Below are positions 1 through 64,000 of a stretch of 64,000 bases of DNA, piece by piece. The stretch spans positions 1 to 64,000 of the forward strand of contig JAGOBA010000001.1 in assembly GCA_017983635.1 (NCBI GenBank), read 5' to 3'. The notes under the pieces are model-generated. The model was not told where the DNA came from, did not search any database, and saw nothing but the letters and a program-made list of their open reading frames with translations. How positions within the stretch are numbered: the first letter of the stretch is position 1; every line of letters begins with the position of its first letter. The translations under genes were made by a program, and so were the position numbers. Source of the stretch: Alphaproteobacteria bacterium (GTDB lineage: Bacteria; Pseudomonadota; Alphaproteobacteria; Micropepsales; Micropepsaceae).

Positions 1-1
1 G

Positions 2-832
2 CCCCGCCCTCCGCTGACCGCCGCCCCGATCGCCGAAGCTAAGGACGTGACCGTGGTCTATCGCGGCGGCGGCATCTTCTCGGGCGGCAAAAGCACGCGC
101 GCCGTAGACGGACTCTCCATCGCGATCGCACCCGGCGAGATCGTCGGCATCGTGGGCGAGTCCGGCTCCGGAAAATCAACTCTCGCGCGCGCACTACTGG
201 GCGTACAGCCCATCGCCGCCGGCCGCATCACCATCGGCGGCGACGACATCGCGAACGCACGCCGTGCCGAGCTCCGCGCCATTCGCCAGCGCATTCAAGT
301 CGTCTTCCAAGACCCCTACGGCAGCCTGAACCCGCGCCACCGGGTCGAGCGCGTCGTCGCCGAGCCGCTGCACCTGCTCGACCGCCCGCTGCGCAAGGAT
401 CGCCGCAAGCGCGTGGAAGAGATGCTGCAACGTGTTGGCCTCACCGCGGCCGACGCCGACAAGTTCCCGCACGAATTCTCCGGCGGGCAACGCCAGCGCA
501 TCGCGATCGCACGCGCGCTGATCCTGGAACCAAAGGTCATCGTGCTCGACGAAGCGGTGTCTGCACTCGACGTCACCATCCGCGCGCAGATCATCGACCT
601 GTTGCGAGACTTGTCGGATCGCTTGGGCCTGGCATACCTCTTCATCACCCACGATCTTGCCGTTGTGCGCGCGCTGGCGGACCGTGTGCTGGTGATGCAG
701 AGCGGAAAAGTTGTCGAAGAGGGACCGGTTGCACAAGTGTTCGATACGCCGAAGCACCCCTATACCGCCGCGCTGCTCGAAGCCTCGCCCAACCTCGAAG
801 CCGCGCTCCGCAAGCGCGAGGCCAAGCCATGA
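2..832 (+). CDS. Peptide-type ABC transporter ATP-binding protein, 5' end outside window
   Basis: This is the nucleotide-binding subunit, or second half of a double ATPase, of a dipeptide/oligopeptide-type importer. It hydrolyses ATP at the inner membrane to drive uptake. The Walker A motif GESGSGKST, the signature FSGGQRQRIAIARAL, Walker B VIVLDEAVSALD and the H-loop ITHDL are all present. The C-terminal TPKHPYTAALLEASP is typical of the oligopeptide subfamily. A GTG at 47 could start the protein, but the frame is open to the left edge and the residues before it resemble the linker between the halves of DppD-DppF fusions. I therefore treat it as 5'-truncated by the window. Its stop overlaps the next start by 4 bases (ATGA). 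The substrate cannot be told from the sequence. Confidence 0.9.
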   Translation, partial: PRPPLTAAPIAEAKDVTVVYRGGGIFSGGKSTRAVDGLSIAIAPGEIVGIVGESGSGKSTLARALLGVQPIAAGRITIGGDDIANARRAELRAIRQRIQVVFQDPYGSLNPRHRVERVVAEPLHLLDRPLRKDRRKRVEEMLQRVGLTAADADKFPHEFSGGQRQRIAIARALILEPKVIVLDEAVSALDVTIRAQIIDLLRDLSDRLGLAYLFITHDLAVVRALADRVLVMQSGKVVEEGPVAQVFDTPKHPYTAALLEASPNLEAALRKREAKP

Positions 833-2274
833 CCCTTCTTCCGCGTACGGACGAATTCTTCGTCGGCGGCGCGTGGCGGCGCACCGCCGCAACGCTGCCG
901 GTCGAAAACCCGTCAACCGGCGAGACGATCGGTCAAATCCCCCGCGGCACCGCAGACGACATCGCCGATGCGGTCGTCGCCGCGCGCACCGCACAAGACG
1001 GCCCCTGGGGTCGCATGACGGCGGCGGAACGCGGACGCCTGCTTGCGAAGCTCGGCGAGCTCGTCAAGGCAAACGCGGAAGAACTCGCGCACCTGGAAAC
1101 CCAGGACGTCGGCAAACCCGTTCGCCAAGCCCGCGCGGACGCGCTCGCTCTCGCGCGTTATTGCGAGTTCTATGCCGGCGCCGCCGACAAGGTGCACGGT
1201 CAAACGATCCCTTATCTCGAAGGTTACACGGTCTATACGCTGCGCGTGCCACACGGCGTCACCGGTCACGTCATCCCCTGGAACTACCCGATGCAGATCA
1301 TCGGCCGTTCGCTCTGCGCTGCACTAGCCATGGGCAGCGCGACGGTGCTGAAACCGGCCGAGGAAGCGTCACTGACCGCACTCGCTTTCGTGCGCCTCGC
1401 CGACAAAGCGGGCTTCCCGCCCGGCGCCATCAACATCGTGCCCGGCCTTGGCGAGGACGCAGGCGCCGCGCTGGCCGAACATCCGGGCGTCGATCATCTC
1501 TCCTTCACCGGCTCCTTCAACGTCGGAACACTGGTACAAGCGGCTGCAGCAAGACACGCGGCGCCCGTCACGCTTGAACTTGGCGGCAAGTCGCCGCAAA
1601 TCGTCTTCGCCGACGCCGACGTCAACCGCGCGTTGCCGTTCCTGATCAACGCCGGCATTCAGAACGCGGGGCAAACCTGCTCTGCCGCGTCGCGCATTCT
1701 CGTTCAACGCCCGATCTACGACAACGTCGTCGCGCGCATGGCAGAGCACTATCGTGCGCTCACCGTAGGCCCTGCCGATCGCGACCTCGACGTCGGCCCG
1801 CTCATCTCCGCCCGCCAGAAGAGCGTGGTGCAAGGCTTCCTCGACCGCGCCGAACGAGAGCACCTAAACATAGTCGCCCGCGGCACGATCGTTTCCGACG
1901 CGCCGAAACAGGGGCACTATCTCGCCCCGGCCCTCATTGCGGACATCGACCCTGCGCATGCGCTGGCGCAAGACGAGATCTTTGGACCCGTGCAAATCGT
2001 TATCCCGTTCGACACGGAAGAACAGGCGCTCGCCATCGCCAACGGTACGCCCTACGGCCTGGTCGCCGGTGTGTGGACTGCCGACGGCGCGCGCCAGATG
2101 CGTCTCGCCAAGGCGATCCGCGCAGGCCAAGTCTTCATCAACAACTACGGCGCCGGTGGCGGCGTGGAGCTTCCCTTCGGCGGATTCGGCCGCTCAGGCC
2201 ATGGCCGTGAGAAGGGCTTTGAAGCGCTCTACGGCTTCTCCACCATCAAAACCGTCGCCGCCTATCACGGATGA
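829..2274 (+). CDS. NAD(P)-dependent aldehyde dehydrogenase
   Basis: A 481-residue member of the aldehyde dehydrogenase superfamily, which oxidises an aldehyde to the acid in the cytoplasm. The catalytic set is complete: Asn152 in WNYPM, Glu250 in TLELGGKSP and Cys284 in NAGQTCSAA. The length is normal for the family. It overlaps the upstream transporter ATPase and the downstream SDR by 4 bases each, so the three are very probably one catabolic operon that imports a substrate and oxidises it. The actual aldehyde is unknown. The betaine-aldehyde or gamma-aminobutyraldehyde type is possible, but I see no decisive residue. Confidence 0.93.
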   Translation: MTLLPRTDEFFVGGAWRRTAATLPVENPSTGETIGQIPRGTADDIADAVVAARTAQDGPWGRMTAAERGRLLAKLGELVKANAEELAHLETQDVGKPVRQARADALALARYCEFYAGAADKVHGQTIPYLEGYTVYTLRVPHGVTGHVIPWNYPMQIIGRSLCAALAMGSATVLKPAEEASLTALAFVRLADKAGFPPGAINIVPGLGEDAGAALAEHPGVDHLSFTGSFNVGTLVQAAAARHAAPVTLELGGKSPQIVFADADVNRALPFLINAGIQNAGQTCSAASRILVQRPIYDNVVARMAEHYRALTVGPADRDLDVGPLISARQKSVVQGFLDRAEREHLNIVARGTIVSDAPKQGHYLAPALIADIDPAHALAQDEIFGPVQIVIPFDTEEQALAIANGTPYGLVAGVWTADGARQMRLAKAIRAGQVFINNYGAGGGVELPFGGFGRSGHGREKGFEALYGFSTIKTVAAYHG

Positions 2275-3020
2275 AACACATGCGTTTGCAGAACAAGACC
2301 GCGATCGTGACCGGCGGCGCCTCCGGCTTCGGCGCGGGCATCGTCAGAAAATTCGTGGCCGAAGGCGCACGAGTCGCCATTGTCGACGTCAACGCGCCGG
2401 CCGCCGAAGCGCTGGCGCGTGAACTCGGCGCCGTCGCGATCACGGCCGACGTCTCGTCGAGCGCCAGCGTCGCCGCGATGGTCGCGAGGGCACAGCAAAC
2501 GCTCGGCCGCATCGACATCCTGGTGAACAACGCCGGCGTCGGCCAGGTGCCGCAAGCGATGGAAGAGTTGAGCGAAGCGGAGTTCGACCGCCTGTTCTCC
2601 ATTAACGCAAAGTCCGTCTACCTGACGGCGCGCCAAATCGTGCCCTTGATGAAGATCGCTGGCGGCGGCGCAATACTGAACGTTGCGTCCACGGGTGGCG
2701 TCAGTCCGCGTCCGCGGCTCACGTGGTACAACGCGTCGAAGGGGTGGATGATCACAGCAACTCGCGCGATGGCGGTAGAGCTTGCACACGCACAAATTCG
2801 GGTGAACGCGATAAATCCCGTCGCAGGCGAAACGCCATTGCTCAAGACTTTCATGGGCGAAGACACACCTGAGATGCGTGCGAAATTTCTGGCAACAATT
2901 CCCTTGGGGCGCTTCTCAACCCCACAAGACATTGGAAATGCGGCGTGTTTTCTCTGCTGCGATGAAGCGAGCATGATCACCGGCGTGGCGCTTGAGGTCG
3001 ACGGCGGGCGCTGCATTTAG
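2271..3020 (+). CDS. Short-chain dehydrogenase/reductase (SDR)
   Basis: A 249-residue classical SDR, a cytoplasmic NAD(P)-dependent alcohol/ketone oxidoreductase. The Rossmann motif TGGASGFG (residues 14-21), NNAG (86-89) and the catalytic Ser140, Tyr153 and Lys157 (YNASK) are all present. The C-terminus GVALEVDGGRCI is the usual end of glucose-1-dehydrogenase-like or 3-oxoacyl-reductase-like SDRs. The start chosen overlaps the aldehyde dehydrogenase stop (ATGA). A second Met three codons later (2280) is an alternative. It probably works with the preceding dehydrogenase on an alcohol-to-aldehyde-to-acid route, but that is inferred from gene order only. Confidence 0.92.
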   Translation: MKHMRLQNKTAIVTGGASGFGAGIVRKFVAEGARVAIVDVNAPAAEALARELGAVAITADVSSSASVAAMVARAQQTLGRIDILVNNAGVGQVPQAMEELSEAEFDRLFSINAKSVYLTARQIVPLMKIAGGGAILNVASTGGVSPRPRLTWYNASKGWMITATRAMAVELAHAQIRVNAINPVAGETPLLKTFMGEDTPEMRAKFLATIPLGRFSTPQDIGNAACFLCCDEASMITGVALEVDGGRCI

Positions 3021-3176
3021 CGCTTTGAGGCGTCCCCGAATTTCTGGCGCTTCTCATGTGAGATAGATTTTTTCTAGGTTTGCGCGCGATCCCTCTGGGC
3101 TGCAATCACGAACTGTGTCATTGTTGAAATGCAGAGCAGTTCCATTCAGTCCCAGTAACCCCCGGGGGCGTCCGCC

Positions 3177-5486
3177 ATGAAATTCCAACCGACACTCGTC
3201 GTGTGTCTACTCGCGTCCACAGCGCTAATGAGCGGCGCGCTCGCGCAACCCACAACACCACCAGCACCCGCCGCCGAGAGCGGCAAGGTCGAAAAGGTCG
3301 TCGTAACCGCTCAACGCCGGTCGCAGCAGGCACAGAGCGTCGGCATCGCGCTCACGCCGATCACTGGCAAGACGCTTCGCAATCAGGGTATCACCGTCAT
3401 CAATGGGCTCGAGAACGTTACGCCCAGCCTTGAAGTCGAAAACCAATTCGGCAGCGGCCAGGTATCCTTCACAATCCGCGGCCTGGGCTTTCGCGACTAC
3501 GCGAGCAACAACACGCCGACCGTCGGCATCTATGTCGATGAAGTCGCCTATACGCTCCCAGTCATGACGCAAGGCGTTCTCTACGACGTCGATCGCGTCG
3601 AAGTCCTTCGCGGCCCGCAAGGCACGCTCTACGGCCGTAACACCACCGGCGGTGCCGTCAACGTCATTAGCCGCAAGCCGTCCCCGGAAGCTGCGTATGG
3701 CTTTCAAGCCGAATACGGCCGCTTCAACGAGTTCCGCGGCGAAGGTTACGTGACCGGCGCGGTTGCGCAGGGCGTCAACGCCCGCCTGTCGATCGCAACC
3801 GAACAAGGCGGCGCTTGGCAAATCAACCGTGAAACCGGCGAGGAACTTGGCGACAAAGACAAGCGCGCTGCACGCCTGCAGGTCGACTTCGATCTCGGTG
3901 ACAGCTTCGCACTCCTCCTTAACGGGCACGCCTATAGCGATGAGTCCGATGGCATCGGCAAACAACTCTTCAGGAACTTCGGCGGTTCGAACTTCCCGGG
4001 CACCTTCAACGATGCCGCGCCAGCTGCGGCACACACAGGGCGGCGCTCAACAAGTTGGGGAACGGACTCGCTCTTCGCCGCCGTCGCCGGAACGACTACA
4101 ACCGGAAAGCCCTTCCGCGATAACGAGGGCTTCGGCTTCAGTGCGACGGTGAACGGGGAGTTGGCCTTCGCTGATGTTACCTACATCGGCGCCTACGAGC
4201 ACTTGGATCGGCGCGAATACAACGATTTCGACGGCCTGTCCGAGAACTACGCCAGCGTTTTCTTCGTCAGCGACGCGGAAACGCAGAGCCACGAACTTCG
4301 CTTTCGCTCTAAGGACCCCGGCCCCTTTCAGTGGATCGTCGGTGCTTACTACGCCAAAGAGGATCTAGCCGAAGTCTACAACTCCGGTTTTGGCGCGAGC
4401 TTCGGCCCGGGCTTTGAAATCGTGCGTACGCCCTACGACCAAACGGTCCAGACGTGGAGCGTATTCGGTCAAGGCGAGTATCAACTTACGCCGGAACTTA
4501 ACGCGGTGATCGGCCTACGATACGAGCAGGAGGACAGAGACATCTTCAATCTTGGAACCTTCGTGCCGGGCTTCTCGGGCGCGTTCAACCTCGGCACCTG
4601 TACTGTGCCGTTCAATACGGCGACCTGCACGACAGATCTCCTAAGCCGCAGCTTGGCGACCGATGAGGTAACTGGCAAGGCCGCCCTGGAGTACAAGCCG
4701 TCCGAGGACGTGTTGATCTACGGCAGTGTCAGCCGCGGCATCAAATCCGGCGGCTTCACCGCGTACAACACTCTCAACCCTGCGGCCGTCGATCCGTTCA
4801 AACCCGAAGAACTCTGGGCGTATGAGATGGGGTTCAAAAGCGACCTCGCCGACAACACTGTGCGGTTGAACGGCGCCATCTTCTATTATGACTATTCCGA
4901 CCAGCAGGTTCAGTCGGCCATTCCAACGCCAGTGCCACTACCCGCACCCGATGATTTGACGCTCGTCGGCAAGATCGTGAACGCTGCCAAAAGCGAAATC
5001 TACGGCGGCGAGTTGGAGCTCATCTGGAAAGCGACCCCGGAGCTGACGATCTCACAAGCGCTTGGCTACAAGCACGGTGAGTTCAAGAAGTTCCTCGACG
5101 CAGGCCCCGTGTATCCGTTCGCGCCGGTAAGCCGGGCCGGCCAGGATATTGGCTTTCCCGAACTAAGCTACAGCGGCGCCCTCGACTACCAACGCCAGAC
5201 AAGCCTCGGCTTCGCATACACGGCGCACTTCGACTACAGCTATCGCGACGAACAGAGCTTCCCGCTACTTGGACCCGCGTTCACGCTCGACAGCTACTGG
5301 CTAGCTAACGCCTTCGTGGCGTTCCGCCCTGATGGTTCGCCATGGGAATTCGCGCTCTGGGGCCGCAACATCTTCGATGAGGCTTACGACGAAACGCGCA
5401 ACACGTTCGTCGTCGGCACAACCGACGACTTCGCCGTCCCCGGCGAACCCGCCACCTACGGCATCCGCGTGTCGGCCGACTTCTAA
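3177..5486 (+). CDS. TonB-dependent outer-membrane receptor
   Basis: A 769-residue TonB-dependent transporter that brings a siderophore, vitamin, sugar or other ligand across the outer membrane using proton motive force passed on by TonB-ExbBD. Residues 1-23 are a signal peptide ending near ALAQ. A TonB box-like VEKVVVTAQRR follows, then a plug domain with LRGPQGTLYGRNTTGGAVN, and a beta-barrel ending in the aromatic SADF typical of outer-membrane proteins. It lies 157 bp downstream of the SDR and has its own terminator, so it may be a separate unit. It belongs to the large alphaproteobacterial group whose ligands are usually unpredictable. The neighbouring dehydrogenases hint at an organic substrate. 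Confidence 0.93.
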   Translation: MKFQPTLVVCLLASTALMSGALAQPTTPPAPAAESGKVEKVVVTAQRRSQQAQSVGIALTPITGKTLRNQGITVINGLENVTPSLEVENQFGSGQVSFTIRGLGFRDYASNNTPTVGIYVDEVAYTLPVMTQGVLYDVDRVEVLRGPQGTLYGRNTTGGAVNVISRKPSPEAAYGFQAEYGRFNEFRGEGYVTGAVAQGVNARLSIATEQGGAWQINRETGEELGDKDKRAARLQVDFDLGDSFALLLNGHAYSDESDGIGKQLFRNFGGSNFPGTFNDAAPAAAHTGRRSTSWGTDSLFAAVAGTTTTGKPFRDNEGFGFSATVNGELAFADVTYIGAYEHLDRREYNDFDGLSENYASVFFVSDAETQSHELRFRSKDPGPFQWIVGAYYAKEDLAEVYNSGFGASFGPGFEIVRTPYDQTVQTWSVFGQGEYQLTPELNAVIGLRYEQEDRDIFNLGTFVPGFSGAFNLGTCTVPFNTATCTTDLLSRSLATDEVTGKAALEYKPSEDVLIYGSVSRGIKSGGFTAYNTLNPAAVDPFKPEELWAYEMGFKSDLADNTVRLNGAIFYYDYSDQQVQSAIPTPVPLPAPDDLTLVGKIVNAAKSEIYGGELELIWKATPELTISQALGYKHGEFKKFLDAGPVYPFAPVSRAGQDIGFPELSYSGALDYQRQTSLGFAYTAHFDYSYRDEQSFPLLGPAFTLDSYWLANAFVAFRPDGSPWEFALWGRNIFDEAYDETRNTFVVGTTDDFAVPGEPATYGIRVSADF

Positions 5487-5510
5487 GCGGGCCACCAAAG
5501 CGGCAAACCA

Positions 5511-5539
5511 ACGGGCGACCATCGTGCCGCCCGTTTTTT
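5511..5539 (+). terminator. Rho-independent terminator after the TonB receptor
   Basis: The 7-bp stem ACGGGCG (5511-5517) pairs with CGCCCGT (5528-5534). A run of six T overlaps the end of the stem (5534-5539). It lies 25 bases after the receptor stop codon. The rest of 5487-5751 shows no further gene that I can support. Confidence 0.75.
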
Positions 5540-5751
5540 CGTTCGGATTGTCCGCAGCACATCAAGCGGGCCTTTCGGCGAGCCTGGAATCAGCGCGAGG
5601 CAGGTATTCGATGCCGCTAGGCGGCTCGTTCGACTACCGGGCACCCTCGGCGCCTGCTAGGGAGGTCGCGTCGTGCCTTGATCCAGATCAACGCTATTGG
5701 CTGGCGTTTCGCCATGTTGTTGGCTGGGCGCGGTATTGGAGGGAGAACACG

Positions 5752-6555
5752 ATGGCCGGGACGGACGCGATACCAGCCTGGGCAACCAGGTGTCCGCTCG
5801 TCATTCATCCACCAAGGATGGACGACCCTTGGCGTTGGCTTGCCGCTGGTTGGCGCGACCTCTGGCGTCAACCGCTCCTGAGCCTCGGCTACGGTGCGGC
5901 CTTTGTCGCCTTGGGGCTGTTCGTCACCGCTGGGCTTTGGCTTGTCGGGCTTGAGTCGGTCGCTCCCGCCCTCGCGGCGGGCTTTGTTCTCTTAGGTCCG
6001 GTCTTGGCGGTTGGTCTGTACGAGATGAGCCGACGCTACGAAGTGGGACAGCCGGTCCACCTGCGCGATGTGACGGCGCTCCACCTACCGTCACCGCCAC
6101 AGTTCGCCTTCATCGCCTTTGCGCTGATGTTCCTCTACCTGGTTTGGATGCGCCTCGCGACGCTGAACTACGCTCTGTTCAGCTATGGCAGCTATCAGCC
6201 GATCGGGGAGTTCATGAAATTCGCGCTGACCACGGACGTTGGCCTCACGATGGTCATCGTCGGTACCGCGGTCGGCGGCGCCATCGCCTTTGCCGCCTAC
6301 GCGATCAGCGTGATCTCGGTGCCGATCCTAATGCGCCACGATGTCGATGTTCTGACGGCGATGTGGATTAGCACCCAAGTCGTCATGCAACATCCAGGTC
6401 CCATGCTGCTCTGGGCGTGGTTGATCGCCGTGCTCACCGCGATCGGGCTGGCCACAATGTTCGTCGGTCTGATCGTCGTCTTCCCGTTGGTCGGACACGC
6501 GAGTTGGCATGCCTATCGATCGATCGTTGGTGGCGAGCGCTCATCGGCGCGGTGA
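5752..6555 (+). CDS. DUF2189 domain membrane protein
   Basis: A 267-residue integral membrane protein of the DUF2189 family, whose function is unknown. The N-terminus PWRWLAAGWRDLWRQP is followed by five or six hydrophobic segments, including LSLGYGAAFVALGLFVTAGLW and the C-terminal pair. Sequence open in this frame continues far upstream into the TonB gene, but the ATG at 5752 has a good ribosome site (GGAGGGAG, about 6 bases before it), and the family homology begins just after it. The 3' end overlaps convergent ccoS by 15 bases. DUF2189 genes often lie next to cytochrome oxidase genes in proteobacteria, as here, so a link to respiration is possible but unproven. Confidence 0.85.
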   Translation: MAGTDAIPAWATRCPLVIHPPRMDDPWRWLAAGWRDLWRQPLLSLGYGAAFVALGLFVTAGLWLVGLESVAPALAAGFVLLGPVLAVGLYEMSRRYEVGQPVHLRDVTALHLPSPPQFAFIAFALMFLYLVWMRLATLNYALFSYGSYQPIGEFMKFALTTDVGLTMVIVGTAVGGAIAFAAYAISVISVPILMRHDVDVLTAMWISTQVVMQHPGPMLLWAWLIAVLTAIGLATMFVGLIVVFPLVGHASWHAYRSIVGGERSSAR

Positions 6556-6699
6556 ATCCGCGTCATCGTCCATCAAGATGCGATGTGCCGCGCCGTCCAA
6601 GTCGTCGTACTGACCGGACTTCAGCGTCCAGAAGAATAGCCATACACCCAGCGCACCCAGCGCAATCGCTGCGACCGTCATGATCACGAACGCGTCCAT
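6541..6699 (-). CDS. ccoS: cbb3-type oxidase assembly protein CcoS
   Basis: A 52-residue protein with one N-terminal transmembrane helix followed by the hallmark FFWTLKSGQYDDLDG and ILMDDD motif of CcoS. In Rhodobacter and Bradyrhizobium CcoS is needed for cofactor insertion into cbb3 oxidase. The ATG at 6699 lies inside the 3' end of ccoI (16-base overlap), and the stop lies within the 3' end of the convergent DUF2189 gene. It is the last gene of the eight-gene operon. Confidence 0.92.
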   Translation of the reverse strand: MDAFVIMTVAAIALGALGVWLFFWTLKSGQYDDLDGAAHRILMDDDADSPRR

Positions 6700-8888
6700 T
6701 GATGCCCCCCGCGCGAAAGCCGAAGGGCGTTCAGCATCACCACCAGCGACGACGTCGACATCGCTACCGCCGCGATCAGCGGCGTCACTTGCCCGGCGGC
6801 GGCCAGTGGGACCGCCAGGACGTTGTAGACGATCGAAAACGCAAAGTTCTGAAACACAAGTGCGCGTGCCGCCCGTGCAACGTCGACCGCAAGAATGATC
6901 GGACTCAGCGCATCGCTCTGAAGGACCATATCGGCAGCTGCCTGGCTCACCTGCGCCGCCGCGGCCGGCGAGATCGACACGTGCGCAAGCGCCAGTGCTG
7001 CGGCATCGTTCAGCCCATCGCCCACCATCAACACCTTGTGCCCTTGGGTGCGCAAACCGGCCAGGTGCTCGACCTTCTCGGCCGGATCATGCGCAGCATG
7101 CCATGTCGCAATGCCGCTCGCCTGCGCTGCTGCGGCGGCCGGAGCCTCCCGATCCCCCGACAGCATCTGGACCGCAAGATCGCGCTCCTGGAGTGCTGCA
7201 ATCGTTCCGCCCGCATCCGCACGCAACCGATCGACGAAGTCGAAGCGAACAGGCGCATCGTCGCCCTTCCGCAACCAAAGATGCTGCTGCGCGTCGCCGT
7301 TTGCGGACGTCGCACCTGTCCATGCCGCGTTACCCAAGCGCACACGAACGCCGTCGATGTTGGCTTCAAGCCCCTGCCCTGCGCTCTCCAGAACCTCAGC
7401 AGCCAGCGCCCCAGACCCCGCCGCCTCGACGATTGAGCGCGACAGCGGGTGACGGCTTGCGCGCGCGAGCGATGCGGCGATCTCCAGATCGCCGTGCGCG
7501 ATAACGTCCGCGTTGCAAAGTACCGCGCGGCCCATCGTCAAGGTGCCCGTTTTGTCGAATACCACCGTATCGATCTCGGACAGGCGCTCCAGCGCGTCGC
7601 CCGATTTCACCAATAAGCCCGATTCAAAGAGCCGGCTCGTCGCCACGATCTGCACGGCCGGGACCGCAAGGCCGAGCGCGCAGGGACAAGTAATGATCAG
7701 GAGCGCAATCGCGTTCGTCAACGCATCGTGGATACCGATGCCCGACAACCAGCCGCCCAGCAACACCGCCAGCGCGAGACCATGTACCGTCGGCACGTAC
7801 AATGCTGCCGCGCGATCGGCGAGTCGTACATACCGCCCTCTGTTTTGCTGCCCCGCCTCCAGCAGCCGCGCCATTTCCGCCACCAGCGAATCCTGCACCC
7901 GCTCCGTTGCTCGCACCGTCAGCGGTTGACCGAGTAACAACGAACCCGCGCGCAACGCATCGCCGGCTGTTACAAACGCCGGCAGACTCTCGCCAGTCGC
8001 GAGCGAGACATCGACATCCCCACTGCCACTCTCGACCGTCGCATCGACCGGCGCGCGATCACCGGCTGCCAGCATCAGACGATCGCCCGGCGCAACCTCA
8101 CCCGCGGATACAACCTCCGCCCGCCCATCCACCGCCAACCGCGTGACCGTGACCGTCTGCATCGCCGCGAGGTCGAGTGCCGCTGCGCGCGCCTTGCGAC
8201 GCAAGAGATGATCGAGATAGCGCCCAATCAGCAGCAGGAACGGCAGTCCGACGGCCGCATCAAAATAAGTGTACCGGCCGCCTTGCACCGACTCCCAAAC
8301 GCTGAGCGCGAGCGCCAGCACGACACCCAGCGTGATCGGCACATCCATGTTGGCTTGACCGCGCGAGAGCGATACCGCCGCCGAGCGAAAGAACGGCCGG
8401 CCGGCATAGAGCGCCGACGGAATCGCAATCAAGCCGGACAGCCAGTGGAACAGCGTCCGAGTGCCTTCGCCCATCTCGCCGTCGAAACCCGCCCAGATGC
8501 AGATCGACAGAAACATGACGTTCGAGGCCGCAAAGCCCGCGACTGCGAGACAGCGCAACAGAAAGCGCCCCTCCTCGTCGTCCCCTCGCAGCATCGCCGC
8601 GGGGTCATAGGGAAACGCCTCGAAGCCGAGTTCCGACACGCGCGCCACGATGGCATCCGCCGTCGTTCGTTGATCCCGCCAGCGCACCGCAAGCTTGGCC
8701 GTCGATAGATTGACCCGCGCCTCCTCGACCCCCGGCATCGCTATCACGCCGCGCTCGATCTTGGCCATGCAGCCCGCGCAACGCATGCCCTTGACCGCGA
8801 GCTCCAATTGCGAAACGCCCTTGTCGTCCCGGCGTACAAACGGCGCGGGATCGATATTGAAGCGTTGGCTGAACGTCGCTGCGGTCAT
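6684..8888 (-). CDS. ccoI: Copper-translocating P1B-type ATPase CcoI/FixI
   Basis: A 734-residue P-type ATPase that exports copper across the inner membrane for assembly of the CuB site of cbb3 oxidase. In order it has an N-terminal heavy-metal-binding domain with CAGC (residues 37-40), transmembrane helices, the actuator TGES (298-301), the metal-channel CPC motif (401-403), and the phosphorylation loop DKTGTLT (445-451) followed by VGDGLNDAAAL. The position between ccoH and ccoS and the 4-base overlap with ccoH identify it as CcoI rather than a general CopA. The length and motifs are complete. Confidence 0.95.
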   Translation of the reverse strand: MTAATFSQRFNIDPAPFVRRDDKGVSQLELAVKGMRCAGCMAKIERGVIAMPGVEEARVNLSTAKLAVRWRDQRTTADAIVARVSELGFEAFPYDPAAMLRGDDEEGRFLLRCLAVAGFAASNVMFLSICIWAGFDGEMGEGTRTLFHWLSGLIAIPSALYAGRPFFRSAAVSLSRGQANMDVPITLGVVLALALSVWESVQGGRYTYFDAAVGLPFLLLIGRYLDHLLRRKARAAALDLAAMQTVTVTRLAVDGRAEVVSAGEVAPGDRLMLAAGDRAPVDATVESGSGDVDVSLATGESLPAFVTAGDALRAGSLLLGQPLTVRATERVQDSLVAEMARLLEAGQQNRGRYVRLADRAAALYVPTVHGLALAVLLGGWLSGIGIHDALTNAIALLIITCPCALGLAVPAVQIVATSRLFESGLLVKSGDALERLSEIDTVVFDKTGTLTMGRAVLCNADVIAHGDLEIAASLARASRHPLSRSIVEAAGSGALAAEVLESAGQGLEANIDGVRVRLGNAAWTGATSANGDAQQHLWLRKGDDAPVRFDFVDRLRADAGGTIAALQERDLAVQMLSGDREAPAAAAAQASGIATWHAAHDPAEKVEHLAGLRTQGHKVLMVGDGLNDAAALALAHVSISPAAAAQVSQAAADMVLQSDALSPIILAVDVARAARALVFQNFAFSIVYNVLAVPLAAAGQVTPLIAAVAMSTSSLVVMLNALRLSRGGHQWTRS

Positions 8889-9361
8889 TTCAGTACGACG
8901 CGGCGCTGGGCCTCGAATACGGTGTCACCGTCCTTCGCCTTGACGATGACATCCCACTGCCCAGCTTCGAGATTGGCCGCGTCCACGCGATAAACCCCAT
9001 CGCCAGCCGCGTTCAGCAAAACGTTGCGATCGAGGGCCGCATTCGTGGGCCGCCGCAGCGTTGCAGTGACGTTGAGGTTGGACTTCGCTGACCCAGCCTT
9101 GTCGAGGATACGCACATTCAGCGCCGCGGTTTGCGTATCACCGCGCACTGCGTCGATCGTCACCTTCCATCCCAACGCCGCCTGCGAAGCGCGTTCGCGC
9201 AGGGTCGCGTTGTAAGCGAGGCCCCGCATATACGGCGTCGACACGTCCTCACCCGAGAAGGTCCGGATGGCATACGTGCTCATCACGACATTGACCGCGA
9301 TCGTGATCCCGAAGAAGGCCCCCAACATCAGCCATACATGCGTGCCATTAAGTTCGCGCAT
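8885..9361 (-). CDS. ccoH: cbb3 oxidase assembly protein CcoH/FixH
   Basis: A 158-residue FixH-family protein with one N-terminal transmembrane helix (LMLGAFFGITIAVNVVMST) and a periplasmic immunoglobulin-like domain. CcoH associates with the cbb3 complex and stabilises its assembly. The motif YMRGLAYNATL near residue 44 is typical of FixH. The gene starts on the last base of ccoG and overlaps ccoI by 4 bases, so the three are co-translated. Confidence 0.92.
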   Translation of the reverse strand: MRELNGTHVWLMLGAFFGITIAVNVVMSTYAIRTFSGEDVSTPYMRGLAYNATLRERASQAALGWKVTIDAVRGDTQTAALNVRILDKAGSAKSNLNVTATLRRPTNAALDRNVLLNAAGDGVYRVDAANLEAGQWDVIVKAKDGDTVFEAQRRVVLK

Positions 9362-10875
9362 TATCGTCCGTCTCCATCCGACAAGAACACCGTCGCGTTC
9401 GATCGGGTTTCCTTGCCATCGCCGACGTCAAAGACGACCGGCATCGATGCGGCCACGAGCGAGCGCGCCGGAACCGTGAGCAACACGCGCAACGTCCGCA
9501 GCCGGTCCGGTTCCACATCGATCGATATGGGCAACGAAACCCCTTCGACGCCAATAACCTTGACCTCGAACCCCGCAGGCCCCTCGATCGCGAGCCGGAA
9601 CGTACGCCGCTCGGCACCCCTATTCATCACTTTGACGGTGTAAGCGTTGCGCACAGCCCCGTCGGACAATCTCACAAACGTCGGATTGCGGTCGCGCAAT
9701 ACGTTGAGATCGATCGTCGCGCGCGTACTCAACCCGAAGAGCATCACGGCGGCTACCGCAGCAAGTGCCAGGGCATAGACCACGACACGCGGCCGGACAA
9801 AGTGAAACCCGGCCTTCTCCCCGCGCGTGCGCCGCTCGATGTTCTGCGGCGTGTCGTAGGCGATCAAACCGCGCGGCAGGCCGACGCGCTTCATGACGCT
9901 GTTGCAGGCGTCGATGCAGAGGGCACAATTGATGCATTCGAGCTGGTCGCCTTCGCGAATGTCGATGCCCATCGGGCACGCGGCTACGCATTGGTTGCAG
10001 TCGATGCAGTGCCCTCGACCTTCCCACGGCTGCCCCTTTTTGTGCGCGCCGCGGGGCTCACCCCGGTCGGTGCGATAGGTCACCATCAGCGTCTCGCGGT
10101 CGACGAGCGCGGCCTGGATGCGCGGCCACGGGCACATGTACGTGCAAACCTGTTCCCGCATATGACCGGCCAGCCAATAGGTCGTGAACGTCAGGATGCC
10201 CAAGAACAGGTAGGCCGTGGGGTCCGCCGTGCCTTGGAGCAGATTGACCGCGAGCGTTGGCGCGTTGTGAAAATAGAAGATCCACGCGCCACCCGTCGCC
10301 GCGGCAATCAGCAGCCACGCGACATGCTTGGCGGCCTTCCGTCCAAGTTTATCGATGCTCCACGGCGACTTGTCGAGGCGTATGCGTTCGTTGCGATCGC
10401 CCTCGATCAAGCGTTCGACGAATATGAACAAGTCCGTCCAAACGGTCTGTGGGCAGGCATAGCCGCACCAAACGCGCCCGAACAGCGACGTCACGAAGAA
10501 GAGCAACAGCGCAGCGAGGATCAGCAACCCGGTGACATAGTAAACCTCTTGCGGCCAGATTTCGATCCAGAAAAAGTAGAACCGTTCCCGCGCAAGATCG
10601 ACGAGGACCGCTTGGTTTGGTGCATGCGCGCCGCGGTCCCAGCGCAGCCAAGGCAGGACATAGTAGATGCCCAACATCACCGCCATGCCAACCCACTTGA
10701 GCAAGCGGAACCGGCCGTGCACGAGTTTTGGGTAGATCGTCACGCGCGCAACATAGTCACGACGCTGCGTGGCGCTGTTTGTCGCCCGCGCATCGACGCG
10801 CTGAACGCCTTCCGCGGCGAGCGCATTCGTCTCCGCCGCGACTGCCTTCAACGTTGTTATGATCGGCGCGTTCAT
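9361..10875 (-). CDS. ccoG: cbb3 oxidase accessory protein CcoG/FixG (iron-sulfur, cupric reductase family)
   Basis: A 504-residue membrane iron-sulfur protein of the FixG family. In Rhodobacter CcoG is a cupric reductase that supplies Cu(I) to the oxidase. Several transmembrane helices in the first half surround CGYACPQTVWTD and CTYMCPWPRIQ. Two ferredoxin-type [4Fe-4S] motifs follow: CIDCNQCVAACP and CINCALCIDACN. The C-terminus holds the periplasmic IG-like FixG domain. It begins 12 bases after ccoP and shares its last base with the ccoH start. Confidence 0.95.
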   Translation of the reverse strand: MNAPIITTLKAVAAETNALAAEGVQRVDARATNSATQRRDYVARVTIYPKLVHGRFRLLKWVGMAVMLGIYYVLPWLRWDRGAHAPNQAVLVDLARERFYFFWIEIWPQEVYYVTGLLILAALLLFFVTSLFGRVWCGYACPQTVWTDLFIFVERLIEGDRNERIRLDKSPWSIDKLGRKAAKHVAWLLIAAATGGAWIFYFHNAPTLAVNLLQGTADPTAYLFLGILTFTTYWLAGHMREQVCTYMCPWPRIQAALVDRETLMVTYRTDRGEPRGAHKKGQPWEGRGHCIDCNQCVAACPMGIDIREGDQLECINCALCIDACNSVMKRVGLPRGLIAYDTPQNIERRTRGEKAGFHFVRPRVVVYALALAAVAAVMLFGLSTRATIDLNVLRDRNPTFVRLSDGAVRNAYTVKVMNRGAERRTFRLAIEGPAGFEVKVIGVEGVSLPISIDVEPDRLRTLRVLLTVPARSLVAASMPVVFDVGDGKETRSNATVFLSDGDGR

Positions 10876-10887
10876 AGCGCCTCCTTG

Positions 10888-11757
10888 TTACTCGCCGCCG
10901 CCCAGGCTGTGCACGTAAACCGCCAAGGCGTCGATCGTCATCGGATCGAGCCGCGATCCCCAGGTCGGCATCACGCCGCCGCGCCCATTCACGATCTGCG
11001 CCTTGATTTGCTCGCGCGTGTCGCCGTAGAGCCATTCCTTGTCGGTGAGATTGGGCGCCCCGAACTCGCGCAGACCCCGGCCATCCTCGCCATGGCACGA
11101 AGAGCATTGCTCCTTGAACAGGGCCGTCGAGCGCGTCACCGCGTCGGCCTTGGCTTTGCTACCTGAAAGCGAGACCACATACTCGACCATGTCGTCGATC
11201 TGTTTCGGTTCGAGCAAAGCATCGCGCCCGAAAGCCGGCATGATCGACAGCCGCGTGTCAGGATGGGTGGACCGAACGCCAACCGTGATCGTCTTCTTAA
11301 TGTCGTCAAGCTTACCGCCCCATAGCCACACGTCGTCGTTCAGATTGGGATAACCCTTGAAGCCTTGCGCACCGGAGCCATGGCACGTCGCGCAATTATC
11401 ACCGAACGCCGACTTGCCAGCCTCCCGCGCAAACTGGAACAGGTTTGGATCTGCCTCGATCTGCTCCAACGTCGCGTTCGCGAGCGTGCGACCCTGCTCT
11501 TCACGCTGCGACTTCAGCGCTAGCATCGCCTGCGCGACGTCGTCGCGCTGCGATTGGTTGAGAATGCCGACGGTGTAGCCCGTCAGGGTCGGCCAGGCCG
11601 GATAGAGCACCCAGTATCCGATTGCCCAAACGATCGTCGCATACAGCACCCAGAGCCACCACCGCGGCAACGGCGTGTTCAGCTCCTTGATGCCGTCCCA
11701 CTCGTGGCCCGTCGTCTCGGTGCCCGATGTCTCGTCGATCTCGTTGCGCTTGGTCAT
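10888..11757 (-). CDS. ccoP: cbb3 cytochrome c oxidase subunit III, dihaem CcoP
   Basis: A 289-residue membrane-anchored dihaem cytochrome c that passes electrons from cytochrome c into the cbb3 oxidase. An N-terminal domain (HEWDGIKELNTPLPRWW, typical of CcoP) is followed by one or two transmembrane helices and two cytochrome c domains with C122ATC125H126 and C218SSC221H222. Each has a downstream Met axial ligand candidate (MPAF, MPTW). The frame is open further upstream, but the ATG at 11757 shares a base with the ccoQ stop and matches the family start. Confidence 0.96.
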   Translation of the reverse strand: MTKRNEIDETSGTETTGHEWDGIKELNTPLPRWWLWVLYATIVWAIGYWVLYPAWPTLTGYTVGILNQSQRDDVAQAMLALKSQREEQGRTLANATLEQIEADPNLFQFAREAGKSAFGDNCATCHGSGAQGFKGYPNLNDDVWLWGGKLDDIKKTITVGVRSTHPDTRLSIMPAFGRDALLEPKQIDDMVEYVVSLSGSKAKADAVTRSTALFKEQCSSCHGEDGRGLREFGAPNLTDKEWLYGDTREQIKAQIVNGRGGVMPTWGSRLDPMTIDALAVYVHSLGGGE

Positions 11758-11912
11758 CAACCATTGTCCTTTTCGAGCGGCATACGCGCCGCCGCGTCGA
11801 ACGTGGCTTTGTTCCGCGGCCAAAGCGCGTAACCGCAAGCCACCAGAAAGAGGATGATCAAGTAAACGGTTCCCCAACTGCGCGCGAAGGTCGAAACCTC
11901 TTCATAGCTCAT
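11757..11912 (-). CDS. ccoQ: cbb3 oxidase small subunit CcoQ
   Basis: A 51-residue, single-helix protein: MSYEEVSTFARSWG, then a hydrophobic helix and YALWPRNKATFDAAA. This is the CcoQ/FixQ signature. CcoQ stabilises the complex and is not catalytic. It starts 3 bases after the ccoO stop, and its stop overlaps the ccoP start by one base. Confidence 0.93.
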   Translation of the reverse strand: MSYEEVSTFARSWGTVYLIILFLVACGYALWPRNKATFDAAARMPLEKDNG

Positions 11913-11915
11913 GGT

Positions 11916-12647
11916 TCACCGCCTATTTTCCGGCGCATCGGCCTTGTAGGTTTTGAAATCGACGAGCGTTCCCAGCATCTGCAGATAGGCGATCATCGCG
12001 TCCATCTCCGTGACCTGTTTTGGATTGCCGTCGAAATCACGAACCTCTGCTTTCGCGTAACGCTTTTGGAAAGCCTCAACCCCGTCGGCATCGGGGATCG
12101 CCTGTGCCAGCAGATCGGCGCGCGCGTTTGCGATCATGTCGTCCGTGTACGGTACACCGACCATCCGGTTTGCCTTCAAGGCATCGACGATGTCTTCCGT
12201 ACGCAGTTCCGTCCGCTCTAGCACCACGTAAGGCGGCATGACCGACTCCGGCACGACAGAGCGCGGATCGACGAGGTGCGCCCGATGCCATTCGTCGGAG
12301 TACTTGCCGCCGACGCGCGCCAGATCAGGCCCCGTACGCTTCGACCCCCATTGGAACGGGTGATCGTACATGCTCTCCGCCGCCAGGCTGTAAGGTCCGT
12401 AGCGTTCCACCTCGTCGCGCAGCGGTCGGATCATCTGACTGTGGCAGACGTAGCAACCCTCGCGGACGTAGATGCCGCGCCCCGCCAACTCGAGCGGCGT
12501 GTAGGGCCGCATGCCCTGGACCTTCTCAATCGTGCTCTCCAGATAGAAAAGCGGCGCGATCTCCACGATGCCGCCGATCGCAACGACGATCAGAATGCCG
12601 ACGACAAGCAGCAGCGAGTGGCGCTCAAGGATGCCGTGATCGAACAT
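11916..12647 (-). CDS. ccoO: cbb3 cytochrome c oxidase subunit II, monohaem CcoO
   Basis: A 243-residue monohaem cytochrome c subunit anchored by one N-terminal helix ([20 protein letters not shown]). The haem site is C65YVC68H69 in [14 protein letters not shown], and MPPYVVL supplies the candidate axial Met. Length and motifs are those of CcoO/FixO. It receives electrons from CcoP and passes them to CcoN. It is separated from ccoN by 10 bases and from ccoQ by 3. Confidence 0.96.
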
Positions 12648-12657
12648 CGTTCCCCCT

Positions 12658-14301
12658 TTACGCCGTGGCCAGTTGCGGCTTGGCCGTCAAGGCTTCGCCG
12701 CTACGCACGTCGCCCTTCACGGTCCGCCAAAGATTGTAGGCCATGATCAGCGTGCCGCTCAGATAGAGCAGTCCGCCAAACGCTCGAATGATGTAGTACG
12801 GATGCATTGCCTCGACCGTTTCGACGAAGGAGTATTCGAGGAAGCCGAACTCGTTGTATGCGCGCCACATCAACCCCTGCATGATGCCCGACACCCACAT
12901 CGCGGTGATGTAAAAGACTATGCCGATCGTCGAGATCCAGAAGTGCCACTCGACCAACGCGTGCGAGTACAGCCGCTCCCGCCGCCACAGCCACGGCGTC
13001 AAGCAATAGAGCGCGCCGAATGACACGAAGCCGACCCACCCGAGCGCGCCCGAGTGCACGTGACCAATCGTCCAGTCAGTGTAATGCGACAGCGCGTTCA
13101 CGGCCTTGATCGACATCACCGGCCCCTCAAACGTCGACATGCCGTAGAACGCAACGGATACGACCAACATGCGCAGCACCGGATCGGTGCGAAGTTTGTC
13201 CCACGCTCCCGAAAGCGTCATGAGCCCGTTGATCATGCCGCCCCAGGACGGCATCCAAAGCATGATCGAGAAGGTCATGCCCAACGTCTGCGCCCATACC
13301 GGCAACGCGGTGTAGTGGAGGTGGTGCGGCCCGGCCCAGATGTAGAGGAATATCAGCGACCAGAAGTGCACGATCGATAGGCGGTAGGAGTAAACAGGCC
13401 GCTGCGCCTGCTTCGGAATGAAGTAGTACATGATGGCAAGAAAGCCCGCGGTGAGGAAGAAACCCACGGCGTTATGCCCGTACCACCACTGCGTCAGCGC
13501 GTCTTGAACGCCGGCGAACGCCGAGTAGCTTTTGATTCCAATCCACGACACCGGCACCGCAAGATTGTTGACGATGTGCAACATCGCGATCGTCACGATG
13601 AAAGCGAGGTAGAACCAGTTCGCGACGTAGATATGCGGTTCCTTGCGTTTCCAGATCGTGCCCAAGAACACTAGGAGATAGACGACCCAAACGAGCGTCA
13701 ACCAAAGGTCCGCGTACCACTCGGGCTCGGCATACTCACGTCCCTGCGTGACGCCGATCAGGTAGCCGGTGCCAGCGACCAAAATGAATATCTGATAGCC
13801 CAAGAACACGAACCACGGCCAAAGTCCGCCCGCGAGCCGCGCCTTGCAGGTGCGCTGTACGACGTAGAATGAGGTCGCGATCAGCACGTTGCCGCCGAAG
13901 GCGAAGATCACCGCCGACGTGTGCAAGGGCCGTAAGCGGCCAAAGCTCGTGAACGGCAAGTCCGGAAAGTAGAACAGCGTCGGGAACGCGAGCTGCAATG
14001 CGATGATCACGCCGACGAGCATCCCGGCGATGCCCCAGAACATCGACGCAACGACGCCCGCCTTAACAATGTCGTCCGCGTAGGGCCGATGATCGTCTTC
14101 GGGGAGGCCCACTGCATACCGCCGCACTAGCCAAACCAGGGCGAGGCTGACGCCTGCCATGAAGGTCCAGGCTTGAAACGACATCAGCGGATCGGTCGTC
14201 TGCGCAACGATGACCAGCGCCAGAAGCAGAAACAAGGCGAAAAGCGTAGGTACGGCGAACAAGTCGAAATGCACGGCGGACTGGGCTGGAACCGGCTGCA
14301 T
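12658..14301 (-). CDS. ccoN: cbb3 cytochrome c oxidase catalytic subunit CcoN
   Basis: A 547-residue haem-copper oxidase catalytic subunit that reduces O2 to water at high affinity and pumps protons. About 12 transmembrane helices carry the expected histidines: [11 protein letters not shown], the pair in [10 protein letters not shown] (CuB ligands) and [13 protein letters not shown] (haem ligands). An upstream in-frame ATG at 14331 exists. I prefer 14301 because GAGGGG lies about 6 bases before it, and because an FNR-activated start site placed 41.5 bases from the box centre would fall at about 14320, downstream of 14331. It is the first gene of the operon. Confidence 0.95.
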
Positions 14302-14354
14302 ATGCCCCTCGGTCGATGACAGGGCGAACATCCAAGGTGGGACCGTTGCGGTCC

Positions 14355-14368
14355 TTGACCTAAATCAA
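14355..14368 (-). promoter_or_regulatory. FNR/FixK-type box upstream of ccoN
   Basis: The sequence TTGACCTAAATCAA matches the consensus TTGAT-N4-ATCAA with one mismatch. Its centre lies 60 bases before the ccoN ATG at 14301. With the usual -41.5 activation geometry the transcript would start near 14320. ccoNOQP operons are classic targets of FNR/FixK family oxygen regulators. No such regulator gene is in this window. Confidence 0.8.
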
Positions 14369-14461
14369 GCGGTCCTGCGGCAATTGGGACTTCCTGGTGG
14401 GGCCCCATATCGAGACGGCTCGCCCCCAATCATCGCTGGTCGCGCTTCCGGTGGTCGGGCG

Positions 14462-14475
14462 TTGACACAGGTCAA
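14462..14475 (+). promoter_or_regulatory. FNR/FixK-type box upstream of the ferredoxin gene
   Basis: TTGACACAGGTCAA is a symmetrical palindrome (TTGAC-N4-GTCAA) of the FNR/FixK type. Its centre is 43.5 bases before the ferredoxin ATG at 14512. With -41.5 spacing the transcript would begin within a few bases of the start codon, giving an almost leaderless mRNA. Confidence 0.72.
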
Positions 14476-14511
14476 GGCGCGCAAGCTGCCCGTCGCTAAG
14501 CGTGGCTGCGA

Positions 14512-14832
14512 ATGACAAAGATCAAGTACGTCGAACACGAGGGCACCGAACACGTCGTTGACGTGCCGGACGGCTTATCCGTCATGGAGGGTGCCGTGCG
14601 CTATACGATCCCCGGCATCGACGGCGACTGTGGTGGATCGTGCGCGTGCGCCACGTGCCACGTCTATGTCGAGGACGGTTGGATGGCGAAGCTTGCGCCG
14701 ATGAATGATCTTGAGCGCGACATGCTCGACTTCGCGTTCGACGTAAAGGACAACAGCCGCCTCGCCTGCCAGATCAAGCTTACGCCCGCCCTCGAAGGGC
14801 TGATCGTGCGGATGCCGGCGCGGCAGTACTGA
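14512..14832 (+). CDS. [2Fe-2S] ferredoxin, adrenodoxin/putidaredoxin type
   Basis: A 106-residue ferredoxin with the vertebrate/Pdx-type cluster ligands Cys40-x5-Cys46-x2-Cys49 and Cys86 (GDCGGSCACATCH, then LACQIKL). MNDLERDMLDFA before the last ligand is characteristic of this group. Such proteins pass single electrons to P450s, diiron enzymes or the ISC pathway. Its closest neighbour is a diiron protein 99 bases downstream with its own FNR-type box. I infer that it may be that enzyme's electron donor. No good ribosome site precedes the ATG. Confidence 0.92.
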   Translation: MTKIKYVEHEGTEHVVDVPDGLSVMEGAVRYTIPGIDGDCGGSCACATCHVYVEDGWMAKLAPMNDLERDMLDFAFDVKDNSRLACQIKLTPALEGLIVRMPARQY

Positions 14833-14861
14833 TGTTGCGACGCGCTCTCAGGCGCTGGCTT

Positions 14862-14875
14862 TTGATCTGAATCAA
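14862..14875 (+). promoter_or_regulatory. Perfect FNR box upstream of the diiron protein gene
   Basis: TTGATCTGAATCAA matches the FNR consensus TTGAT-N4-ATCAA exactly. Its centre is 63.5 bases before the ATG at 14932. A start site at -41.5 spacing would be near 14910, leaving about 22 bases of leader that contain the GGAGG ribosome site. Confidence 0.85.
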
Positions 14876-14931
14876 CACACATCGATGACGTGTGCGTCAT
14901 CCTGCGAACCGCAAGCATCGGAGGAACGCAC

Positions 14932-16044
14932 ATGTTCGCACAAGCCACTGGCAAGGTCGTCAAGAAGGGTAAATGGGAAGTCACCATGACGCCCGATGAT
15001 ATGTACCGCAATCCCATGGAGATCGCGTGGTCGTTCGACTACCTGTTCGGCAAGGGTAAGGTCGAAGACCTCTACAAACGGGCGAAGCAAAATCAGTGGG
15101 ACGCCGATCAACTGCTACCTTGGGATACGAAGGTTGATCCATCCAGTCCGTTGATCGCAGATCGCTCGTCGATCTACCACAAGATGCCGTTCTTTTCGAA
15201 GCTGTCGAAGTCTCAGCGCGAAACGTTCACCGCCCACTCCACCGCGCAGCTGCTATCGCAGTTCCTCCATGGCGAGCAGGGTGCGTTGATGACGGCGGCC
15301 TGCGTCACGCACTCCGTCCCCGACACTGTCGCGAAGCTCTATGCGGCCACGCAAACGATGGACGAGGCGCGTCACGTCGAGGTCTATACGAAGTACTGCG
15401 ACAAGGTCGCGATGGTCTACCCGATGACGCCGTGGCTCAAGATGTTGATCGACGCCACGCTGAAGTCGGACCGTTATGAAAAGGTCATGATCGGCATGAA
15501 CATGATCGTGGAGGGCCTCGCCCTTGGCGCGTTCAACAATATGTATCATGTGACGAACTGCCCGCTGCTGAAGGCGTTGACCTTCAACGTCATGCGCGAC
15601 GAGTCGCGCCACGTCTCGTTCGGTCACATCTTCCTGGGGCCGGTGATCAAGAAGCTCGACGAAGCCGCGCGCGAAGAACTCGCCGACTTTGCGTTCAACG
15701 CGATCTACTTGATCGTGCAAGGCACACAGGTCGGCGGCGGGCAAACGCTTGCAAGCCGCGCCGATCCGGGTTTCATGCAGGTACTGGTCAACTCGGAGAT
15801 CGACCCTGACGACTTCTTCAAGGGTCTGCAGGAGGCGGCCGACATGGGAATCATGACCGATTTCCCGCCCGGCCAAATCCACTCGCTGCACGATTTGATG
15901 TTGCCGGCGCTCGCGCGCGTCGGCTTGATGACGCCGACGGTGCGCAAGAAGTACGAAGAAGCTGGCATTCAGATTCACGAAGACTTGCGTGTCCTCCATC
16001 AGATGGAGGGCGGCGCGCCCAATCTCGAAGCTGCGGCAGAGTAG
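14932..16044 (+). CDS. Ferritin-like diiron-carboxylate protein, function unassigned
   Basis: A 370-residue protein with a full ferritin/RNR-R2-type diiron ligand set: Glu115 (LHGEQGAL), Glu145-x2-His148 (DEARHVEVY), Glu194 (IVEGLALGA) and Glu224-x2-His227 (DESRHVSFGH). The E-x29-ExxH-x45-E-x29-ExxH spacing is that of O2-activating diiron enzymes, so an oxygenase, desaturase or oxidase role is likely. The substrate is unknown. The start at 14932 follows GGAGG by 7 bases. A perfect FNR box lies upstream and a ferredoxin gene precedes it, which points to a role at low oxygen. I could not match it to a named enzyme. Confidence 0.8.
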   Translation: MFAQATGKVVKKGKWEVTMTPDDMYRNPMEIAWSFDYLFGKGKVEDLYKRAKQNQWDADQLLPWDTKVDPSSPLIADRSSIYHKMPFFSKLSKSQRETFTAHSTAQLLSQFLHGEQGALMTAACVTHSVPDTVAKLYAATQTMDEARHVEVYTKYCDKVAMVYPMTPWLKMLIDATLKSDRYEKVMIGMNMIVEGLALGAFNNMYHVTNCPLLKALTFNVMRDESRHVSFGHIFLGPVIKKLDEAAREELADFAFNAIYLIVQGTQVGGGQTLASRADPGFMQVLVNSEIDPDDFFKGLQEAADMGIMTDFPPGQIHSLHDLMLPALARVGLMTPTVRKKYEEAGIQIHEDLRVLHQMEGGAPNLEAAAE

Positions 16045-16125
16045 CGACTTCGAGGGAACCGAAGCGCCGGATCTGCCGCCCCCTCGGCCTCGGCGCTCGG
16101 TTCCGCTTTCTCTTGGAGGGTGGCG

Positions 16126-17319
16126 ATGACGAAACTCACCCAGCCTGCAAGCGCGCCGACGGACACATCGTCCCCGGCGTTCTTCCGTGCGCTTGTCGAA
16201 GGTGTGCCTGAGGCGATTATCGTCACCATGCCGGACGGCACGATCACCTATTTTAACCCGGCGTCGGAGAAGCTGCTCGGTTACGCGCAGGCCGACGTCG
16301 TCGGGCGTAACATCGTCATGCTCGTCCCGCAGCAGCCGGACCGGCGGGCGGACGCGGTGAAGTGGCTGGAGCGCTGGGCGCACGAGCCGGACGAGACTCA
16401 GTCACGCTTCCTCGACTTCATCGCGCAAACGAAAGCCGGCGCACAGATGCCGGTCGACGTGCGCGTGGTGGAGCGAAAGATCAACGGCGAGCGGCGCTAT
16501 CTGATCACCTTTCGCGACAACACCGCGCGGCGCAAGGAGCAAGCCGCTTTCCGCCAGGCGCACCTACGTGCCTCGCGCATCCTTCAGATCGCCGAGGACG
16601 GGATCGTATCGGCGGACGCAAGTCAGACGATCACCTTCTTCAACCTGAAGGCGGAGGAGATTTTCGGCTATCGCGCCGAAGAGGTGGTCGGCCGGCCGCT
16701 TTCGCTGTTGATGCCCGAGCGCTACCGCACCCGCCACGCCGGCGACATGGAGCGCTTTGCCGCCGGCAAGCAGGCCTCGCGGCAAATGAACGAGCGCGGT
16801 GGCGTGCTGGGGGTTCGCAAGAACGGCGAAGAGTTTCCGCTGGAGGTCGCCATCACCAAGGTCAGCGTCGGCGGCGCGCTCACCTTTACGGCGCACATGC
16901 GCGACATCACGCGCCGCAAGCAGCGCGAGGAGAAGCTCCGCGAGAGCGAGCGGCGGTTCCGGGCGATCTTCGATCATGCGTTCGAGGCGATCGGGCTCCT
17001 CGCGCCGGATGGAACGGTTCTGGAGATCAATCGCGCCGGGCGAATGATGACGGAAGGCGGCTCAGCGTTGATCGGTCTGCCGCTGTGGGATCTGCCGTGG
17101 GCGGGCAGCGACCTGACGGCGGACGACTCCGCCAGGCAGCGCCTGCGCAGTGCCGTCGCGCGGGCCGCGGCGGGTGAGCCGGTGCGCTACACCGCCGATC
17201 TGCAGCGCGCCGAAGGCGACGTGCGCAAGATCGACATCTCCCTCACCCCCATCCGCGACGAAGCCGGCAAAGTGATCTACATCGTCCCGGAGGGGCGCGA
17301 CACGCCGCCGGGCGACTGA
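16126..17319 (+). CDS. Triple PAS-domain sensor protein without an output domain
   Basis: A 397-residue cytoplasmic protein built of three PAS domains: roughly 20-135, 148-263 and 274-395. No histidine kinase, GGDEF, EAL or DNA-binding domain follows; it ends in the third PAS. The second domain is FixL-like, and His204 in RYRTRHAGDMERF lies where FixL has its proximal haem ligand (RSRHDSYISRY). Many non-haem PAS domains also carry a His here, so haem binding is only a suggestion. The ATG at 16126 is preceded by TTGGAGGG. The gene follows the diiron gene by 81 bases and is probably read with it. Confidence 0.82.
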   Translation: MTKLTQPASAPTDTSSPAFFRALVEGVPEAIIVTMPDGTITYFNPASEKLLGYAQADVVGRNIVMLVPQQPDRRADAVKWLERWAHEPDETQSRFLDFIAQTKAGAQMPVDVRVVERKINGERRYLITFRDNTARRKEQAAFRQAHLRASRILQIAEDGIVSADASQTITFFNLKAEEIFGYRAEEVVGRPLSLLMPERYRTRHAGDMERFAAGKQASRQMNERGGVLGVRKNGEEFPLEVAITKVSVGGALTFTAHMRDITRRKQREEKLRESERRFRAIFDHAFEAIGLLAPDGTVLEINRAGRMMTEGGSALIGLPLWDLPWAGSDLTADDSARQRLRSAVARAAAGEPVRYTADLQRAEGDVRKIDISLTPIRDEAGKVIYIVPEGRDTPPGD

Positions 17320-18104
17320 GCCTTCGCTGGCTCAAGGCGGCAAGTGAGACATTCGAGACAGTGAGACAGTGTGGAGTGTGGCCCCTTGGGCTGGACCAGG
17401 GTTCCGCGCGAGCCTTGGGAGTCCGCTCGACTTTATGAGCTAAGTCTCGCGGAGCGGCGGAGACGCGGAGGGATACCGGGTCGGAATTTCAGCGAACAAC
17501 CCCATGTACCCGGCGGTTAGCCGGATAAAACGGTCTGCGCGCTCTCTGTCCGAGTGACCCTCAGCGACTGGTGTTACGCCGATAGACCAAAGGTGGGTTG
17601 GCGAGACCAAATGATATCCGCCAATGCGTTATATGCGTTATTTCTGCAGCGTTGAGCCATTTTATCCGTTCGGAATCCGTTATGTAACGGTTCGGCGTGC
17701 GTCATTTGCTATGTGTCGCGCCGCACTCACGGCAACGACGTACGATCAACAGTCTCAAACGATGACTGAGACACCAGCCGATTGCGCCGCTCGCCGATTT
17801 TCGGCGAGACGCTGGTGGTGGTCGATTGACAGGTTCAAGTTGCAGCCGAGCCCCGCCCAAAATGGGGCTGGAAACGTATGAGAACTAAAATAGAACATCG
17901 GCGGGCAGATTCAAGTTCCGTTTTGTCGCAACGGGTCCGAAAAACACTCCGTCGCCAGAGATTGTGACGTGTCCCCGGATTTCTGATGTGGGTTCTCCGT
18001 GGCGAGGCGGACCGCCTGCCTTTGAGCCCGAAATCCAGTGACGGGCCATCGTATGTGAACGGCGCGCGTCAACTAACAGCTCAAGGCGGAAGGGAGGCTC
18101 CCCC
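17320..18104. other. 785-bp stretch without a supported gene
   Basis: I find no convincing coding region here on either strand. Two small inverted repeats are visible: CCGTTATGTAACGG near 17680, and AGCCCC...GGGGCT at 17849-17869. The latter might end transcription weakly. Base composition is more AT-rich around 17600-17720 than in the flanking genes. It marks the change from the oxygen-regulated block to the accessory region and may hold the remains of an older insertion or a small RNA. Confidence 0.5.
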
Positions 18105-19082
18105 TCAGCCCATAGGTGCCAGCGGTCCCGTCGGGACGGTGCTGATGAATCGCCCGACGTCCACGTCTTGCTCGAAGCGGTGGCCAATTTTGTCGAGGCA
18201 TTCATTCCAGCCGCCCGCGGGCTCGACGCCGGAATTCAGTTCGATGTTCATCGCGCCCAAGAAACCGCTCACAGCCAACGGCCAGCGGCCATCCTTCTCG
18301 CGGACGCTCTTGTCCATGCTCGTAAGCAAATGCCGGATCAACAACGCGGCGAGCACTCCTGCCTTTCGGTCTCCGCGCTTTGCCAGTTGATGCCCCACGC
18401 AATCGACAATCTCGACCAACGTCAAGATCGCAGCGTCAGTCGGCTTCCGAAGCAATCCGATTTCTGCGCGCCCACCACTTGGGACAACGTTCGTGCTGTA
18501 CTGAGCCGGACGACGAAAGCGGGTGACGTTCATTCTGCGCAAGTCGCAGTTACTGCGATCTACGCCGATCCAAAACTGAAGAACGGTCCCGAAGTGTTTG
18601 AGCTTTTCAGCGTCCATCAAGTCAGCGAGCGCAACGTCCAAAATCGGTGCCGACAGTGAAAACTCTTCTGTGCCCTGCCACTCATGAAACGTGCCTTCGC
18701 CGTCTTCACCGGGTTTAAGAACGAGCTTCGTGGGCGCTGCGAATTGGGCGGCGAAACGCGGCAACGTGTGGAAGAGTCTCAACCGCCCGCCCTTCTTATC
18801 AACACTCGCAAGGAAGAAGGGTGTGGGGTGATCGATGAACCACTGAACCGACTCCACACCATCGAATACAAGGGGATCGGTCGCACTCTTTACCTGCACC
18901 GAGTAGTAGTCGGTGACAAAAGCGCGCTGACCTTTGCGCTCGATCATCGTGCAGTAGAGATCGATTCCGTGGTCGTCCTGCCGCCGCACGGGTGTCACCG
19001 TGCCCCACGTCGAAAACAAATAATCGGCCAGGATTTCGGATCGACTGCCCTCATGCAGATTGGGTGCAATTGCTCCCGTCAT
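18105..19082 (-). CDS. DUF4365 domain protein, PD-(D/E)xK nuclease-like
   Basis: A 325-residue protein whose N-terminal part matches DUF4365: an early SRSEILADYLFSTWG helix, then RRQDDHGIDLYC and YYSVQVKSATDP. The Asp in GIDLYC followed about 20 residues later by QVK resembles the D...(D/E/Q)xK active site of restriction-endonuclease folds. Such domains are common in defence islands. The C-terminal half (about residues 140-325) is not recognised. The ATG at 19082 is preceded by GGAGGAAC, which decides the start. It lies 66 bases downstream of the HEPN-type gene on the same strand, so the two are probably one operon. Confidence 0.72.
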   Translation of the reverse strand: MTGAIAPNLHEGSRSEILADYLFSTWGTVTPVRRQDDHGIDLYCTMIERKGQRAFVTDYYSVQVKSATDPLVFDGVESVQWFIDHPTPFFLASVDKKGGRLRLFHTLPRFAAQFAAPTKLVLKPGEDGEGTFHEWQGTEEFSLSAPILDVALADLMDAEKLKHFGTVLQFWIGVDRSNCDLRRMNVTRFRRPAQYSTNVVPSGGRAEIGLLRKPTDAAILTLVEIVDCVGHQLAKRGDRKAGVLAALLIRHLLTSMDKSVREKDGRWPLAVSGFLGAMNIELNSGVEPAGGWNECLDKIGHRFEQDVDVGRFISTVPTGPLAPMG

Positions 19083-19148
19083 GCGTTGTTCCTCCAGAGA
19101 TTGACGGCATCGATCAAGTCGGGACCGTCCGGCGCGCTGCACTCCCGA

Positions 19149-20087
19149 TCACGCGCTCCTCGCTGACGCTCCAGCGCGTAATTCAGCCTCGAGCAACCTA
19201 CAAGCGATCTCTAACGCTTTGCCTGCCTCGACCGCGAATTCTCCCCGGCCCGCCCCGTCGTGAACGTACTTGCTTCTCAGGTCGTAGAGCGCTTCGAATT
19301 CTTTCACCGAGTCCGCATCAAGAAACTGCCTGAGCTTTCGAGTGTAGGCTTGGCGCAATGAGTCCTTACGCGCTCGTGCTAAGACACGCCGAGCACTCTC
19401 TCGCGACGTCGCATCGACCCTCATTCCATCCAAGTGGGCAAGCAGAGCGTCGATGGTCTGTGCATATTCCTCGCCAACATCGCGCTGATCGCAGAGGGCT
19501 TCGACCGCCGAGATGCGAAGGATGAACTGCGCATCGGCCTGGGCGACATAGAACGAGTCGTTCAAGAGCGAGGCACATGTTCGTTGTCGATCCGTCATCG
19601 TCGAACGCGCATCGCGCCATTTCTCAAGATGAGAGGCAAAGGATTGTGCGGAAGTCGAGGCGAAGCCTTCTGCCTGCATCCTCACTATCTGCACCATGTC
19701 CTTCTCGTACACCATCAAGCCCCACAAGTCGGCACGAAGCTCCCGCCCAGTGTCCCTGCGAACAGCGTCGTGGATCATCTGGCTAAAGCTCAGCGTCGCC
19801 TTGCTCGTTCCAACATCGATTCCAAGCTTGCCAAGCGCGCCACCGATCAAGAGTGCGTCCAAGAGGCGTCTTCCCGCATCATGCGCGGCACTTTCTGTTT
19901 GGTAGTTGCGGCCATGAAACGTGAATACCTCGCCTCCCGGCGGCGGTTGGAGCGGCGTAGGGCATTCTCGCGTCGAGTCGGCCAGACAGGGGTTACTGGG
20001 CCGCGCTTCAACTGACACTTCGATAGGTGGAAATCCTGGCACCGATATCGTCGTCGGCAATGCCCTACGGTCGATGGGCGTCTTCAT
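19149..20087 (-). CDS. HEPN-type (Apea-like) protein, candidate RNase toxin/defence effector
   Basis: A protein of about 312 residues, with a helical C-terminal domain containing LYDLRSKYVHDGAGRG. RSKYVH fits the Arg-x4-His motif of HEPN ribonucleases, and an upstream helix with FILRISAVEALCDQ is common in Apea-like HEPN proteins. The N-terminal 110 residues are unrecognised. The start is uncertain: ATG at 20087 is used here, but the frame is open to an ATG at 20150 and neither has a clear ribosome site. It precedes the DUF4365 gene. A combined nuclease plus HEPN defence unit is my inference. Confidence 0.6.
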   Translation of the reverse strand: MKTPIDRRALPTTISVPGFPPIEVSVEARPSNPCLADSTRECPTPLQPPPGGEVFTFHGRNYQTESAAHDAGRRLLDALLIGGALGKLGIDVGTSKATLSFSQMIHDAVRRDTGRELRADLWGLMVYEKDMVQIVRMQAEGFASTSAQSFASHLEKWRDARSTMTDRQRTCASLLNDSFYVAQADAQFILRISAVEALCDQRDVGEEYAQTIDALLAHLDGMRVDATSRESARRVLARARKDSLRQAYTRKLRQFLDADSVKEFEALYDLRSKYVHDGAGRGEFAVEAGKALEIACRLLEAELRAGASARSA

Positions 20088-20125
20088 TCGCACGCGCAGT
20101 CGAAAGACCCAATTCGAAGTGCCGC

Positions 20126-20227
20126 TCAATTGCCGCCCTCCGGCGCACATACGGCTTCAGCCTGGTCACCGAGTGCCGCGCTCGTTGTTGAAACCAACGC
20201 GATGAGTGTGATGATGATGGTGCGCAT
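20126..20227 (-). CDS. Possible 33-residue secreted peptide or truncated signal-peptide gene
   Basis: A short open frame begins with ATG at 20227, preceded by GGAGGACC. It encodes MRTIIITLIALVSTTSAALG followed by 13 more residues, among them a single Cys. It looks like a signal peptide with a very short mature part. It could be a real small exported peptide, a leader, or the surviving start of a secreted protein that has been truncated. If the next gene starts at 20087 there is no overlap. Confidence 0.3.
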   Translation of the reverse strand: MRTIIITLIALVSTTSAALGDQAEAVCAPEGGN

Positions 20228-20582
20228 GGTGGTCCTCCGTCTAATCGCTGCGTTGGGCGTCCGGATTGATCGCAAGTTCCCCACTGGACTCACGGCAACA
20301 ACGTCGATGCCAGGGCACGAAAGATGAGGGGCGGAATGTGGGGCTGCATAGAACGCCAGCCAAGATTACTGAAACGTATCAAGTGGTTAGGAGGCGTGAT
20401 TGGCGGAGCCGGAGCCCGAAGAGGCAGTGTCTGCAACAGTCCGTCGCTGTGCGCACCTGACCAATCGGACGCAGTTTTCCTCATCGGCGAATCCGCTCTC
20501 GCGTTTACACGTCCGCGCCAGTCTCTCACAATCCGACCATGCCGCGTGGGTGAACCCACGCGCGAAAAAGGTAGGAGGATGA
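20228..20582. other. Non-coding junction at the left end of the integrated element
   Basis: No gene can be supported here. The stretch contains the 15-bp copy of the tRNA-Ser 3' end (20400-20414) and the promoter region of the integrase. The integrase start at 20583 follows AGGAGGATGA. Sequence left of 20400 should be host or older accessory DNA, and sequence right of it belongs to the element. Confidence 0.6.
20400..20414. repeat. Left attachment repeat of the tRNA-Ser element
   Basis: TTGGCGGAGCCGGAG is an exact copy of 40560-40574. The right copy is the 3' end of tRNA-Ser(GCT), with its CCA plus one extra base. The flanks diverge within one or two bases on the right. On the left GGCGTG is also shared, offset by one base. 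A 15-mer duplicated once beside an integrase and once at a tRNA 3' end is the expected product of site-specific integration. Confidence 0.88.
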
Positions 20583-21824
20583 ATGGTCCGCCAATTAGAG
20601 AGACTATCGGCGTTGAAGGTTGAACGACTGACCGACGACGGCATGCACGCCGACGGCGGAGGACTCTATCTACAGATCGACGGCGGCGCCAAGAGCTGGA
20701 TTTTCCGCTTTCGGTCGCCGGTCAAAAGGTCAGAGCGCTACATGGGCCTGGGCCGCTACGGGCAGCGCACGGACGAGCTCAACCTTGCTGCAGCGCGCGG
20801 AGCGGCCGAACGTGCGCGCGCACTCTGTCGCCAGGGTATCGACCCGATTGAGCAGAGACGTGGGGCGGAGCATGGAGCTGCGGCGCCTGCCAAGCCGTCG
20901 TTCGGAGAGTTCGCGGACAGCTACATCGAGATCATGCGGCCGTCGTGGCACAACGAGAAGCACGCGGCGCAGTGGGTCTCGACTATGCGCGATCACGCAT
21001 CGTCCATTCGATCGACGCCGGTCGATCAGATCGACACCGACATGGTGCTCAACGTGCTGCGACCCATCTGGGCTGAGGTCCCGGAGACCGCGCGCCGCGT
21101 CCGGTGCCGCATCGAAGCAATACTCGATGCGGCGAAGGCGAAGCAGCACCGCACGGGAGAGAACCCCGCACGCTGGCGCGGGCACCTGCAGCATCTGCTT
21201 CCAAAGCCCAAGCGATTGACGCGTGGGCATCATGCCGCGCTCGACTATCGCGACGCTGGCGACTTCATGGTGCAGCTCCGAGCACAGTCCGGCATCGCGG
21301 CGCGTGCGCTCGAATTCTTGGTGCTGACCTGTACGCGCACTAGCGAGACACTTCTCGCGGAGTGGTCAGAGATCGACATGGAAAGTCACGTCTGGACATT
21401 GCCTCCGGTGCGCACGAAGCAGAAGCGCGAGCAGCGCATCCCGCTCTCCGCTCCCGCGTTGGCGATCGTCCAGGAGATGGCTGCGATCAAGTCCTGCGCC
21501 TTCATTTTCCCAGGGTGGAAGATGGGCGCGCCGTTCTCGAACATGGCGATGGCGAATGTGCTGCAGCGCATGGGGCGCGATAGTGTCACCGTCCACGGCT
21601 TTCGGAGCACCTTCAAGGATTGGTGTTCCGACTGCACCAACCACCCGAACGAAGTGAGCGAGATGGCGCTTGGTCACAAAGTCTCTGACAAGGTCGAAGC
21701 GGCATACCGTCGTGGCGAACTCCTTCAGAAGCGCCGGCAGCTTGCCGAAGATTGGGCTCGCTTCTGTGCGACGCCCTGGACAACGGCGACGGTCATTCCG
21801 ATCGGCGAGCGCCGCTCGATGTAG
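20583..21824 (+). CDS. int: Tyrosine recombinase (P4-type integrase)
   Basis: A 413-residue site-specific recombinase of the P4 integrase family, which inserts and excises the element at tRNA-Ser. The N-terminal DUF4102 arm-binding domain (GGLYLQIDGGAKSWIFRFR) precedes the core-binding and catalytic domains. The full catalytic set is visible: Arg in CTRTSETLL, Lys in RTKQKREQRIPLS, HxxR in HGFRSTF, His in LGHKVSD and Tyr in AAYRRGE. The start ATG is preceded by AGGAGG. It lies 168 bp inside the left attachment repeat, as expected. Confidence 0.95.
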   Translation: MVRQLERLSALKVERLTDDGMHADGGGLYLQIDGGAKSWIFRFRSPVKRSERYMGLGRYGQRTDELNLAAARGAAERARALCRQGIDPIEQRRGAEHGAAAPAKPSFGEFADSYIEIMRPSWHNEKHAAQWVSTMRDHASSIRSTPVDQIDTDMVLNVLRPIWAEVPETARRVRCRIEAILDAAKAKQHRTGENPARWRGHLQHLLPKPKRLTRGHHAALDYRDAGDFMVQLRAQSGIAARALEFLVLTCTRTSETLLAEWSEIDMESHVWTLPPVRTKQKREQRIPLSAPALAIVQEMAAIKSCAFIFPGWKMGAPFSNMAMANVLQRMGRDSVTVHGFRSTFKDWCSDCTNHPNEVSEMALGHKVSDKVEAAYRRGELLQKRRQLAEDWARFCATPWTTATVIPIGERRSM

Positions 21825-21917
21825 CATCGGTGGGGGATAGGCCGGCCAGCCGATAAGCGCGGACACCGCATCGCGCTTCCCCCATTGACCCTCTTGCGGC
21901 GCACTACGGGGTGCAGC

Positions 21918-22811
21918 ATGCGTATACAGCTCTCGAATGACGGCGACGATTGGAACCACTGGAGCGGATGGCACGACGTCAAACGCTTCATCGACACTTG
22001 CGGTCTATATCTATCGCCGGAGCCCGCAGACCACTACGCGCCGGGCGAGCCCAGCAAAGACGCTTTCCGACGCGTCGGGTATCTTCGCTACCGATTGCTC
22101 GACTTTCCGGAGCCGTTTCAGCGCTACTGCAATGAGATGCTCGTATTCGAGCAAACTCCGCCTGCCGAACGAGGGCCTGCACCAACTCACCTCGCCGTTC
22201 TTACGCAGATCGAAGGCGCGAGCGCGGGAGACCATCTGCAGCCGGCGACGCCAGCCGAATACGAGCGACAGCGAGATCGATGGATCAAAGACGCCGACAT
22301 CTTTGCCCGGTACTACTGCGCCGCGTGGAAATTTCTGACGATGCGGATCGTCGCCCAGCTTTCGTGCGGCACCGTCGAGGGGCGCGGAATTCTCGACGGT
22401 ACTCCTCCGGGCAAGTTCGCGGTGAGGGAGCCAATCCCGAAGGAGTGGTGGGATCGGGCCGAGCTGTATGCCAACCCCTCGTGCGCGATCTCTCGCAATC
22501 AGGTCGTGCGCGACTTGGAATTGACGTTTGCCGAACCTTGTTCAGAGGCCGACCTGAACCTTCAATTTGTTCGGTCATCAGAGATCGCATCACCGGTTGG
22601 CGGGACACGGCGCGACGTGATCGATGCGGCGCTAGAAATTGCTCGCACACGTCCCGCGGATCTCAACCCGCGGCATGGGCGGCTGACATTGCTGGCCAGG
22701 CGGCTCAAAAAAGACCAGCGATTCGCCAACCTCGAAGCCGAAACTATTTCCGATTACATCCGTGAGCCAATCGGGAATGAATATGGAGACCGCAGAACTC
22801 CGCGCCGATAG
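21918..22811 (+). CDS. Hypothetical protein of the integrated element
   Basis: About 297 residues, soluble, with no family that I recognise. It is rich in Trp and acidic residues at the N-terminus (DGDDWNHWSGWHDVKRF). The middle (DADIFARYYCAAWKFLTMR) and the end (ARRLKKDQRFANLEAETISD) look helical. The ATG at 21918 is chosen because it follows soon after the integrase and starts cleanly. A start at 21885 is possible, and neither has a strong ribosome site. It lies between the integrase and the AlpA-like gene, where satellites often keep regulators. Confidence 0.6.
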   Translation: MRIQLSNDGDDWNHWSGWHDVKRFIDTCGLYLSPEPADHYAPGEPSKDAFRRVGYLRYRLLDFPEPFQRYCNEMLVFEQTPPAERGPAPTHLAVLTQIEGASAGDHLQPATPAEYERQRDRWIKDADIFARYYCAAWKFLTMRIVAQLSCGTVEGRGILDGTPPGKFAVREPIPKEWWDRAELYANPSCAISRNQVVRDLELTFAEPCSEADLNLQFVRSSEIASPVGGTRRDVIDAALEIARTRPADLNPRHGRLTLLARRLKKDQRFANLEAETISDYIREPIGNEYGDRRTPRR

Positions 22812-22903
22812 CGACGCCTTCGTATTTCCGAAAAATCGGATTTGATTTCCCCGCGGCGACGAACGGACTGTGACGGTCAACGACACGTCACGGAGCCGAA
22901 ACG

Positions 22904-23236
22904 ATGGATAACCGATCACCGCACGACGCCCCACGGAACAAGGGCGCATTGCTAATATCTGCAGCCGCCGCCTCTGCGCCTTCGCCGTCGGTTGCGCTCG
23001 CCGGTCCGACCGATCGAGGATCATCCACACGGTTGACGATGTCTGTGCCTGAGTTCTGCGAGATGGTCGGGATCAGCAAAAGCACGTTCTATCTTGAGGT
23101 ACGAGAGGGTAGGATTCAGCTGCTCAAAGCCGGTGCGAAAACCCTCGTGGCCCGCACCGAACCGGCAAAATACCTTGCTGAAATGGCCGCCGCAGCTGCC
23201 TCGCGCTCACCTCGCCGACGCAAGTCCGCAGCCTGA
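22904..23236 (+). CDS. AlpA/excisionase-like helix-turn-helix protein
   Basis: A 110-residue protein with a low-complexity Ala/Ser/Pro N-terminus. A small winged-helix DNA-binding region follows, containing MSVPEFCEMVGISKSTFYLE and EVREGRIQLLKAGAKTLV. This is the pattern of AlpA/Xis-type proteins (a helix-turn-helix choosing a reading frame of DNA, followed by a wing), which direct excision and activate element genes. It sits between the integrase and the primase, as in P4-like and PICI elements. The basic C-terminus SRSPRRRKSAA may help DNA binding. Confidence 0.75.
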   Translation: MDNRSPHDAPRNKGALLISAAAASAPSPSVALAGPTDRGSSTRLTMSVPEFCEMVGISKSTFYLEVREGRIQLLKAGAKTLVARTEPAKYLAEMAAAAASRSPRRRKSAA

Positions 23237-23407
23237 TTTTCGGCGCTCGCCATGATCGTAAGCGATCGAGGATCATCCGCTGTCTCGCGGGCGTCGACGA
23301 CGCCGATCACTCAGCCCCGAATGCGAAAAAGTCCGCCCGCTCAACACGGACGGCCTCTGATTTTTCGTGACCCGGGCGGCAACCCGGCACCAGCTAAGGA
23401 GGCACTC

Positions 23408-23794
23408 TTGGTATCAACCCCCGATTCGCACTGCAACCCCCTATCGCCTGATCTGACCCAGCGGCTCGCCATCCTAATACCCCGCATGGCCACCAACCAC
23501 GACGGCGAGGTCGTAGCGACCGTCCGCGCGATCGGCCGCATCCTCGCGACCGCCGGTTGCGACTTTCACGACCTCTCCGCCCACGTGGCCGGCGCAATCG
23601 TCTCCGACGTGTCGGTGATGCTCGCAGAGTGCCAGGCCCGTATTGACCTCTTCAACGACAAGGAGGCACGCTTTCTACGGGACGCGGCGGCTCTCATTGC
23701 GGCTGGCCACGAGCTCAGCGACAAGCAGGCTGCCTGGGTCATGGACCTTCACCGGATAGCGGTGACGCGCTGGGACCGCGGGTGCGCGGTATGA
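23408..23794 (+). CDS. Small hypothetical protein upstream of the primase
   Basis: About 128 residues if translation begins at the TTG at 23408, which is preceded by AAGGAGG at a good distance. The frame is open further left to 23252, but that part lacks a ribosome site. The C-terminal half (EARFLRDAAALIAAGHELSD, then KQAAWVMDLHRIAVTRW) is helical and resembles small proteins found before phage primases. Its function is unknown. The stop overlaps the primase start (ATGA), so the two are translated together. Confidence 0.6.
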   Translation: MVSTPDSHCNPLSPDLTQRLAILIPRMATNHDGEVVATVRAIGRILATAGCDFHDLSAHVAGAIVSDVSVMLAECQARIDLFNDKEARFLRDAAALIAAGHELSDKQAAWVMDLHRIAVTRWDRGCAV

Positions 23795-24747
23795 CCGACC
23801 TTAAGTTCCATGACCTGGCGCTCGACCTGGGCAGACGCGCGCCGGAACTGGCCCGCATGCTCCTGGGAGAGCCAACGTCGAGCAACTCTCGGCAGTATCG
23901 TTACCGCGGCAAAGGCTCCCTCTGCATCCTCGTCGCCGGGGCCGAAGCCGGGCACTTCTTCGACCACGACCCACCCGCCGGCAGCAAAGCCCACGGCGAC
24001 GCGATCGACTTGATCGCACACGTCACTGGCTGCTCACTCCGCGAAGCCTACACGCAAGGCATCGAATTTCTGGGAGGTGTGACGAGAGAATCCACACTGC
24101 GGCCAGGTCACGATGGGGAGACACCCCGCGATCGTATTGACCGCGCGCTGAGCTGGTGGACGGAGGGGAAGTCGGCACCCGGCACGATCGTCGAGCGCTA
24201 CCTGCAAGGCCGCGGCATCACCTGCAAAATCACCAGCGACATCAAATTCCACCCCGAACTTTGGAACTCAGAGGCGCAGCGAAAGCTCCCCGCCATGGTG
24301 GCGCTGATGCGAGACATCGGAAACGACGAGGCCTGCGGGATACACCGGACATGGCTCCTGCCCGACGGCTCTGGCAAGGCGAAACTCACAACCCCGAAGA
24401 AAATGTATGGGCGCGCCAAGAACGCGACGATCAAGCTGGCCCCGGATTGGAGCATTACCGAAGGTATCGGCCTCACGGAGGGGATCGAAACTGGCCTCAG
24501 CCTCATCTCGATCGGCTGGGCTGCAGTCTGGGCCGTAGGCTCGGCAGGGGCGATGGCGCGCTTCCCAATCCTGGGTGGCGTCGAAGCGATCACCGTCTTC
24601 GCCGATCACGACAACAAAGCGACTGGGGTCCGCGCCGCCCGGACGTGTGCCAACCGGTGGCAGTCGGCCGGCCGTGAAGCGACGATCCACTATCCCGATG
24701 CGTGCGGCCACGATTGGAACGATGTGCTGAGAGGCATTGCGGCATGA
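23791..24747 (+). CDS. Toprim-domain primase
   Basis: A 318-residue DNA primase-type protein of the phage/plasmid DUF7146-Toprim group. The N-terminal region carries GKGSLCILVAG and a GDAIDLIAHVTGCSLREAY segment, as in CHC2-derived primases that have lost the zinc Cys set. The C-terminus has the Toprim Glu motif LTEGIETGLS, the Asp motif VFADHDNKATG, and a GHDWNDVLRG end. It probably lays primers for replication of the excised element. The ATG overlaps the previous stop by 4 bases, and its own stop overlaps the next start. Confidence 0.87.
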   Translation: MTDLKFHDLALDLGRRAPELARMLLGEPTSSNSRQYRYRGKGSLCILVAGAEAGHFFDHDPPAGSKAHGDAIDLIAHVTGCSLREAYTQGIEFLGGVTRESTLRPGHDGETPRDRIDRALSWWTEGKSAPGTIVERYLQGRGITCKITSDIKFHPELWNSEAQRKLPAMVALMRDIGNDEACGIHRTWLLPDGSGKAKLTTPKKMYGRAKNATIKLAPDWSITEGIGLTEGIETGLSLISIGWAAVWAVGSAGAMARFPILGGVEAITVFADHDNKATGVRAARTCANRWQSAGREATIHYPDACGHDWNDVLRGIAA

Positions 24748-25865
24748 GTACCGCGCCGGAAGATGTCATCCTGAAATTCGGGCGACGCGATCCGAAGATG
24801 TACGGCCGTCTGAAGGTCTTCACGCTTGGAGATGAACAGGCCAAGCTGGCGCGGCCCTATCTGCTCAAGGGGATCATCTACCGTGGCGACCTGATCTTCA
24901 TCACCGGCGATCCCGGGAGCGGCAAGACAACGCTCACACAGTACATCGCCCTTGCGGTGGCGCAGGGTAGATCCATTTTTGGTCGACGCGTAAAAGTCGG
25001 TCGGGTCCTATACCTCGCCTTCGAGGGGAAAGACATCTTCCTTCTCAAAATGAGTGTGCTGGAAAAACGCTTCGGCAGTTCGCGGAACATCATGTACGCG
25101 ACGCAGTCGCTTCAACTTCTGAAGGATGCACCGAACGGGCCCGACGCCAACGAACTGCTCAAGCTCATCAAAGACGAGAAGATCGACCTCGTCGTCTGCG
25201 ACACGTGGAGCAAGATGCTCGCCGGCGCCGACGACAACAAGCATGAAACGGTGAGCGCGCTGATAGGCGTCCTCGATCGAATTCGCGAGGAGGTTGGCGC
25301 CGCGGTCCTAGTGAATGCTCATCCCAGCAAGAGTGACAAGGGTGGTGTTGGCGGGAGCTTCACGGTCCAGAAGGACGCAGACGCGGTGCTCTCGGTCGAG
25401 ATCGCCGACAGCATCAGAACGGTGAACGCGGTCAAACTTCGGTTCGACAAGATCGGCCCCACATTCTCATTCAAGCTAGAGCGGGTGGTTTTGGGCACCG
25501 ACGACGACGGCGACGAGATCACCTCCGTCGACATCCAGGAGGAGTCGAATGACCCGCCCCACGGGGTCTCAAAGCCCACGAAGCTGTCCGCTTTCCAATC
25601 CATTTTCCTGAAGGATTTCGAGAATCACACGGCGATCACACGGCCGGGCCCAAATGACTGGGTTATCCCGAAGGAAGGCATGCCGCGTGTGATCGCCGTG
25701 GGGCGAAAGGAGATGGTTGCGGAACTCCAGAAGAACGGCCGCCTCGAAAGCTCCCCGGGGCAGCCGATGACCTCAAAAGACCGCACAAAACTGCGGGATA
25801 CGTTGGCAGCCCTCGAAAGCAAGGGGCGGCTCTTTTCAACTGACGCATGGATTTGGAAACCGTGA
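24744..25865 (+). CDS. RepA-like AAA ATPase (replicative helicase type)
   Basis: A 373-residue P-loop ATPase of the RSF1010 RepA/phage DnaB-like group. Walker A is ITGDPGSGKTTLTQY, and Walker B lies in IDLVVCDTWSKML. LVNAHPSKSDKGGVGGS is the usual RepA-like sensor segment. With the preceding Toprim primase it forms a two-protein replication module. The start at 24744 overlaps the primase stop (ATGA). The 3' end of the gene contains the first three copies of the ATCACACG repeat described separately, so the candidate origin begins inside this gene. Confidence 0.88.
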   Translation: MSTAPEDVILKFGRRDPKMYGRLKVFTLGDEQAKLARPYLLKGIIYRGDLIFITGDPGSGKTTLTQYIALAVAQGRSIFGRRVKVGRVLYLAFEGKDIFLLKMSVLEKRFGSSRNIMYATQSLQLLKDAPNGPDANELLKLIKDEKIDLVVCDTWSKMLAGADDNKHETVSALIGVLDRIREEVGAAVLVNAHPSKSDKGGVGGSFTVQKDADAVLSVEIADSIRTVNAVKLRFDKIGPTFSFKLERVVLGTDDDGDEITSVDIQEESNDPPHGVSKPTKLSAFQSIFLKDFENHTAITRPGPNDWVIPKEGMPRVIAVGRKEMVAELQKNGRLESSPGQPMTSKDRTKLRDTLAALESKGRLFSTDAWIWKP

Positions 25866-25979
25866 AAAATCACACGCACCACACGCCAATCACACGAGAA
25901 ATCACACGCCAGGCCTTCCGTGTGATGGAGCGTGTGGTCCAGGGGGTTTCCCCCTTTAGGGGGAACCCCCGATCACACG
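25624..25979. repeat. Iteron-like cluster of ATCACACG repeats, candidate replication origin
   Basis: The 8-mer ATCACACG, or its complement, occurs eight times in 356 bp. Plus-strand copies begin at 25624, 25635, 25869, 25889, 25901 and 25972; reverse copies are at 25686 and 25919. Related ACCACACG or CGTGTGGT copies lie at 25879, 25931 and nearby. ATCACACGCACCACACG is present twice (25869 and 25972). About two copies would be expected by chance in the whole 64 kb. The position directly after the primase and RepA-like genes suggests an origin with iterons. Confidence 0.7.
25942..25970. other. Strong G/C hairpin within the candidate origin
   Basis: GGGGG-TTT-CCCCC (25942-25954) and GGGGG-AA-CCCCC (25959-25970) are separated by TTTA. 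The two blocks are inverted copies of each other apart from one A/T, so one long hairpin can form, or two small ones. There is no T run after it, so a terminator is less likely than a structural element of an origin or a packaging signal. Confidence 0.6.
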
Positions 25980-26031
25980 CACCACACGCGGCCCCACTTC
26001 GAGACGGCAAAACCGACGAGGCTCGGAGCTG

Positions 26032-26634
26032 ATGGACGACTTCGAAACCTCGAACGCCCTCACCCGGCTGTGGCGCGCAGTGCGCTCGACGATCGGCCGA
26101 GGGCGAATCAAGCTCGTTGACGACACCAAGGCGGTGCAGAAGGCCCAGCTCGTCCTCAGTGCTAACGAGATCGTCGACAACCTGATCCGCGTCGGCGAGT
26201 ACGGGCTCGCATCAAACCCGCCGACGGATAGCGACGCGATCGTGGTCTTCATCGCTGGCGATCGAACGAAGGGCGCGATCGTCGGCACCAACCATCAAGC
26301 ATCGAGGCTCAAAAATCTCCAGCGCGGTGAAGTGGCGATCTTCGATGATCAGGGCCGCTGGATCTGGCTGAAGCGCGGATCAATCGAGATCGACGCGAAG
26401 AACACGCCGGTTGATGTGAAAAACGCGACGGTCATCACCGCGAAGGCGACGACAAAAATCACGCTCGACAGTCCGCTTGTCGAATGCACCGGACAGATCA
26501 CGTCCCAGGGGAGCATCACGTCGCAGGCTACAGTCACGGGCACGACCGACGTCGTCGGCGGGGGGAAAAGTTTGAAGACCCATGTGCATGGCGGCGTCGT
26601 CGCCGGCGGCGCCAATTCGGGACCGCCGGTATGA
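26032..26634 (+). CDS. Phage baseplate assembly protein V (Mu gp45/P2 gpV-like)
   Basis: A 200-residue protein of the gpV/gp45 spike family. An OB-fold region near residues 15-110 is followed by a repetitive beta-helix stretch (NATVITAKATTKITLDSP, then QGSITSQATVTGTTDV). The end, KTHVHGGVVAGG, has the HxH motif that binds iron at the spike tip. Such proteins pierce the host outer membrane at the end of a contractile tail. It is the first gene after the candidate origin, and its stop overlaps the hub gene start. Confidence 0.87.
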   Translation: MDDFETSNALTRLWRAVRSTIGRGRIKLVDDTKAVQKAQLVLSANEIVDNLIRVGEYGLASNPPTDSDAIVVFIAGDRTKGAIVGTNHQASRLKNLQRGEVAIFDDQGRWIWLKRGSIEIDAKNTPVDVKNATVITAKATTKITLDSPLVECTGQITSQGSITSQATVTGTTDVVGGGKSLKTHVHGGVVAGGANSGPPV

Positions 26635-27713
26635 GCGGCGGCGCGCGCAGACCACAAGTGGAGGACGGCGACCTGACGTTGACCGTCAACGGTCGGTCGA
26701 TCGCCGGTTGGACATCGGTTCGCGTGACGCGAGGGGTCGAGCGCTTCCCGAGCAGTTTCCAAATCGAGATGACCGACCGCGATCCCGGGACGCCCGTGAA
26801 CGAAGGCAATAGCTGCGAGGTGAGAATCGGAGGGGACCTTCTCGTGACTGGTTTCATCGATGTCGTCGACCGCGCCTTCGATGAACGCGGCAACGTGGTG
26901 AGCGTCACCGGCCGGTCGAAGAGCCAAGACCTGATCGACTGCTCGGCCGAGTGGCCGACGTGTCAGATCACTTCGTCGACCGCGCTGGCGATCGCGCAGA
27001 AAATCGCGGCCCCGTATGGGATCAAAGTCGCCGGCGTGGGTGATCCCGGCCGCGTCATCCCGACCTTCAATTTCGCCCTGGGCGAGACCGGCGCCGACAT
27101 CATCGAGCGAACGTTGCGCTACACCGGCAAGCTGCTACTCGATAAGCCCGACGGCTCGGTGCTCATCACCGACGTCGGGACGGCGAAGGCGGCCTCCGGC
27201 TTCACCGAAGGTCAGAACATTCAATCGGCGCGGATCACCTCGCGCGTCGATCAGCGCTACTCGGTGTACAAAATCTTTATGGTGGCGATGGACGCCTTCG
27301 AAGATGTCGGCGACGGTGGCAACTTAATCAAAACCGTCAATGACCCGAACGTCAGGCCGCAACGTCTCAAGTACTTCGTCGCTGAGTCAGGCGACAGTTC
27401 GTTCGAAGTCGCGAAGAAGCGGATTCTCTGGGAGGCCGCTCGACGCAAGGGACGGGGACAAACCGTTCGCATCGTGACCGACAGGTGGCGCGACAAGGCC
27501 GGAAAGCTTTGGGAGCCGAACACCCTGGCGCCTGTAAAGATTCCCGCTGTCAAACTGGCGAGCGCAGAGCTGCTGATCGCCGAAGTCACCTACCGGCGCG
27601 ACGCGGAGCGCGGAACCACCGCCGAACTCACATTGATGGCGCCGGATGCGTTCCGACCTGCCCCGATCATTCTCCAGCCGGCGGTCAACCTCACGGAGGT
27701 GAAACGGAACTGA
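26631..27713 (+). CDS. Phage baseplate hub protein (Mu gp44/P2 gpD-like)
   Basis: A 360-residue protein of the phage late-control/tail hub family. It begins with GDLTLTVNGRSIAGWTSVRV. The usual VTGRSKSQDLIDCSAEWPT segment follows near residue 90, and the hub fold runs to about residue 355. It forms the cell-puncturing hub with gpV. The frame is open upstream into gpV; ATG at 26631 overlaps the gpV stop by 4 bases and matches the family start. Gene order gpV then hub is the reverse of Mu, where the hub gene 44 precedes 45. Confidence 0.87.
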   Translation: MSGGARRPQVEDGDLTLTVNGRSIAGWTSVRVTRGVERFPSSFQIEMTDRDPGTPVNEGNSCEVRIGGDLLVTGFIDVVDRAFDERGNVVSVTGRSKSQDLIDCSAEWPTCQITSSTALAIAQKIAAPYGIKVAGVGDPGRVIPTFNFALGETGADIIERTLRYTGKLLLDKPDGSVLITDVGTAKAASGFTEGQNIQSARITSRVDQRYSVYKIFMVAMDAFEDVGDGGNLIKTVNDPNVRPQRLKYFVAESGDSSFEVAKKRILWEAARRKGRGQTVRIVTDRWRDKAGKLWEPNTLAPVKIPAVKLASAELLIAEVTYRRDAERGTTAELTLMAPDAFRPAPIILQPAVNLTEVKRN

Positions 27714-28402
27714 TGGCAATCCAAATCTCAATCAAGACCAACGCGAAAGAGCTTCGCAAATCGCTGTCCGACTTCGCGAAGAAACAGGTGCCGTTCGCTG
27801 TCTCGCAAGCGCTCACTGCCGTCGCGCGAGAGGTCGCCAAAGCCGAGGTCCGCGCGATCGATAAGACGTTCCCGACCGCGACGCCATTCTCGCTTGGCGG
27901 GGTCGGTGTCGCCGGCGCGACCAAGAGCAACCTGATGGCCCGCATTTTCATGCGCGAGATCGCTGCGGCGTACTTCCTGCCGTATCTCCAGGGCGGGCGG
28001 CACGCACTGTTCGGCGGACGGCGATCGATACAGGTCCCGGTCGGCCTGACGACGGACCGCTATGGAAATCTCGGTAAGGGTCGCCTCTCCAAGGTCATCG
28101 GGCGGCCGGATGTTTTCGTCGGCAAGATCACCTTCCGCAAGAGCGGCGAAACCGTTGCCGGTGTCTGGCAGCGGCCGAAGGTCGGCAAGCGGCGCGGCGG
28201 CGGTCACGGAACGAAAGGCAGCACGCGAAATCGGATCGGCGGCGTGTTCACGGGCTTGAAGTTGTTAGCGCGCTTCGAGCAGCCGCAAGAGGTCAAGCAG
28301 CGGCTGCCGTGGGCAGCTACAGCGCAGCGCGTCGTCGAGCAGGTGTGGGCGAGAGAATTTGATAAGGCGCTCGCGAAGGCGATCGCAACGGCACGGCGGT
28401 GA
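27713..28402 (+). CDS. Phage minor tail protein, gpZ-like
   Basis: A 229-residue basic protein. The N-terminus (TNAKELRKSLSDFAKKQVPF, then AVSQALTAVAREV) resembles minor tail protein Z / tail completion proteins, which sit at the head-tail junction end of the tail. The middle is Gly/Arg-rich (KVGKRRGGGHGTKGSTRNR). The start is fixed by a one-base overlap with the hub stop (TGATG). The family assignment rests on the N-terminal pattern only. Confidence 0.6.
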   Translation: MAIQISIKTNAKELRKSLSDFAKKQVPFAVSQALTAVAREVAKAEVRAIDKTFPTATPFSLGGVGVAGATKSNLMARIFMREIAAAYFLPYLQGGRHALFGGRRSIQVPVGLTTDRYGNLGKGRLSKVIGRPDVFVGKITFRKSGETVAGVWQRPKVGKRRGGGHGTKGSTRNRIGGVFTGLKLLARFEQPQEVKQRLPWAATAQRVVEQVWAREFDKALAKAIATARR

Positions 28403-28535
28403 TGGATGGTACCCCCCCCCTGTCGTGGGTCCCTCTGAACGATCGCCAGAAGTACGGGGTTTGTGGCCGCCCGGGGTTTCCAAATCGCTGAGAAATTTAG
28501 ACCCATGACATCAAGGCAAGTCTGAAGAGCGGCGC
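28403..28535. other. Short gap with a poly-C tract
   Basis: A 133-bp gap that splits the tail genes from the TerS gene. It contains a run of nine C near 28411 and a CCGCCCGGGG segment. There is no gene. Such a tract is prone to slippage, but here it lies outside coding sequence. Confidence 0.5.
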
Positions 28536-29048
28536 GTGGTAGATCGGAACGAGAGAACGATCCTCGGAAAATCGGAGCTGGCGGCGACGCTCGGCTGGGG
28601 GCGTGAGCGTCTCGATCGGCGCATCCATAGCGATCCGGATTTTCCGGTTCTGAAGCGGGCGTCTCAGGGCGCGAAATGGCAGTTCGATCTTGCCGTCGTT
28701 CGCGACTACCTGGCGGAGAACGACGACCAACACGCGGCGGCGCCGGCGGAGCTCACTCCAAGAGCCCGGCGCGAGACCGCCATGGCCATCGCGCTCGAAG
28801 ACAAGAACAGGATCGCACGCGGCGAGCTCGTCGAGCGCCAAGCCCTCCGGACCGCGCTCAGCACGTCCTTCGCGATGCTCGGCAAGAACCTCGACGGCGT
28901 CTGCGAAACGATCGGCCGACGCCTCAGCCTGACCGACGATGAGGTCGAGGTCATTCGATCGCTGATCGGCGAGTGCCGCACGTCATCGGTGGGCGAGCTC
29001 CGAGAGTACTTCAGCCCCGAGGCTCCACTAGCAAAGGACAGTGCATGA
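28536..29048 (+). CDS. Terminase small subunit (Nu1-like)
   Basis: A 170-residue protein. The N-terminal winged-helix (GKSELAATLGWGRERLDRRI, then the wing in LKRASQGAKWQFDLAVVRDY) and acidic/basic helical C-terminal part (LEDKNRIARGELVERQALR) match lambda Nu1/DUF1441-type small terminase subunits, which recognise the packaging site and recruit the large subunit. A GTG at 28536 is the start used. No large terminase gene follows or occurs anywhere in the element, which is unusual for a phage but normal for satellites that redirect a helper's packaging motor. Confidence 0.78.
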   Translation: MVDRNERTILGKSELAATLGWGRERLDRRIHSDPDFPVLKRASQGAKWQFDLAVVRDYLAENDDQHAAAPAELTPRARRETAMAIALEDKNRIARGELVERQALRTALSTSFAMLGKNLDGVCETIGRRLSLTDDEVEVIRSLIGECRTSSVGELREYFSPEAPLAKDSA

Positions 29049-29461
29049 ACCCCGAACACCTCGCCCGCGCGCTGATGCGCCGCGTCACACTGCTCGCCGC
29101 CGCAGACGAGCGCCTCGAAGAGGCGGCCCGCGCGTCCTGGAAAATTGTCAACGAGGCCGCTGCCCAGGCGGCTGGCTACGACGACAACGAGCTGCGCCAG
29201 TTCTGTCACTTCGTCGTCGCCCGCACGGTGCGCGCCCAGACCGAAGAGGCTCTCGATGAAACATGCCCGCACCTCACCGCGCTAAGGCGGGAACGCTACA
29301 TCGCGGCCACCCTGGAGCGCATGGTGCCGAAGGCAGAGAAGGCGGCGGCGCTTCTCTTTCAAACCGTGCGCGACGGTCAAAGCAGAGCCCGCGCGGAAAC
29401 GTGGGCCCGAGCGCTACGCGAGATCGAGAAGCTAGCACCGACCGCGGCCGCGGTGCACTGA
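29045..29461 (+). CDS. Hypothetical protein downstream of TerS
   Basis: A 138-residue helical, soluble protein without a family that I recognise. It contains two Cys-free helical halves, with LDETCPHLTALRRERYIAAT in the middle as the only Cys. The start at 29045 overlaps the TerS stop (ATGA), so it is coupled to packaging gene expression. A capsid-related or packaging-accessory role is possible from position alone. Confidence 0.6.
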   Translation: MNPEHLARALMRRVTLLAAADERLEEAARASWKIVNEAAAQAAGYDDNELRQFCHFVVARTVRAQTEEALDETCPHLTALRRERYIAATLERMVPKAEKAAALLFQTVRDGQSRARAETWARALREIEKLAPTAAAVH

Positions 29462-29508
29462 TCCAACGCTCCGAGCACGGCCCCCGTCGAGATGGAGGTT
29501 CACTAGAG

Positions 29509-29964
29509 ATGGCGAAGCGATTATCGATCGATGTCGAAGCATTCGCCGACGACGTCGCCAAACTCTATGTCAGAACGCATAGTATCGATGAGTTCAGGAT
29601 CCAGATCGAGCGCCTCCTCGCAGGCGATCGACGTGGCGGGATTTCAGCCGACAAAGCAGCCCGACAGGCTCGGCGTGACGAATGCCTAGCGACGCTGTGG
29701 CAGGTCGTTGCCGGCGACGCCCGCCATAAGGCGGACGCGGCGAGGCGCACGATCGAGTCGATCGAACGCTACCGCGACAGCGGCGAATTTGAGCACGATA
29801 GAACGCAGGTTTGGCCTCGCGAGGTCGGCTTCACCCGAGCGCTTATGGGCGCGATTTTGTTGACAAAGTTGCCACTCGGGCAAAGGACCGTCGAAAACGC
29901 CATCGCGCCGACTTGGATTAAGAAACGGAAAAGCAAAAGGCCTTTCGAAATTCTGTACCTGTGA
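29509..29964 (+). CDS. Hypothetical protein of the integrated element
   Basis: A 151-residue protein, basic towards the end (TWIKKRKSKRPFEILYL). It contains IDEFRIQIERLLAGDR and a helical region around RRDECLATLWQVVAGDARHK. No family is recognised. The frame is open far to the left over the previous gene. The ATG at 29509 is preceded by TGGAGG and gives a normal start. Confidence 0.6.
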   Translation: MAKRLSIDVEAFADDVAKLYVRTHSIDEFRIQIERLLAGDRRGGISADKAARQARRDECLATLWQVVAGDARHKADAARRTIESIERYRDSGEFEHDRTQVWPREVGFTRALMGAILLTKLPLGQRTVENAIAPTWIKKRKSKRPFEILYL

Positions 29965-30006
29965 TTTTCACTTTGCGACATGACCCGGTAGCTGTACGTC
30001 GCAACG

Positions 30007-30219
30007 ATGATCTTACATCGCCCCAGCCCGATCGTCGTGCGGCGCAACCTGACCATCGCGGTCGGTCGCCAGCGTGTCCGGCTCACGCCCGCTGAGGGTC
30101 TTGCCGTCTCCGAAGCGATTGCGCGCGCATCCATCCGCCGCATGTTTGAGCATGCCGGCGACGTCGACGCTTCCCCTCGGGGCGCTTTGACGAAGCCCTC
30201 ACACAAGAAGGATCGCTGA
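30007..30219 (+). CDS. Small hypothetical protein, 70 residues
   Basis: The first half is beta-rich (IVVRRNLTIAVGRQRVRLTP), followed by a helix (AEGLAVSEAIARASIRRMF). It ends in a basic tail. The pattern of a short beta-hairpin and a helix is seen in many small phage proteins of unknown role. Its stop overlaps the next start by one base (TGATG), which supports both being translated. Confidence 0.55.
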   Translation: MILHRPSPIVVRRNLTIAVGRQRVRLTPAEGLAVSEAIARASIRRMFEHAGDVDASPRGALTKPSHKKDR

Positions 30220-30632
30220 TGGCGGCAGACTGCAACGACGAGCTGGTTATCCAAAGGCTCATGACGCGTCTGAGCGACGGTCAGTCAATCTCCGCATTTG
30301 TGCCGCGGCTTGCTGCCGAGGCGAAACGTCGGTTCGCAGCGGCCGCTGCAAAAAAGGTTAAGCGCAAGGGTGGCCTAGGCGCCAAGCGGCCGGCGAGCTT
30401 CGCGCACCTCGGTAATCTGAGCTTCGACCAAAACGCACTGCACGCCGCATCGTGGGACCGAGCGATGAAGCGAGCTTCTGGCGAGCCTCCGGCGGCGTCG
30501 AGTTCGGTCGCGCGCGGTTGGGATACAGCCTTCGCGAAAGTGCCCGGCGCAGAGCACGCCCGGCGGCCGAAGTCCGCACCGCCGAGCGGGATGAAATTGA
30601 TCCAAACCACTCGGCGCGGTGTGCCCCTCTAG
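30219..30632 (+). CDS. Basic hypothetical protein of the integrated element
   Basis: 137 residues, strongly basic (AAAAAKKVKRKGGLGAKRPA). An N-terminal helix MTRLSDGQSISAFVPRLAAE may be a small DNA-binding unit, but I do not recognise the family. The start is coupled to the previous stop. The 3' end runs up to the decoration protein gene with a 24-base gap. Confidence 0.55.
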   Translation: MAADCNDELVIQRLMTRLSDGQSISAFVPRLAAEAKRRFAAAAAKKVKRKGGLGAKRPASFAHLGNLSFDQNALHAASWDRAMKRASGEPPAASSSVARGWDTAFAKVPGAEHARRPKSAPPSGMKLIQTTRRGVPL

Positions 30633-30656
30633 GCCCAAAACAGGAAGTTTCCCCGA

Positions 30657-31274
30657 ATGACGATTATCGTGAACCAATTGAATGGCGGGCTCTCGGTTCA
30701 GAGCGTGACGATCACGCTCCAGAACCTACTCGCTGGGTCGGTCCTAGGCCGTCGACTCGTCGGCGCCAGTGCCGCCGCCGTCGCCTTCAACAACACCGGT
30801 AACGGTACGCCAGGCGCGATCACTGTGGGAGGTGCGGCAAAGCTTGGCCGCTATCGGCTCACGGTGTTTGGGGTCAATCCTGCGACGTTCTCGGTGATAG
30901 ATCCCGAGGGCGTCTTTGTTGGCATCGGCACCGCGGGTGTTCCCTTCACCGGCGGTGGACTGACATTCACCTTGAGCAACGGCGGGGCCGCATTCGTCGG
31001 CGGCGACGGCTTCAGCATCACGGTGAGCGGCGGCTCGTTCAAATACCTCGCCTATCACCCCAACGCAGCAACGGGTGAACAAACGCCGGCGGGCGTCCTC
31101 CTCGCCAACACCGACGCCACCGGCGGCGACCAGGTGGCAAACGTCTTCACCAGCAGCGGCGTTTTGAATTTTGACGACCTCGTTTGGTCGGCGAATGTCC
31201 CCCGCTTGGATGACAAAGTCGCTGCACTCGCCGTGCTGAGCGCGAGGACCGGAATTTTCTTCACCAGGACCTAG
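30657..31274 (+). CDS. Phage head decoration protein (lambda gpD-like family)
   Basis: A 205-residue, beta-rich, acidic protein. The segment KLGRYRLTVFGVNPATFSVI and the following DPEGVFVGIGTAGVPFTGGG, then FVGGDGFSITVSGGSFKY, are typical of head decoration proteins, which bind the expanded capsid and stabilise it. No major capsid gene is present in the element, so the protein would have to act on another phage's capsid or be a remnant. The start at ATG 30657 follows a short gap. The identification is by pattern and could be confirmed by a structure search. Confidence 0.7.
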   Translation: MTIIVNQLNGGLSVQSVTITLQNLLAGSVLGRRLVGASAAAVAFNNTGNGTPGAITVGGAAKLGRYRLTVFGVNPATFSVIDPEGVFVGIGTAGVPFTGGGLTFTLSNGGAAFVGGDGFSITVSGGSFKYLAYHPNAATGEQTPAGVLLANTDATGGDQVANVFTSSGVLNFDDLVWSANVPRLDDKVAALAVLSARTGIFFTRT

Positions 31275-31301
31275 ACGCACACCACGAAAGGAGTCGACCC
31301 C

Positions 31302-32327
31302 GTGCTCAAACTCAACGACGAAGTGCTTGCGACGCTTGCCGCGACGAAGGCGCTGCTCGACGCCGATCAAGCCATCCAACGCAAACTCGTCGAGCGCGTT
31401 GCCGCGCGACGGGGCGTGCTTGAAGCGTTGAAACGTGAACGCGAGATCGTCGCGCAGTGTGAGGTGACGCTGTCGCGCAGCGATGACCCACCGATCAACA
31501 CGGCCGCGCGCCTGGCGACGGCGCGCACCGAAGGGCTGCGACTCGAGCAGGAGCTGGGTGAGATCGACCGCGATGTTGCGGATCTTGCCGAGACACGAAA
31601 GGCAAGCCGCCCTGAGATCGAGCGTGCAAGCATCAAATTTGCGGAGACAGAGTCCGCACTGCGAGCGTTCATCACCCGGGACCTGCAAGGAATGCTTGAG
31701 CCTTTGGCAAGGGAACTCGCGAAGGTTCTGATGCTAGGACTTGCCGTGAGTCAGGGGCTCAATGGGCAGTATCGACAAGCCTTGGTCGATACGACAATTC
31801 CGGCCCTAGACAGGCGCGACCGGCCCCTACTTGCGAATGCTCGCCTTCGCACCGCACTGGAGCCTGAACTTACTGTTGTGCAACTGGAACAGTTGTGGCG
31901 CGATGATGTCGAACTCGTCAAGCTCTCGGAGTTGTTGGCGGACTTCACGCGCACAGCACGCTCAGTCAAGGAGCAGGGCGAGCGGGTCGCTCGCGAGCGC
32001 TTCGAGGAGATACATGCCGACCCTCAGGCTAAGGCAACGTTCGAGGCGGAGCGGCGTGAAAAGCGGCGGGCCGAAGATGCCGCGCGCAAGAAGGAGTTCG
32101 GCGAGGCGCGCGAGAAGAGCCAACGCGAAGAGGAGGATCGTCTTGCTCAGATCGTTGACGCACGCAGGAGCGGCAAAATCGGCGGGACCGCGGACCCAGG
32201 AGATTTAGGTACGAAAGAACTCGCCGAGCGGCGAGCCCGCATCGCCGCCGAAGCCAAGCGCGCCGAGGCCGCACTCAACGCCCGTGTGAGCGCCGACGAG
32301 GCGAACGCCCGCGAAGTCGCAGCATAG
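31302..32327 (+). CDS. Coiled-coil protein of unknown role in the morphogenesis block
   Basis: A 341-residue protein that is nearly all helix, with long charged heptad-like stretches (residues about 20-110 and 235-341, rich in Glu, Arg, Lys and Ala). A more hydrophobic part lies at 135-160 (LAKVLMLGLAVSQGLNG). Start GTG at 31302 follows AAAGGAG. The position between decoration and DNA-circularisation genes suggests a virion or scaffold role, but nothing in the sequence proves it. Confidence 0.6.
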   Translation: MLKLNDEVLATLAATKALLDADQAIQRKLVERVAARRGVLEALKREREIVAQCEVTLSRSDDPPINTAARLATARTEGLRLEQELGEIDRDVADLAETRKASRPEIERASIKFAETESALRAFITRDLQGMLEPLARELAKVLMLGLAVSQGLNGQYRQALVDTTIPALDRRDRPLLANARLRTALEPELTVVQLEQLWRDDVELVKLSELLADFTRTARSVKEQGERVARERFEEIHADPQAKATFEAERREKRRAEDAARKKEFGEAREKSQREEEDRLAQIVDARRSGKIGGTADPGDLGTKELAERRARIAAEAKRAEAALNARVSADEANAREVAA

Positions 32328-32339
32328 CGGGCCCCCGCA

Positions 32340-33689
32340 ATGTCTTGGACCGACCGCCTGCAGCAAGCCTCCTTCCGCGGCATCCCGTTCGGTGTGCTCG
32401 CCGCCGACACGGCGGTGGGCCGCCGCACGGCGCTCCACGAATACCCCTATCGCGACAAGCCGTGGATCGAGGACATCGGCCGCTCGACGCGGAAGATCAC
32501 GTTCAGGGGCTTCCTGGTCTCGGACAGCAAGGTCTATGGCGGTGGCGATGTCATTGGCCAGCGCGATCGCTTCATCGGCGCCGCGGAGTCACCGGGCGCC
32601 GGCACGCTCGTTCATCCCACGCTTGGACGCCTCACGGTCAACGTCTCGAGCTGCCGCATCGAAGAGAAATTCGACGAGGGAAATTACTTCGAGGTCGGCC
32701 TCGAACTCCTCGAGTCTGGCGAGCGCATTTTCCCAACCGTATCAGGTGCCACCGGCGCCCTCACCGGGATCAGCGCCCTCGGCCTCGACAGCGCGGCCTC
32801 CGCCGACTTCTTGACCCGCGCCGTCGCCGATCTCAAGCTCGGCGCCAGCGTCGTCAACCAGGTCGTCTCGACGGCCACGAAATGGGCGAAGCCCGCGTTG
32901 AGCCTCGTGCGCGACGCGACGAACCTGTCGAGCCTGGCGAGCAACCTTCCCGGGGTGCTCGGCCGGTACTTCGGCGGCGCGAACGTCGGCGGCCTTGGGC
33001 TCCTGGGCTCGACCGGCGAACAGCTCGTCGACGCATCGACCTCGGTCGCCGATCTGATCAAGGCCGGGACCGAGGCCCGCACGCTCGTCCAGACGTCGAT
33101 CGACACCTTCCTCACGCTCGCCGGAGGGAACAAGCCGGCCGAGTTCGCCGCATCCTCGCAAGCCCTCGCCGCCGCCGTCCTCGGCTCCTGCGTCAACCCC
33201 GCCGACGGCGTGCGTCTTCTCGCGCGCCTCGCGGTCTCGCCGACGCCCGATCCGACGACGACCTCGCCCGTCGGCCTCGCGATGGCCGACATTCAGACCG
33301 GCTGCAACGATCTCTTCCGCCGCGCCGCCGCCGCCGCCCTTGCCCGTGCCTCGTCGACCTACCAGCCGTCGAGCTACGACGACGCGGTCCGCGTGCGCGG
33401 GCTCGTGGTCGATGTGCTCGATGCCGAGATCGCGGCCGCCGGCGACCAGGGCGAGGACCGGAGCTTCTCCGCGCTGCGCACGTTGCGGCAGTCGGTGGTC
33501 GACGACATCACAGAACGGGGCGCGACGCTCGCCCCCATCAAGACGTTCAAGCTCCCATCCGCATTGCCCTCGCTGTACCTCGCGAACCGCCTCTATCGCG
33601 ATCCGACGCGGGCAACTCAGATCGAGCTTCAATCGAAAACGAAACATCCCTTGTTCTGCCCGCCGAAATTCCGCGCGTTGGCGAAATAG
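32340..33689 (+). CDS. Phage DNA-circularisation/tail protein (Mu gp43-like)
   Basis: A 449-residue protein with a clear DNA_circ_N domain at the N-terminus: WTDRLQQASFRGIPFGVLA, then GRRTALHEYPYRDKPWIEDI and GRSTRKITFRGFLV. In Mu-like phages this protein is encoded between the tape measure and the hub gene and belongs to the tail baseplate region. The C-terminal part is Ala-rich and helical. Start ATG 32340 lies 12 bases after the coiled-coil gene. Confidence 0.87.
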   Translation: MSWTDRLQQASFRGIPFGVLAADTAVGRRTALHEYPYRDKPWIEDIGRSTRKITFRGFLVSDSKVYGGGDVIGQRDRFIGAAESPGAGTLVHPTLGRLTVNVSSCRIEEKFDEGNYFEVGLELLESGERIFPTVSGATGALTGISALGLDSAASADFLTRAVADLKLGASVVNQVVSTATKWAKPALSLVRDATNLSSLASNLPGVLGRYFGGANVGGLGLLGSTGEQLVDASTSVADLIKAGTEARTLVQTSIDTFLTLAGGNKPAEFAASSQALAAAVLGSCVNPADGVRLLARLAVSPTPDPTTTSPVGLAMADIQTGCNDLFRRAAAAALARASSTYQPSSYDDAVRVRGLVVDVLDAEIAAAGDQGEDRSFSALRTLRQSVVDDITERGATLAPIKTFKLPSALPSLYLANRLYRDPTRATQIELQSKTKHPLFCPPKFRALAK

Positions 33690-33707
33690 CACCCGAAGGA
33701 GACATGC

Positions 33708-33995
33708 GTGCCTCAACTCATGAAGACGATCGTGCTCGAAGAGCCGCTCGAATGGAATGGTCAAACGTACACTGAGCTCACGCTGAAGGAGCTCACCGCC
33801 GGTCAGCTGCAAGAAGCTCTCAACGGCGAAACGAAAAACCGTGTCGAGCAAACGATGAAATTCATCTCGCTCTCGACTGGCCTTCCGGCCGTCGCGCTGA
33901 AAGGCTTGCTCGCGCGCGACTACAGCCGGGCTCAGGACTTCATCTTGGATTTTCTATCCGCCCCGCTGGATGGCGGGGCATCGTCGCCGGCATAG
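33708..33995 (+). CDS. Phage tail assembly chaperone (Mu gp41/P2 gpE'-like)
   Basis: A 95-residue protein. EEPLEWNGQTYTELTLKELT and the following GQLQEALNGETKNRVEQTMK match the phage tail assembly chaperones encoded just before the tape measure. The GTG at 33708 follows AAGGAGA; ATG at 33720 is a possible alternative start. The frame ends at TAG 33993-33995. Sequence immediately beyond encodes a GpE-like domain in the -1 frame, as in P2, so a longer frameshifted product is likely. Confidence 0.82.
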   Translation: MPQLMKTIVLEEPLEWNGQTYTELTLKELTAGQLQEALNGETKNRVEQTMKFISLSTGLPAVALKGLLARDYSRAQDFILDFLSAPLDGGASSPA

Positions 33996-34129
33996 CCCGG
34001 TTCTATCACTGGCCGCCGTCGGAGATTTGGGCGCTCACCTGGCGCGAGATTTTCGAATGGAACGACGCGGCCGTTGAGATCATGACCGCCCGGCCGGACA
34101 GCACCGGGGCGCAGGCCGAACAGGAGTAA
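33950..34129 (+). CDS. GpE-like extension of the tail chaperone, read by probable -1 frameshift
   Basis: In the -1 frame relative to the chaperone, residues GIARFYHWPPSEIWALTWRE and the following IFEWNDAAVEIM match the P2 GpE family (RFyHWpp ... eW). No ATG, GTG or TTG starts this frame between the preceding open sequence and the conserved motif, so translation must come from a shift. A candidate slip site is the T tetramer at 33950-33953 (GAT TTT CTA in the zero frame); I cannot prove the exact place. The stop at 34127-34129 lies 6 bases before the tape-measure start. Confidence 0.7.
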   Translation, partial: FSIRPAGWRGIVAGIARFYHWPPSEIWALTWREIFEWNDAAVEIMTARPDSTGAQAEQE

Positions 34130-34135
34130 CTCGCT

Positions 34136-35335
34136 ATGTCAGCAGGCAAGCAGTTCGCGATCGAGGTCACAGCGAAAGACATGGTCACGCCGGTCATCGG
34201 CAAGGTCGACAAGGCCCTGTCGCGACTCGAAGGCGGCGCATTGAAGCGCACGAACACCGCGCTGGGCGATGTGGCCAACGCGTCCCGGCTCAGCGGTGTC
34301 GAGAAGGGCTTTCGTAGCATCGGCGACAGCGTCATCGGCATCGGCGACGCCTTGCTCGGCCTGATGCCTGGCCTCGGCGCTCTGACGGCCGCCGGCGCCG
34401 GTGCTGGCATCGTCAACCTGGGTGTTCAGTTCGCGAGCACCGGCGCAGAGATCGACCGCTCCGCTCGCCTCTTCGACATTGGCACGGACAAGCTCCAAGA
34501 GCTGCGCGGGGCGATGACACTCGCCGGCGGCGCGGCGTCCGACTTCGACAACGCCTGGGTCGGTCTCTCCGACGCACTCGAGGGCGCCAAGTTCGGCCGC
34601 AACATCCAAGCGGTCATGATGCTCTCGAAGATTGGCCTTCGAGCGCCCGGCCGGAACGAAGCGATCGACCAGGAGAAATACCTCGCGGGCATTGCGCGCG
34701 CGCTGCCCCGATACAACGCCGCGTCGCAACGCATCATCGCGAGCGCGCTCGGTGTGACCAGCGCGCTGCCGTTGCTCAATCAGGGTCCCGATCGGGTCGC
34801 CGCACTTCGAGTGCAAGCGCGGAAATCAAACGTCGTGATGAGCGGCGCCGACATCGCAAGCGGCAAGGCGTCCCAAAGCTCGCTCAGCCGTCTCGGTCTG
34901 GCCGCAAAAGGCGCCGCCAACAAGATCGGCTCCGCGATACCGCTCGGCACCGCCGCCGATGCAATATCGAGCCTTCTTGAGTTCATCGGTGGCGACAGCG
35001 AGAAATTTTCAGCGCTGGCCAATGGCACGGCGCCGAAGGTGTCCAATCGCCCGGTCGTTCCGAAGCCCATGATACCGCGCATTCGGTCGGGACCGGTGAG
35101 CCCGGGGGCTGACGCCGCGAAGCCGTGGTACGAGCAGCGCAGGCTCATCGACACGCCGGCCGACGAGCTCCGCGCGATCGGCCGCAGCAATCCGATTGCG
35201 ATCTCTGACTCGACGAGCACGGTCCGGATCATCCTGGAGGGCGCGCCACGCGGGACGAAAGTGCTTACGGATAGCGCTCGCGGATCCCGCGTGATCGTTC
35301 AGCAGAAGCACTTCATGGAGGGTGACAGCCCTTAG
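34136..35335 (+). CDS. Phage tail tape measure protein, unusually short
   Basis: A 399-residue protein positioned directly after the tail chaperone, as tape-measure proteins always are. The N-terminus FAIEVTAKDMVTPVIGKVDK is the usual coiled start. A hydrophobic Gly/Ala stretch (LLGLMPGLGALTAAGAGAGI) is at about 75-100, and the C-terminus is a globular tail-tip-like region. Tape-measure proteins of contractile tails usually exceed 600 residues; because length sets tail length, this one would specify a short tail. Start ATG 34136 follows a short gap. Confidence 0.78.
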   Translation: MSAGKQFAIEVTAKDMVTPVIGKVDKALSRLEGGALKRTNTALGDVANASRLSGVEKGFRSIGDSVIGIGDALLGLMPGLGALTAAGAGAGIVNLGVQFASTGAEIDRSARLFDIGTDKLQELRGAMTLAGGAASDFDNAWVGLSDALEGAKFGRNIQAVMMLSKIGLRAPGRNEAIDQEKYLAGIARALPRYNAASQRIIASALGVTSALPLLNQGPDRVAALRVQARKSNVVMSGADIASGKASQSSLSRLGLAAKGAANKIGSAIPLGTAADAISSLLEFIGGDSEKFSALANGTAPKVSNRPVVPKPMIPRIRSGPVSPGADAAKPWYEQRRLIDTPADELRAIGRSNPIAISDSTSTVRIILEGAPRGTKVLTDSARGSRVIVQQKHFMEGDSP

Positions 35336-35371
35336 TTAGATCGAATCCGCAGCGCGCGTTGTACGCATGGC

Positions 35372-36013
35372 GTGCGCAGCGGCGACGGGCCGGGGGTTTT
35401 GTCCTCCCTCCGGCCCGTCACCCATTCTGAGCCTCCCTCTTCCTTTGACGTATTCGAGTCGGGTTTGAACTTGAAAAGGAAGACGCCCTCCCTTCCCGGC
35501 CGCGACGGCAACCCTCTGGCGCTTGAGGTCGCACGTGGCCATGAGCGCACCGGCAAATCTGAAGCGGTCGTTCGGAACCTTCGCGAGCACCCGATCGATA
35601 CTCTCCTCGAGCGCGGCACGATCGAAGCGCACCATCACCAAGCAGCCGAACGATTCATGGGTGATTGGCAGCTTGCCCAAGTAGGCTCCCCGCGGTCGAT
35701 GCCCCTAGAGGCCCGCGTCGATGGCGCCCGCGGTGGTGATCTCACGGAAAGCCAAGCCGACGCGATCGGTCGACTCAAGCGAACGCTCAACTACCTCGGG
35801 CCGGTCGATAAGCTGATCGTCACCGCGCTTGTCGTCGATCGCGCCAACCTGACGACGATCGGCGCCCTCATGTATGAGCGCGGGTTTCGTTGGCCGGAGA
35901 AGCGCTATGCCGGACCACGGCTTTGCGAAGCGCTTGACGTGTTGGCGCAGTGCTATGGACTGGCGACTCGCCCTGCAGCTGCTCGCCCGGTCCAGGACCG
36001 CCCGCCGGTGTGA
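35372..36013 (+). CDS. DUF6456-like protein
   Basis: About 213 residues. The central and C-terminal parts (DTLLERGTIEAHHHQAAERF, MYERGFRWPEKRYAGPRLCE, then ALDVLAQCYGL) resemble the alphaproteobacterial DUF6456 pattern, which ends in a similar helix. The start is uncertain. GTG at 35372 lies inside a strong hairpin and is doubtful; TTG at 35465 would remove the unconserved N-terminus. The function is unknown; the family has been linked to regulatory proteins, but I have no specific evidence here. Confidence 0.5.
   Translation: MRSGDGPGVLSSLRPVTHSEPPSSFDVFESGLNLKRKTPSLPGRDGNPLALEVARGHERTGKSEAVVRNLREHPIDTLLERGTIEAHHHQAAERFMGDWQLAQVGSPRSMPLEARVDGARGGDLTESQADAIGRLKRTLNYLGPVDKLIVTALVVDRANLTTIGALMYERGFRWPEKRYAGPRLCEALDVLAQCYGLATRPAAARPVQDRPPV
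35381..35422. other. Inverted repeat after the tape-measure gene
   Basis: GACGGGCCGG (35384-35393) and CCGGCCCGTC (35410-35419) form a perfect 10-bp stem, extended to 13 bp with one G-U wobble, around a 16-base loop. No clear T run follows. It may be a weak terminator for the morphogenesis genes or an RNA structure. Confidence 0.5.
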
Positions 36014-36340
36014 CGCCAGGAACCGCCGTGCCTTCGAAATCCGCATGCGCGCGCAAAGGAAGGTCGGGGAGCTTACGGCGGCGATGGAGAAGGCACGGCG
36101 GGTCGGCATAAATTGGTCGCACCACCGGACCAATTTTCTGCGACGAAGAAGTCCGCCCTCGCCGCGGCCGGTATCACCAAGCAGCAAGCGTCGCTATGGG
36201 AGCAGCTCGCCGCAGTCCCCCAGAAGCAATTCGACCTCGCCATGGCCGACGCGCGGGAGACCGGGGTGAAGCCCAGCATCGCGGCGATCAGACCGTCAAG
36301 CAATTGGAAAGCGCACAGATGCAGGACGGTGCGGTGGTGA
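35955..36340 (+). pseudogene. Frameshifted phage-type gene (unknown family)
   Basis: Two overlapping frames encode two halves of one protein pattern. The first ends in EIRMRAQRKVGELTAAMEKA. The second, shifted by one base near 36113-36140, gives TKKSALAAAGITKQQASLWE followed by QLAAVPQKQFDLAMADA. Together these fit a common phage family with a rAErrlGELl...mekA helix followed by an ITKQQ..W..LA.vP helix-turn-helix. No continuous frame encodes both, so I call it broken. A sequencing error cannot be excluded. Confidence 0.6.
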
Positions 36341-36475
36341 AGTTCTTAAGCTGAATTTTCCGCCATTGGCTCAAATCTGCCATTCACGCTGAGTCCGTTG
36401 CGGCAACCCTTTCGCGTCTAGACGCCAAAACGAAAGGAAATTTCAGCGATTTCGCCCTATGTATAGCGCACACGG

Positions 36476-36521
36476 CCGGCCCCTCTGCATCTAAGGCGAT
36501 GTACGGGCCGGTTTTCTTTTT
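36476..36521 (+). terminator. Probable Rho-independent terminator before the Abi gene
   Basis: CCGGCCC (36476-36482) can pair with GGGCCGG (36505-36511), followed by TTTTCTTTTT (36512-36521). The loop is long (22 bases), so the structure is less stable than usual. It would separate the phage genes from the cargo genes. Confidence 0.55.
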
Positions 36522-36530
36522 GGGTGCCGC

Positions 36531-37499
36531 TTGCCACCTGTTCCGTACACCAAGCCATTCGTCAATGTCGTCGGTCAGCTAGAGTTGCTGAAGTCGCGAG
36601 GCATGGTTGTCTCAGATGAAGCACTTGCACGCGAATGCCTCGAACGCGTTGGATACTACCGCTTGAGCGGCTACTGGTATCCGTTCCGCGCGTCCCGAAC
36701 AGCCATTGTGGGTGGCAGAGAGGTCCGATGTATTGAAGACACTTTTCGGCCTGGAACGGAGTTTCGCCATGCGATGGAGTTGTACGTTTTTGACAAGCAA
36801 CTCCGCATGCTGTTCCTCGATGCGATTGAGCGGATCGAGGTCGCAATTCGGGTAGACATCGCCCTCCTACTAGGGCAGCGAAACCCGATCGCCCATCGAA
36901 GTGCGGATCAGCTTCACGGCAATTTCACTCGACTGAGCACGCGCACTGGCAAGGTGGGACACGCAGATTGGCTGCGGCGGCTAGATGATCAGATGGCGCG
37001 ATCAAAGGATGATTTTGTCGCTCATTTCAAGCGAACGTACTCCACGCCGTTGCCAATCTGGATTGCCATTGAACTTTGGGATTTTGGGATGCTCGCAACG
37101 TTCTTCGCGGGAATGAAATTCCTCGATCGGACATTGATCGCTCAGAAATATGGTCTGCGGTACGAGGTGCTGGAGAGCTGGCTCTACACTCTAAACCACA
37201 TCCGAAATATCTGCGCCCACCACAGCCGTCTCTGGAATCGTACGCTGTGGGCGCAACCGAAATGGACGAAGAACGGGGAAGTTCCAAGCCTCGATCATCT
37301 CGTAGGCGATACGCAGCGGCAAAGTCGCATGTATGCGGCCGCCGCGATATCCCAGTTCCTGTTGGGCACTGTGAATCCGCAAACGCAGTGGTCGTCGCGA
37401 TTCCGCAATCATGTCGCAACTCTACCCGTCGCCCCGGGGGTGTCTGTTTCTCAGATGGGAATTCCGGCAAATTGGACCAGCCTCGCACTGTGGACGTAG
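36531..37499 (+). CDS. Abi family protein (Abi_2, AbiD/AbiF-like)
   Basis: A 322-residue abortive-infection protein of the Abi_2 family. The segments FVNVVGQLELLKSRGMVVSD, RVGYYRLSGYWYPFR and FDKQLRMLFLDAIERIEVAI are typical. The conserved RNICAHHSRLWNR gives the HEPN-like Arg-x4-His. Such proteins stop phage growth by killing or arresting the infected cell. The TTG at 36531 is the start that fits; no ATG lies nearby. It is cargo of the integrated element and is read in the same direction as the SRAP gene 6 bases downstream. Confidence 0.85.
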   Translation: MPPVPYTKPFVNVVGQLELLKSRGMVVSDEALARECLERVGYYRLSGYWYPFRASRTAIVGGREVRCIEDTFRPGTEFRHAMELYVFDKQLRMLFLDAIERIEVAIRVDIALLLGQRNPIAHRSADQLHGNFTRLSTRTGKVGHADWLRRLDDQMARSKDDFVAHFKRTYSTPLPIWIAIELWDFGMLATFFAGMKFLDRTLIAQKYGLRYEVLESWLYTLNHIRNICAHHSRLWNRTLWAQPKWTKNGEVPSLDHLVGDTQRQSRMYAAAAISQFLLGTVNPQTQWSSRFRNHVATLPVAPGVSVSQMGIPANWTSLALWT

Positions 37500-37505
37500 T
37501 GACAA

Positions 37506-38186
37506 ATGTGCGGCCGCTTCACCCAGACCTTCACCTATGCCGAGCTGCACGCCTACTTCGACTTCTTCGGCAAACCGCTCGCCGTGCCACCGACGAACCT
37601 CGAACCGAAGTGGCATGTCCGACCGACGGACTCGATTTGGGTCGTGACGCACGGGGATGACGGCTTCAAACTTGAGCACATGCGCTGGGGCCTCGCGCCG
37701 TTCTGGTGGAAGAAGCCGCTCAAGGAACTCCCCGCGACGTTCAACGCGCGCGCCGAAACGGTCGATACGAAGCCGATGTTCCGGGAGGCCTTCAAGCGCC
37801 GGCGGTGCCTCATCCCAGCGTCGGGCTATTACGAGTGGCAGGACACGCCGACTGGCAAGCAGCCTTGGTTCTTCTCGCCCGCGTCGGCGCCGCTCTTCCT
37901 GATCGCCGCCCTCTGGGAAACGAGGAAAGACCCCGAGCCGCCGGGCGACACCGTTCGATCGACGACGATGATCATCACTGAGCCGAACGCCTTCACTGCC
38001 CGCTATCACGATCGTATGCCGGTTCTGCTCGATCGGGGCGACGTTCTGCCATGGCTCACGGAAGGCGGCGCGGGCCTGTTGCGGCCGGCGCCCGATGAGG
38101 TGATGCGCGTTTGGCCGGTGGCCCGCACGGTGAATTCGTCGAAGGCGCCGGACAGCCCGGAGCTTGTCCGCCCGATCGAGCTCTAG
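37506..38186 (+). CDS. SRAP-family DNA-protein crosslink protein (YedK/HMCES-like)
   Basis: A 226-residue SOS response-associated peptidase-family protein that covalently traps abasic sites in single-stranded DNA. The catalytic Cys2 (MCGRFTQ), Asn80 (FNARAET), Glu110 (SGYYEWQ) and His168 (YHDRMPV) are all present. The initiator Met must be removed to expose Cys2. It lies 6 bases after the Abi gene, so both are probably cotranscribed. SRAP genes are frequent in phages and islands, possibly to protect their replicating single strands. Confidence 0.93.
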   Translation: MCGRFTQTFTYAELHAYFDFFGKPLAVPPTNLEPKWHVRPTDSIWVVTHGDDGFKLEHMRWGLAPFWWKKPLKELPATFNARAETVDTKPMFREAFKRRRCLIPASGYYEWQDTPTGKQPWFFSPASAPLFLIAALWETRKDPEPPGDTVRSTTMIITEPNAFTARYHDRMPVLLDRGDVLPWLTEGGAGLLRPAPDEVMRVWPVARTVNSSKAPDSPELVRPIEL

Positions 38187-38464
38187 CCCTCAGCCTCGCA
38201 CCGCTCGTCCGCGGCGCTGATCGCGTTCAGGACCGGCCGCACCTGGGGCAGATGCCCGTACCGAGCCGCCAGGTGCCGCAGCTGATGCACCGCCTCCGCT
38301 TGCCGGTGCTCAACCTCCAAATCGCCGCGAGATTGGCCGGTGAGGTCGCCGAAGGTCTGCAGCCAGGCTTCGAAGGCCTCGATCACTTCGCGCTTCGCCT
38401 CGACGACAACGCGCCGCCGGCGGAGTGTCCGTCTGCGCTTCGATCGGGCGATTGGATGCTTCAT
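38183..38464 (-). CDS. Small basic hypothetical protein
   Basis: 93 residues with a strongly basic N-terminus (ARSKRRRTLRRRRVVVEAKR) followed by two helices (VIEAFEAWLQTFGDL and VEHRQAEAVHQLRHLAARYG). The ATG at 38464 follows AGGGGAG. The 3' end overlaps the SRAP 3' end by 4 bases. It is the last gene of the leftward set and has no family that I recognise. Confidence 0.5.
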   Translation of the reverse strand: MKHPIARSKRRRTLRRRRVVVEAKREVIEAFEAWLQTFGDLTGQSRGDLEVEHRQAEAVHQLRHLAARYGHLPQVRPVLNAISAADERCEAEG

Positions 38465-38588
38465 GCGGCTCCCCTGGCGCTGGGGGATGATCGCCCGCAC
38501 GTCGGCTCCCGTCAAAGGGGTGGCCAGAAACGAGAAAGGCGCCGGTTGCCCAACGCCCCTTTTCTGCTTCAACCGACCGGCTCTCACT

Positions 38589-38930
38589 TCAAGCCTTGCG
38601 GATGATCCGCTCATCCTGCGACCAACGATTCCTAAGCCCGTCAAAGTGCACAAGCGGCATCACCGGCGGTTGCGCGAAGTGCTCGCTGTCGTCGTCAGGC
38701 TCATGGCCGTCGTGCTCGTCCTCGCGGTCATCGGTAGAGCCGGTTGCCCACCGCCGCTGATCGTACTGCGCGGGATCGATCCCGAGAGGGCTCAAGGTGC
38801 TACCGACGCACGACCGTGATCCGAGCGAGGGCTCAAGGTCAGCATCCCCGTCTAACTGGTCGAGCAGGGCTATCGCTCGCTCGATCGCCGCTTCCAAGCG
38901 ATCGCGAAGAGATTTGCGGCGCTTGCTCAT
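38589..38930 (-). CDS. Acidic hypothetical protein
   Basis: 113 residues: a short basic helix at the start (SKRRKSLRDRLEAAIERAIA), then an acidic and low-complexity middle (DDREDEHDGHEPDDDSE). The start at 38930 overlaps the stop of the upstream gene by 4 bases, so it is translated with it. The function is unknown. Confidence 0.55.
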   Translation of the reverse strand: MSKRRKSLRDRLEAAIERAIALLDQLDGDADLEPSLGSRSCVGSTLSPLGIDPAQYDQRRWATGSTDDREDEHDGHEPDDDSEHFAQPPVMPLVHFDGLRNRWSQDERIIRKA

Positions 38931-39574
38931 GGCGTCACCGATGGGCAAGCAAACGCCTCATCGAGTGCATCCTTGGCCTCCTCCGCAAGGTGCGCGATCG
39001 TGGCAACCGCATCGTGCAAGTAGGCGCCTTTCGCGACGTCGCCGAACTCGATCCCTTGCCTGAGCGTTTCCGAGGAGGCCGCGACGAATGTCACACGCGA
39101 TGCCATCCGATCGAAGGCTTCGAGATTTTCGATACGGGTCCCGTTCACGGCACGCCGGTCGTTTGCATCGTCACCGCGGGCGTCGATCGCCGCCACGTCC
39201 TTGCATAAGCTTTCGAGCAGCGCGGCCGCACGGCGATCGTCGGGCATCTCGTGATCGAGCAGCGCGCCTTCGCCGAACTTGCCATCGCCGAACCCGCCGC
39301 CGTGGCCGTTCCTGTCGGTCAAGAGCGTCAGCAGGATGCGCAGCTTCTCGCCCAGCTCGCGTGGTGTGCGCGCCGGCGAACCTGTGAACGTTTCAAGCGC
39401 GCGGTTGTTAGCGTCAATTCGCCGGTTAGTCTCGGCATCGGTCTTCCCGCCCTCAAGCGCGTCACAGAGCGTGTGCTCGTACGCCTGAAGCGCGTCGGCG
39501 AAGCGAGGCAGTGTGGTGGCGTCTTCGTTCGGCGATACGGGCGCACGCGGCGCCGTGGTCGATTTCTTCGGCAT
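38927..39574 (-). CDS. Hypothetical protein of the leftward cluster
   Basis: 215 residues, mostly helical and acidic. It contains LPRFADALQAYEHTLCDALE and, at the end, DAVATIAHLAEEAKDALDEA. A Gly/His-rich turn RNGHGGGFGDGKFGEG lies in the middle. I recognise no family. Its stop overlaps the downstream start. It appears to be the second gene of a leftward operon that starts at the operator near 40240. Confidence 0.55.
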   Translation of the reverse strand: MPKKSTTAPRAPVSPNEDATTLPRFADALQAYEHTLCDALEGGKTDAETNRRIDANNRALETFTGSPARTPRELGEKLRILLTLLTDRNGHGGGFGDGKFGEGALLDHEMPDDRRAAALLESLCKDVAAIDARGDDANDRRAVNGTRIENLEAFDRMASRVTFVAASSETLRQGIEFGDVAKGAYLHDAVATIAHLAEEAKDALDEAFACPSVTP

Positions 39575-39656
39575 GTTCGGTGTGTCCTTCGGTGATCGTT
39601 GGGTTGGGGCTCGCCGGCGTATCCCTTCCGCCGGCGAGCTCTGCGATGGGCACGGC

Positions 39657-40133
39657 CTAGCGGCGAGCCATACCGAACAGCCAGCCGCGGTGGGACGGCT
39701 TGGCGGCCGCGATGACGGCGCGGGTCAGCTCAGGCAGGTCCGCCGGGATCTCCGGGATCGGCGCCGGCGCAGGTGCCGCCTCGACGACGGCCGACGCGGC
39801 GATCGGCGCCTTCCGGCGGCGGGTCCCCTTGGCCTTCTGGCCGCGCTTCGCCTCCGGCCATTCGCCGGTCTGCAGGAGCGTCACAACGTGGCCGTGGCGA
39901 TAGCGCACGCCCTGGATGGACACGACGCGGCCGATCACCTTGCCGTCGCGCTTCAGATCGCATCCGGCGAGGGTGTCGTCGGCGCGCTTGCCGCGGGGCG
40001 CCTTCAGCCAGTGCAGCTGATTCGCGTCGGCGTCGAAGCGCAGGAGCGCGGCGACGTCGGTCTGGGTCAGTTCGCGGCGCCGCGGCTGCGGGGCCTTCTT
40101 CGGTGTGGTAGGCATTCCGATAGCTTCAAGCAT
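39657..40133 (-). CDS. Hypothetical protein resembling the N-terminus of phage HNH proteins
   Basis: 158 residues. The central segment (LLRFDADANQLHWLKAPRGK, then the strand region around VSIQGVRYRHGHVVTLLQTGEW) resembles the N-terminal part of phage HNH endonucleases, but the HNH catalytic motif is absent. The C-terminus is Ala/Pro-rich with a basic end. It begins at the left side of the divergent region that contains the inverted repeat at 40221-40259, so it is the first gene of the leftward operon. Confidence 0.55.
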   Translation of the reverse strand: MLEAIGMPTTPKKAPQPRRRELTQTDVAALLRFDADANQLHWLKAPRGKRADDTLAGCDLKRDGKVIGRVVSIQGVRYRHGHVVTLLQTGEWPEAKRGQKAKGTRRRKAPIAASAVVEAAPAPAPIPEIPADLPELTRAVIAAAKPSHRGWLFGMARR

Positions 40134-40220
40134 TGGGTTCTCCAGTGTTTGGGGTAGGCCTCGCTCGTTGGTTCAAGCATCGGGCGGGGCCGCATCGCAT
40201 GTTGCAATGCGTCGCCAATC

Positions 40221-40259
40221 TACCTACAATGTCGGAACACGTCAACGACATTGTAGGTA
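40221..40259. promoter_or_regulatory. Operator: perfect 14-bp inverted repeat in the divergent control region
   Basis: TACCTACAATGTCG (40221-40234) and CGACATTGTAGGTA (40246-40259) are perfect inverted copies separated by 11 bases. The repeat lies between the leftward gene starting at 40133 and the RHH gene starting at 40267. On the minus strand TTGACG (40240-40245) and TAGATT, 17 bases apart, form a plausible promoter overlapped by the left arm. Binding would therefore repress leftward transcription. RHH proteins usually bind such symmetric sites, so the neighbouring small protein is the likely ligand. Confidence 0.8.
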
Positions 40260-40266
40260 AAACGAC

Positions 40267-40428
40267 ATGCCAAAAACGCCATCGCTCGGTGTACGCCTCG
40301 ACGCAACGGTGAAGACCGCGTTGGAGAAGGCTGCGAAGGACGACCTTCGGTCACTGTCGTCGCTCGTCGAGAAGGTGCTGACGGAATGGCTTCGCGAGCA
40401 CGGCTATCTGCCGAAGCCGAAGAAGTGA
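40267..40428 (+). CDS. Small ribbon-helix-helix-type DNA-binding protein
   Basis: A 53-residue protein: a short beta strand SLGVRLDATVKTALEKAAKD, then DDLRSLSSLVEKVLTEWLRE as the second helix. This is the ribbon-helix-helix pattern (strand, helix, Gly/Ser turn, helix) of Arc/MetJ-type repressors. The gene starts 8 bases after the inverted repeat at 40221-40259, which fits autoregulation. It may be the element's master repressor. Confidence 0.75.
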   Translation: MPKTPSLGVRLDATVKTALEKAAKDDLRSLSSLVEKVLTEWLREHGYLPKPKK

Positions 40429-40559
40429 GACCGGCGCCGGCTGCGACATATCCACAGCAGTTCGACACCCGACACTTTCAGAGGCGCGTGGGTTCGATCG
40501 TGGGCGAGATCGTTTTGTTCTGTTTGAAACCGCTAACTTCTGCGATTTTTTGCGGCGTG

Positions 40560-40574
40560 TTGGCGGAGCCGGAG
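40560..40574. repeat. Right attachment repeat, within the tRNA-Ser 3' end
   Basis: TTGGCGGAGCCGGAG is identical to 20400-20414. On the minus strand it covers the last 14 bases of tRNA-Ser(GCT), including CCA, plus one base. The tRNA stays intact on this side, and the duplicated fragment is on the far side of the element. Confidence 0.88.
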
Positions 40575-40654
40575 GGATTCGAACCCTCGATACAGCTTTT
40601 CAACTGTATAACGGTTTAGCAAACCGCCGCCTTCAGCCTCTCGGCCACAGCTCC
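40561..40654 (-). tRNA. tRNA-Ser(GCT)
   Basis: The minus strand gives a class II tRNA of 94 bases including an encoded CCA. The acceptor GGAGCTG pairs with CGGCTCC, and the discriminator is G. The anticodon loop TTGCTAA gives anticodon GCT between stem arms GCGGT.. and ACCGT.., and the long variable arm ATACAG...CTGTAT is typical of serine tRNAs. The T-arm is GAGGGTTCGAATCCCTC. It is the insertion target of the element. Confidence 0.95.
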
Positions 40655-40749
40655 TAAGCCCTGCGTCTTCGGCAGGGCCGGGAGGTTTAACTGACCGGAC
40701 CGCTTGAGGCAAGCCACGGGGTTGCGGGCTCCCGCGGTGCGCCCCGCAC

Positions 40750-41397
40750 TCAGTTCGTTTGAAAATCGAGCCGGTAGGCATACCCGCGCATTACGGGGCG
40801 GTAGGTCATGCGTCCGCGGCCTGCGCGCTGTTGCTCTTCGAACCAGGCCTTGACCTCCGGCCGGAAGCGAACGTGGAACTGATCGAGCCAGGTGCCCAAC
40901 ATCTTCTTGAACCAGCGCGGCATGCCTTCCTGGTCGCCGAAGTCGACGACGTGGATCGTGCCGCCGCGCTTCATCTGCGTGAAGCCGTATTTCAGCGCCT
41001 CGCGCCAATCGTCCATCATCGACAGCGAGTAGGAGTAGATGAGGCGGTCGAACGGCCGGTCGTGCCCCAGCAGCGCCGGCGTGAAATCCGTCGAGAGCGC
41101 GGTCGCTAGTTTCACTTGCGAACTTAAGCCCGCGGCCGCCACCGACTCCGATGCCGTCTTGAGCATCTCGCTCGACGCGTCGATGCCATAGAACGTCGCC
41201 TTGGCGTGGCGCTTGGCCAGCATCACAAGATTGCGTGCCGTGCCGCAGCCCACTTCGCAAATGTGGTCCGACGGGCCTACCGGCAGCTCTTTGATCAGCT
41301 TATCGCGCCCGAACAGATAATATTTGCGCGTCAGGTCATAGATGTAGCGCTGATGGCGATACATCTGATCCATCGCCACATGGGCATTGGAATTCAT
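40750..41397 (-). CDS. btaB: BtaB-like S-adenosylmethionine N-methyltransferase (betaine lipid)
   Basis: A 215-residue class I methyltransferase with the SAM motif EVGCGTARNLV near residue 48. Together with the BtaA-like neighbour, its identity as BtaB is strongly suggested. BtaB methylates the homoserine headgroup of diacylglyceryl-homoserine three times to give DGTS, a phosphorus-free membrane lipid. It starts on the last base of btaA, so the genes are coupled. The family resemblance alone would leave other substrates possible. Confidence 0.88.
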   Translation of the reverse strand: MNSNAHVAMDQMYRHQRYIYDLTRKYYLFGRDKLIKELPVGPSDHICEVGCGTARNLVMLAKRHAKATFYGIDASSEMLKTASESVAAAGLSSQVKLATALSTDFTPALLGHDRPFDRLIYSYSLSMMDDWREALKYGFTQMKRGGTIHVVDFGDQEGMPRWFKKMLGTWLDQFHVRFRPEVKAWFEEQQRAGRGRMTYRPVMRGYAYRLDFQTN

Positions 41398-42614
41398 TAC
41401 GCCGCCTTCAAGCTATAGATGTGGAAGCCGCCGTAGATCGAAGAGCGGTCCTTCTCGAAATAGGTCTGCGCGTCTTCGGCCTCGTAGTGCCAGCGCCCGA
41501 TCAGCTCCGCCGGCAGCTTGCGCTCCAGCGGCGAGTCGGGTCCGGCGGTGCGGAAGATCACTCGCGCGCCCGGCGCGGCCGTGCGCGTGATCTGCTCCCA
41601 AAGTGCCGTGATCTGCTCTTCGTTCATCCAATCCTGCGCGTCGAGCAGGATGTAGCGATCGAGGCTCCGCTCCGGCTTGTTGGACAGAAAGTCCGTCATC
41701 GACGCCAGATGCGTCTCAACCCGGTCCGTGCGCTGGCGGACGATCTTGTAGGTCTCTTCCTGCAGATAGGCCGGAACCGCGCCGCGGTCTTCGGTGTCAT
41801 AGCGACGACCGAACGCCTGCCACGCGAAGTAGTTCTCCGTGATCGGGAAATCGCAGGCGAGCTTCTCGATCCGCCGCCGGATCAGGCCAGCCGGATCGCC
41901 ACCCGAGGCCTTGTTCAGTTCTTCGTACTGCGCCGGGGGAATGCCGAGCGCGTAGAACGAGACCGGCAACTTCGACAGCGCCTTCACGAACCTCGAGTCG
42001 AACAGCGGCGCAATCGTCCGGTTGAAGATCGCGCGTTGCTCTTCCGGCGTGCGCGCGGTGAGCATGTCTTTGAGCTGCTTGCCGTGCAGGCGCGCGACGG
42101 TCTGCAATACGCCGAGGAAGCGGCCGAGCAAGCCATAGCGATAGAGATTGCGCGCAAACATGTTGATGCGCCGGCCGCGCAGCGGAATCCATTGCTCCCA
42201 ATACTTGCGCGACGTCTCGTCCAAGCGCTCGACCAGGAAGCTGTCGTAGTTCGCGCGATTGCCCTTGTTGTTCGCGTAACCGAAGAACTGGAAGAAGTCC
42301 TCGTAGGTGGGCAGATAGTTAAGAGCGGCGAGTTTCAACCGCGTCAGCGCGATGTGGTTCGGATTCAAATCGACCGCGATCACCTTTGCCGGGTTCGCGG
42401 CGAGATAGTTCACCACATTGCATCCACCGGACGCGATCGTGATGATCCGGCTTGACGGCTCAATGCGCAGCGCCGCCATGTCAACGTCGGGATCTTCCCA
42501 AATCTGGTTATAGACAAACCCTTGGAACATGAGCGTGAAGAGCCGCTCTAAGACGCCGCGCTTGGAGGTCAAACTGTGATTGACCGCGGCTTCCTTCAGA
42601 AGTTTGTTACCCAT
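41397..42614 (-). CDS. btaA: BtaA: SAM:diacylglycerol 3-amino-3-carboxypropyl transferase
   Basis: A 405-residue DUF3419-family enzyme that moves the aminocarboxypropyl group of SAM to diacylglycerol, the first step in DGTS synthesis. It contains the motif IWEDPDVDMAALRI, the SAM site IITIASGGCNVVNYL, and the conserved VIAVDLNPNHIALTRLKLAA. In Rhodobacter and other alphaproteobacteria btaAB are induced by phosphate limitation; I did not find a clear Pho box between this gene and the divergent methyltransferase. Confidence 0.93.
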   Translation of the reverse strand: MGNKLLKEAAVNHSLTSKRGVLERLFTLMFQGFVYNQIWEDPDVDMAALRIEPSSRIITIASGGCNVVNYLAANPAKVIAVDLNPNHIALTRLKLAALNYLPTYEDFFQFFGYANNKGNRANYDSFLVERLDETSRKYWEQWIPLRGRRINMFARNLYRYGLLGRFLGVLQTVARLHGKQLKDMLTARTPEEQRAIFNRTIAPLFDSRFVKALSKLPVSFYALGIPPAQYEELNKASGGDPAGLIRRRIEKLACDFPITENYFAWQAFGRRYDTEDRGAVPAYLQEETYKIVRQRTDRVETHLASMTDFLSNKPERSLDRYILLDAQDWMNEEQITALWEQITRTAAPGARVIFRTAGPDSPLERKLPAELIGRWHYEAEDAQTYFEKDRSSIYGGFHIYSLKAA

Positions 42615-42657
42615 GATGTGGTGCTAATTCCGATCAGTTGCGCCAAGAGGGCCGCCC

Positions 42658-44085
42658 GTGAATGGGCGCCGAAGCGCGAAACGGCTATTTAATGCGGGGG
42701 CCTTCGGGTTGCAAACTATCAGACCGACGAAAAAGCGGCAGAAACCCCAGAATCCACGGGCCGGCACGGCATCGCCCCCGGCAAAGGCGGTAGCCGGCAC
42801 GAAGCCCGCGCACTCTGCGCTTGTGTCGCAGGCGGTCGTCGCCGCCCTGTTATTGCAGGAACAGGGCAGCTCGCTCGACATGGCGCTCACGCGAACGCTC
42901 AAGGACGCCCGTGACTTAACTGCCGTCGAGCGCCGTCAGGTTGTGCAGCAGCTCAACCACATCAACCGGCAGCGCGCCCGCCTCGCCTGGCACTTAACGC
43001 AAGTCGGCTCGCGCGTATCGCCGCACCACCTGCTTCTTGCCCGCACCGCTCTCGAATCGGGGGCCGAGGTTAAGGGCCTGCGTTACAGCGAAAACGACCT
43101 CGCACTGGCGAAGCTGTTCAAGAACCGCACTCTCGACGATCCGAAGATGCCGGAGGCGGTGCGTTTCGAATGCCCGCCTGCGTTCGAGACCCCGCTGCGC
43201 AAGGCTCTCGGGCCGGCGTTTCAAGACGAGATGAGTGCAAGTCTGCTGCCGCCGACTGTCGACCTGCGCGTGAATCTTCTCAAAACCACCGTCGTCGAAG
43301 CGCGCAAGCGGTTGCGCGCGGAGGATCTCAACCCGCGCCAAACGCCGTTCTCGCCGTGGGGCCTGCGCTGTGACGCCGGCGCCAATGCGTCGGCGACGAA
43401 AGCATTCCAGGACGGCTTGATCGAATTCCAGGACGAAGCCTCGCAGCTCGCGGCGTTTCTCTGCGACGCCAAGCCCGGCATGCAGGTGCTCGACTTTTGC
43501 TCCGGCACCGGCGGCAAGGCGTTGGCGCTCGCTGCCGCGATGGAGAACAAGGGGCACCTCGTAGCCTGCGATATCAGCGAAGTCCGCCTGTCGCGCTCGA
43601 AGCTGCGGATGAAACGCGCCGGCGCCGAGAACGCGGAACGCAAACACCTGCCCGCCCTCGACGACAAGTGGATGAAGAAACATTACGCTCGCTTCGACCG
43701 CGTGCTCGTCGATGCACCCTGCTCGGGCACCGGCTCGTGGCGCCGCAACCCGGACGCCCGCTGGTCACCGCAGGCCGCCAAGCTCGGCGAACTCACCGCG
43801 CTGCAGGACGAGATCCTCGCGCGGGCGGCAAAGTTCGTGAAGCCCGGCGGCATGCTGATCTACGCAACCTGCTCGCTGCTGCCGCAAGAAAACGACGCCC
43901 GTGTCGCGAACTTCTTGAAGTCGCACAACGAGTTCTCCGCCGGCGACGCGCGAACGGTTTGGCGCTCGCTCACCGACCGAGCGTGGCCCTGCGCCGACGA
44001 ACCGGTTCTTCGCCTTTCGCCGGCCAAGCACGGCACCGACGGCTTCTTCGCCGCGATTTTGAGCCGCGCCACAAATCCGGCATAG
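42658..44085 (+). CDS. RsmB-like 16S rRNA m5C methyltransferase
   Basis: A 475-residue RNA cytosine-5 methyltransferase. An N-terminal NusB-like/PUA-linking region (about 50-230) precedes the catalytic Rossmann domain: SAM site LDFCSGTGGKALALAAAM, motif IV DAPCSGTGSWRRNPD, and the catalytic Cys in ATCSLLPQEN. It matches the alphaproteobacterial RsmB (Sun/Fmu) family. A basic N-terminal extension is unusual. It uses a GTG start, but the conserved part begins well inside, so an internal start is possible. The btaA promoter lies in the 43-base divergent gap. Confidence 0.9.
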   Translation: MNGRRSAKRLFNAGAFGLQTIRPTKKRQKPQNPRAGTASPPAKAVAGTKPAHSALVSQAVVAALLLQEQGSSLDMALTRTLKDARDLTAVERRQVVQQLNHINRQRARLAWHLTQVGSRVSPHHLLLARTALESGAEVKGLRYSENDLALAKLFKNRTLDDPKMPEAVRFECPPAFETPLRKALGPAFQDEMSASLLPPTVDLRVNLLKTTVVEARKRLRAEDLNPRQTPFSPWGLRCDAGANASATKAFQDGLIEFQDEASQLAAFLCDAKPGMQVLDFCSGTGGKALALAAAMENKGHLVACDISEVRLSRSKLRMKRAGAENAERKHLPALDDKWMKKHYARFDRVLVDAPCSGTGSWRRNPDARWSPQAAKLGELTALQDEILARAAKFVKPGGMLIYATCSLLPQENDARVANFLKSHNEFSAGDARTVWRSLTDRAWPCADEPVLRLSPAKHGTDGFFAAILSRATNPA

Positions 44086-44121
44086 TTCGGCGCCTACGAT
44101 ACTGGGACAGCTGAGGATTCC

Positions 44122-45423
44122 ATGCGCCCACCTTTCTACATGCGCCAACTGAAGCGCGATCTCGACATGTGGATCGCCAAAGGCTTGGTCTCAGCCGACA
44201 GCCGCGATGCAATCTTGGCCAGCGTCGGCGGCGGCGCCGCCCGCCGACTCGACGTCATTCTCGCGGTCTTGGGCGTCATCCTGGTCGGCGCGGGCGCGAT
44301 GTCGTTCGTCGCCGCGAACTGGGGCGCGCTCGGCAAGCTCGAGCGGCTCATCGTCCTCTTCGGCAGCATGTGGGCGGCGTACGGGGTTGCAATGTGGTTC
44401 ATGACAAGCGGCCGCGGCGCGATCGGCCAGGCGTTCGTGCTGCTCGGCACGATCCTGTTCGGCGTGAACATCTGGTACGTCGCGCAGACCTACAACATCT
44501 CCGCCCATTACCCCGACGGCACGATGATGTGGGGCTTAGGCGCGCTCGCGGCCGCCGCATTGGTACCATCACGCGCGGCGCTCGCGCTCGGCATCGTTCT
44601 CGGCGGCCTTTGGACTTGGCAGGAGACGCAATACTTCAACGCGGTGCTGCACACGCCCTATCTGCTCTATTGGGCCGCGGCCGCGATCATTGCGGGCACA
44701 ATGAGCTGGCGTCCCGGCATCCACCTTTCGGCCTTGGGGCTCATATTCTGGTTCGTCATCAACTACGAGGGCCTGCAGCGCCTGTTGGGTTGGGGCGACG
44801 CCGAGATTCTAACGCTCTACATTTTCATCCCGCTCGCGATCTGGTCGGTGGCGCAGCTGTTCGACAAGGACCCGATGGGCATCGGCCTGCAGGTCGGCCA
44901 CTACGCGTTCTTCTTTTTCCTCATCGCCTACAGCCTGCTGCACTTTCCGACCAACGACGGGCAAGACCCTGCGATGAGCTGGCTGGCGATCGCGATCATC
45001 GCAAGCGTCGTGGCGCTCGGCACAGTGTTCTATGGGGTCACCCGCAAGCTGTTTAACGGCACAGACCTCGCCGGCACCGCGTTCGTTTGCGTGACCACGA
45101 TCGCCTATATCCTGCTGCTCAAAGGCGGCGACGACCGGCTCGACGTGCCCTACCTTGTCTTCACTCTGATCGCCATCATCTGGAGCATCAGCCGCGGCGT
45201 GCGCAACGACGACCGGTTCGTGATCAACCTCTCGACCGTCGCCTTCGGCGCTTGGTTCCTCTACGTCTATTTCGACCTGTTCTCGGGGCTCATGGACCAA
45301 GCAATCTTCTTCACCGTCGGTGGCATACTCCTGATCGTGATGAGCCTGACGCTTGAAGGCATCCGCCGCAGCCTGATTGCGAACACGACCAAAGCCGCCG
45401 ACGCCAAGGAGGCCGGCCAATGA
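44122..45423 (+). CDS. DUF2157 domain integral membrane protein
   Basis: A 433-residue protein with a short soluble N-terminus followed by about 12-13 transmembrane helices. The N-terminal DUF2157 part (LKRDLDMWIAKGLVSADSRD) and the first helices (LDVILAVLGVILVGAGAMSF) match the family. The function is unknown. It is coupled to the next gene by an ATGA overlap; the pair DUF2157 plus GDYXXLXY occurs in many proteobacteria, so the proteins probably act together. Confidence 0.88.
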   Translation: MRPPFYMRQLKRDLDMWIAKGLVSADSRDAILASVGGGAARRLDVILAVLGVILVGAGAMSFVAANWGALGKLERLIVLFGSMWAAYGVAMWFMTSGRGAIGQAFVLLGTILFGVNIWYVAQTYNISAHYPDGTMMWGLGALAAAALVPSRAALALGIVLGGLWTWQETQYFNAVLHTPYLLYWAAAAIIAGTMSWRPGIHLSALGLIFWFVINYEGLQRLLGWGDAEILTLYIFIPLAIWSVAQLFDKDPMGIGLQVGHYAFFFFLIAYSLLHFPTNDGQDPAMSWLAIAIIASVVALGTVFYGVTRKLFNGTDLAGTAFVCVTTIAYILLLKGGDDRLDVPYLVFTLIAIIWSISRGVRNDDRFVINLSTVAFGAWFLYVYFDLFSGLMDQAIFFTVGGILLIVMSLTLEGIRRSLIANTTKAADAKEAGQ

Positions 45424-45971
45424 GCGTTCTCCTGCGCATCCTCGTCGTCGTGGCGTTGCAGACCGTCGCGCTCGCCTACATGATCGTCGATCGCCAGGCG
45501 ATGCTGAACGGCTCACGCACGGTCACGCTTAAGGTCATCCCGGTCGATCCGCGCGACATGTTCCGCGGCGACTACGTGATCCTGCGTTACTCGATCTCCG
45601 ACCTCGACCTCAGCAAGCTCGACGGCGAAGACAAGTTCGAGTACGCCGACCCGATCTTTGTCACGCTCGAGCAAAAAGGCGAGGAGTGGGCCGCCGTCGC
45701 CGTGGCCCGCGGACGCCCGTTCGCAACCCAACGCGGGGTCTTCATCAAGGGCAAAGTCAATACCGTTACGACCGAGACGGCCGGCACTTGGCTCAGCGTC
45801 GACTACGGTATCGAAAGCTACTTCGTCCCCGAAGGCACGGGCCGTGAGATCGAGCAGCAACGCCAAAAAGGCGACCTCAGCGCCGACATCGCGCTAGACC
45901 CGCAAGGCCGCGGCGCTATCAAAGCCATGCGCCGCGGTGGTCAGGTGTTCTATGTCGAAGGGATATTCTGA
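45420..45971 (+). CDS. GDYXXLXY domain protein
   Basis: A 183-residue protein. It has an N-terminal membrane anchor (ILVVVALQTVALAYMI) and then a periplasmic domain. The naming motif is visible as RDMFRGDYVILRYSI at about residues 41-55, and the conserved end FVPEGTGREIEQQ is also present. The function is unknown. The coupled start with the DUF2157 membrane protein suggests that they form one complex. Confidence 0.88.
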   Translation: MSVLLRILVVVALQTVALAYMIVDRQAMLNGSRTVTLKVIPVDPRDMFRGDYVILRYSISDLDLSKLDGEDKFEYADPIFVTLEQKGEEWAAVAVARGRPFATQRGVFIKGKVNTVTTETAGTWLSVDYGIESYFVPEGTGREIEQQRQKGDLSADIALDPQGRGAIKAMRRGGQVFYVEGIF

Positions 45972-45977
45972 CGCCGA

Positions 45978-46289
45978 TCAATCTATCTTCGGCAGCGGTC
46001 CGACCGGGAACGGCGTCTCGTCGTGCAGCAGCACGGCGTAGCCGAGGCACTGGCCGACATACTTCGCGCAGATGCTGGCGATGCGTTTCAGATCGGGTTG
46101 CGGTTCCCGATTGAAGGCCATCATCACCCACAAGATGACCGCAAGCACGATCGTCGCCCAGAAGACGCACCACCCGAGGAACGCGAAGCCCACCGACAAC
46201 AGCAAGCGCTGCCACGGGAACTCCCGTTTCACTTCGACTTCGCGTGGTTCTTCCTGCGGGGCGCTATAGGAGGCGTCTGACTGGCTCAT
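45978..46289 (-). CDS. DUF4389 domain membrane protein
   Basis: A 103-residue protein with one long hydrophobic stretch (FLGWCVFWATIVLAVILWV) and the C-terminal pattern of DUF4389: PQPDLKRIASICAKYVGQCL, then a TPFPVGPLP end. The function is unknown. It lies convergent to and 6 bases from the GDYXXLXY gene. It is a small single-gene unit. Confidence 0.72.
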   Translation of the reverse strand: MSQSDASYSAPQEEPREVEVKREFPWQRLLLSVGFAFLGWCVFWATIVLAVILWVMMAFNREPQPDLKRIASICAKYVGQCLGYAVLLHDETPFPVGPLPKID

Positions 46290-46371
46290 GCGGAAGTCCT
46301 CCGAATCGGCATCTCACGTCACAGCCCGATAAATGGGGACTGTCCGCCGCACATCAAGAGCGCGCGCCCAG

Positions 46372-47085
46372 TTAACTGATCCAACTCCGCTGACGGTCGA
46401 ACAGCGGAAAGATCAGCAAGCCCGTGAAAAAGCCGCCCAAATGGGCCTCCCACGCGACCGCAACACCAAAACCATCCGGCGTGAATCCGCTCAGTCCCAT
46501 AACGACATTCAACGCAACGATCAGCGCCGCGCCTAGCAGCACCGGGCGGCTGGCCAAAGATAACAGCGCCGGCGGCCAGACCATTCTGGCGTTTGGATCG
46601 ATGAAAATGAAGCGAAAGGCGGCTCCGATGAGACCAAAATCCACTCCAGACGCCCCGACAACGGGCAATGACGAACCCCAATAGAAGAAGAGATGCGTGA
46701 GAGCCGCTGCAATCGCTGTAATCAACATCAACGCGAGCAGTCGAGCGGTGCCAATCCGCCGCGCGACTGGCGTCGCAAAGATGAGAAAGATCATCGAGTT
46801 GATAAGCAGATGTGAGAAGCTTGAGTGCAGAAATGCGTAAGTCACGAACTGCATCGCGTGGCGCACTGTTTCAATATCAAAGCCGATGCCTGGGAAAGAA
46901 GAGAGTTGCGACGGCGTCAGCGCCAGATTCTCAATTAGATACGCGTACTGATCGTTAGTCAGGAAAAACGAGCCTACATGCACGACGAAGAAGACGATGA
47001 TGAAGTTCGTCACGATGCGCGGCGCGCGCAAGATCGGTTCACTCGACTCGTCGAGCGGCGAACGCGGACCAAGAGTGAACCACAT
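46372..47085 (-). CDS. Rhomboid-family intramembrane serine protease
   Basis: A 237-residue polytopic protease that cleaves transmembrane segments within the membrane. The Ser-His dyad is Ser146 in VVGASGVDFG and His215 in AWEAHLGGFF. The oxyanion-side HxxxN is His92-x3-Asn96 in SHLLIN. Six transmembrane helices fit the family core. The start at 47085 shares one base with the next gene's stop, so it is expressed with the isomerase-like gene. Confidence 0.9.
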   Translation of the reverse strand: MWFTLGPRSPLDESSEPILRAPRIVTNFIIVFFVVHVGSFFLTNDQYAYLIENLALTPSQLSSFPGIGFDIETVRHAMQFVTYAFLHSSFSHLLINSMIFLIFATPVARRIGTARLLALMLITAIAAALTHLFFYWGSSLPVVGASGVDFGLIGAAFRFIFIDPNARMVWPPALLSLASRPVLLGAALIVALNVVMGLSGFTPDGFGVAVAWEAHLGGFFTGLLIFPLFDRQRSWIS

Positions 47086-47693
47086 TATCGGCCGCGCATC
47101 AGCGCCGCTTCGACGAGCGGTAGGCGGTCGTTCCCGAAATACATATCGTCTCCGTTCACGAACATCGTTGGGGACCCGAACCCGCCGCGTGCAATCAGTT
47201 CGTCCGTGTTCGCTCTCAATTTGGCTTTGAGCGCCGGATCTTCAACCCGCTCCAGAAAACCGTTCGCGTCATAGCCTACGCTTGACGCAATGCGTCCCAG
47301 CACTTCGGGTTGAGAGATGTCCTCCAAGTCGCCCCAGTACGCCTGAAACACCGCCGTCGCGTACGGAACGAGCTTGCCATCGTCGAGCGCGATGAGCGCG
47401 CCGCGCATTGCCTTGACCGAGTTCACCGGAAACACGGGCGGCCGGCCGATCTCGATCCCCGCAAACCGCGCCCAGTCTTCCAGATCCTTCACGTAGTACT
47501 TGCCCTTGCGCGGATCGGGCTTGGCGCGCCGTTCGTAGACGTCTTGGTTGACGGCATTGAACACGCCGCCGACCAAGACCGGCTTCCACACAATTTCCGC
47601 CCGCGTACGCGCGATCACGTCGTGGATGCGCGTGAACGCGAGATAGGTCCACGGCGAGGAGCAGTCGAAGTAAAATTCCAGACGTCTGGTCAT
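47085..47693 (-). CDS. 2-hydroxychromene-2-carboxylate isomerase family protein (DsbA/GST-kappa fold)
   Basis: A 202-residue protein of the glutathione-dependent HCCA isomerase/GST kappa family. The N-terminus FYFDCSSPWTYLAFTRI carries the catalytic Ser12. LIARGGFGSPTMFVNGDDMY is the conserved thioredoxin-fold cis-Pro segment. The family acts in naphthalene catabolism and, more widely, in detoxification, so the substrate is unknown. It lies 3 bases after the acyl-CoA dehydrogenase stop, which suggests one operon with it and the rhomboid gene. Confidence 0.86.
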   Translation of the reverse strand: MTRRLEFYFDCSSPWTYLAFTRIHDVIARTRAEIVWKPVLVGGVFNAVNQDVYERRAKPDPRKGKYYVKDLEDWARFAGIEIGRPPVFPVNSVKAMRGALIALDDGKLVPYATAVFQAYWGDLEDISQPEVLGRIASSVGYDANGFLERVEDPALKAKLRANTDELIARGGFGSPTMFVNGDDMYFGNDRLPLVEAALMRGR

Positions 47694-47696
47694 GCC

Positions 47697-48890
47697 CTAG
47701 AGGCCCAACACCTGTTTCGAGATCACATTCTTCTGAATTTCTTCAGTGCCACCCTCGATCGTGTTCGCCCGCTGGCGCGCATAGAGCGGCATAGCGTTCT
47801 TGGCATAGCCCGGTCCGATCGGCGGCTGGTTCCACCCCGACTCCATCGCCTCCATCACCCACGGCGACGAGTAATAGCCGACCGCTTCCAGCAACAGTTC
47901 GCTCAAAGCCTGACTGACAAACGTGCCCTTCGACTTCAAGATCGCGCCGCCATTGCCGGCCGTCCCAGTACGCGCTTCGAACAGCACGCGTTGGTTCGTC
48001 ACGCGCAAGGCTTCAAGTTCGACTTCAATCGCGGCTAGCTTCGAACGAAAGTCCGGCTCGTCGATGATCCCCTGCCCGTTCGACAACTCCTTCGCGCCGA
48101 CTTCCTTGATCCGCTTCACCAGCTTCGTCGACTGCGCAATCTGCGCGATCAACGCCCGCTCGTTGCCCAGCAGGAACTTCGCGTAGGTCCAACCCTTATT
48201 CTCTTCGCCGATCCGGTTGTCGACGGGTACTTCGACGTTGTCGAAGCGGATCTCGTTGAGGATATGCGAACCGTCGATCGTGATGATCGGCCGATGCGAG
48301 ATGCCCTTCGTCTTCATGTCGATGAGCAGGACCGTGATGCCTTCCTGCGATTTGCCGTCGGTGGACGTGCGCACCAGCGCGAACATCCAATCGGCTTCGT
48401 GACCGTAGGAGTTCCAGATCTTCATGCCGTTGACGACGTACTTGTCGCCTTGTTTGACGGCCATTGTCCGCAGCGTCGCGAGGTCGGACCCGGCATTCGG
48501 CTCCGAATAGCCCTGGCACCACAGATGCTCGCCGCTACGCGCCGGCGGTAGAAAGCGCGCCTTCTGCTCGGGCGTGCCGAACGCCGCGATCACAGGGCCT
48601 ACCATCTTAACCGCGAAGGGCGACAGAGGCGGACACCCGGCCATCGCCATCTCTTCTTCCCAGATGTATTGGCGCCCGTGCTCCCAGCCGCAGCCGCCAT
48701 GCTCCTTCGGCCAACCCGGCGCACCCCAGCCGTGCGCTGCCAGGATCTTGTGCCAACGCTGCCCGTCGGCAACGTGCATGCGATAGCCCGCCTCCGACTT
48801 CTCCTTCAGATCTTTGGGCAGGTTCGCGGCAATGAACGCGCGCACTTCGTCGCGAAATGCGCGGTCTTCGGCCGTCTCTCTGAGGTCCAT
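47697..48890 (-). CDS. Acyl-CoA dehydrogenase family protein
   Basis: A 397-residue FAD enzyme that introduces a double bond in acyl-CoA. The N-terminal helical part, the FAD segment CQGYSEPNAGSDLATLRT, and the C-terminal TIEGGTEEIQKNVI (the usual end with the catalytic-helix region) are all clear. The ATG at 48890 starts at MDLRETAEDRAFRDEVRAF, where family members begin; a start at 48911 is open but less likely. It is the first gene of a minus-strand unit with the isomerase and the rhomboid gene. Confidence 0.93.
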   Translation of the reverse strand: MDLRETAEDRAFRDEVRAFIAANLPKDLKEKSEAGYRMHVADGQRWHKILAAHGWGAPGWPKEHGGCGWEHGRQYIWEEEMAMAGCPPLSPFAVKMVGPVIAAFGTPEQKARFLPPARSGEHLWCQGYSEPNAGSDLATLRTMAVKQGDKYVVNGMKIWNSYGHEADWMFALVRTSTDGKSQEGITVLLIDMKTKGISHRPIITIDGSHILNEIRFDNVEVPVDNRIGEENKGWTYAKFLLGNERALIAQIAQSTKLVKRIKEVGAKELSNGQGIIDEPDFRSKLAAIEVELEALRVTNQRVLFEARTGTAGNGGAILKSKGTFVSQALSELLLEAVGYYSSPWVMEAMESGWNQPPIGPGYAKNAMPLYARQRANTIEGGTEEIQKNVISKQVLGL

Positions 48891-48972
48891 GGGGACACAT
48901 GCTCCAATCAATAGCGATGGAGCGAAACTAGCGGCAGAAGCTTCCGCCTGTCACCTGAAGAACGCGAAACCC

Positions 48973-49566
48973 CTAGTTGTTCGCTTTGTTGTCCGGTGCC
49001 TTCTTCCAGACCTTACGGATCTTGGCATCCGGCTCCGGCCCCAGGTTGTACCAGGCGGTCTTGCCGTGATTGGCGTCGACGATGAACAACGAGTCCGTGC
49101 TGCCCAGTTGCGGCACCAGCTCATTCCGTAGCGCCCCCGCCGACTTGTCGGTGTTCAAAATCCAAACCAATTGGTTCAGCCGGTAGCTCTCCCCAAGCTT
49201 TGCCAGCGTCGCCTCGAATTGGCCGGTCCCGCGTGCCCGCAAATCGGCCACAATGACGAAATTCGCTTGTGCCCCGCTCGGCGCCGGTTGCGACGACCCG
49301 GCAGCCGGGGTCATCGGACGGGCGGCCGGCGGCTGTTGCTGCGGCTTGGCCGCCGTGACGAAAAGCTGTCCTAAGATCGGGTCATCGATCGCCGTGATCC
49401 AGGGACCCTGCTCGCCCTCCTGAACTATAGAGTGCGGCGCCAACCGCCCCTCCTCCGCAAACGCCCTAATCTGGTGCCCCGTGTAGGGCCCATAAATTTG
49501 GCCGCTCACGTTGATGCGCCACATTCCGTTCAATGCATCGCTCACGAAAGACGCTATTAGAGACAT
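48973..49566 (-). CDS. GYF_2/DUF4339 domain protein
   Basis: A 197-residue protein. The N-terminal part contains the GYF-like domain 2 (MWRINVSGQIYGPYTGHQIR, then GRLAPHSIVQEGEQGPW). A Pro/Gln/Ala linker (KPQQQPPAARPMTPA) precedes a compact C-terminal domain (LRARGTGQFEATLAKLGESY). A start at 49524 would begin directly at the GYF part. Such proteins often bind other proteins in the membrane or envelope, but I cannot name a partner. Confidence 0.78.
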   Translation of the reverse strand: MSLIASFVSDALNGMWRINVSGQIYGPYTGHQIRAFAEEGRLAPHSIVQEGEQGPWITAIDDPILGQLFVTAAKPQQQPPAARPMTPAAGSSQPAPSGAQANFVIVADLRARGTGQFEATLAKLGESYRLNQLVWILNTDKSAGALRNELVPQLGSTDSLFIVDANHGKTAWYNLGPEPDAKIRKVWKKAPDNKANN

Positions 49567-49685
49567 GACCGAACCTGCTCCGACCTATGCCCGGCCGCGC
49601 CACGGCACTTAACCGAGACTGCTTTACGGGTTAACAGATGGTTACGCAGGAACCGTGCCATATCGTTTTGAGACAGGATCAACCA

Positions 49686-50471
49686 ATGAGCGACTACGAG
49701 TTTTGCAAAGTTGAACGTGAAGGCCGCCTCACCATCGTCACCATGAACCGTCCCGAGGTGATGAATGCCCTTCATCCGCCGGCGAACTTCGAGCTAGCGA
49801 GCGTGTTCGACTCGTTTGCGCAGGATAGCGACCAGTGGGTCGCGATTGTAACTGGCGCAGGTGACAAGTCGTTCAGTGCCGGCAACGACTTGAAGTACCA
49901 AGCAGCTGGCAATCCGATCACGGTGCCACCGACAGGCTTCGCGGGCCTCACGTCTCGATTCGATCTGAACAAGCCCGTGATCGCCGCGGTTAATGGACTC
50001 GCGATGGGCGGTGGATTCGAGATTGCGCTCGCGTGCGATATCATCGTGGCTGCCGAAATCGCCATGTTCGCGTTGCCCGAACCGCGCGTCGGACTCGCTG
50101 CACTTGCCGGCGGTCTGCATCGCCTGCCACGCGAGATCGGCGAGAAGCGCGCGCTAGGTATGATCCTTACCGGACGCCGCGTTGGTGCAGCCGAAGGCAA
50201 AGAACTCGGTTTCGTGAACGAGGTGGTGAAGGCCGCCGAACTGATGCCGGCCGCCAAGAAGATCGCGGCGCAAATTCTCGAATGTTCGCCGATGTCGATC
50301 CGCGCCTCGAAGGAGGCCGCACAACGCGGCCTCGCCGAACCGTCGCTGAAAGCGGCGATCGAAAACCAGCGCAACTACGACGCCGTGCGTGCGATGTTCA
50401 AAAGCGAGGACTTGATCGAAGGCCCGATGGCGTTCGCGCAAAAGCGACCGCCACAGTGGAAGGGCCGTTAG
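49686..50471 (+). CDS. Enoyl-CoA hydratase/isomerase
   Basis: A 261-residue crotonase-family enzyme. It has the oxyanion-hole segments SAGNDLKYQAA and NGLAMGGGFEIALACD, and an active-site region LPEPRVGLAALAGGLHRL that carries one acidic residue. It acts in beta-oxidation or a related CoA pathway. The conserved part begins at ATG 49686 (MSDYEFCKVEREGRLTIVTM); an upstream ATG at 49638 would add an unconserved extension. The end overlaps the convergent PilZ gene by 4 bases. Confidence 0.93.
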   Translation: MSDYEFCKVEREGRLTIVTMNRPEVMNALHPPANFELASVFDSFAQDSDQWVAIVTGAGDKSFSAGNDLKYQAAGNPITVPPTGFAGLTSRFDLNKPVIAAVNGLAMGGGFEIALACDIIVAAEIAMFALPEPRVGLAALAGGLHRLPREIGEKRALGMILTGRRVGAAEGKELGFVNEVVKAAELMPAAKKIAAQILECSPMSIRASKEAAQRGLAEPSLKAAIENQRNYDAVRAMFKSEDLIEGPMAFAQKRPPQWKGR

Positions 50472-51094
50472 GCGGCCGAGCGTTCCGAAGACGCCAAGCG
50501 TTCAGCGAGACTCCCGCGCGACGGCGGGATCTCGGTGAACTCGATCGCAATGCCCATTTCGTGATGGCGCACAACGCGCCCGCGCATCTTGCCTACAACC
50601 ACTTGTTCGCCCAGCGGCGGCCATTCGGCCGTCTCAACCGAAACGCCGCCAAGCGACAGGTCGATCACCCGGCACGGCAACTCGCGGCCGTCGGCGCGCT
50701 GAATGCGGGTCAAGCTCGCGGCTGTTCCGGCGGCTTCGCGTTGATGGCGGCGGCCTTCGGCGCCGGTCGGCTTACGACCTACGCCAAGACGCTCCTCAAG
50801 CTTGTCGCGGCGCAGGGCCGACAACGTCAGTCGCACCGCAAAACCATCCGGTTCCATGCGGGAGACCAATCCCTCAAGGCGCCCCAGATCCTGGACGTAG
50901 GCGATGATGATCGAACCTTCCGCGGGACGCGCATCGGCTTTGATCGCCATGCCGCCGACCGAGATGTCGCGCACCATGCCGTTGTGCTCGCTACCATCGT
51001 GCAGGAGGAAGCGCACGCTGAGTTTCATCGGGGCGCGGCGATGCCGGCGACGGTCGCTGGCCTTCGCATCCGTAACGTCAGAACCCTGTCTCAT
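50468..51094 (-). CDS. Tandem PilZ-domain protein (c-di-GMP receptor)
   Basis: A 208-residue protein with two PilZ domains. The first has RRRHRRAPMKLSVRF and RDISVGGMAI; the second has RRHQREAAGTAASL and IDLSLGGVSVE. These match the RxxxR and (D/N)xSxxG c-di-GMP-binding motifs. No other domain is attached, so it probably works by binding a partner, for example in motility or surface attachment. The ATG at 51094 removes an unconserved upstream stretch. Confidence 0.88.
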   Translation of the reverse strand: MRQGSDVTDAKASDRRRHRRAPMKLSVRFLLHDGSEHNGMVRDISVGGMAIKADARPAEGSIIIAYVQDLGRLEGLVSRMEPDGFAVRLTLSALRRDKLEERLGVGRKPTGAEGRRHQREAAGTAASLTRIQRADGRELPCRVIDLSLGGVSVETAEWPPLGEQVVVGKMRGRVVRHHEMGIAIEFTEIPPSRGSLAERLASSERSAA

Positions 51095-51274
51095 CGCGCA
51101 CCCGAATAAAGTTGGACCTGAGTCGAGGACCAATCGTTCAAATTCGACTCAAGTTTAGCGGGTTCCTGGTTAATGTACTGTTGCGGTGCCGAACCTTGAT
51201 AATCCGCCCATTGCGACCTTGCGGTGCCGACATATATTGGCGCGCTTAACCCCTTACCCGCTCCGGAAACAAGA

Positions 51275-52939
51275 ATGGCAAAGGCTGAAGTCGACTACGT
51301 GATCGCGGGCGCCGGCAGCGCCGGCTGCGTCCTGGCTAACCGCTTGTCCGCGGATTCGGCCAATGAAGTCCTGCTCTTAGAGGCAGGGCCGAAAGACAAC
51401 AGCGTGTTTGTGCGGATGCCGGCCGGCGTCGCCAGCCTGATCACGACGCGCAACAAGTACAACTGGGGCTTCGAAACCGAAGGCAGCGCAACGCTTAACA
51501 ACCGTAAAGATTTCTGGCCGCGCGGTAAGGGCTTGGGTGGTTCGTCGTCCATCAACGGCATGGTCTATATCCGCGGTCACGCGCGCGACTACGACCACTG
51601 GCGGCAACTCGGCCTCGAGGGCTGGTCCTACGCCGACGTTCTACCCTACTTCAAACGCTCGGAAACGAACGAAGCGGGCGGGGACGATTTCCGGGGCGAT
51701 TCCGGTCCGCTCTACGTCAGCAATGCGTCCAAGTCCGCCCCGCTCTACCAAGTGTTGCTCGATGCCGGCCGCCAAGCCGGCTTTCCGCTGACGCCCGATT
51801 TCAACGGCGAGCAACAAGAGGGCTTCAGCTTTTACCAGCTGACGATCAAGAACGGTCAACGCTGGAGCAGCGCCAGCGCCTATCTGAAGCCCGCCATGTC
51901 TCGCCCCAATTTGAGCGTCGAGGTCGAAGCATTGATCGCACGCGTGCTCGTCGAAAACGGCCGCGCCGTCGGCATCGAGTACCGCCAAGGCGGCCAGACG
52001 CACCAGGTGCGAGCCCGCAAGGAGGTCATCCTGGCTTGCGGCACGATCGGCACGCCGCAAGTGCTGATGCTGTCAGGCATTGGCGACGGCGAGTATCTGC
52101 GCCGCTTCGGCATTCCGGTGGTCGCCGACCTGCCCGGCGTCGGCCAAAACCTGCAGGACCACCTCGACGTCAACGTGCAGTACGAGTGCACGCAACCCGT
52201 CACGGCGTATGCGCAAGTCTCCAACCCGCTCAACGTGGCGCGCATTGGCTTGCAGTATCTGCTGTTCGGTACGGGCGAAGGCCGCACGCAAGGCCTCGAA
52301 GCCGGTGCTTTCATCAAGAGCCGCCCGGAACTCGACATCCCGAATCTTCAACTCCACCTGTTCAACGCGCCGTTCAGCGATCATGGCCGCAAGGTCCTGC
52401 GTCAGCATGCGTTCGGCCTACACCTTTGCGCATTGAGGCCCGAGAGCCGTGGCCACGTCGCGCTTCGTTCCACAAACCCCGAGGACCCGCCGCTCATTCA
52501 GCCGAATTCGCTGACGAGCGAAACCGATCTGCGGACGCTGCGCGATGCGGTGAAGATTGCGCGCAAGATCGTCGCCCAGCCCGCGTTCGACGCCTATCGC
52601 GGGGCGGAACTAAACCCCGGCGCGAAGGCGACATCCGATGCGGACATTGACGATTTCATCCGGAGAACCGCGATCACCATTTATCATCCGGTGGGCACCG
52701 CAAAGATGGGCACCGATCGCTTGGCCGTGGTTGACGCCGCCTTAAGAGTACGCGGCGTCCGGAACTTAAGAGTTGTAGACGCCTCCATAATGCCCACGCT
52801 CGTCGGTGGTAACACCAACGCACCTGCGATTATGATTGGTGAAAAGGCGTCAGATCTGATTCTGGGGAAGCAACCGTTGCCCCCAGAGCACAGGCGGGTG
52901 GCGGAAGACAAATCCGAGGGGTTTGCGGTAGCCCGTTAA
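51275..52939 (+). CDS. GMC-family FAD oxidoreductase (choline dehydrogenase-like)
   Basis: A 554-residue flavoprotein. The N-terminal [20 protein letters not shown] binds FAD, and GMC signatures ([20 protein letters not shown] and [15 protein letters not shown]) are clear. The catalytic His lies in [11 protein letters not shown], and Asn in [15 protein letters not shown] completes the active site. It oxidises an alcohol, possibly choline or another. ATG 51275 starts at the FAD fold. Regulatory sites upstream are not evident. Confidence 0.93.
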
Positions 52940-53018
52940 GGGGATTTTGGCGGCATCTGGCCTATGCAGTGCATGGCTTGGCGTCTATCGTGGGCGCCAA
53001 GAATTAAAGGAGCCGCAA

Positions 53019-53342
53019 ATGCGGATGCGTGGGGTCTTACTGGCGACAGCCGGTGTTGTTTTTGCGTCACTGCTTGCGTCATCGCCTGCGAGTGCTCGCA
53101 ATCTCTACTTCGATATGTGGTGCCAGGAGCAGGGCTACGACAAGGACCGGTGCGACAAGCGGCTACCGGCGGACGTTGCGGCGTTTGAGGATTACTGGCG
53201 CCAAGTCGAAAAGTATGAGGAGCGCTACTATGTCGAGCGCCAGGATTACAGCAATTTCCGCGATGAGCTGAACAAGCTCGACACAAACCCGGAACCGGGC
53301 TTCCACGAATACGATCCTGAGAAGTCACCGCGGCCTTACTAA
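53019..53342 (+). CDS. Small secreted protein of unknown function
   Basis: A 107-residue protein with a signal peptide (LLATAGVVFASLLASSPASA). The mature part is acidic and rich in Tyr, Asp and Glu (RQVEKYEERYYVERQDYSNF) and has two Cys (MWCQEQG and DRCDK) that could form a disulfide. ATG 53019 follows AAAGGAG. A terminator follows directly, so it is a single-gene unit. I recognise no family. Confidence 0.78.
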   Translation: MRMRGVLLATAGVVFASLLASSPASARNLYFDMWCQEQGYDKDRCDKRLPADVAAFEDYWRQVEKYEERYYVERQDYSNFRDELNKLDTNPEPGFHEYDPEKSPRPY

Positions 53343-53370
53343 GGCGCGTTTGTAACTTCCAAAGAAAAAT

Positions 53371-53399
53371 AGGGCGCCGCGAGGCGCCCTTTGAGTTTT
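53371..53399. terminator. Bidirectional Rho-independent terminator
   Basis: AGGGCGCC (53371-53378) and GGCGCCCT (53383-53390) form a perfect 8-bp stem with loop GCGA. TTGAGTTTT follows on the plus strand and ATTTTTCTTT on the minus strand. It lies between two convergent genes. Confidence 0.85.
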
Positions 53400-53433
53400 C
53401 TGGTGTAGGCGTAGTCGAAGAGGCTTCAGAAAC

Positions 53434-54006
53434 TTAGCGAGACGACACGACCTTGAGGTGCTTGCCACCTTTGCGCTTGTCGTCTTCGAAGGCGATTTCG
53501 CTGGGACCGTGCTGGTCACCCGTCAGGATCGCATTGGCTGTCATGCGCATGCGCACCAGCTTGCGGCCCAGCAAGCGGCTCAGCGGCTCCAGCGGCTGGA
53601 AATGGCCCAGCACATAGGTCGTCTCACCGCGTTCGTCGGCGTAAGGCAGCAGCACCACTTCCGCCGTCATCGGCTTCTGGTCCGCCGTCTCCGCTGTGCA
53701 GAGGGCCACCGTCGGCACCGAAAGGTTCGTCACCCGAGTGAGCGCCGTCGCGGCGGCATTGCGCGAATGATCCGCCCAGAGATGGACGAAGCTATGCCCC
53801 TTCAATTCTTGCCCGAAGAGATCGCAAACGCCGGTGCCGGCCAGCACGAACGAGAACTTGCCGTCGGACTCGCGCTTCAACAGAAACGCAAACGCCAGAT
53901 GGTCTTTGATCGCGCGCGGTTCGATCGAAGCCTTGCGCGGCGCCAGCTGCTCGCCGCGCGCCTGACGCCAGTGATCGAGCAGACGCTGCGTGTGTGAGTG
54001 ACGCAT
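53434..54006 (-). CDS. PAS_5 domain protein (MopJ-like)
   Basis: A 190-residue protein of the alphaproteobacterial PAS_5 family, made of a single PAS fold. KASIEPRAIKDHLAFAFLLK and the following FSFVLAGTGVCDLFGQELKG are its hallmark segments. Caulobacter MopJ, a member, links starvation to cell-cycle control. Whether this copy does so is unknown. ATG 54006 starts MRHSHTQRLLDHWRQARGEQ, where the family begins; the frame is open further upstream without similarity. The C-terminus is basic. Confidence 0.8.
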   Translation of the reverse strand: MRHSHTQRLLDHWRQARGEQLAPRKASIEPRAIKDHLAFAFLLKRESDGKFSFVLAGTGVCDLFGQELKGHSFVHLWADHSRNAAATALTRVTNLSVPTVALCTAETADQKPMTAEVVLLPYADERGETTYVLGHFQPLEPLSRLLGRKLVRMRMTANAILTGDQHGPSEIAFEDDKRKGGKHLKVVSSR

Positions 54007-54203
54007 GGCTCTAGGCCCCTTCTTCGCTCTAAGGCCCGCAACCGCCGTTCTGTGCCGCCCTGGCGCAGACTGAAACAGCTTCGGGCTCCGTTGCGTCTGA
54101 AGGAGCGAAGCGCGTGCCAAGGCGAAACCGGCGAAAACGCTTGGGTATCAAGCGTTTCCGGGCCGGGCTTTAAGCTGAAGAGTCTCTAAACGCCGGAACG
54201 TGG

Positions 54204-54731
54204 TTAGAGTGGGGTTAATTCGCGCGCGAACCGTTTCCAGTTCTCGACATAGTGCTCGGCCGAAACTCGCAGCATGGCGCGCGTCGCGTCATCGGTCTGC
54301 CGTACGATTTTTCCCGGCGCGCCCATCACGACCGAGTTGTCCGGGATATCCTTGCCCTCCGTGATCAGCGTGTTCGCTCCGATCAAGCAGTTCTTCCCGA
54401 TCTTCGTCCGGTTCAAGATGATCGACCCTATCCCGACCAGCGAACCGTCGCCGATCTCGCAGCCGTGCAGCATCACCATATGCCCGATCGTGACCCCCTT
54501 GCCGATCGTCAGCGGGGCGCCCGGGTCGGTGTGGCAGACTGACCCGTCCTGGACGTTGGAGCCCTCTCCGATCGTGATCCACTCGGTATCGCCGCGCAGC
54601 GTGGCGCCGAACCAGACGCTGGCGTCCCTCAACAAGCGCACCCTGCCCAAGACGACCGCATTCGGCGCGATCCAATACTGCCCTGCCGGCGGCAAATCCG
54701 GCTTCATCTCGCCCAATGCATAGGTGCTCAT
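54204..54731 (-). CDS. Gamma-carbonic anhydrase family protein
   Basis: A 175-residue left-handed beta-helix protein. Hexapeptide repeats are visible ([20 protein letters not shown], then [20 protein letters not shown]). The three zinc ligands of the family are His67, His84 and His89 in CHTDPG and [14 protein letters not shown]. Members hydrate CO2 or act in acyl-CoA pathways. ATG 54731 is the family start. The frame continues open upstream without similarity. Confidence 0.9.
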
Positions 54732-54812
54732 GACGGTCCTCAATAGCTGATCGCTTCTGCTTAGCGTTTTGCCCCCCAATGGCGCTAGAGTCCCGCGCAC
54801 GGAGGAACTCGC

Positions 54813-55130
54813 ATGACGAAGGAAGAACTGACAACGTGGGCGTTGTCGAACGGCTGGCAGATGATGGGCGAACACCCGTCGTTGGTCCGCCCGACGAAGC
54901 CAAACGAAGCGATCGTGCGGATGGTCTTCAAGGCGACCGTCGCTCAAATCGAGATCAAGAAACCATCCGGCAAATGGGACAAGGTGGCGGCCGAGAGCTA
55001 CGCAAAGATCACCTTCGACGAACACGCCGAGCTACCGTCAAACCTGGGCCTTTCGACGATTTCGGGCCTGACCGCGCTGATGCGCGACAACAAAGACCGT
55101 CTGGCTTTCGCCAAGTTCGGCAAGAGCTGA
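54813..55130 (+). CDS. Hypothetical protein, 105 residues
   Basis: A small soluble protein without a family that I recognise. It contains [19 protein letters not shown] and a mixed alpha/beta region. ATG 54813 follows GGAGG at a normal distance, and the stop is 1 base before the SemiSWEET start, so they are probably one transcript. The protein resembles small conserved alphaproteobacterial proteins of unknown function. Confidence 0.72.
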
Positions 55131-55131
55131 A

Positions 55132-55386
55132 ATGGAGACCGAACTGATCGGTTCAGTCGCGGCCGCGCTCACGACGCTCTCGTTCCTGCCCCAAGTTATC
55201 AAGACCTGGAACAGCCGTTCCGCCGCCGATCTCTCTTGGATATGGCTCATCGGCTTTAGCGCGGGTCTGAGCCTATGGCTGGTCTACGGATTTGCGCTGA
55301 TGTCGTGGCCGCTGATCGCCGCCAACGGCATTACGCTGTCCCTGGTTCTCCTGATCACCTACGTGAAGTGGCGCGAGAGCCGCTGA
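55132..55386 (+). CDS. SemiSWEET-family transporter
   Basis: An 84-residue protein with three transmembrane helices, the half-unit of SWEET sugar carriers, which dimerise. The PQ motif FLPQVIKTWNSRSAADLS and the later helices fit the family. Bacterial SemiSWEETs move small sugars by facilitated diffusion. The start directly follows the preceding gene. Confidence 0.88.
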   Translation: METELIGSVAAALTTLSFLPQVIKTWNSRSAADLSWIWLIGFSAGLSLWLVYGFALMSWPLIAANGITLSLVLLITYVKWRESR

Positions 55387-55796
55387 AAATTGCCCGCGAA
55401 GTGTTGCAGCAACGCTACGACTCGCCCGACAGACTGCAAAGATAGCTAACGCGGAGCGCGCACCCGGATGGGCGTGCAACGGTGTCCTCTCAACCGAATT
55501 TTTCGCCACTGCCCTATGTGTCCGTCGCCATCTCTAACCACAACAGACATGGTGCTTGCTCGCACCAGGTGGTGAAAACGCGCGTCGCAACTTTTCCGTC
55601 ACCGCGTCAAAAGTAGCGTCCGTTAAGCGTCCGCCCCCACGCGCAAAAGTTGATGAAGCGCATACACCAATAATAACTCGCGTGGTTCCCATCCAAAACC
55701 GTTGTGCCAGTGTTTCACTGCGATGGGCGTATTGGGAACGCTCGCAAGCGGAAGTTCTGGCCCCCTGGAACGACCGCGCATGGGTTGGGGAACATC
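55387..55796. other. 410-bp intergenic region upstream of the OmpA-like gene
   Basis: I see no coding region that I can support. The part near 55650-55680 (TTGATG and AATAATAA nearby) could hold a promoter for the OmpA-like gene, but the spacing is not canonical. No terminator with a T run is evident after the SemiSWEET gene. Confidence 0.45.
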
Positions 55797-56864
55797 ATGA
55801 GACTCGGAGCTGCTCTGTTGGGAGCCGCAGCTGCAGTCGCACTGGCGATGCCGGCGGACGCCGCGCGATTGAAAAGCTGGTACGGCGTATTTGAAGGCGG
55901 TGGCAACTCGCTCGAAGACTTCGACATTGAGCAATATGTGACGCCTGCCCCGGTGCCGGCGAACAACGTGCTCGCGACCGATATCGGTTGGGTGGCGCTC
56001 GCGGCGCTTGGCTACGCCTACGACAACGGCTATCGCCTTGAGTTCGAAGGCGGCTATCGCCACAACGTGCTCAGTCGCGTGATCGACGGCGCCGGCGTGG
56101 CGACGCCCGCGGTCGGCGACTTCGACCAATTTACCGCGATGGTCAACTTCCTCTATGACATGTCGCTTTCGGACCGGCTGACCTTTTCGCTGGGCGGCGG
56201 CGTCGGCGCGGCCTATGCGAATATCGACGCGACCACGCTCGGCGCGCCGACCCCGGTCGTGCAGGATCGCGACGTTGCTCTCGCATTCCAGGCGATCGCG
56301 GGCTTCAATTACCAGATGGCCGATTGGCTCGATCTCGTGTTGAACTACCGCTATCTCCACGTGACAGATTTGAACTTTGCCGACGAGGCGATCTTGGCGC
56401 CGCCGAACGTCGCGCATGTCGACACCGACAAGCTGAACGAACACACGCTAACGATGGGCTTCCGGTTCGGCTCGCACGGCGAAGATGCCGCGCCGCCGGT
56501 CGCCTCAGCGCCGCCACCGTTGCCGGCCCAGATCGCGCGGCAGTACGTGATCTACTTTGGCTTCAACAAGTGCAACATTACCGCCGACTCGGACATGGTG
56601 CTTAGCGAAGCGGCGACCGCCGCGCGCCAACTCGGCACGGTCTCGATCCGCATTGTGGGCCACACCGACACCGTCGGCTCGGTCCGCGCCAACCAACGCC
56701 TGTCCGAGTGCCGCGCGGAAGCCGCGAAATCGAACCTGGTCGCCAAGGGAATCCCGTCTGGCTCGATCTCGGCAACCGGCGTCGGCGAAGCACAACTCCT
56801 GGTCCAGACCGGGAACAACACCAAGGAACCGCAAAATCGGCGGGCAACGGTCGACCTGAACTAA
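55797..56864 (+). CDS. OmpA-family outer-membrane protein
   Basis: A 355-residue protein with a signal peptide (AALLGAAAAVALAMPADA). An N-terminal beta-barrel runs from about 25 to 225. A Pro-rich linker (PPVASAPPPLP) follows, then a C-terminal OmpA peptidoglycan-binding domain (VIYFGFNKCNITADSDMVLS, then RIVGHTDTVGS, and NRRATVDL at the end). It links the outer membrane to the cell wall. ATG 55797 starts the signal peptide; the frame is open further left without similarity. Confidence 0.92.
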   Translation: MRLGAALLGAAAAVALAMPADAARLKSWYGVFEGGGNSLEDFDIEQYVTPAPVPANNVLATDIGWVALAALGYAYDNGYRLEFEGGYRHNVLSRVIDGAGVATPAVGDFDQFTAMVNFLYDMSLSDRLTFSLGGGVGAAYANIDATTLGAPTPVVQDRDVALAFQAIAGFNYQMADWLDLVLNYRYLHVTDLNFADEAILAPPNVAHVDTDKLNEHTLTMGFRFGSHGEDAAPPVASAPPPLPAQIARQYVIYFGFNKCNITADSDMVLSEAATAARQLGTVSIRIVGHTDTVGSVRANQRLSECRAEAAKSNLVAKGIPSGSISATGVGEAQLLVQTGNNTKEPQNRRATVDLN

Positions 56865-56891
56865 CGCGCCACGGAACTTCAGGTTACGTTA

Positions 56892-56923
56892 GGGGCGGTG
56901 CGGTGGGCGCCGCCCCCTTTTTT
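56892..56923 (+). terminator. Rho-independent terminator after the OmpA-like gene
   Basis: GGGGCGG (56892-56898) pairs with CCGCCCC (56910-56916) around an 11-base loop, followed by a run of six T. It lies 28 bases after the stop. Confidence 0.72.
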
Positions 56924-57000
56924 CGCGCCCAAGGCGACTCGGCGCCCCGTTCCTGCACCCGCGCTTCCATGCTTAAGTCCGCGAGCAAATCGAGGATCGG

Positions 57001-58044
57001 ATGCTGTCGCGGCTGGCGCTGGTGCTGCTGTTTCTGACGGGCGTGGGGCTCTGCCTCGCCTGGACAACCGGCATTGGCTTCACCATCCCGATCGAGAAAG
57101 CGATCCAAGCCGACATCGGCGCGGCCGCCTCGCCGTCGCTGATCAACAAGAAAATCATCGACGCGTTGGAGCGCGACGATATCGATGATGCCGACATGTA
57201 CCTCGAGATCGCGAAGTTCATGAACTTCCAAATGCCGCCCGAAACGATGGCGAAGCTCGACGACGCCCACGCGCTCTCGGCCACTGTCGTGCGCAACACT
57301 TGGCAATTCGGCGAAGGGTTCGCCACCGGCGAGGGCGACACGAACGCCGGCATTGCCGGCGCGGTCTCTTCGGATCTCACCGTGATCGGCGACCTCCGCG
57401 ACATCGCCGCCGAGGGTGGCAAGATGTTGGCAGGTCAAGAATACAGCGAACTTATCCTCGGCCTGTCGGTTGTTGGCCTCGGCGTCACTGCGGCCACGAT
57501 AGCAACCGGCGGCGGCGGTATTGTCGTCAAGGCTGGGGTATCGCTTATGAAGGCCGCGAAGCGGACGGGCCGATTGACGAAGGAATTCGCAACCACATTG
57601 ACGCGCCTCACGACCGAAGCCGTCAACATGCCGCTGCTGCGGCAAACGTTGCGCGCCACCGATCTGCGCGACATCAACAAGACGCAACGCGTCTTCACCG
57701 ACTACGGCCGCAACGTCCGCGCCGCGAAGCTCTTGCCGGTGCTTGGCCGCCTGGGCGAGATCAACAACGCCGTCGGTCCGGCCGAAACGATCCGTCTGAT
57801 GAAGTTCGTCAAGACCGGCGAGCACCTCGACGACGTCGCGGTCATGACCAAACGCTTCGGCGTCAAATCGCGCGGGATCATGGAACTCACGGGCAAGGCG
57901 GCACTACGCTCGTTCAAAACCTCGTTCAAGTTGGTCGAATGGGTCGCCGAAAGCATCTACGGCCTGATCACCTGGATCGCGGGCCTCATCGCCGTCGCCG
58001 CCATGCGCGGCGTGCGCATCTTCCGCCGCCGGCGACCGGCCTAG
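57001..58044 (+). CDS. Hypothetical membrane-associated protein, 347 residues
   Basis: The protein has an N-terminal hydrophobic segment (LALVLLFLTGVGLCLAWTTG), a central hydrophobic stretch (LILGLSVVGLGVTAATIATG), and a final pair of hydrophobic segments before a basic end (RRRRPA). The middle part is helical with repeated Leu/Arg residues. I recognise no family, but such proteins are frequent in alphaproteobacterial genomes. The last four bases overlap the convergent FAD-oxidase gene. Confidence 0.7.
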   Translation: MLSRLALVLLFLTGVGLCLAWTTGIGFTIPIEKAIQADIGAAASPSLINKKIIDALERDDIDDADMYLEIAKFMNFQMPPETMAKLDDAHALSATVVRNTWQFGEGFATGEGDTNAGIAGAVSSDLTVIGDLRDIAAEGGKMLAGQEYSELILGLSVVGLGVTAATIATGGGGIVVKAGVSLMKAAKRTGRLTKEFATTLTRLTTEAVNMPLLRQTLRATDLRDINKTQRVFTDYGRNVRAAKLLPVLGRLGEINNAVGPAETIRLMKFVKTGEHLDDVAVMTKRFGVKSRGIMELTGKAALRSFKTSFKLVEWVAESIYGLITWIAGLIAVAAMRGVRIFRRRRPA

Positions 58045-59150
58045 CCGAACCGCTTCAAACTCAAGAAGCCGATATCGACCGCTTGCTCGCGCCCAAGTGC
58101 GAGATTGGCGAGCGCTTCTCCCAGCATCGGTGCGAATTTGAAGCCATGCCCGGACAACCCCGCACCAACGACGATAGGGCCTAGCCGATCGACGATGAAA
58201 TGACCGTCGCGCGACATCGGATAGAAGCACACCTTGGATTCGATCGGCGGGCCCAAGTCGCCGAGGACGCTGCGAACCAGCGTCTCTATCCGGGCCACGT
58301 CGACACGCGTCACCGCGCGATCCGCGATGTCGCCAGCGATAGGATCGGCAAACGAATGCTCGGCAATCTTCAATCCGTGGTCGTCAATCGTCGGAAAACC
58401 ATAAAGCGCACACTCGCCGCCGATATCGACCAGGAACGGCTTGAACCCGCCGTCGAGCGAGAACCGCCGGTCCCCACCTGCAAACCAATGGAGCACCTTG
58501 CGCTCGGCGAAGAGATGAGGCGCGATCTCAGGTATAAGCCCGCCGGCCCAAACGCCGGGCGCGACGACCGCACAGTCGGCGTGCACAGTTCCGGCCTGCG
58601 TCTCCAACACAACGCCGCGACCGCGCGGCTCCATCGCGAACACGCACGTATCGAAGAAAACGCGCGCACCCAAGCGGGCCGCTTGATCCGTCAACGCGAC
58701 CAGCGCCTTGTCCGACTCGAGGAAGCCGCCTTCGGTCTCAACGAACGACGACCATCCACTCTGCAATTGTAGCCGATGCGGTGGCGCGGCCCCCTCATCC
58801 AATCGAACATCGAATGACCGGGCCGAGGCGAGCGACGATGCGATGAATTCGCGCGACGTTGAGCCCGCGTAGAAGACACCCGTGTTGTGAAAGATCGTGG
58901 CGCCAGACGCTTGTTCCAGCTCGCGCCACAACACAATCGCCCGCCTTACCAGCGGCACATACTTCGCGCCCTCGGCATAGGCGACACGCAATAACCGCGT
59001 CTGCCCGTGCGAGCTTCCTTCGGCATGCGCAAGCTGCGCCTGCTCAATTCCAATCGCATCGCACCCTGCCCGCGCGAGCGCCCAGAGCGCCGACGCCCCC
59101 GCTGCGCCAAGCCCCACAACTGCAACCTTCGTCCGGATCGTTTCCGCCAT
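58041..59150 (-). CDS. FAD-dependent oxidase, monomeric sarcosine/N-methyltryptophan oxidase type
   Basis: A 369-residue DAO-fold flavoenzyme. VAVVGLGAAGASALWALARA binds FAD. SSHGQTRLLRVAY is the characteristic second motif of the monomeric sarcosine oxidase and SolA group. Cys308 in KVCFYPMSRDGHFIVD matches the Cys that holds FAD covalently in that group. It would remove N-methyl groups oxidatively with H2O2 production. The exact amine is unknown. Confidence 0.88.
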   Translation of the reverse strand: MAETIRTKVAVVGLGAAGASALWALARAGCDAIGIEQAQLAHAEGSSHGQTRLLRVAYAEGAKYVPLVRRAIVLWRELEQASGATIFHNTGVFYAGSTSREFIASSLASARSFDVRLDEGAAPPHRLQLQSGWSSFVETEGGFLESDKALVALTDQAARLGARVFFDTCVFAMEPRGRGVVLETQAGTVHADCAVVAPGVWAGGLIPEIAPHLFAERKVLHWFAGGDRRFSLDGGFKPFLVDIGGECALYGFPTIDDHGLKIAEHSFADPIAGDIADRAVTRVDVARIETLVRSVLGDLGPPIESKVCFYPMSRDGHFIVDRLGPIVVGAGLSGHGFKFAPMLGEALANLALGREQAVDIGFLSLKRFG

Positions 59151-59186
59151 CCCCGCAAACCTGCGCCAGGCAACCGCGCCCCGTCA

Positions 59187-59222
59187 AAACAAAAACCCCT
59201 CAGTCCGGGGGACCAAGGGGTT
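59187..59222 (-). terminator. Rho-independent terminator after the Omp25-like gene
   Basis: On the minus strand AACCCCT and AGGGGTT form a 7-bp stem with a 15-base loop, followed by TTTTTGTTTT. It lies 24 bases beyond the stop of the outer-membrane protein gene. Confidence 0.75.
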
Positions 59223-59245
59223 AGAAGTCTAACCTCGCGAAAGGT

Positions 59246-59947
59246 TCAGAATGGGTTGAAGTGATAGCTCAACCGCGCCGTCACTGTTTGCAGCGTCACA
59301 TCGATATCGTTGACGACGGTCGCAGGACCCGCGGTCGTACCAGTGTGATCCTGATTGCCGAAGTCGTAGTAATTGTATTCGAGGCCGACCGACACATTGT
59401 CACCAATCTGATGCTCGATGCCGGCACCGGCCGTCCAACCACTGTGATCTTCGTCGGTGCTGTAGCTTAGGTTGCCTGGGTCGAAGTGATCAGTATTCAC
59501 CTTCGTCATCGCATAGCCGCCTTTAAGATAGACAACCGAGTTGTCCCAGGTCCATCCAGCACGGAGCGCCGCACTCGCGAGCCAATTGATCTCCGAAGTC
59601 ACGAACTCGTTCGTGTCACCTGGGTTCGTGTTCAGCGTCGTTTCATCGTAGTCGAGGGCCGACCAACCCACTTCCAAGCCGAATAACCAATTCGACATTT
59701 GATAGTTGTATCCGAGTTGCGCGCCGCCACCGACCCCGTCAACGCTCTGGTCGATCGTCTGCCCCGGGGCAAAGTTGATCGCCCCAGCACCGCCGCCTGT
59801 TGTGTTCGACACGTTCGTCCAATCCGTATCGCCGAACGCGCCGCCCGCGTTCAAACCGATGTAGAAGCCGTTCCACGTTCCGGCGCTCGCCGGCGCAACC
59901 ACGGCGCCGAACGCAAATACAGAAGCCAAAAGCACTTGCTTGGTCAT
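59246..59947 (-). CDS. Outer-membrane beta-barrel protein, Omp25/31 type
   Basis: A 233-residue porin-like protein with a signal peptide (LLASVFAFGAVVAPASA). The first strand NGFYIGLNAGGAFGDTDW, a glycine/asparagine-rich barrel, and the terminal strand TARLSYHFNPF with C-terminal Phe are typical of the alphaproteobacterial Omp25/Omp31 family. These are abundant surface proteins. It is a single-gene unit with its own terminator. Confidence 0.9.
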   Translation of the reverse strand: MTKQVLLASVFAFGAVVAPASAGTWNGFYIGLNAGGAFGDTDWTNVSNTTGGGAGAINFAPGQTIDQSVDGVGGGAQLGYNYQMSNWLFGLEVGWSALDYDETTLNTNPGDTNEFVTSEINWLASAALRAGWTWDNSVVYLKGGYAMTKVNTDHFDPGNLSYSTDEDHSGWTAGAGIEHQIGDNVSVGLEYNYYDFGNQDHTGTTAGPATVVNDIDVTLQTVTARLSYHFNPF

Positions 59948-60206
59948 GAGCTTACCCCACTGTGTGTTTTTGTGAGCCTACGACGCAGCCTTTTGGCCTT
60001 ACGTCGAATCGTTATGAGCCCAGAAATTATCGGGCACGCCCAAGCGCCAACACCAAGGAGAGCGCGAACCGGCGCGCGGTCTCAACTTGCGTATCGGCGA
60101 ATCAGCCGAATCGTAGGAATTTCCTCACATGCAAGCGGAAGCTCGCTGCGCACAAATCCCAGAGAACCGGGAAAAATGCGGAAATGGACTACGCCTTAAC
60201 TTCGCG

Positions 60207-61379
60207 TCACATCAATTCGACCGCCAACGCGGTTGCCTCGCCGCCGCCGATACACAACGACGCCACGCCGCGTTTCAGCCCTCGGCGCTGCAGCGCATTG
60301 ATCAACGTCACGACGATTCGCGCCCCCGAGGCGCCGATCGGATGGCCGAGCGCGCACGCGCCGCCGTTGACGTTCACCACATCCTGCGCGAGCGAAAGGT
60401 CTCGCAGCGCAATCATCGCCACCACCGCGAACGCCTCATTGATCTCGTAGAGGTCGACGTCGCTTTTCTTCCACTTGGCGCGTTCGAGCACCCGCTCGAT
60501 CGCTTTCACCGGCGCCGTCGTGAACCAGCGTGGCTCGGCCGCATTGCTGGCTTGCGCCACGATCCGCGCTATCGGTTTGAGTCCATGTCTGCCCGCCGCA
60601 TCGCCGCGCGCCAAGACCAACGCGGCCGCTCCATCCGAAATCGAAGACGAGTTTGCGGCGGTGACCGTACCATCCTTCGCGAACGCAGGTTTCAAGGTCG
60701 GTATCTTCGCCGGATCAGCCTTACGCGGCTGCTCATCGGTCGAGACCGCAACGTCACCGCTCTTGCCCCGCACCGCGACAGCCGTGATCTCGCCCTCGAA
60801 GCTTCCATCCTTTTGCGCGCGCAGCGCGCGAGACAGCGACTCGACGGCGTAGGCATCCTGCTCGGCTCGCGTGAACTGATAATGCCGAGCCGCATCTTCC
60901 GCATAGGTGCCCATCAACCGGCCTTCGTAAGCGTCCTCAAGCCCGTCTAGGAACATATGATCCTTGACCTCGCCGTGCCCAAGCCTAAACCCGCCGCGCG
61001 CCTTCGGCAGCAGATAGGGCGCGTTCGTCATCGACTCCATGCCGCCGGCAACGACAATCGACGCGCCGCCGTTTGCGAGTTGATCGGTGGCCAGCATCAT
61101 CGCCTTCATGCCCGACCCACAAACTTTGTTGACCGTTGTGCACGGCACCGTGTTCGGCAACCCGCCATGGATTGAAGCCTGTCGCGCCGGCGCCTGCCCA
61201 ACCCCGGCCGGCAACACGCAGCCCATATAGACATCGTCGATTTCTTCGACCTTGGCTCCCGATCGGGCAACCGCCGCCCGGATCGCCGCCGCCCCAAGCT
61301 GCGGCCCCGTCAGCGCCGAGAGCTCCCCCTGAAACCCACCCATCGGGGTGCGAGCTGCGCCTGTGATGAAGATGTCCAT
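60207..61379 (-). CDS. Acetyl-CoA C-acetyltransferase (thiolase)
   Basis: A 390-residue thiolase. The catalytic Cys87 ([10 protein letters not shown]), Asn314 in NEAF, His346 ([11 protein letters not shown]) and Cys376 ([11 protein letters not shown]) are all present. It condenses or cleaves acetyl-CoA and acetoacetyl-CoA, for beta-oxidation, ketone use or PHB precursors. No phaB or phaC gene is nearby, so the pathway is not decided. The length is typical. Confidence 0.94.
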
Positions 61380-61497
61380 GTCGCCTGTCCTTCATTGATC
61401 GACAGGGTTCTAGCACCGCCCTCGCAACGCGTCGAACGCCACGCAACCAAATCCACGCACCGCTCGTACAAGCCAGAATGCACTCGGAGGACTGATC

Positions 61498-62034
61498 GTG
61501 CGTCTGAAACTCAACGCCTTGTTGATCGCCGTAGCCGTTGCCGCTACGCCCACCTTAGCCGCCGAGCGCCCCATCTGCGCCCCTCAAAGCGTTGTGTTGA
61601 CAGGTAAGGCCGCAGTCGAGCGCAACCTCAAAACGGTCGGCGCCATCTACGAAGCCTTCGGCAAAGGCAATGTCCCGGGCATTCTTGGTTGCATCTCGCC
61701 CAAGGCGAAGTGGGAATCCTGGGGCGGTAACAGCGCCCAACGCGCCGGCGTCCCCTGGATGAAAGAACAACACGGCAGCGACGGGGTCGCGGCATTCTTC
61801 GCCTACATCGGAAAGTGGAAGGTCAACGGTTTCGCCGTGAAAAATGTCATGGCCTCCGGCGCCAATGTGGCGGCTGAAGTGGAGGTCGACTTCGAAGTCA
61901 CCCAGACCGGCGGTCGTATCCAAGACGAAGAATTGCACTACTGGACGTTTGACGAGCGCGGACGCGTCACCGGCCTGCGGCACTATAGCGACACCGCAGA
62001 ACACATCGCCGCCTTCAGAGGCAAGCAGAACTAG
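61498..62034 (+). CDS. Exported NTF2/SnoaL-like protein
   Basis: A 178-residue protein with a signal peptide (LNALLIAVAVAATPTLAA). The mature part has the SnoaL/NTF2 fold pattern: an N-terminal helix AIYEAFGKGNVPGILGCISP, then WGGNSAQRAGVPWMKEQ and the beta-rich WTFDERGRVTGLRHYSDT. Such folds serve as isomerases, hydrolases or ligand-binding proteins; none can be named here. The GTG start at 61498 follows CGGAGGA. Confidence 0.82.
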   Translation: MRLKLNALLIAVAVAATPTLAAERPICAPQSVVLTGKAAVERNLKTVGAIYEAFGKGNVPGILGCISPKAKWESWGGNSAQRAGVPWMKEQHGSDGVAAFFAYIGKWKVNGFAVKNVMASGANVAAEVEVDFEVTQTGGRIQDEELHYWTFDERGRVTGLRHYSDTAEHIAAFRGKQN

Positions 62035-62174
62035 GGTTGGGGTGCAGCCCTGTGGCAGCGGCCGAAATCTAGCGGCGCCGGACGGAGAATCCGGTCGACA
62101 GGACATCCCGGCCACACCCGTCCCGGCACGGCTGCCAGTATATTTGGAGCAACAAAAAGCAGCGTGGGGTTGTC

Positions 62175-63200
62175 ATGAAGCTCTTATCATTCGCGCCACA
62201 GGCGCTGGTCCTTGCCGGACTCGTGTCGTCGCTCGGCGCCGTCAGCGCCTACGGCAAAGCCGGCGACAACGGCCAGTACTTCCTCATCGAAGGTCTCTAC
62301 CTGTCGAAAGACGACGGCGACGTCGTAGCGTTGACGACGAATGATGGTGCGGGCGCTTTTGATCTCGTCACCAACGACGCGATCGAACTCGACGATGGCT
62401 GGGGCGCACGCGCCGCGGCGCAGTTCGAAGCGTTTGGCACCACCTGGCAAGCAAGCGCCTTTGTGGCAACGTTCTCCGATCAAGACATGCTCGTCAGCGG
62501 CCTCGAGGTCCCCTTAAACACGGATACAACCTATGCCAAGTTTGTCGGCGGCACTGATCCAACCGCTGGAGATCCAGTAAACTCCGACCTGCTGGAGGCC
62601 ATCAGCGCCACGCAAGACGGAAGCCTCTACGGCGCTGAGTTCTCATGGGTAAAGAACCTGGGTGGTTGGGGCTGGCGCAATGTCGATTTCATCGCCGGCG
62701 TTCGTTATATCCACTACGGTGAGGAACTTCGCGGCGCAGCGTTCGACGACCCGGACGACCTCACCGGCGCGGACAATGACATCGACCGTTTCGGCATCGA
62801 GATCGAAAACGATCTCGTCGGCGTCCAGATCGGGTTGCAGGCGATGTGGGACATAACGCCCAGCGTCGCGATCGGCGGCACGTTGAAGGGCGGCGTCGCT
62901 GCGAACTTCGCCAGCCGCGATCGCTCGTTCTCCGCCGACAACGGCAACTTCCCAGCCTATACCAATAGCAGCGACGACACCGACCTCGCCGAGTTCGCCG
63001 AATTCAACCCGCGCATCGACATCGCGCTTAGCCAATCGGCGAGCCTGACGATCGGCGGCACGGTTCTGTGGATCAACGAAACGTCCCGCGCGGTCTCGCA
63101 CTTTCAGACGGTCGCCAATAGCGCCGACTCGAACCTCCGGGCCGACGACGACCAACTGTTCTACGGCGCCTCGATCGGCCTGAAGCTGGCTCTGAACTGA
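62175..63200 (+). CDS. Outer-membrane protein, Lpg1974-like
   Basis: A 341-residue outer-membrane beta-barrel protein. The signal peptide is ALVLAGLVSSLGAVSAYG, and the first strand GQYFLIEGLYLSKDDG follows. A later strand pair WGWRNVDFIAGVRYIHYGEE resembles the Lpg1974 family of pore-forming proteins. The C-terminal YGASIGLKLALN is the last strand. The assignment to that family is tentative, but outer-membrane location is well supported. Confidence 0.72.
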   Translation: MKLLSFAPQALVLAGLVSSLGAVSAYGKAGDNGQYFLIEGLYLSKDDGDVVALTTNDGAGAFDLVTNDAIELDDGWGARAAAQFEAFGTTWQASAFVATFSDQDMLVSGLEVPLNTDTTYAKFVGGTDPTAGDPVNSDLLEAISATQDGSLYGAEFSWVKNLGGWGWRNVDFIAGVRYIHYGEELRGAAFDDPDDLTGADNDIDRFGIEIENDLVGVQIGLQAMWDITPSVAIGGTLKGGVAANFASRDRSFSADNGNFPAYTNSSDDTDLAEFAEFNPRIDIALSQSASLTIGGTVLWINETSRAVSHFQTVANSADSNLRADDDQLFYGASIGLKLALN

Positions 63201-63222
63201 CGGCGGCCGGAAGCCGACTTGG

Positions 63223-63250
63223 GGGGCGGCAAATCAGCCGCCCCTTCTTC
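63223..63250 (+). terminator. Probable terminator after the outer-membrane protein
   Basis: GGGGCGGC (63223-63230) and GCCGCCCC (63237-63244) make a perfect 8-bp stem with loop AAATCA. Only TTCTTC follows, so the T run is weak. Confidence 0.65.
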
Positions 63251-63339
63251 ATTTGGCAAAGGGGCTCGAAAGCCGGGGCGACCCACCCTTCACAAGCCCC
63301 CGCCCATCTGTTAAATGCCCGCCCCTTCCCCAAGACGTT

Positions 63340-63424
63340 GCGGTCATGGCGGAATTGGTAGACGCACTACCTTGAGGTGGTAGCGGGGCGACCCGTGGAA
63401 GTTCGAGTCTTCTTGACCGCACCA
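63340..63424 (+). tRNA. tRNA-Leu(GAG)
   Basis: 85 bases including CCA. The acceptor stem GCGGTCA pairs with TGACCGC. The anticodon stem CTACC/GGTAG holds loop TTGAGGT with anticodon GAG. A variable arm of class II length (CGGGGCGACCCG) and the T-arm GAAGTTCGAGTCTTC complete it. Confidence 0.95.
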
Positions 63425-63517
63425 TTTTGGCCCTACCGGCCGGGGACGAAGTTCAGACATTGTTGAGTGGCGCCCGGTATCCTTGCGCCGCCCTCAACCC
63501 AACTACAGTTCCCACCC

Positions 63518-64000
63518 ATGGCCGACACCGCTAGCGACGTGAAGTTCGCCGCGCCCAGAGGGGCGCGCGACGTCGTGACGTCGGAGTTCCTGCGCGCAGT
63601 TCTGGACGCCTTGGAAGGTGGCGACGGCGCTGAACTGATGGGACTGATCGAGCCGCTCCACCCGGCCGACGTCGCGCAGCTGCTCGGTGCCATGGACGCC
63701 GCCGACCGGCGGACCTTGGTTACCACGCTCGGCTCTAACTTCGATCCGGAAATTCTCTCCGAACTCGACGAAGATCTGCGTACCGAATTGGTCCGCATGC
63801 TGGGCTCGAAGTCGCTGGCCGAGGCGGTGAAGGAGCTCGACGTCGAGGACGCGGCCTACGTCCTCGAAGACCTTGAGGACGCCGAGAAGCGCGAAGTCCT
63901 GGCACAGGTTCCGCTCGAAGATCGCGCCCAAGTCGTCGATGCGTTGCTGTTTCCGGAGGACTCCGCCGGCCGCCTGATGCACCGCGAGTTCGTCGCGGTG
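63518..64000 (+). CDS. mgtE: MgtE magnesium transporter, N-terminal part, cut by window end
   Basis: 161 codons of an open frame that runs off the window. The MgtE N domain is clear: DALEGGDGAELMGLIEPLHP, then DVAQLLGAMDAADRR, and the repeats LDEDLRTELVRMLGSK and LEDLEDAEKREVL. FPEDSAGRLMHREFVAV leads into the CBS domains. MgtE is a Mg2+-gated channel whose cytoplasmic domains sense Mg2+. ATG 63518 lies 93 bases after tRNA-Leu. Confidence 0.93.
   Translation, partial: MADTASDVKFAAPRGARDVVTSEFLRAVLDALEGGDGAELMGLIEPLHPADVAQLLGAMDAADRRTLVTTLGSNFDPEILSELDEDLRTELVRMLGSKSLAEAVKELDVEDAAYVLEDLEDAEKREVLAQVPLEDRAQVVDALLFPEDSAGRLMHREFVAV

What the first reader, a model, noticed from the sequence alone, without database searches (positions are those of the whole stretch)
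20400..40574. A 20.2-kb element inserted at tRNA-Ser(GCT), with exact boundaries
A 15-bp direct repeat (20400-20414 and 40560-40574) brackets the region. One copy is the tRNA 3' end, the other is 168 bp before a tyrosine integrase whose catalytic residues are all present. This defines the two ends and a target, and predicts a circular form joined through TTGGCGGAGCCGGAG.
Basis: partly seen in the sequence, partly recalled or inferred. Interest (0 to 1): 0.7.

Follow-up and report, generated by a model that had tools for sequence, protein, structure and literature searches.

The report
Satellite with its own tail-starter genes
A 20-kb mobile element at a serine tRNA gene looks like a virus parasite that carries the parts deciding how a phage's head and tail begin (tail hub, tape measure, probable scaffold, packaging guide) but no shell, DNA motor or tail tube, so it would have to borrow those from another phage.

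Summary
TTGGCGGAGCCGGAG is exact at 20400 and 40560, one copy being the 3' end of tRNA-Ser(GCT), the other 168 bp before a P4-type tyrosine integrase with all catalytic residues. The element is 20,160 bp. A related genome carries one repeat copy there, but no relative shares both flanks, so the empty site is only partly shown.

Most likely it is a phage satellite, not a decayed prophage. It has integrase, AlpA-like regulator, primase and helicase, then a small-terminase gene, a probable capsid scaffold, a decoration protein, and Mu-type tail starters (spike, hub, gp43, chaperone, and the shortest tape measure among 121), but no capsid, portal, protease, large terminase, tube or sheath. Frames are intact but gene order is scrambled compared with complete phages.

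Six other elements share the integrase-to-hub plan. A hub tree shows at least six independent captures of the hub, several from phages of the same host group.

A 2026 paper showed that the cholera satellite PLE11 builds chimeric tails from its own tape measure, chaperone and hub; this is an apparently unrelated, richer version for Mu-type phages. Helper and particles are unproven. New variant of a known kind.

The parts
20400..20414 (.). left direct repeat (att core copy)
   Evidence: exact 15-mer
20583..21824 (+). tyrosine integrase, P4-type (Arm-DNA-bind_3)
   Evidence: Pfam; catalytic residues
21885..22811 (+). unknown, 308 aa
   Evidence: no Pfam/PHROG/PADLOC match
22904..23236 (+). AlpA/Cox-like helix-turn-helix regulator or excisionase
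   Evidence: HTH_17 1.7e-4 (below cut-off), PHROG 575 Cox-like 1e-4
23252..23794 (+). unknown, 180 aa
   Evidence: no match
23782..24747 (+). DUF7146/Toprim primase
   Evidence: Pfam 2e-29 and 3.5e-18; PHROG 510 8e-43
24702..25865 (+). AAA_25 (RepA-like) replication ATPase
   Evidence: Pfam 2.1e-31
26032..26634 (+). Mu gp45-type baseplate spike
   Evidence: Pfam Mu_Gp45 3.6e-19, spike, Apex motif
26631..27713 (+). Mu gp44/GpP-type tail hub, 360 aa
   Evidence: Pfam three domains, PHROG 177 1.9e-103
27713..28402 (+). minor tail protein Z / tail completion
   Evidence: PHROG 1924 1e-43; start
28536..29048 (+). small terminase subunit (TerS)
   Evidence: PHROG 57 1e-15
28973..29461 (+). unknown; start probably 29045
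   Evidence: no significant match
29500..29964 (+). unknown
   Evidence: no match
30007..30219 (+). unknown small frame
30219..30632 (+). scaffold-like protein, capsid-scaffold motif W[DN]xA[MF]x[KR] twice
   Evidence: motif otherwise only in the scaffold gene next to D in phages; profile E 0.41, not significant alone
30657..31274 (+). lambda D-type head decoration protein
   Evidence: Pfam HDPD 1.5e-14
31302..32327 (+). coiled-coil protein, long helical hairpin
   Evidence: AlphaFold model mean pLDDT 70, high over the N-terminal hairpin
32340..33689 (+). Mu gp43-type (DNA_circ_N) baseplate hub protein
   Evidence: Pfam 5.6e-29; PHROG 184 1.9e-78
33708..33995 (+). tail assembly chaperone (Mu gp41/E type)
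   Evidence: Pfam Phage_TAC_7 2.4e-14
34136..35335 (+). short tape measure protein, 399 aa
   Evidence: PHROG 2276 1.9e-16 over residues 5-268; shorter than all 120 homologues
35372..36013 (+). DUF6456 protein
   Evidence: Pfam 4.4e-8
36531..37499 (+). AbiD/Abi_2 abortive-infection protein (cargo)
   Evidence: Pfam 5e-54, PADLOC AbiD 1e-62
37506..38186 (+). SRAP (HMCES/YedK type) protein (cargo)
   Evidence: Pfam 3.6e-57
38927..39574 (-). unknown, opposite strand
   Evidence: frame only; no match in PADLOC or among phage proteins
39657..40133 (-). unknown, opposite strand
   Evidence: frame only; no match in PADLOC
40267..40428 (+). small ribbon-helix-helix-like protein
   Evidence: frame; by eye
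40560..40574 (.). right direct repeat, tRNA 3' end
40561..40654 (-). tRNA-Ser(GCT), target
   Evidence: ARAGORN

Best explanation
The element is a helper-dependent phage satellite. Steps supported by sequence: it is integrated at tRNA-Ser by its own integrase and encodes its own replication ATPase and primase. Inferred steps: when a Mu-type contractile-tailed phage with a lambda-D-type head infects, the element excises and replicates. It supplies its own assembly-starting proteins: TerS to steer the helper's large terminase to satellite DNA, a scaffold-like protein (protease absent) that competes for helper capsid protein, a decoration protein, and a tail initiator (spike, hub, gp43, chaperone and a short tape measure) on which helper tube, sheath, baseplate and fibres assemble. 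The product would be a chimeric particle with a shorter tail (roughly 60 nm against 95 nm if length scales at 0.15 nm per tape-measure residue) and possibly a smaller head. AbiD and SRAP are cargo.
For: Integrase plus exact direct repeats at a tRNA. Satellite-type replication module. The tail-initiator genes other than the tape measure, and D, are about full length compared with phage homologues, while 1569 proteins from about 73 phage loci find no capsid, portal, protease, large terminase, tube or sheath in the element. Gene order is scrambled on one strand: complete phages run gp43-hub-spike in 125 of 126, tape measure before gp43 in 110 of 110, D before hub in 41 of 41; the element runs spike-hub-Z-TerS-scaffold-D-coil-gp43-chaperone-tape measure. 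A really decayed prophage, L256, has a split gp43 and no spike yet keeps the canonical order. Six further elements share the integrase-to-hub plan without head shell genes: L131 (tRNA-Met, 14-bp repeat, 8.9 kb), L066 (tRNA-Glu, 36-bp repeat, 12.2 kb), L106 (tRNA-Pro, 28-bp repeat, 24.2 kb), L082 (18-bp repeat, 15.7 kb), L081, L171. Three encode scaffold relatives (E 3e-22 to 9e-11), four encode TerS or Z, two encode tape measures. The hub tree needs 7 changes for 7 elements and starred branches force at least 6, so hubs were captured separately, e.g. the Azospirillum element's hub is sister to an Azospirillum phage hub at 77% identity. Each host genome of the others holds a single such hub, so no resident helper of that kind. 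Experimental precedent: PLE11 builds chimeric tails with its own tape measure, chaperone and hub, 10 nm shorter (PMC12987554), and satellite CpmB/Rcm proteins are held to compete with helper scaffold through a shared motif (PMC12409344).
Against: No helper known: no related gp43 or hub elsewhere in this genome and only weak ones in 96 family genomes. No evidence of excision, induction or particles. The scaffold call for 30219-30632 rests on a motif and position; its profile score is not significant. No close relative of the element itself was found, so its upkeep by selection is judged only from intact frames. The element carries more structural genes than strict satellite definitions allow.
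Confidence: 0.77

Rival explanations
1. A decayed Mu-type/lambda-head prophage that lost its capsid, motor and tube genes and is now inert.
For: All structural genes have homologues in complete phages; the tape measure lacks its C-terminal half; no helper or mobility data.
Against: Order scrambled although all on one strand, unlike 110-125 complete phages and unlike the really decayed L256; no remnants of lost genes; intact frames and 88% coding; satellite-type replication genes; six parallel elements with the same theme.
Confidence: 0.15
2. An integrase-borne island that no longer moves and whose phage genes serve as superinfection blockers (for example hub and tape measure poisoning incoming phage tails), alongside AbiD.
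For: AbiD is carried; a PLE element combines its own tail genes with a tail-assembly blocker (PMC12987554).
Against: TerS, D and probable scaffold have no clear role in pure tail poisoning; replication module and att sites imply mobility.
Confidence: 0.06
3. A tail-like killing particle (tailocin) island.
For: Tail hub, spike, tape measure present.
Against: No tube, sheath or fibres recognised; TerS, D, integrase and primase have no place in a tailocin.
Confidence: 0.02

Closest known systems
PLE11 and other PLEs of Vibrio cholerae (PMC12987554)
   Same: Integrated satellite carrying its own tape measure, tail chaperone and baseplate hub, taking tube, sheath and fibres from the helper.
   Different: Here also spike, gp43, Z, TerS, decoration protein and probable scaffold, all of the Mu-tail/lambda-D-head type. 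PLE proteins were not compared directly, so unrelatedness is inferred from the gene families.
Capsid-forming PICIs (Alqurainy 2023, as described in PMC10690885; Extended Data Fig. 10 of PMC12987554)
   Same: Satellite with a partial virion set; some carry putative tape measures.
   Different: cf-PICIs encode capsid, portal, protease and both terminase subunits and take tails; this element has almost the reverse set and no head shell.
SaPI/PICI with CpmB or Rcm (PMC12409344)
   Same: A small scaffold mimic lacking a protease; own TerS in many (own knowledge).
   Different: No tail hub or tape measure known in them; the scaffold motif here is that of the D-decorated phage group.
P4-like satellites
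   Same: P4-type integrase, AlpA-like regulator, tRNA target, replication genes.
   Different: No P4 alpha, Sid or Psu genes recognised here; tail proteins instead.
Complete Mu-tail/D-head temperate phages (e.g. loci L064, L065, L068; Serratia phage BZS1)
   Same: Homologous spike, hub, gp43, chaperone, tape measure, D.
   Different: They are complete, with canonical order.

Membership tests
tRNA-integrated element with P4-type tyrosine integrase | integrase family and tRNA 3'-end direct repeats | tested here: met
tRNA-integrated element with P4-type tyrosine integrase | related empty site with one repeat copy and both flanks | tested here: inconclusive
   single copy in G008 but left flank differs
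Phage satellite (general) | 7-20 kb, integrase between repeats, regulatory and replication modules (criteria in PMC13376191) | tested here: met
   20.16 kb, at the upper edge
Phage satellite (general) | no viral structural genes (strict wording in PMC13376191) | tested here: not met
   tail hub, spike, tape measure, D present; PLEs and cf-PICIs break the same rule
Phage satellite (general) | lacks essential virion genes so needs a helper | tested here: met
   no capsid, portal, large terminase, tube or sheath
Phage satellite (general) | mobilised by a helper phage | not testable with these tools
   needs infection or induction
PLE | tape measure + chaperone + hub in a satellite | tested here: met
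   supports works-like, not membership
PLE | homologous PLE core genes | not tested
   PLE sequences were not compared
cf-PICI | own capsid, portal, protease and terminases | tested here: not met
P4-like satellite | P4-type alpha replication protein, Sid, Psu | tested here: not met
   none recognised in Pfam/PHROG scans
Decayed prophage | collinear remnant with broken genes | tested here: not met
   contrast L256

The most novel reading that the evidence does not exclude
A class of satellites outside PLEs and cf-PICIs reprograms both head and tail building of Mu-type phages by carrying only the starter proteins (tail hub complex, tape measure, scaffold, TerS), and the tail hub gene has been captured independently at least six times from phages of the same host group, so carrying one's own hub is a general, convergent satellite strategy.
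Probability: 0.45. Interest if true: 0.78.

Novelty: new variant of a known kind. Interest (0 to 1): 0.64.

Why it matters
Chimeric tails were reported for one satellite family only in 2026 (PLEs). Apparently unrelated elements here, with independent hub captures, suggest that satellites commonly replace the nucleus on which a phage tail grows. That makes testable why a satellite would want its own hub and tape measure (helper specificity, tail length, escape from tail-targeting defence), and suggests that prophage finders which call such islands remnants may be hiding satellites.

Tried and rejected
Tailocin: rejected, no tube, sheath or fibres. Gene transfer agent: no head shell genes. Helper in the same genome: the only large-terminase hit (C14) lies in a region with no recognisable Mu-type tail genes by eye. 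Close relatives by tape measure, AAA ATPase, coiled coil, gp43 or D in IMG/VR: none. Coiled-coil homology between the window protein and other elements: not detectable, though the L131, L171 and L082 coils are related to each other; fold search gave nothing usable. L244/L256 first looked like another satellite but is a decayed prophage. Strict empty site: not found. The host taxon could not be named from the tools and was left open.
Full report
Observation. The direct repeat, the tRNA and the integrase are as described. The 15-mer is the 3' end of tRNA-Ser(GCT) with its encoded CCA plus one base; an exact direct match by chance in the window is expected 0.00017 times. Integrase and tRNA lie at opposite ends of the element, the same arrangement as in L066. 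The element is 20,160 bp, 63.0% G+C against 61.8% for the flanks, and about 88% coding.

Empty site. Eleven genomes of the genus were searched; none carries the element's gp43 gene except the window's own. In G008 the sequence ...TAA|TTGGCGGAGCCGGAGGG... joins a TonB-receptor stop codon directly to the tRNA with one repeat copy. In the window the orthologous TonB gene is at 3177-5486; the 15 kb between it and the element (cbb3 oxidase genes and others) is absent from that site in G008, and the 2.9 kb just left of the element is not found at this site in any genus member. The empty-site test is therefore consistent with the repeat as crossover point, but not strict.

Contents. Left to right: integrase, unknown, AlpA/Cox-like regulator, unknown, Toprim primase, AAA_25 ATPase, spike (Mu gp45), hub (Mu gp44/GpP), minor tail Z, small terminase, three unknown frames, scaffold-like protein, decoration protein D, coiled coil, gp43 (DNA_circ_N), tail chaperone, tape measure, DUF6456, AbiD, SRAP, two unknown genes on the other strand, and a small RHH-like protein.

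Scaffold. In complete relatives the gene just before D is a protein of PHROG 6382, related to the C-terminal part of head maturation proteases. In one branch it ends in W[DN]xA[MF]x[KR]. That pattern occurs 6 times in 388,798 residues of phage proteins, always in this gene; the window protein 30219-30632, also just before D, has it twice. Its profile score alone is not significant (E 0.41), so this is a motif-and-position inference. In L106, L131 and L082 scaffold homology is significant by profile (E 3e-22 to 9e-11).

What is missing. A search with 1569 proteins from about 73 phage loci hit only integrase, primase, spike, hub, D, gp43, chaperone, tape measure and SRAP in the element. The tape measure is 399 aa; 120 homologues range from 423 to 806, median 625. 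Phage proteins find no homology between the end of the tape-measure match near 35134 and the SRAP gene, so the tape measure looks short rather than freshly broken.

Not a remnant. In complete phages gp43-hub-spike order holds in 125 of 126, tape measure before gp43 in 110 of 110, D before hub in 41 of 41. The element breaks all three, on one strand. L256, a prophage with a split gp43 and no spike, keeps the canonical order and shows what decay looks like in this group.

Parallel elements. Among 79 genome loci found with the hub profile, five lack the canonical neighbours and sit in integrase-borne islands: L131 (int-AlpA-AAA_25-coil-scaffold-like-hub-TerS at tRNA-Met, 14-bp repeat, 8.9 kb); L066 (two integrases, primase, helicase, hub, Z at tRNA-Glu, 36-bp repeat, 12.2 kb); L081 Azospirillum endophyticum (int-AlpA-DnaB-coil-Z-TerS-tape measure-hub); L082 Burkholderia sp. 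WAC0059 (int-two scaffold-like-coil-tape measure-hub, 18-bp repeat, 15.7 kb); L106 Paraburkholderia caledonica (tRNA-Pro, 28-bp repeat, 24.2 kb; coil, scaffold-like and hub). A sixth, L171, is in IMG/VR. No capsid shell genes were recognised in their called frames. Each host genome has only that one hub. These boundaries come from direct-repeat searches and were not confirmed by empty sites. Among 385 genomes of the window's class, hubs other than the window's were in canonical order or in the decayed L256.

Independent capture. A tree of 98 hubs places the seven element hubs in seven places; well supported branches force at least six origins (the bootstrap had not fully settled). The Azospirillum element groups with Azospirillum phages (77% identity), the two Burkholderiaceae elements with Burkholderiaceae phages. 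The tape measures of L081 and L082 are likewise close to particular phages (58% to L216, 51% to L190). So elements repeatedly took hub and tape measure from phages, in three cases visibly from phages of their own host group.

Mechanism. PLE11 of Vibrio cholerae encodes tape measure, chaperone and hub and makes chimeric tails 10 nm shorter than ICP1's, with its own tape measure and hub in the particle (PMC12987554). SaPI CpmB and, by prediction, Rcm replace the helper scaffold through a shared motif (PMC12409344). The simplest reading of the window element is both strategies at once, for a Mu-tailed, D-decorated phage. What is shown: gene content, integrity, order, boundaries, parallel elements, independent hub captures. 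What is inferred: excision, helper use, packaging by TerS, head-size change, short tail.

Novelty. I found no paper in the library on satellites with a Mu-type hub, spike or gp43; most subscription papers are not held. Given PLE11 and tape-measure-bearing cf-PICIs, the idea is known; this is a new variant with a wider starter set and a different tail type.

Coiled coil. AlphaFold predicts a long N-terminal helical hairpin with high confidence, with no informative structural match. A coiled-coil gene lies just before, or within two genes of, the hub or tape measure in five other elements (four genes away in L081); its role is open.

Noticed in passing
window 17500-17980: A stretch of about 480 bp that recurs, in whole or part, at about a dozen other places in the same genome and weakly in G003 and G006; repeat family of unknown nature.
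   Followed up: no
window 5487-20399: 15 kb with a cbb3 oxidase operon, a ferritin-like (AcsF-type) gene and a PAS protein lies between the TonB gene and the element, absent from this site in G008 and G005: possibly a second, older insertion or a rearrangement at the same tRNA.
   Followed up: partly
L066:449-12624: One element with two integrase genes (659 and 6886) inside a single pair of 36-bp tRNA-Glu repeats, as if two elements had fused.
   Followed up: partly
L256 (G257:C1:346500-366000): Decayed Mu-tailed prophage with split gp43 and no spike in a 2-Mb genome; useful as a control for real decay.
   Followed up: yes
L085:375-2300: Hub gene next to an opposite-strand SRAP gene near a contig end in a Rhodospirillales MAG; may be another such element but the contig is cut.
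   Followed up: no
G005 (L016:2374-5713): A different 3.3-kb stretch lies at the same tRNA-Ser site in a related genome, so the site may be a hot spot.
   Followed up: no
G000:C14:46000-65900 (L231): Another phage-like region in the same genome with a large terminase; no Mu-type tail recognised.
   Followed up: partly

What the first reader, a model, noticed from the sequence alone, without database searches (positions are those of the whole stretch)
26032..35335. Tail, TerS and decoration genes without capsid, portal, large terminase, sheath or tube: a candidate phage satellite
Between the replication module and the cargo genes lie gpV, hub, Z-like, TerS, decoration protein, DNA-circularisation protein, tail chaperone and tape measure. 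I find no large terminase, portal, protease, major capsid, sheath, tube, baseplate J/I, fibre or lysis gene. Yet nearly all frames are intact. The order also differs from Mu (gpV and hub first, gp43, chaperone and tape measure last). A satellite that borrows a helper's capsid, motor and tube while supplying its own length ruler, spike and packaging specificity would fit; so would a deleted prophage.
Basis: partly seen in the sequence, partly recalled or inferred. Interest (0 to 1): 0.75.

Follow-up and report, generated by a model that had tools for sequence, protein, structure and literature searches.

The report
Phage parasite with its own tail core
A 20-kilobase mobile element in a bacterial chromosome carries the core parts of a phage tail, a DNA-packaging adaptor and a defence gene but no capsid, motor, sheath or tube, so it most likely spreads by building hybrid tails from another phage's parts, a trick demonstrated so far only in one family of cholera-bacterium satellites.

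Summary
The genes lie inside a discrete element of about 20.2 kb (20400-40574), bounded by a 15-bp repeat of a tRNA-Ser 3' end, with integrase, AlpA/Cox-like protein, primase and helicase. It encodes spike, hub, gp43, tail chaperone, tape measure, Z-like protein, TerS and capsid decoration protein. Scans of the other ORFs found no TerL, portal, protease, capsid, sheath, tube, baseplate J/I or lysis gene. Of about 230 viral-contig loci with this hub, about 220 showed no departure from the canonical phage order. Six others (L180, L183, L198, L204, L209, L244) are small, without detected sheath, tube or capsid; five carry integrase genes. Hubs of these elements and the window fall at six places on the hub tree, at least five independent captures. 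The window's tape measure (399 aa) keeps both ends but is shorter than 123 of 124 phage homologues (the exception is a 110-aa ORF). Vibrio PLE satellites were shown in 2026 to build chimeric tails with their own TMP and hub (PMC12987554). This element probably works like that but is not a PLE. No helper was identified; nothing was tested experimentally.

The parts
20400..20414 (.). attL: 15-bp direct repeat TTGGCGGAGCCGGAG
   Evidence: exact match to 40560-40574; no dinucleotide shuffle of 100 had two matches
20583..21824 (+). tyrosine integrase
   Evidence: Pfam Phage_int_M 2.1e-26, Arm-DNA-bind_3 1.5e-17, Phage_integrase 1.9e-9
22904..23236 (+). AlpA/Cox-like HTH protein (excisionase/regulator)
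   Evidence: HTH_17 1.7e-4, below the Pfam cut-off; Cox-like excisionase PHROG 575 1.1e-4
23782..24747 (+). primase (DUF7146 + Toprim_3)
   Evidence: 2e-29 and 3.5e-18; PHROG 510 DNA primase 8e-43
24702..25865 (+). RepA/KaiC-like replicative helicase (AAA_25)
   Evidence: 2.1e-31; helicase/primase PHROGs
26032..26634 (+). tail spike (gpV/Mu gp45-like, with apex motif)
   Evidence: Phage_Mu_Gp45 3.6e-19, Phage_spike, Apex
26631..27713 (+). baseplate hub (Mu gp44/P-like)
   Evidence: PHROG 177 2.8e-103; single copy in the genome
27713..28402 (+). Z-like minor tail protein
   Evidence: PHROG 1924 2.6e-43
28536..29048 (+). small terminase subunit (TerS), no TerL in the element
   Evidence: PHROG 57 9.9e-16, PHROG 141 1.2e-9
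29045..29461 (+). small protein of unknown function, no family match
29509..29964 (+). small protein of unknown function, no family match
30007..30632 (+). two small overlapping ORFs (70 and 137 aa), unknown
30657..31274 (+). capsid decoration protein (lambda gpD-like, HDPD)
   Evidence: Pfam HDPD 1.5e-14; PHROG 49 1.1e-9
31302..32327 (+). coiled-coil protein, 341 aa, predicted all helical; scaffold/redirector role is a guess
   Evidence: no family match; AlphaFold model all helix, mean pLDDT 69.9
32340..33689 (+). gp43-like DNA circularisation/baseplate protein
   Evidence: DNA_circ_N 5.6e-29; PHROG 184 1.9e-78
33720..33995 (+). tail assembly chaperone (TAC)
   Evidence: Phage_TAC_7 2.4e-14; PHROG 166 6.8e-14
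34136..35335 (+). tape measure protein, 399 aa, conserved N and C termini, shortened middle
   Evidence: PHROG 2276 1.9e-16; alignment; length comparison
35372..36013 (+). DUF6456 protein
   Evidence: Pfam 4.4e-8
36531..37499 (+). AbiD/Abi_2 abortive-infection protein (defence cargo)
   Evidence: Abi_2 5.3e-54; PADLOC AbiD 1.1e-62
37506..38186 (+). SRAP/HMCES-like protein (cargo)
   Evidence: Pfam SRAP 3.6e-57
40560..40574 (.). attR at the 3' end of tRNA-Ser(gct) 40561-40654 (-)
   Evidence: in same-genus genome G010 the tRNA directly adjoins other chromosomal DNA

Best explanation
This is an integrative phage satellite that makes chimeric tails. Shown by sequence: it is a discrete element at a tRNA-Ser gene with its own integration and replication genes, TerS, decoration protein and the tail-initiation set (spike, hub, gp43, chaperone, tape measure), and it lacks every gene for capsid shell, motor, sheath and tube that was looked for. 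Inferred: when a helper phage with a lambda-like head and a Mu-like contractile tail infects, the element replicates. Its TerS directs the helper's TerL to the element's DNA. Its hub, spike and short tape measure nucleate tails that are completed with the helper's tube, sheath, wedges and fibres. The decoration protein coats the helper's capsid. The tails should be shorter than the helper's. Swapping hub and tape measure may also evade tail-directed defences or entry exclusion and starve the helper of tails.
For: Defined element ends. Integrase, AlpA/Cox-like protein, primase, helicase, TerS. No capsid, TerL, portal, sheath, tube or lysis gene. Six other small loci with the hub but no sheath, tube or capsid hits: L180 (int-AlpA-DnaD-like-AAA_25-hub-gpV-TMP-coiled coil), L204 (AlpA-coiled coil-TMP-hub-gpV-int), L244 (int-rep-coiled coil-hub-TerS), L209 and L183 (hub-int-TerS-like), L198 (coiled coil-TMP-gp43-hub-gpV). 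L183, L209 and L204 share an integrase family at 51-59% identity. About 220 other loci showed no departure from the canonical order. The hubs of five of these elements and of the window sit at six separate places on the tree, with at least five changes forced by well-supported branches: repeated independent capture. The tape measure keeps both conserved ends with a shortened middle and is shorter than 123 of 124 phage homologues. Precedent: PLE11 puts its own TMP and hub into virions, with tails 10 nm shorter, and deleting tmp cuts transduction by about 99.9% (PMC12987554).
Against: No helper was identified; the host genome has no lambda-type TerL (GpA) and no sheath hit, so the helper would have to come from outside. 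No close relative of this exact element was found. The other elements do not share its full gene set, and several are contigs that end close to the genes. The coiled-coil proteins are only weakly alike. All members were found through the hub, so hub presence in them is by selection. Nothing here shows induction, packaging or particles.
Confidence: 0.72

Rival explanations
1. A defective prophage: a full phage lost its head, sheath, tube and lysis genes by deletion and rearrangement, and what remains is a decaying remnant.
For: All structural genes have relatives in one type of complete phage (HDPD, TAC, TMP, gp43, hub, gpV together). The window's hub is on a long branch. L198 keeps one contiguous block (TMP-gp43-hub-gpV), as a simple deletion would.
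Against: Gene order is scrambled relative to the canonical loci, yet each frame is intact with tight operon overlaps. Element ends and integration/replication genes are intact. Tape measure shortened internally with both ends kept. Independent small elements with overlapping content.
Confidence: 0.16
2. A phage-interference island: the short tape measure, hub, spike and chaperone act as dominant-negative decoys that poison tail assembly of incoming phages, as part of a defence cargo with AbiD, without packaging of the element itself.
For: AbiD in the same element. Tail assembly is a known defence target (Tai, PMC11364771; Rta, PMC12987554).
Against: TerS, decoration protein, integrase and replication genes are not needed for that. 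Rta is a small 80-aa inhibitor rather than a tail set. Interference would also follow from the satellite model.
Confidence: 0.09
3. A particle device such as a tailocin or gene transfer agent.
For: Tail proteins and TerS without a complete phage.
Against: No sheath, tube, J/I, fibres or lysis genes for a tailocin; no capsid, portal or TerL for a GTA.
Confidence: 0.03

Closest known systems
PLE satellites of Vibrio cholerae, notably PLE11 (PMC12987554)
   Same: Integrated element that encodes its own tape measure, tail chaperone and baseplate hub but borrows tube and sheath; short tape measure.
   Different: Tyrosine integrase at tRNA-Ser, different host and a Mu-like/lambda-like donor phage; also encodes spike, gp43, Z, TerS and decoration protein. 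No chimeric particle shown here.
PICI (phage-inducible chromosomal islands)
   Same: Integrase, AlpA/Cox-like protein, primase/helicase, TerS, defence cargo, size in the satellite range.
   Different: Classical PICIs encode no tail structural genes.
cf-PICI (capsid-forming PICI) and the Streptomyces Mulch/Flayer satellites (PMC10690885)
   Same: Satellite supplying part of the virion itself.
   Different: Those supply capsid and TerL; this one supplies the tail core and lacks capsid and TerL. The 2026 paper lists putative tmp genes in some cf-PICIs.
Full-length phages with the same hub (e.g. Komagataeibacter phage phiKM1; IMG/VR L147, L192)
   Same: Homologous hub, gp43, gpV, TMP, chaperone; many also HDPD.
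   Different: Complete head and tail modules in canonical order, about 40-55 kb.

Membership tests
PLE satellite | own TMP and TAC genes, with hub in some variants | tested here: met
PLE satellite | PLE-type large serine recombinase (own knowledge of PLEs) | tested here: not met
   tyrosine integrase, tRNA-Ser att site
PLE satellite | chimeric virions containing satellite TMP and hub | not testable with these tools
   needs particles and mass spectrometry
PICI | integrase, AlpA-like regulator, primase/replication genes, packaging gene such as TerS | tested here: met
   the AlpA-like match is weak (1.7e-4)
PICI | no virion structural genes (classical PICI) | tested here: not met
   tail and decoration genes
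cf-PICI | own major capsid, portal, protease and large terminase | tested here: not met
   none in 89 further ORFs
P4-like satellite | P4-type Sid, Psu, delta and alpha primase | tested here: not met
   no such Pfam or PHROG match in the element's ORFs scanned
complete prophage | head, motor, sheath, tube and lysis modules in canonical order | tested here: not met
tailocin | sheath, tube, wedge and fibre genes with lysis genes | tested here: not met
   no sheath hit in the genome
phage satellite (general) | dependence on a helper for particles and transfer | not testable with these tools
   inferred from the missing genes only

The most novel reading that the evidence does not exclude
Capturing the tail-initiation core (hub, often with spike and tape measure) from helper phages is a general and recurrent satellite strategy, evolved many times outside the PLEs. 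This element is a near-complete version that also controls both ends of assembly: packaging and capsid decoration through TerS and HDPD, and tail start and length through hub, spike and TMP.
Probability: 0.5. Interest if true: 0.85.

Novelty: new variant of a known kind. Interest (0 to 1): 0.72.

Why it matters
Satellites were long thought to take helper tails unchanged; chimeric tails were demonstrated only in 2026 and only in Vibrio PLEs. Elements unrelated to PLEs that carry hub, spike and tape measure, with hubs captured at least five times, would make tail rewriting a general route of phage parasitism and give testable systems outside a pathogen. The short ruler gives a direct prediction of particle shape.

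Tried and rejected
Capsid in disguise: ORF 31302-32327 follows a decoration protein and has the length of lambda gpE (own knowledge), but it matches no family and is predicted all-helical. Hidden head or tail genes in other frames: none in 89 further ORFs. Sister elements by TerS, decoration protein, helicase and gp43 in viral contigs, and by gp43 and hub in genome contigs: no sister. Neighbourhoods of helicase homologues in G494 and G154 and decoration homologues in G014, G058 and G037: other islands or lambda-like prophages. Odd loci in G251, G257, G345 and G559: phage-like regions with the gp43-hub-gpV order or cargo insertions, not satellites. Flagged viral loci L045, L167, L200 and L208 carry sheath or J/I and are rearranged phages, not satellites. 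One coiled-coil family for all members: only L204-L244 is convincing (1.2e-5), the rest marginal. Sister satellites via the L183 integrase: only distant integrases.
Full report
Check of the observation. The hub really starts at 26631, Z at 27713 and the chaperone at 33720; gpV/hub, hub/Z and TerS/29045 overlap as in an operon. A scan of 89 further ORFs of the element on both strands against PHROGs and Pfam found no large terminase, portal, protease, capsid, sheath, tube, wedge, fibre or lysis family. The 341-aa ORF after the decoration protein, the obvious place for a capsid gene, matches nothing and is predicted to be entirely helical (mean pLDDT 69.9, five sequences in the alignment).

The element. 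The 15-bp sequence TTGGCGGAGCCGGAG occurs at 20400-20414 and again at 40560-40574, where it is the 3' end of tRNA-Ser(gct); no shuffle out of 100 gave two such matches. An integrase follows directly inside the left copy (20583-21824). In a same-genus genome (G010) the DNA matching window positions up to 5486 directly adjoins this tRNA (L143), so the site is a hot spot: the element, and a further 15 kb to its left, are absent there. Inside the element come an AlpA/Cox-like protein, a primase and a RepA-like helicase, the phage genes, and cargo with AbiD (PADLOC 1.1e-62) and SRAP.

Where the genes come from. In full-length phages of viral contigs, HDPD, chaperone, TMP, gp43, hub and gpV occur together in that order (Komagataeibacter phage phiKM1, shows the tail order with annotation). 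Of about 230 viral-contig hub loci, 220 were not flagged as departing from it; short contigs could not be judged fully and some contigs were fetched twice (208 hub proteins in 64 clusters). The window instead has gpV-hub-Z-TerS-HDPD-coiled coil-gp43-chaperone-TMP. None of the hub matches in the family, class and phylum samples whose surroundings were fetched has that order. The host genome holds one hub, no GpA-type TerL and no sheath hit.

Other elements of this kind. Six loci are small and not canonical. L180 (10.4 kb): integrase, AlpA-like protein, DnaD-like helicase loader, AAA_25 helicase, hub, gpV, 510-aa TMP, coiled-coil protein. L204 (15 kb): AlpA, anti-repressor, coiled-coil protein, 671-aa TMP, hub, gpV, integrase. 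L244 (10.1 kb): integrase, replication initiator, coiled-coil protein, hub, TerS of PHROG 57. L209 (14.8 kb): replication initiator, gp48/I-like protein, fibre, hub, integrase, TerS-like protein. L183 (4.6 kb): hub, integrase, TerS-like protein. L198: coiled-coil protein, 524-aa TMP, gp43, hub, gpV. None shows a sheath, tube or capsid gene with the queries used, but several are contigs that end nearby, so absence is firm only for the window and fair for L204. The gene sets overlap without being identical. L183, L209 and L204 share an integrase family (51-59%). On a tree of 70 hubs, the hubs of five of these elements and of the window sit in six separate places, with at least five changes forced by well-supported branches: hubs were captured repeatedly and independently. 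All were found through the hub, so hub presence is by selection; the accompanying genes and the gaps are the informative part.

The ruler. Against phage tape measures, the window protein keeps about 270 N-terminal residues and the conserved C-terminal motif, with a shorter middle. It is shorter than 123 of 124 phage proteins (median 624 aa; the one shorter is a 110-aa ORF). The L198 and L180 proteins are near the lower tenth; L204 is not short.

Mechanism. A Nature paper of March 2026 (PMC12987554) shows that PLE11 of Vibrio cholerae encodes TMP, chaperone and hub, incorporates TMP and hub into otherwise helper-built tails that are 10 nm shorter, and needs its TMP for transduction. [quoted passage not shown] The window's element carries that same set plus spike, gp43, Z, TerS and decoration protein. 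The best explanation is therefore a satellite that builds chimeric tails and redirects packaging. Integration, replication and gene content are shown by sequence; helper use, packaging and tail assembly are inferred. The coiled-coil protein could be a capsid-size redirector or scaffold, which is a guess.

Membership. It is not a PLE (tyrosine integrase at a tRNA), not a classical PICI (tail genes), not a cf-PICI (no capsid or TerL), not P4-like (none of its hallmark families), and not a complete prophage, tailocin or GTA. It appears to work like a PLE in its tail module and resembles a PICI in its front half.

Limits. No helper, no sister element and no experiment; host taxonomy was not determined. 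The main rival, a rearranged prophage remnant, is weakened by intact frames, scrambled order, intact ends and the independent look-alikes, but not excluded.

Noticed in passing
window 5487-20399: About 15 kb between a TonB-receptor-like gene and the element, including genes that look like a cbb3-oxidase operon and two unidentified minus-strand genes (18105-20150), is absent at the tRNA-Ser site of G010, where the left flank directly adjoins the tRNA. It may be a second island at the same hot spot or a rearrangement.
   Followed up: partly
L183 949-2028, L209 11083-12195, L204 11488-12717: Small elements share an integrase family (51-59% identity) next to hubs from different phage clades, as if one satellite lineage swaps tail hubs.
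   Followed up: partly
L204 6692-7786 and L244 7444-8166: Coiled-coil proteins next to the tail genes are related (25% identity over 228 residues, E 1.2e-5); function unknown, no phage-record match for the L204 copy.
   Followed up: partly
window 39657-40133 (-) and 40267-40428 (+): Right end of the element: an ORF that looks HNH-like and a small ribbon-helix-helix-like ORF; the scan of all ORFs gave one HNH and Arc-like repressor matches without naming the ORF.
   Followed up: no
L200 4893-13771: A phage contig with gp43 before the tape measure, a rare swap of the otherwise fixed order.
   Followed up: no
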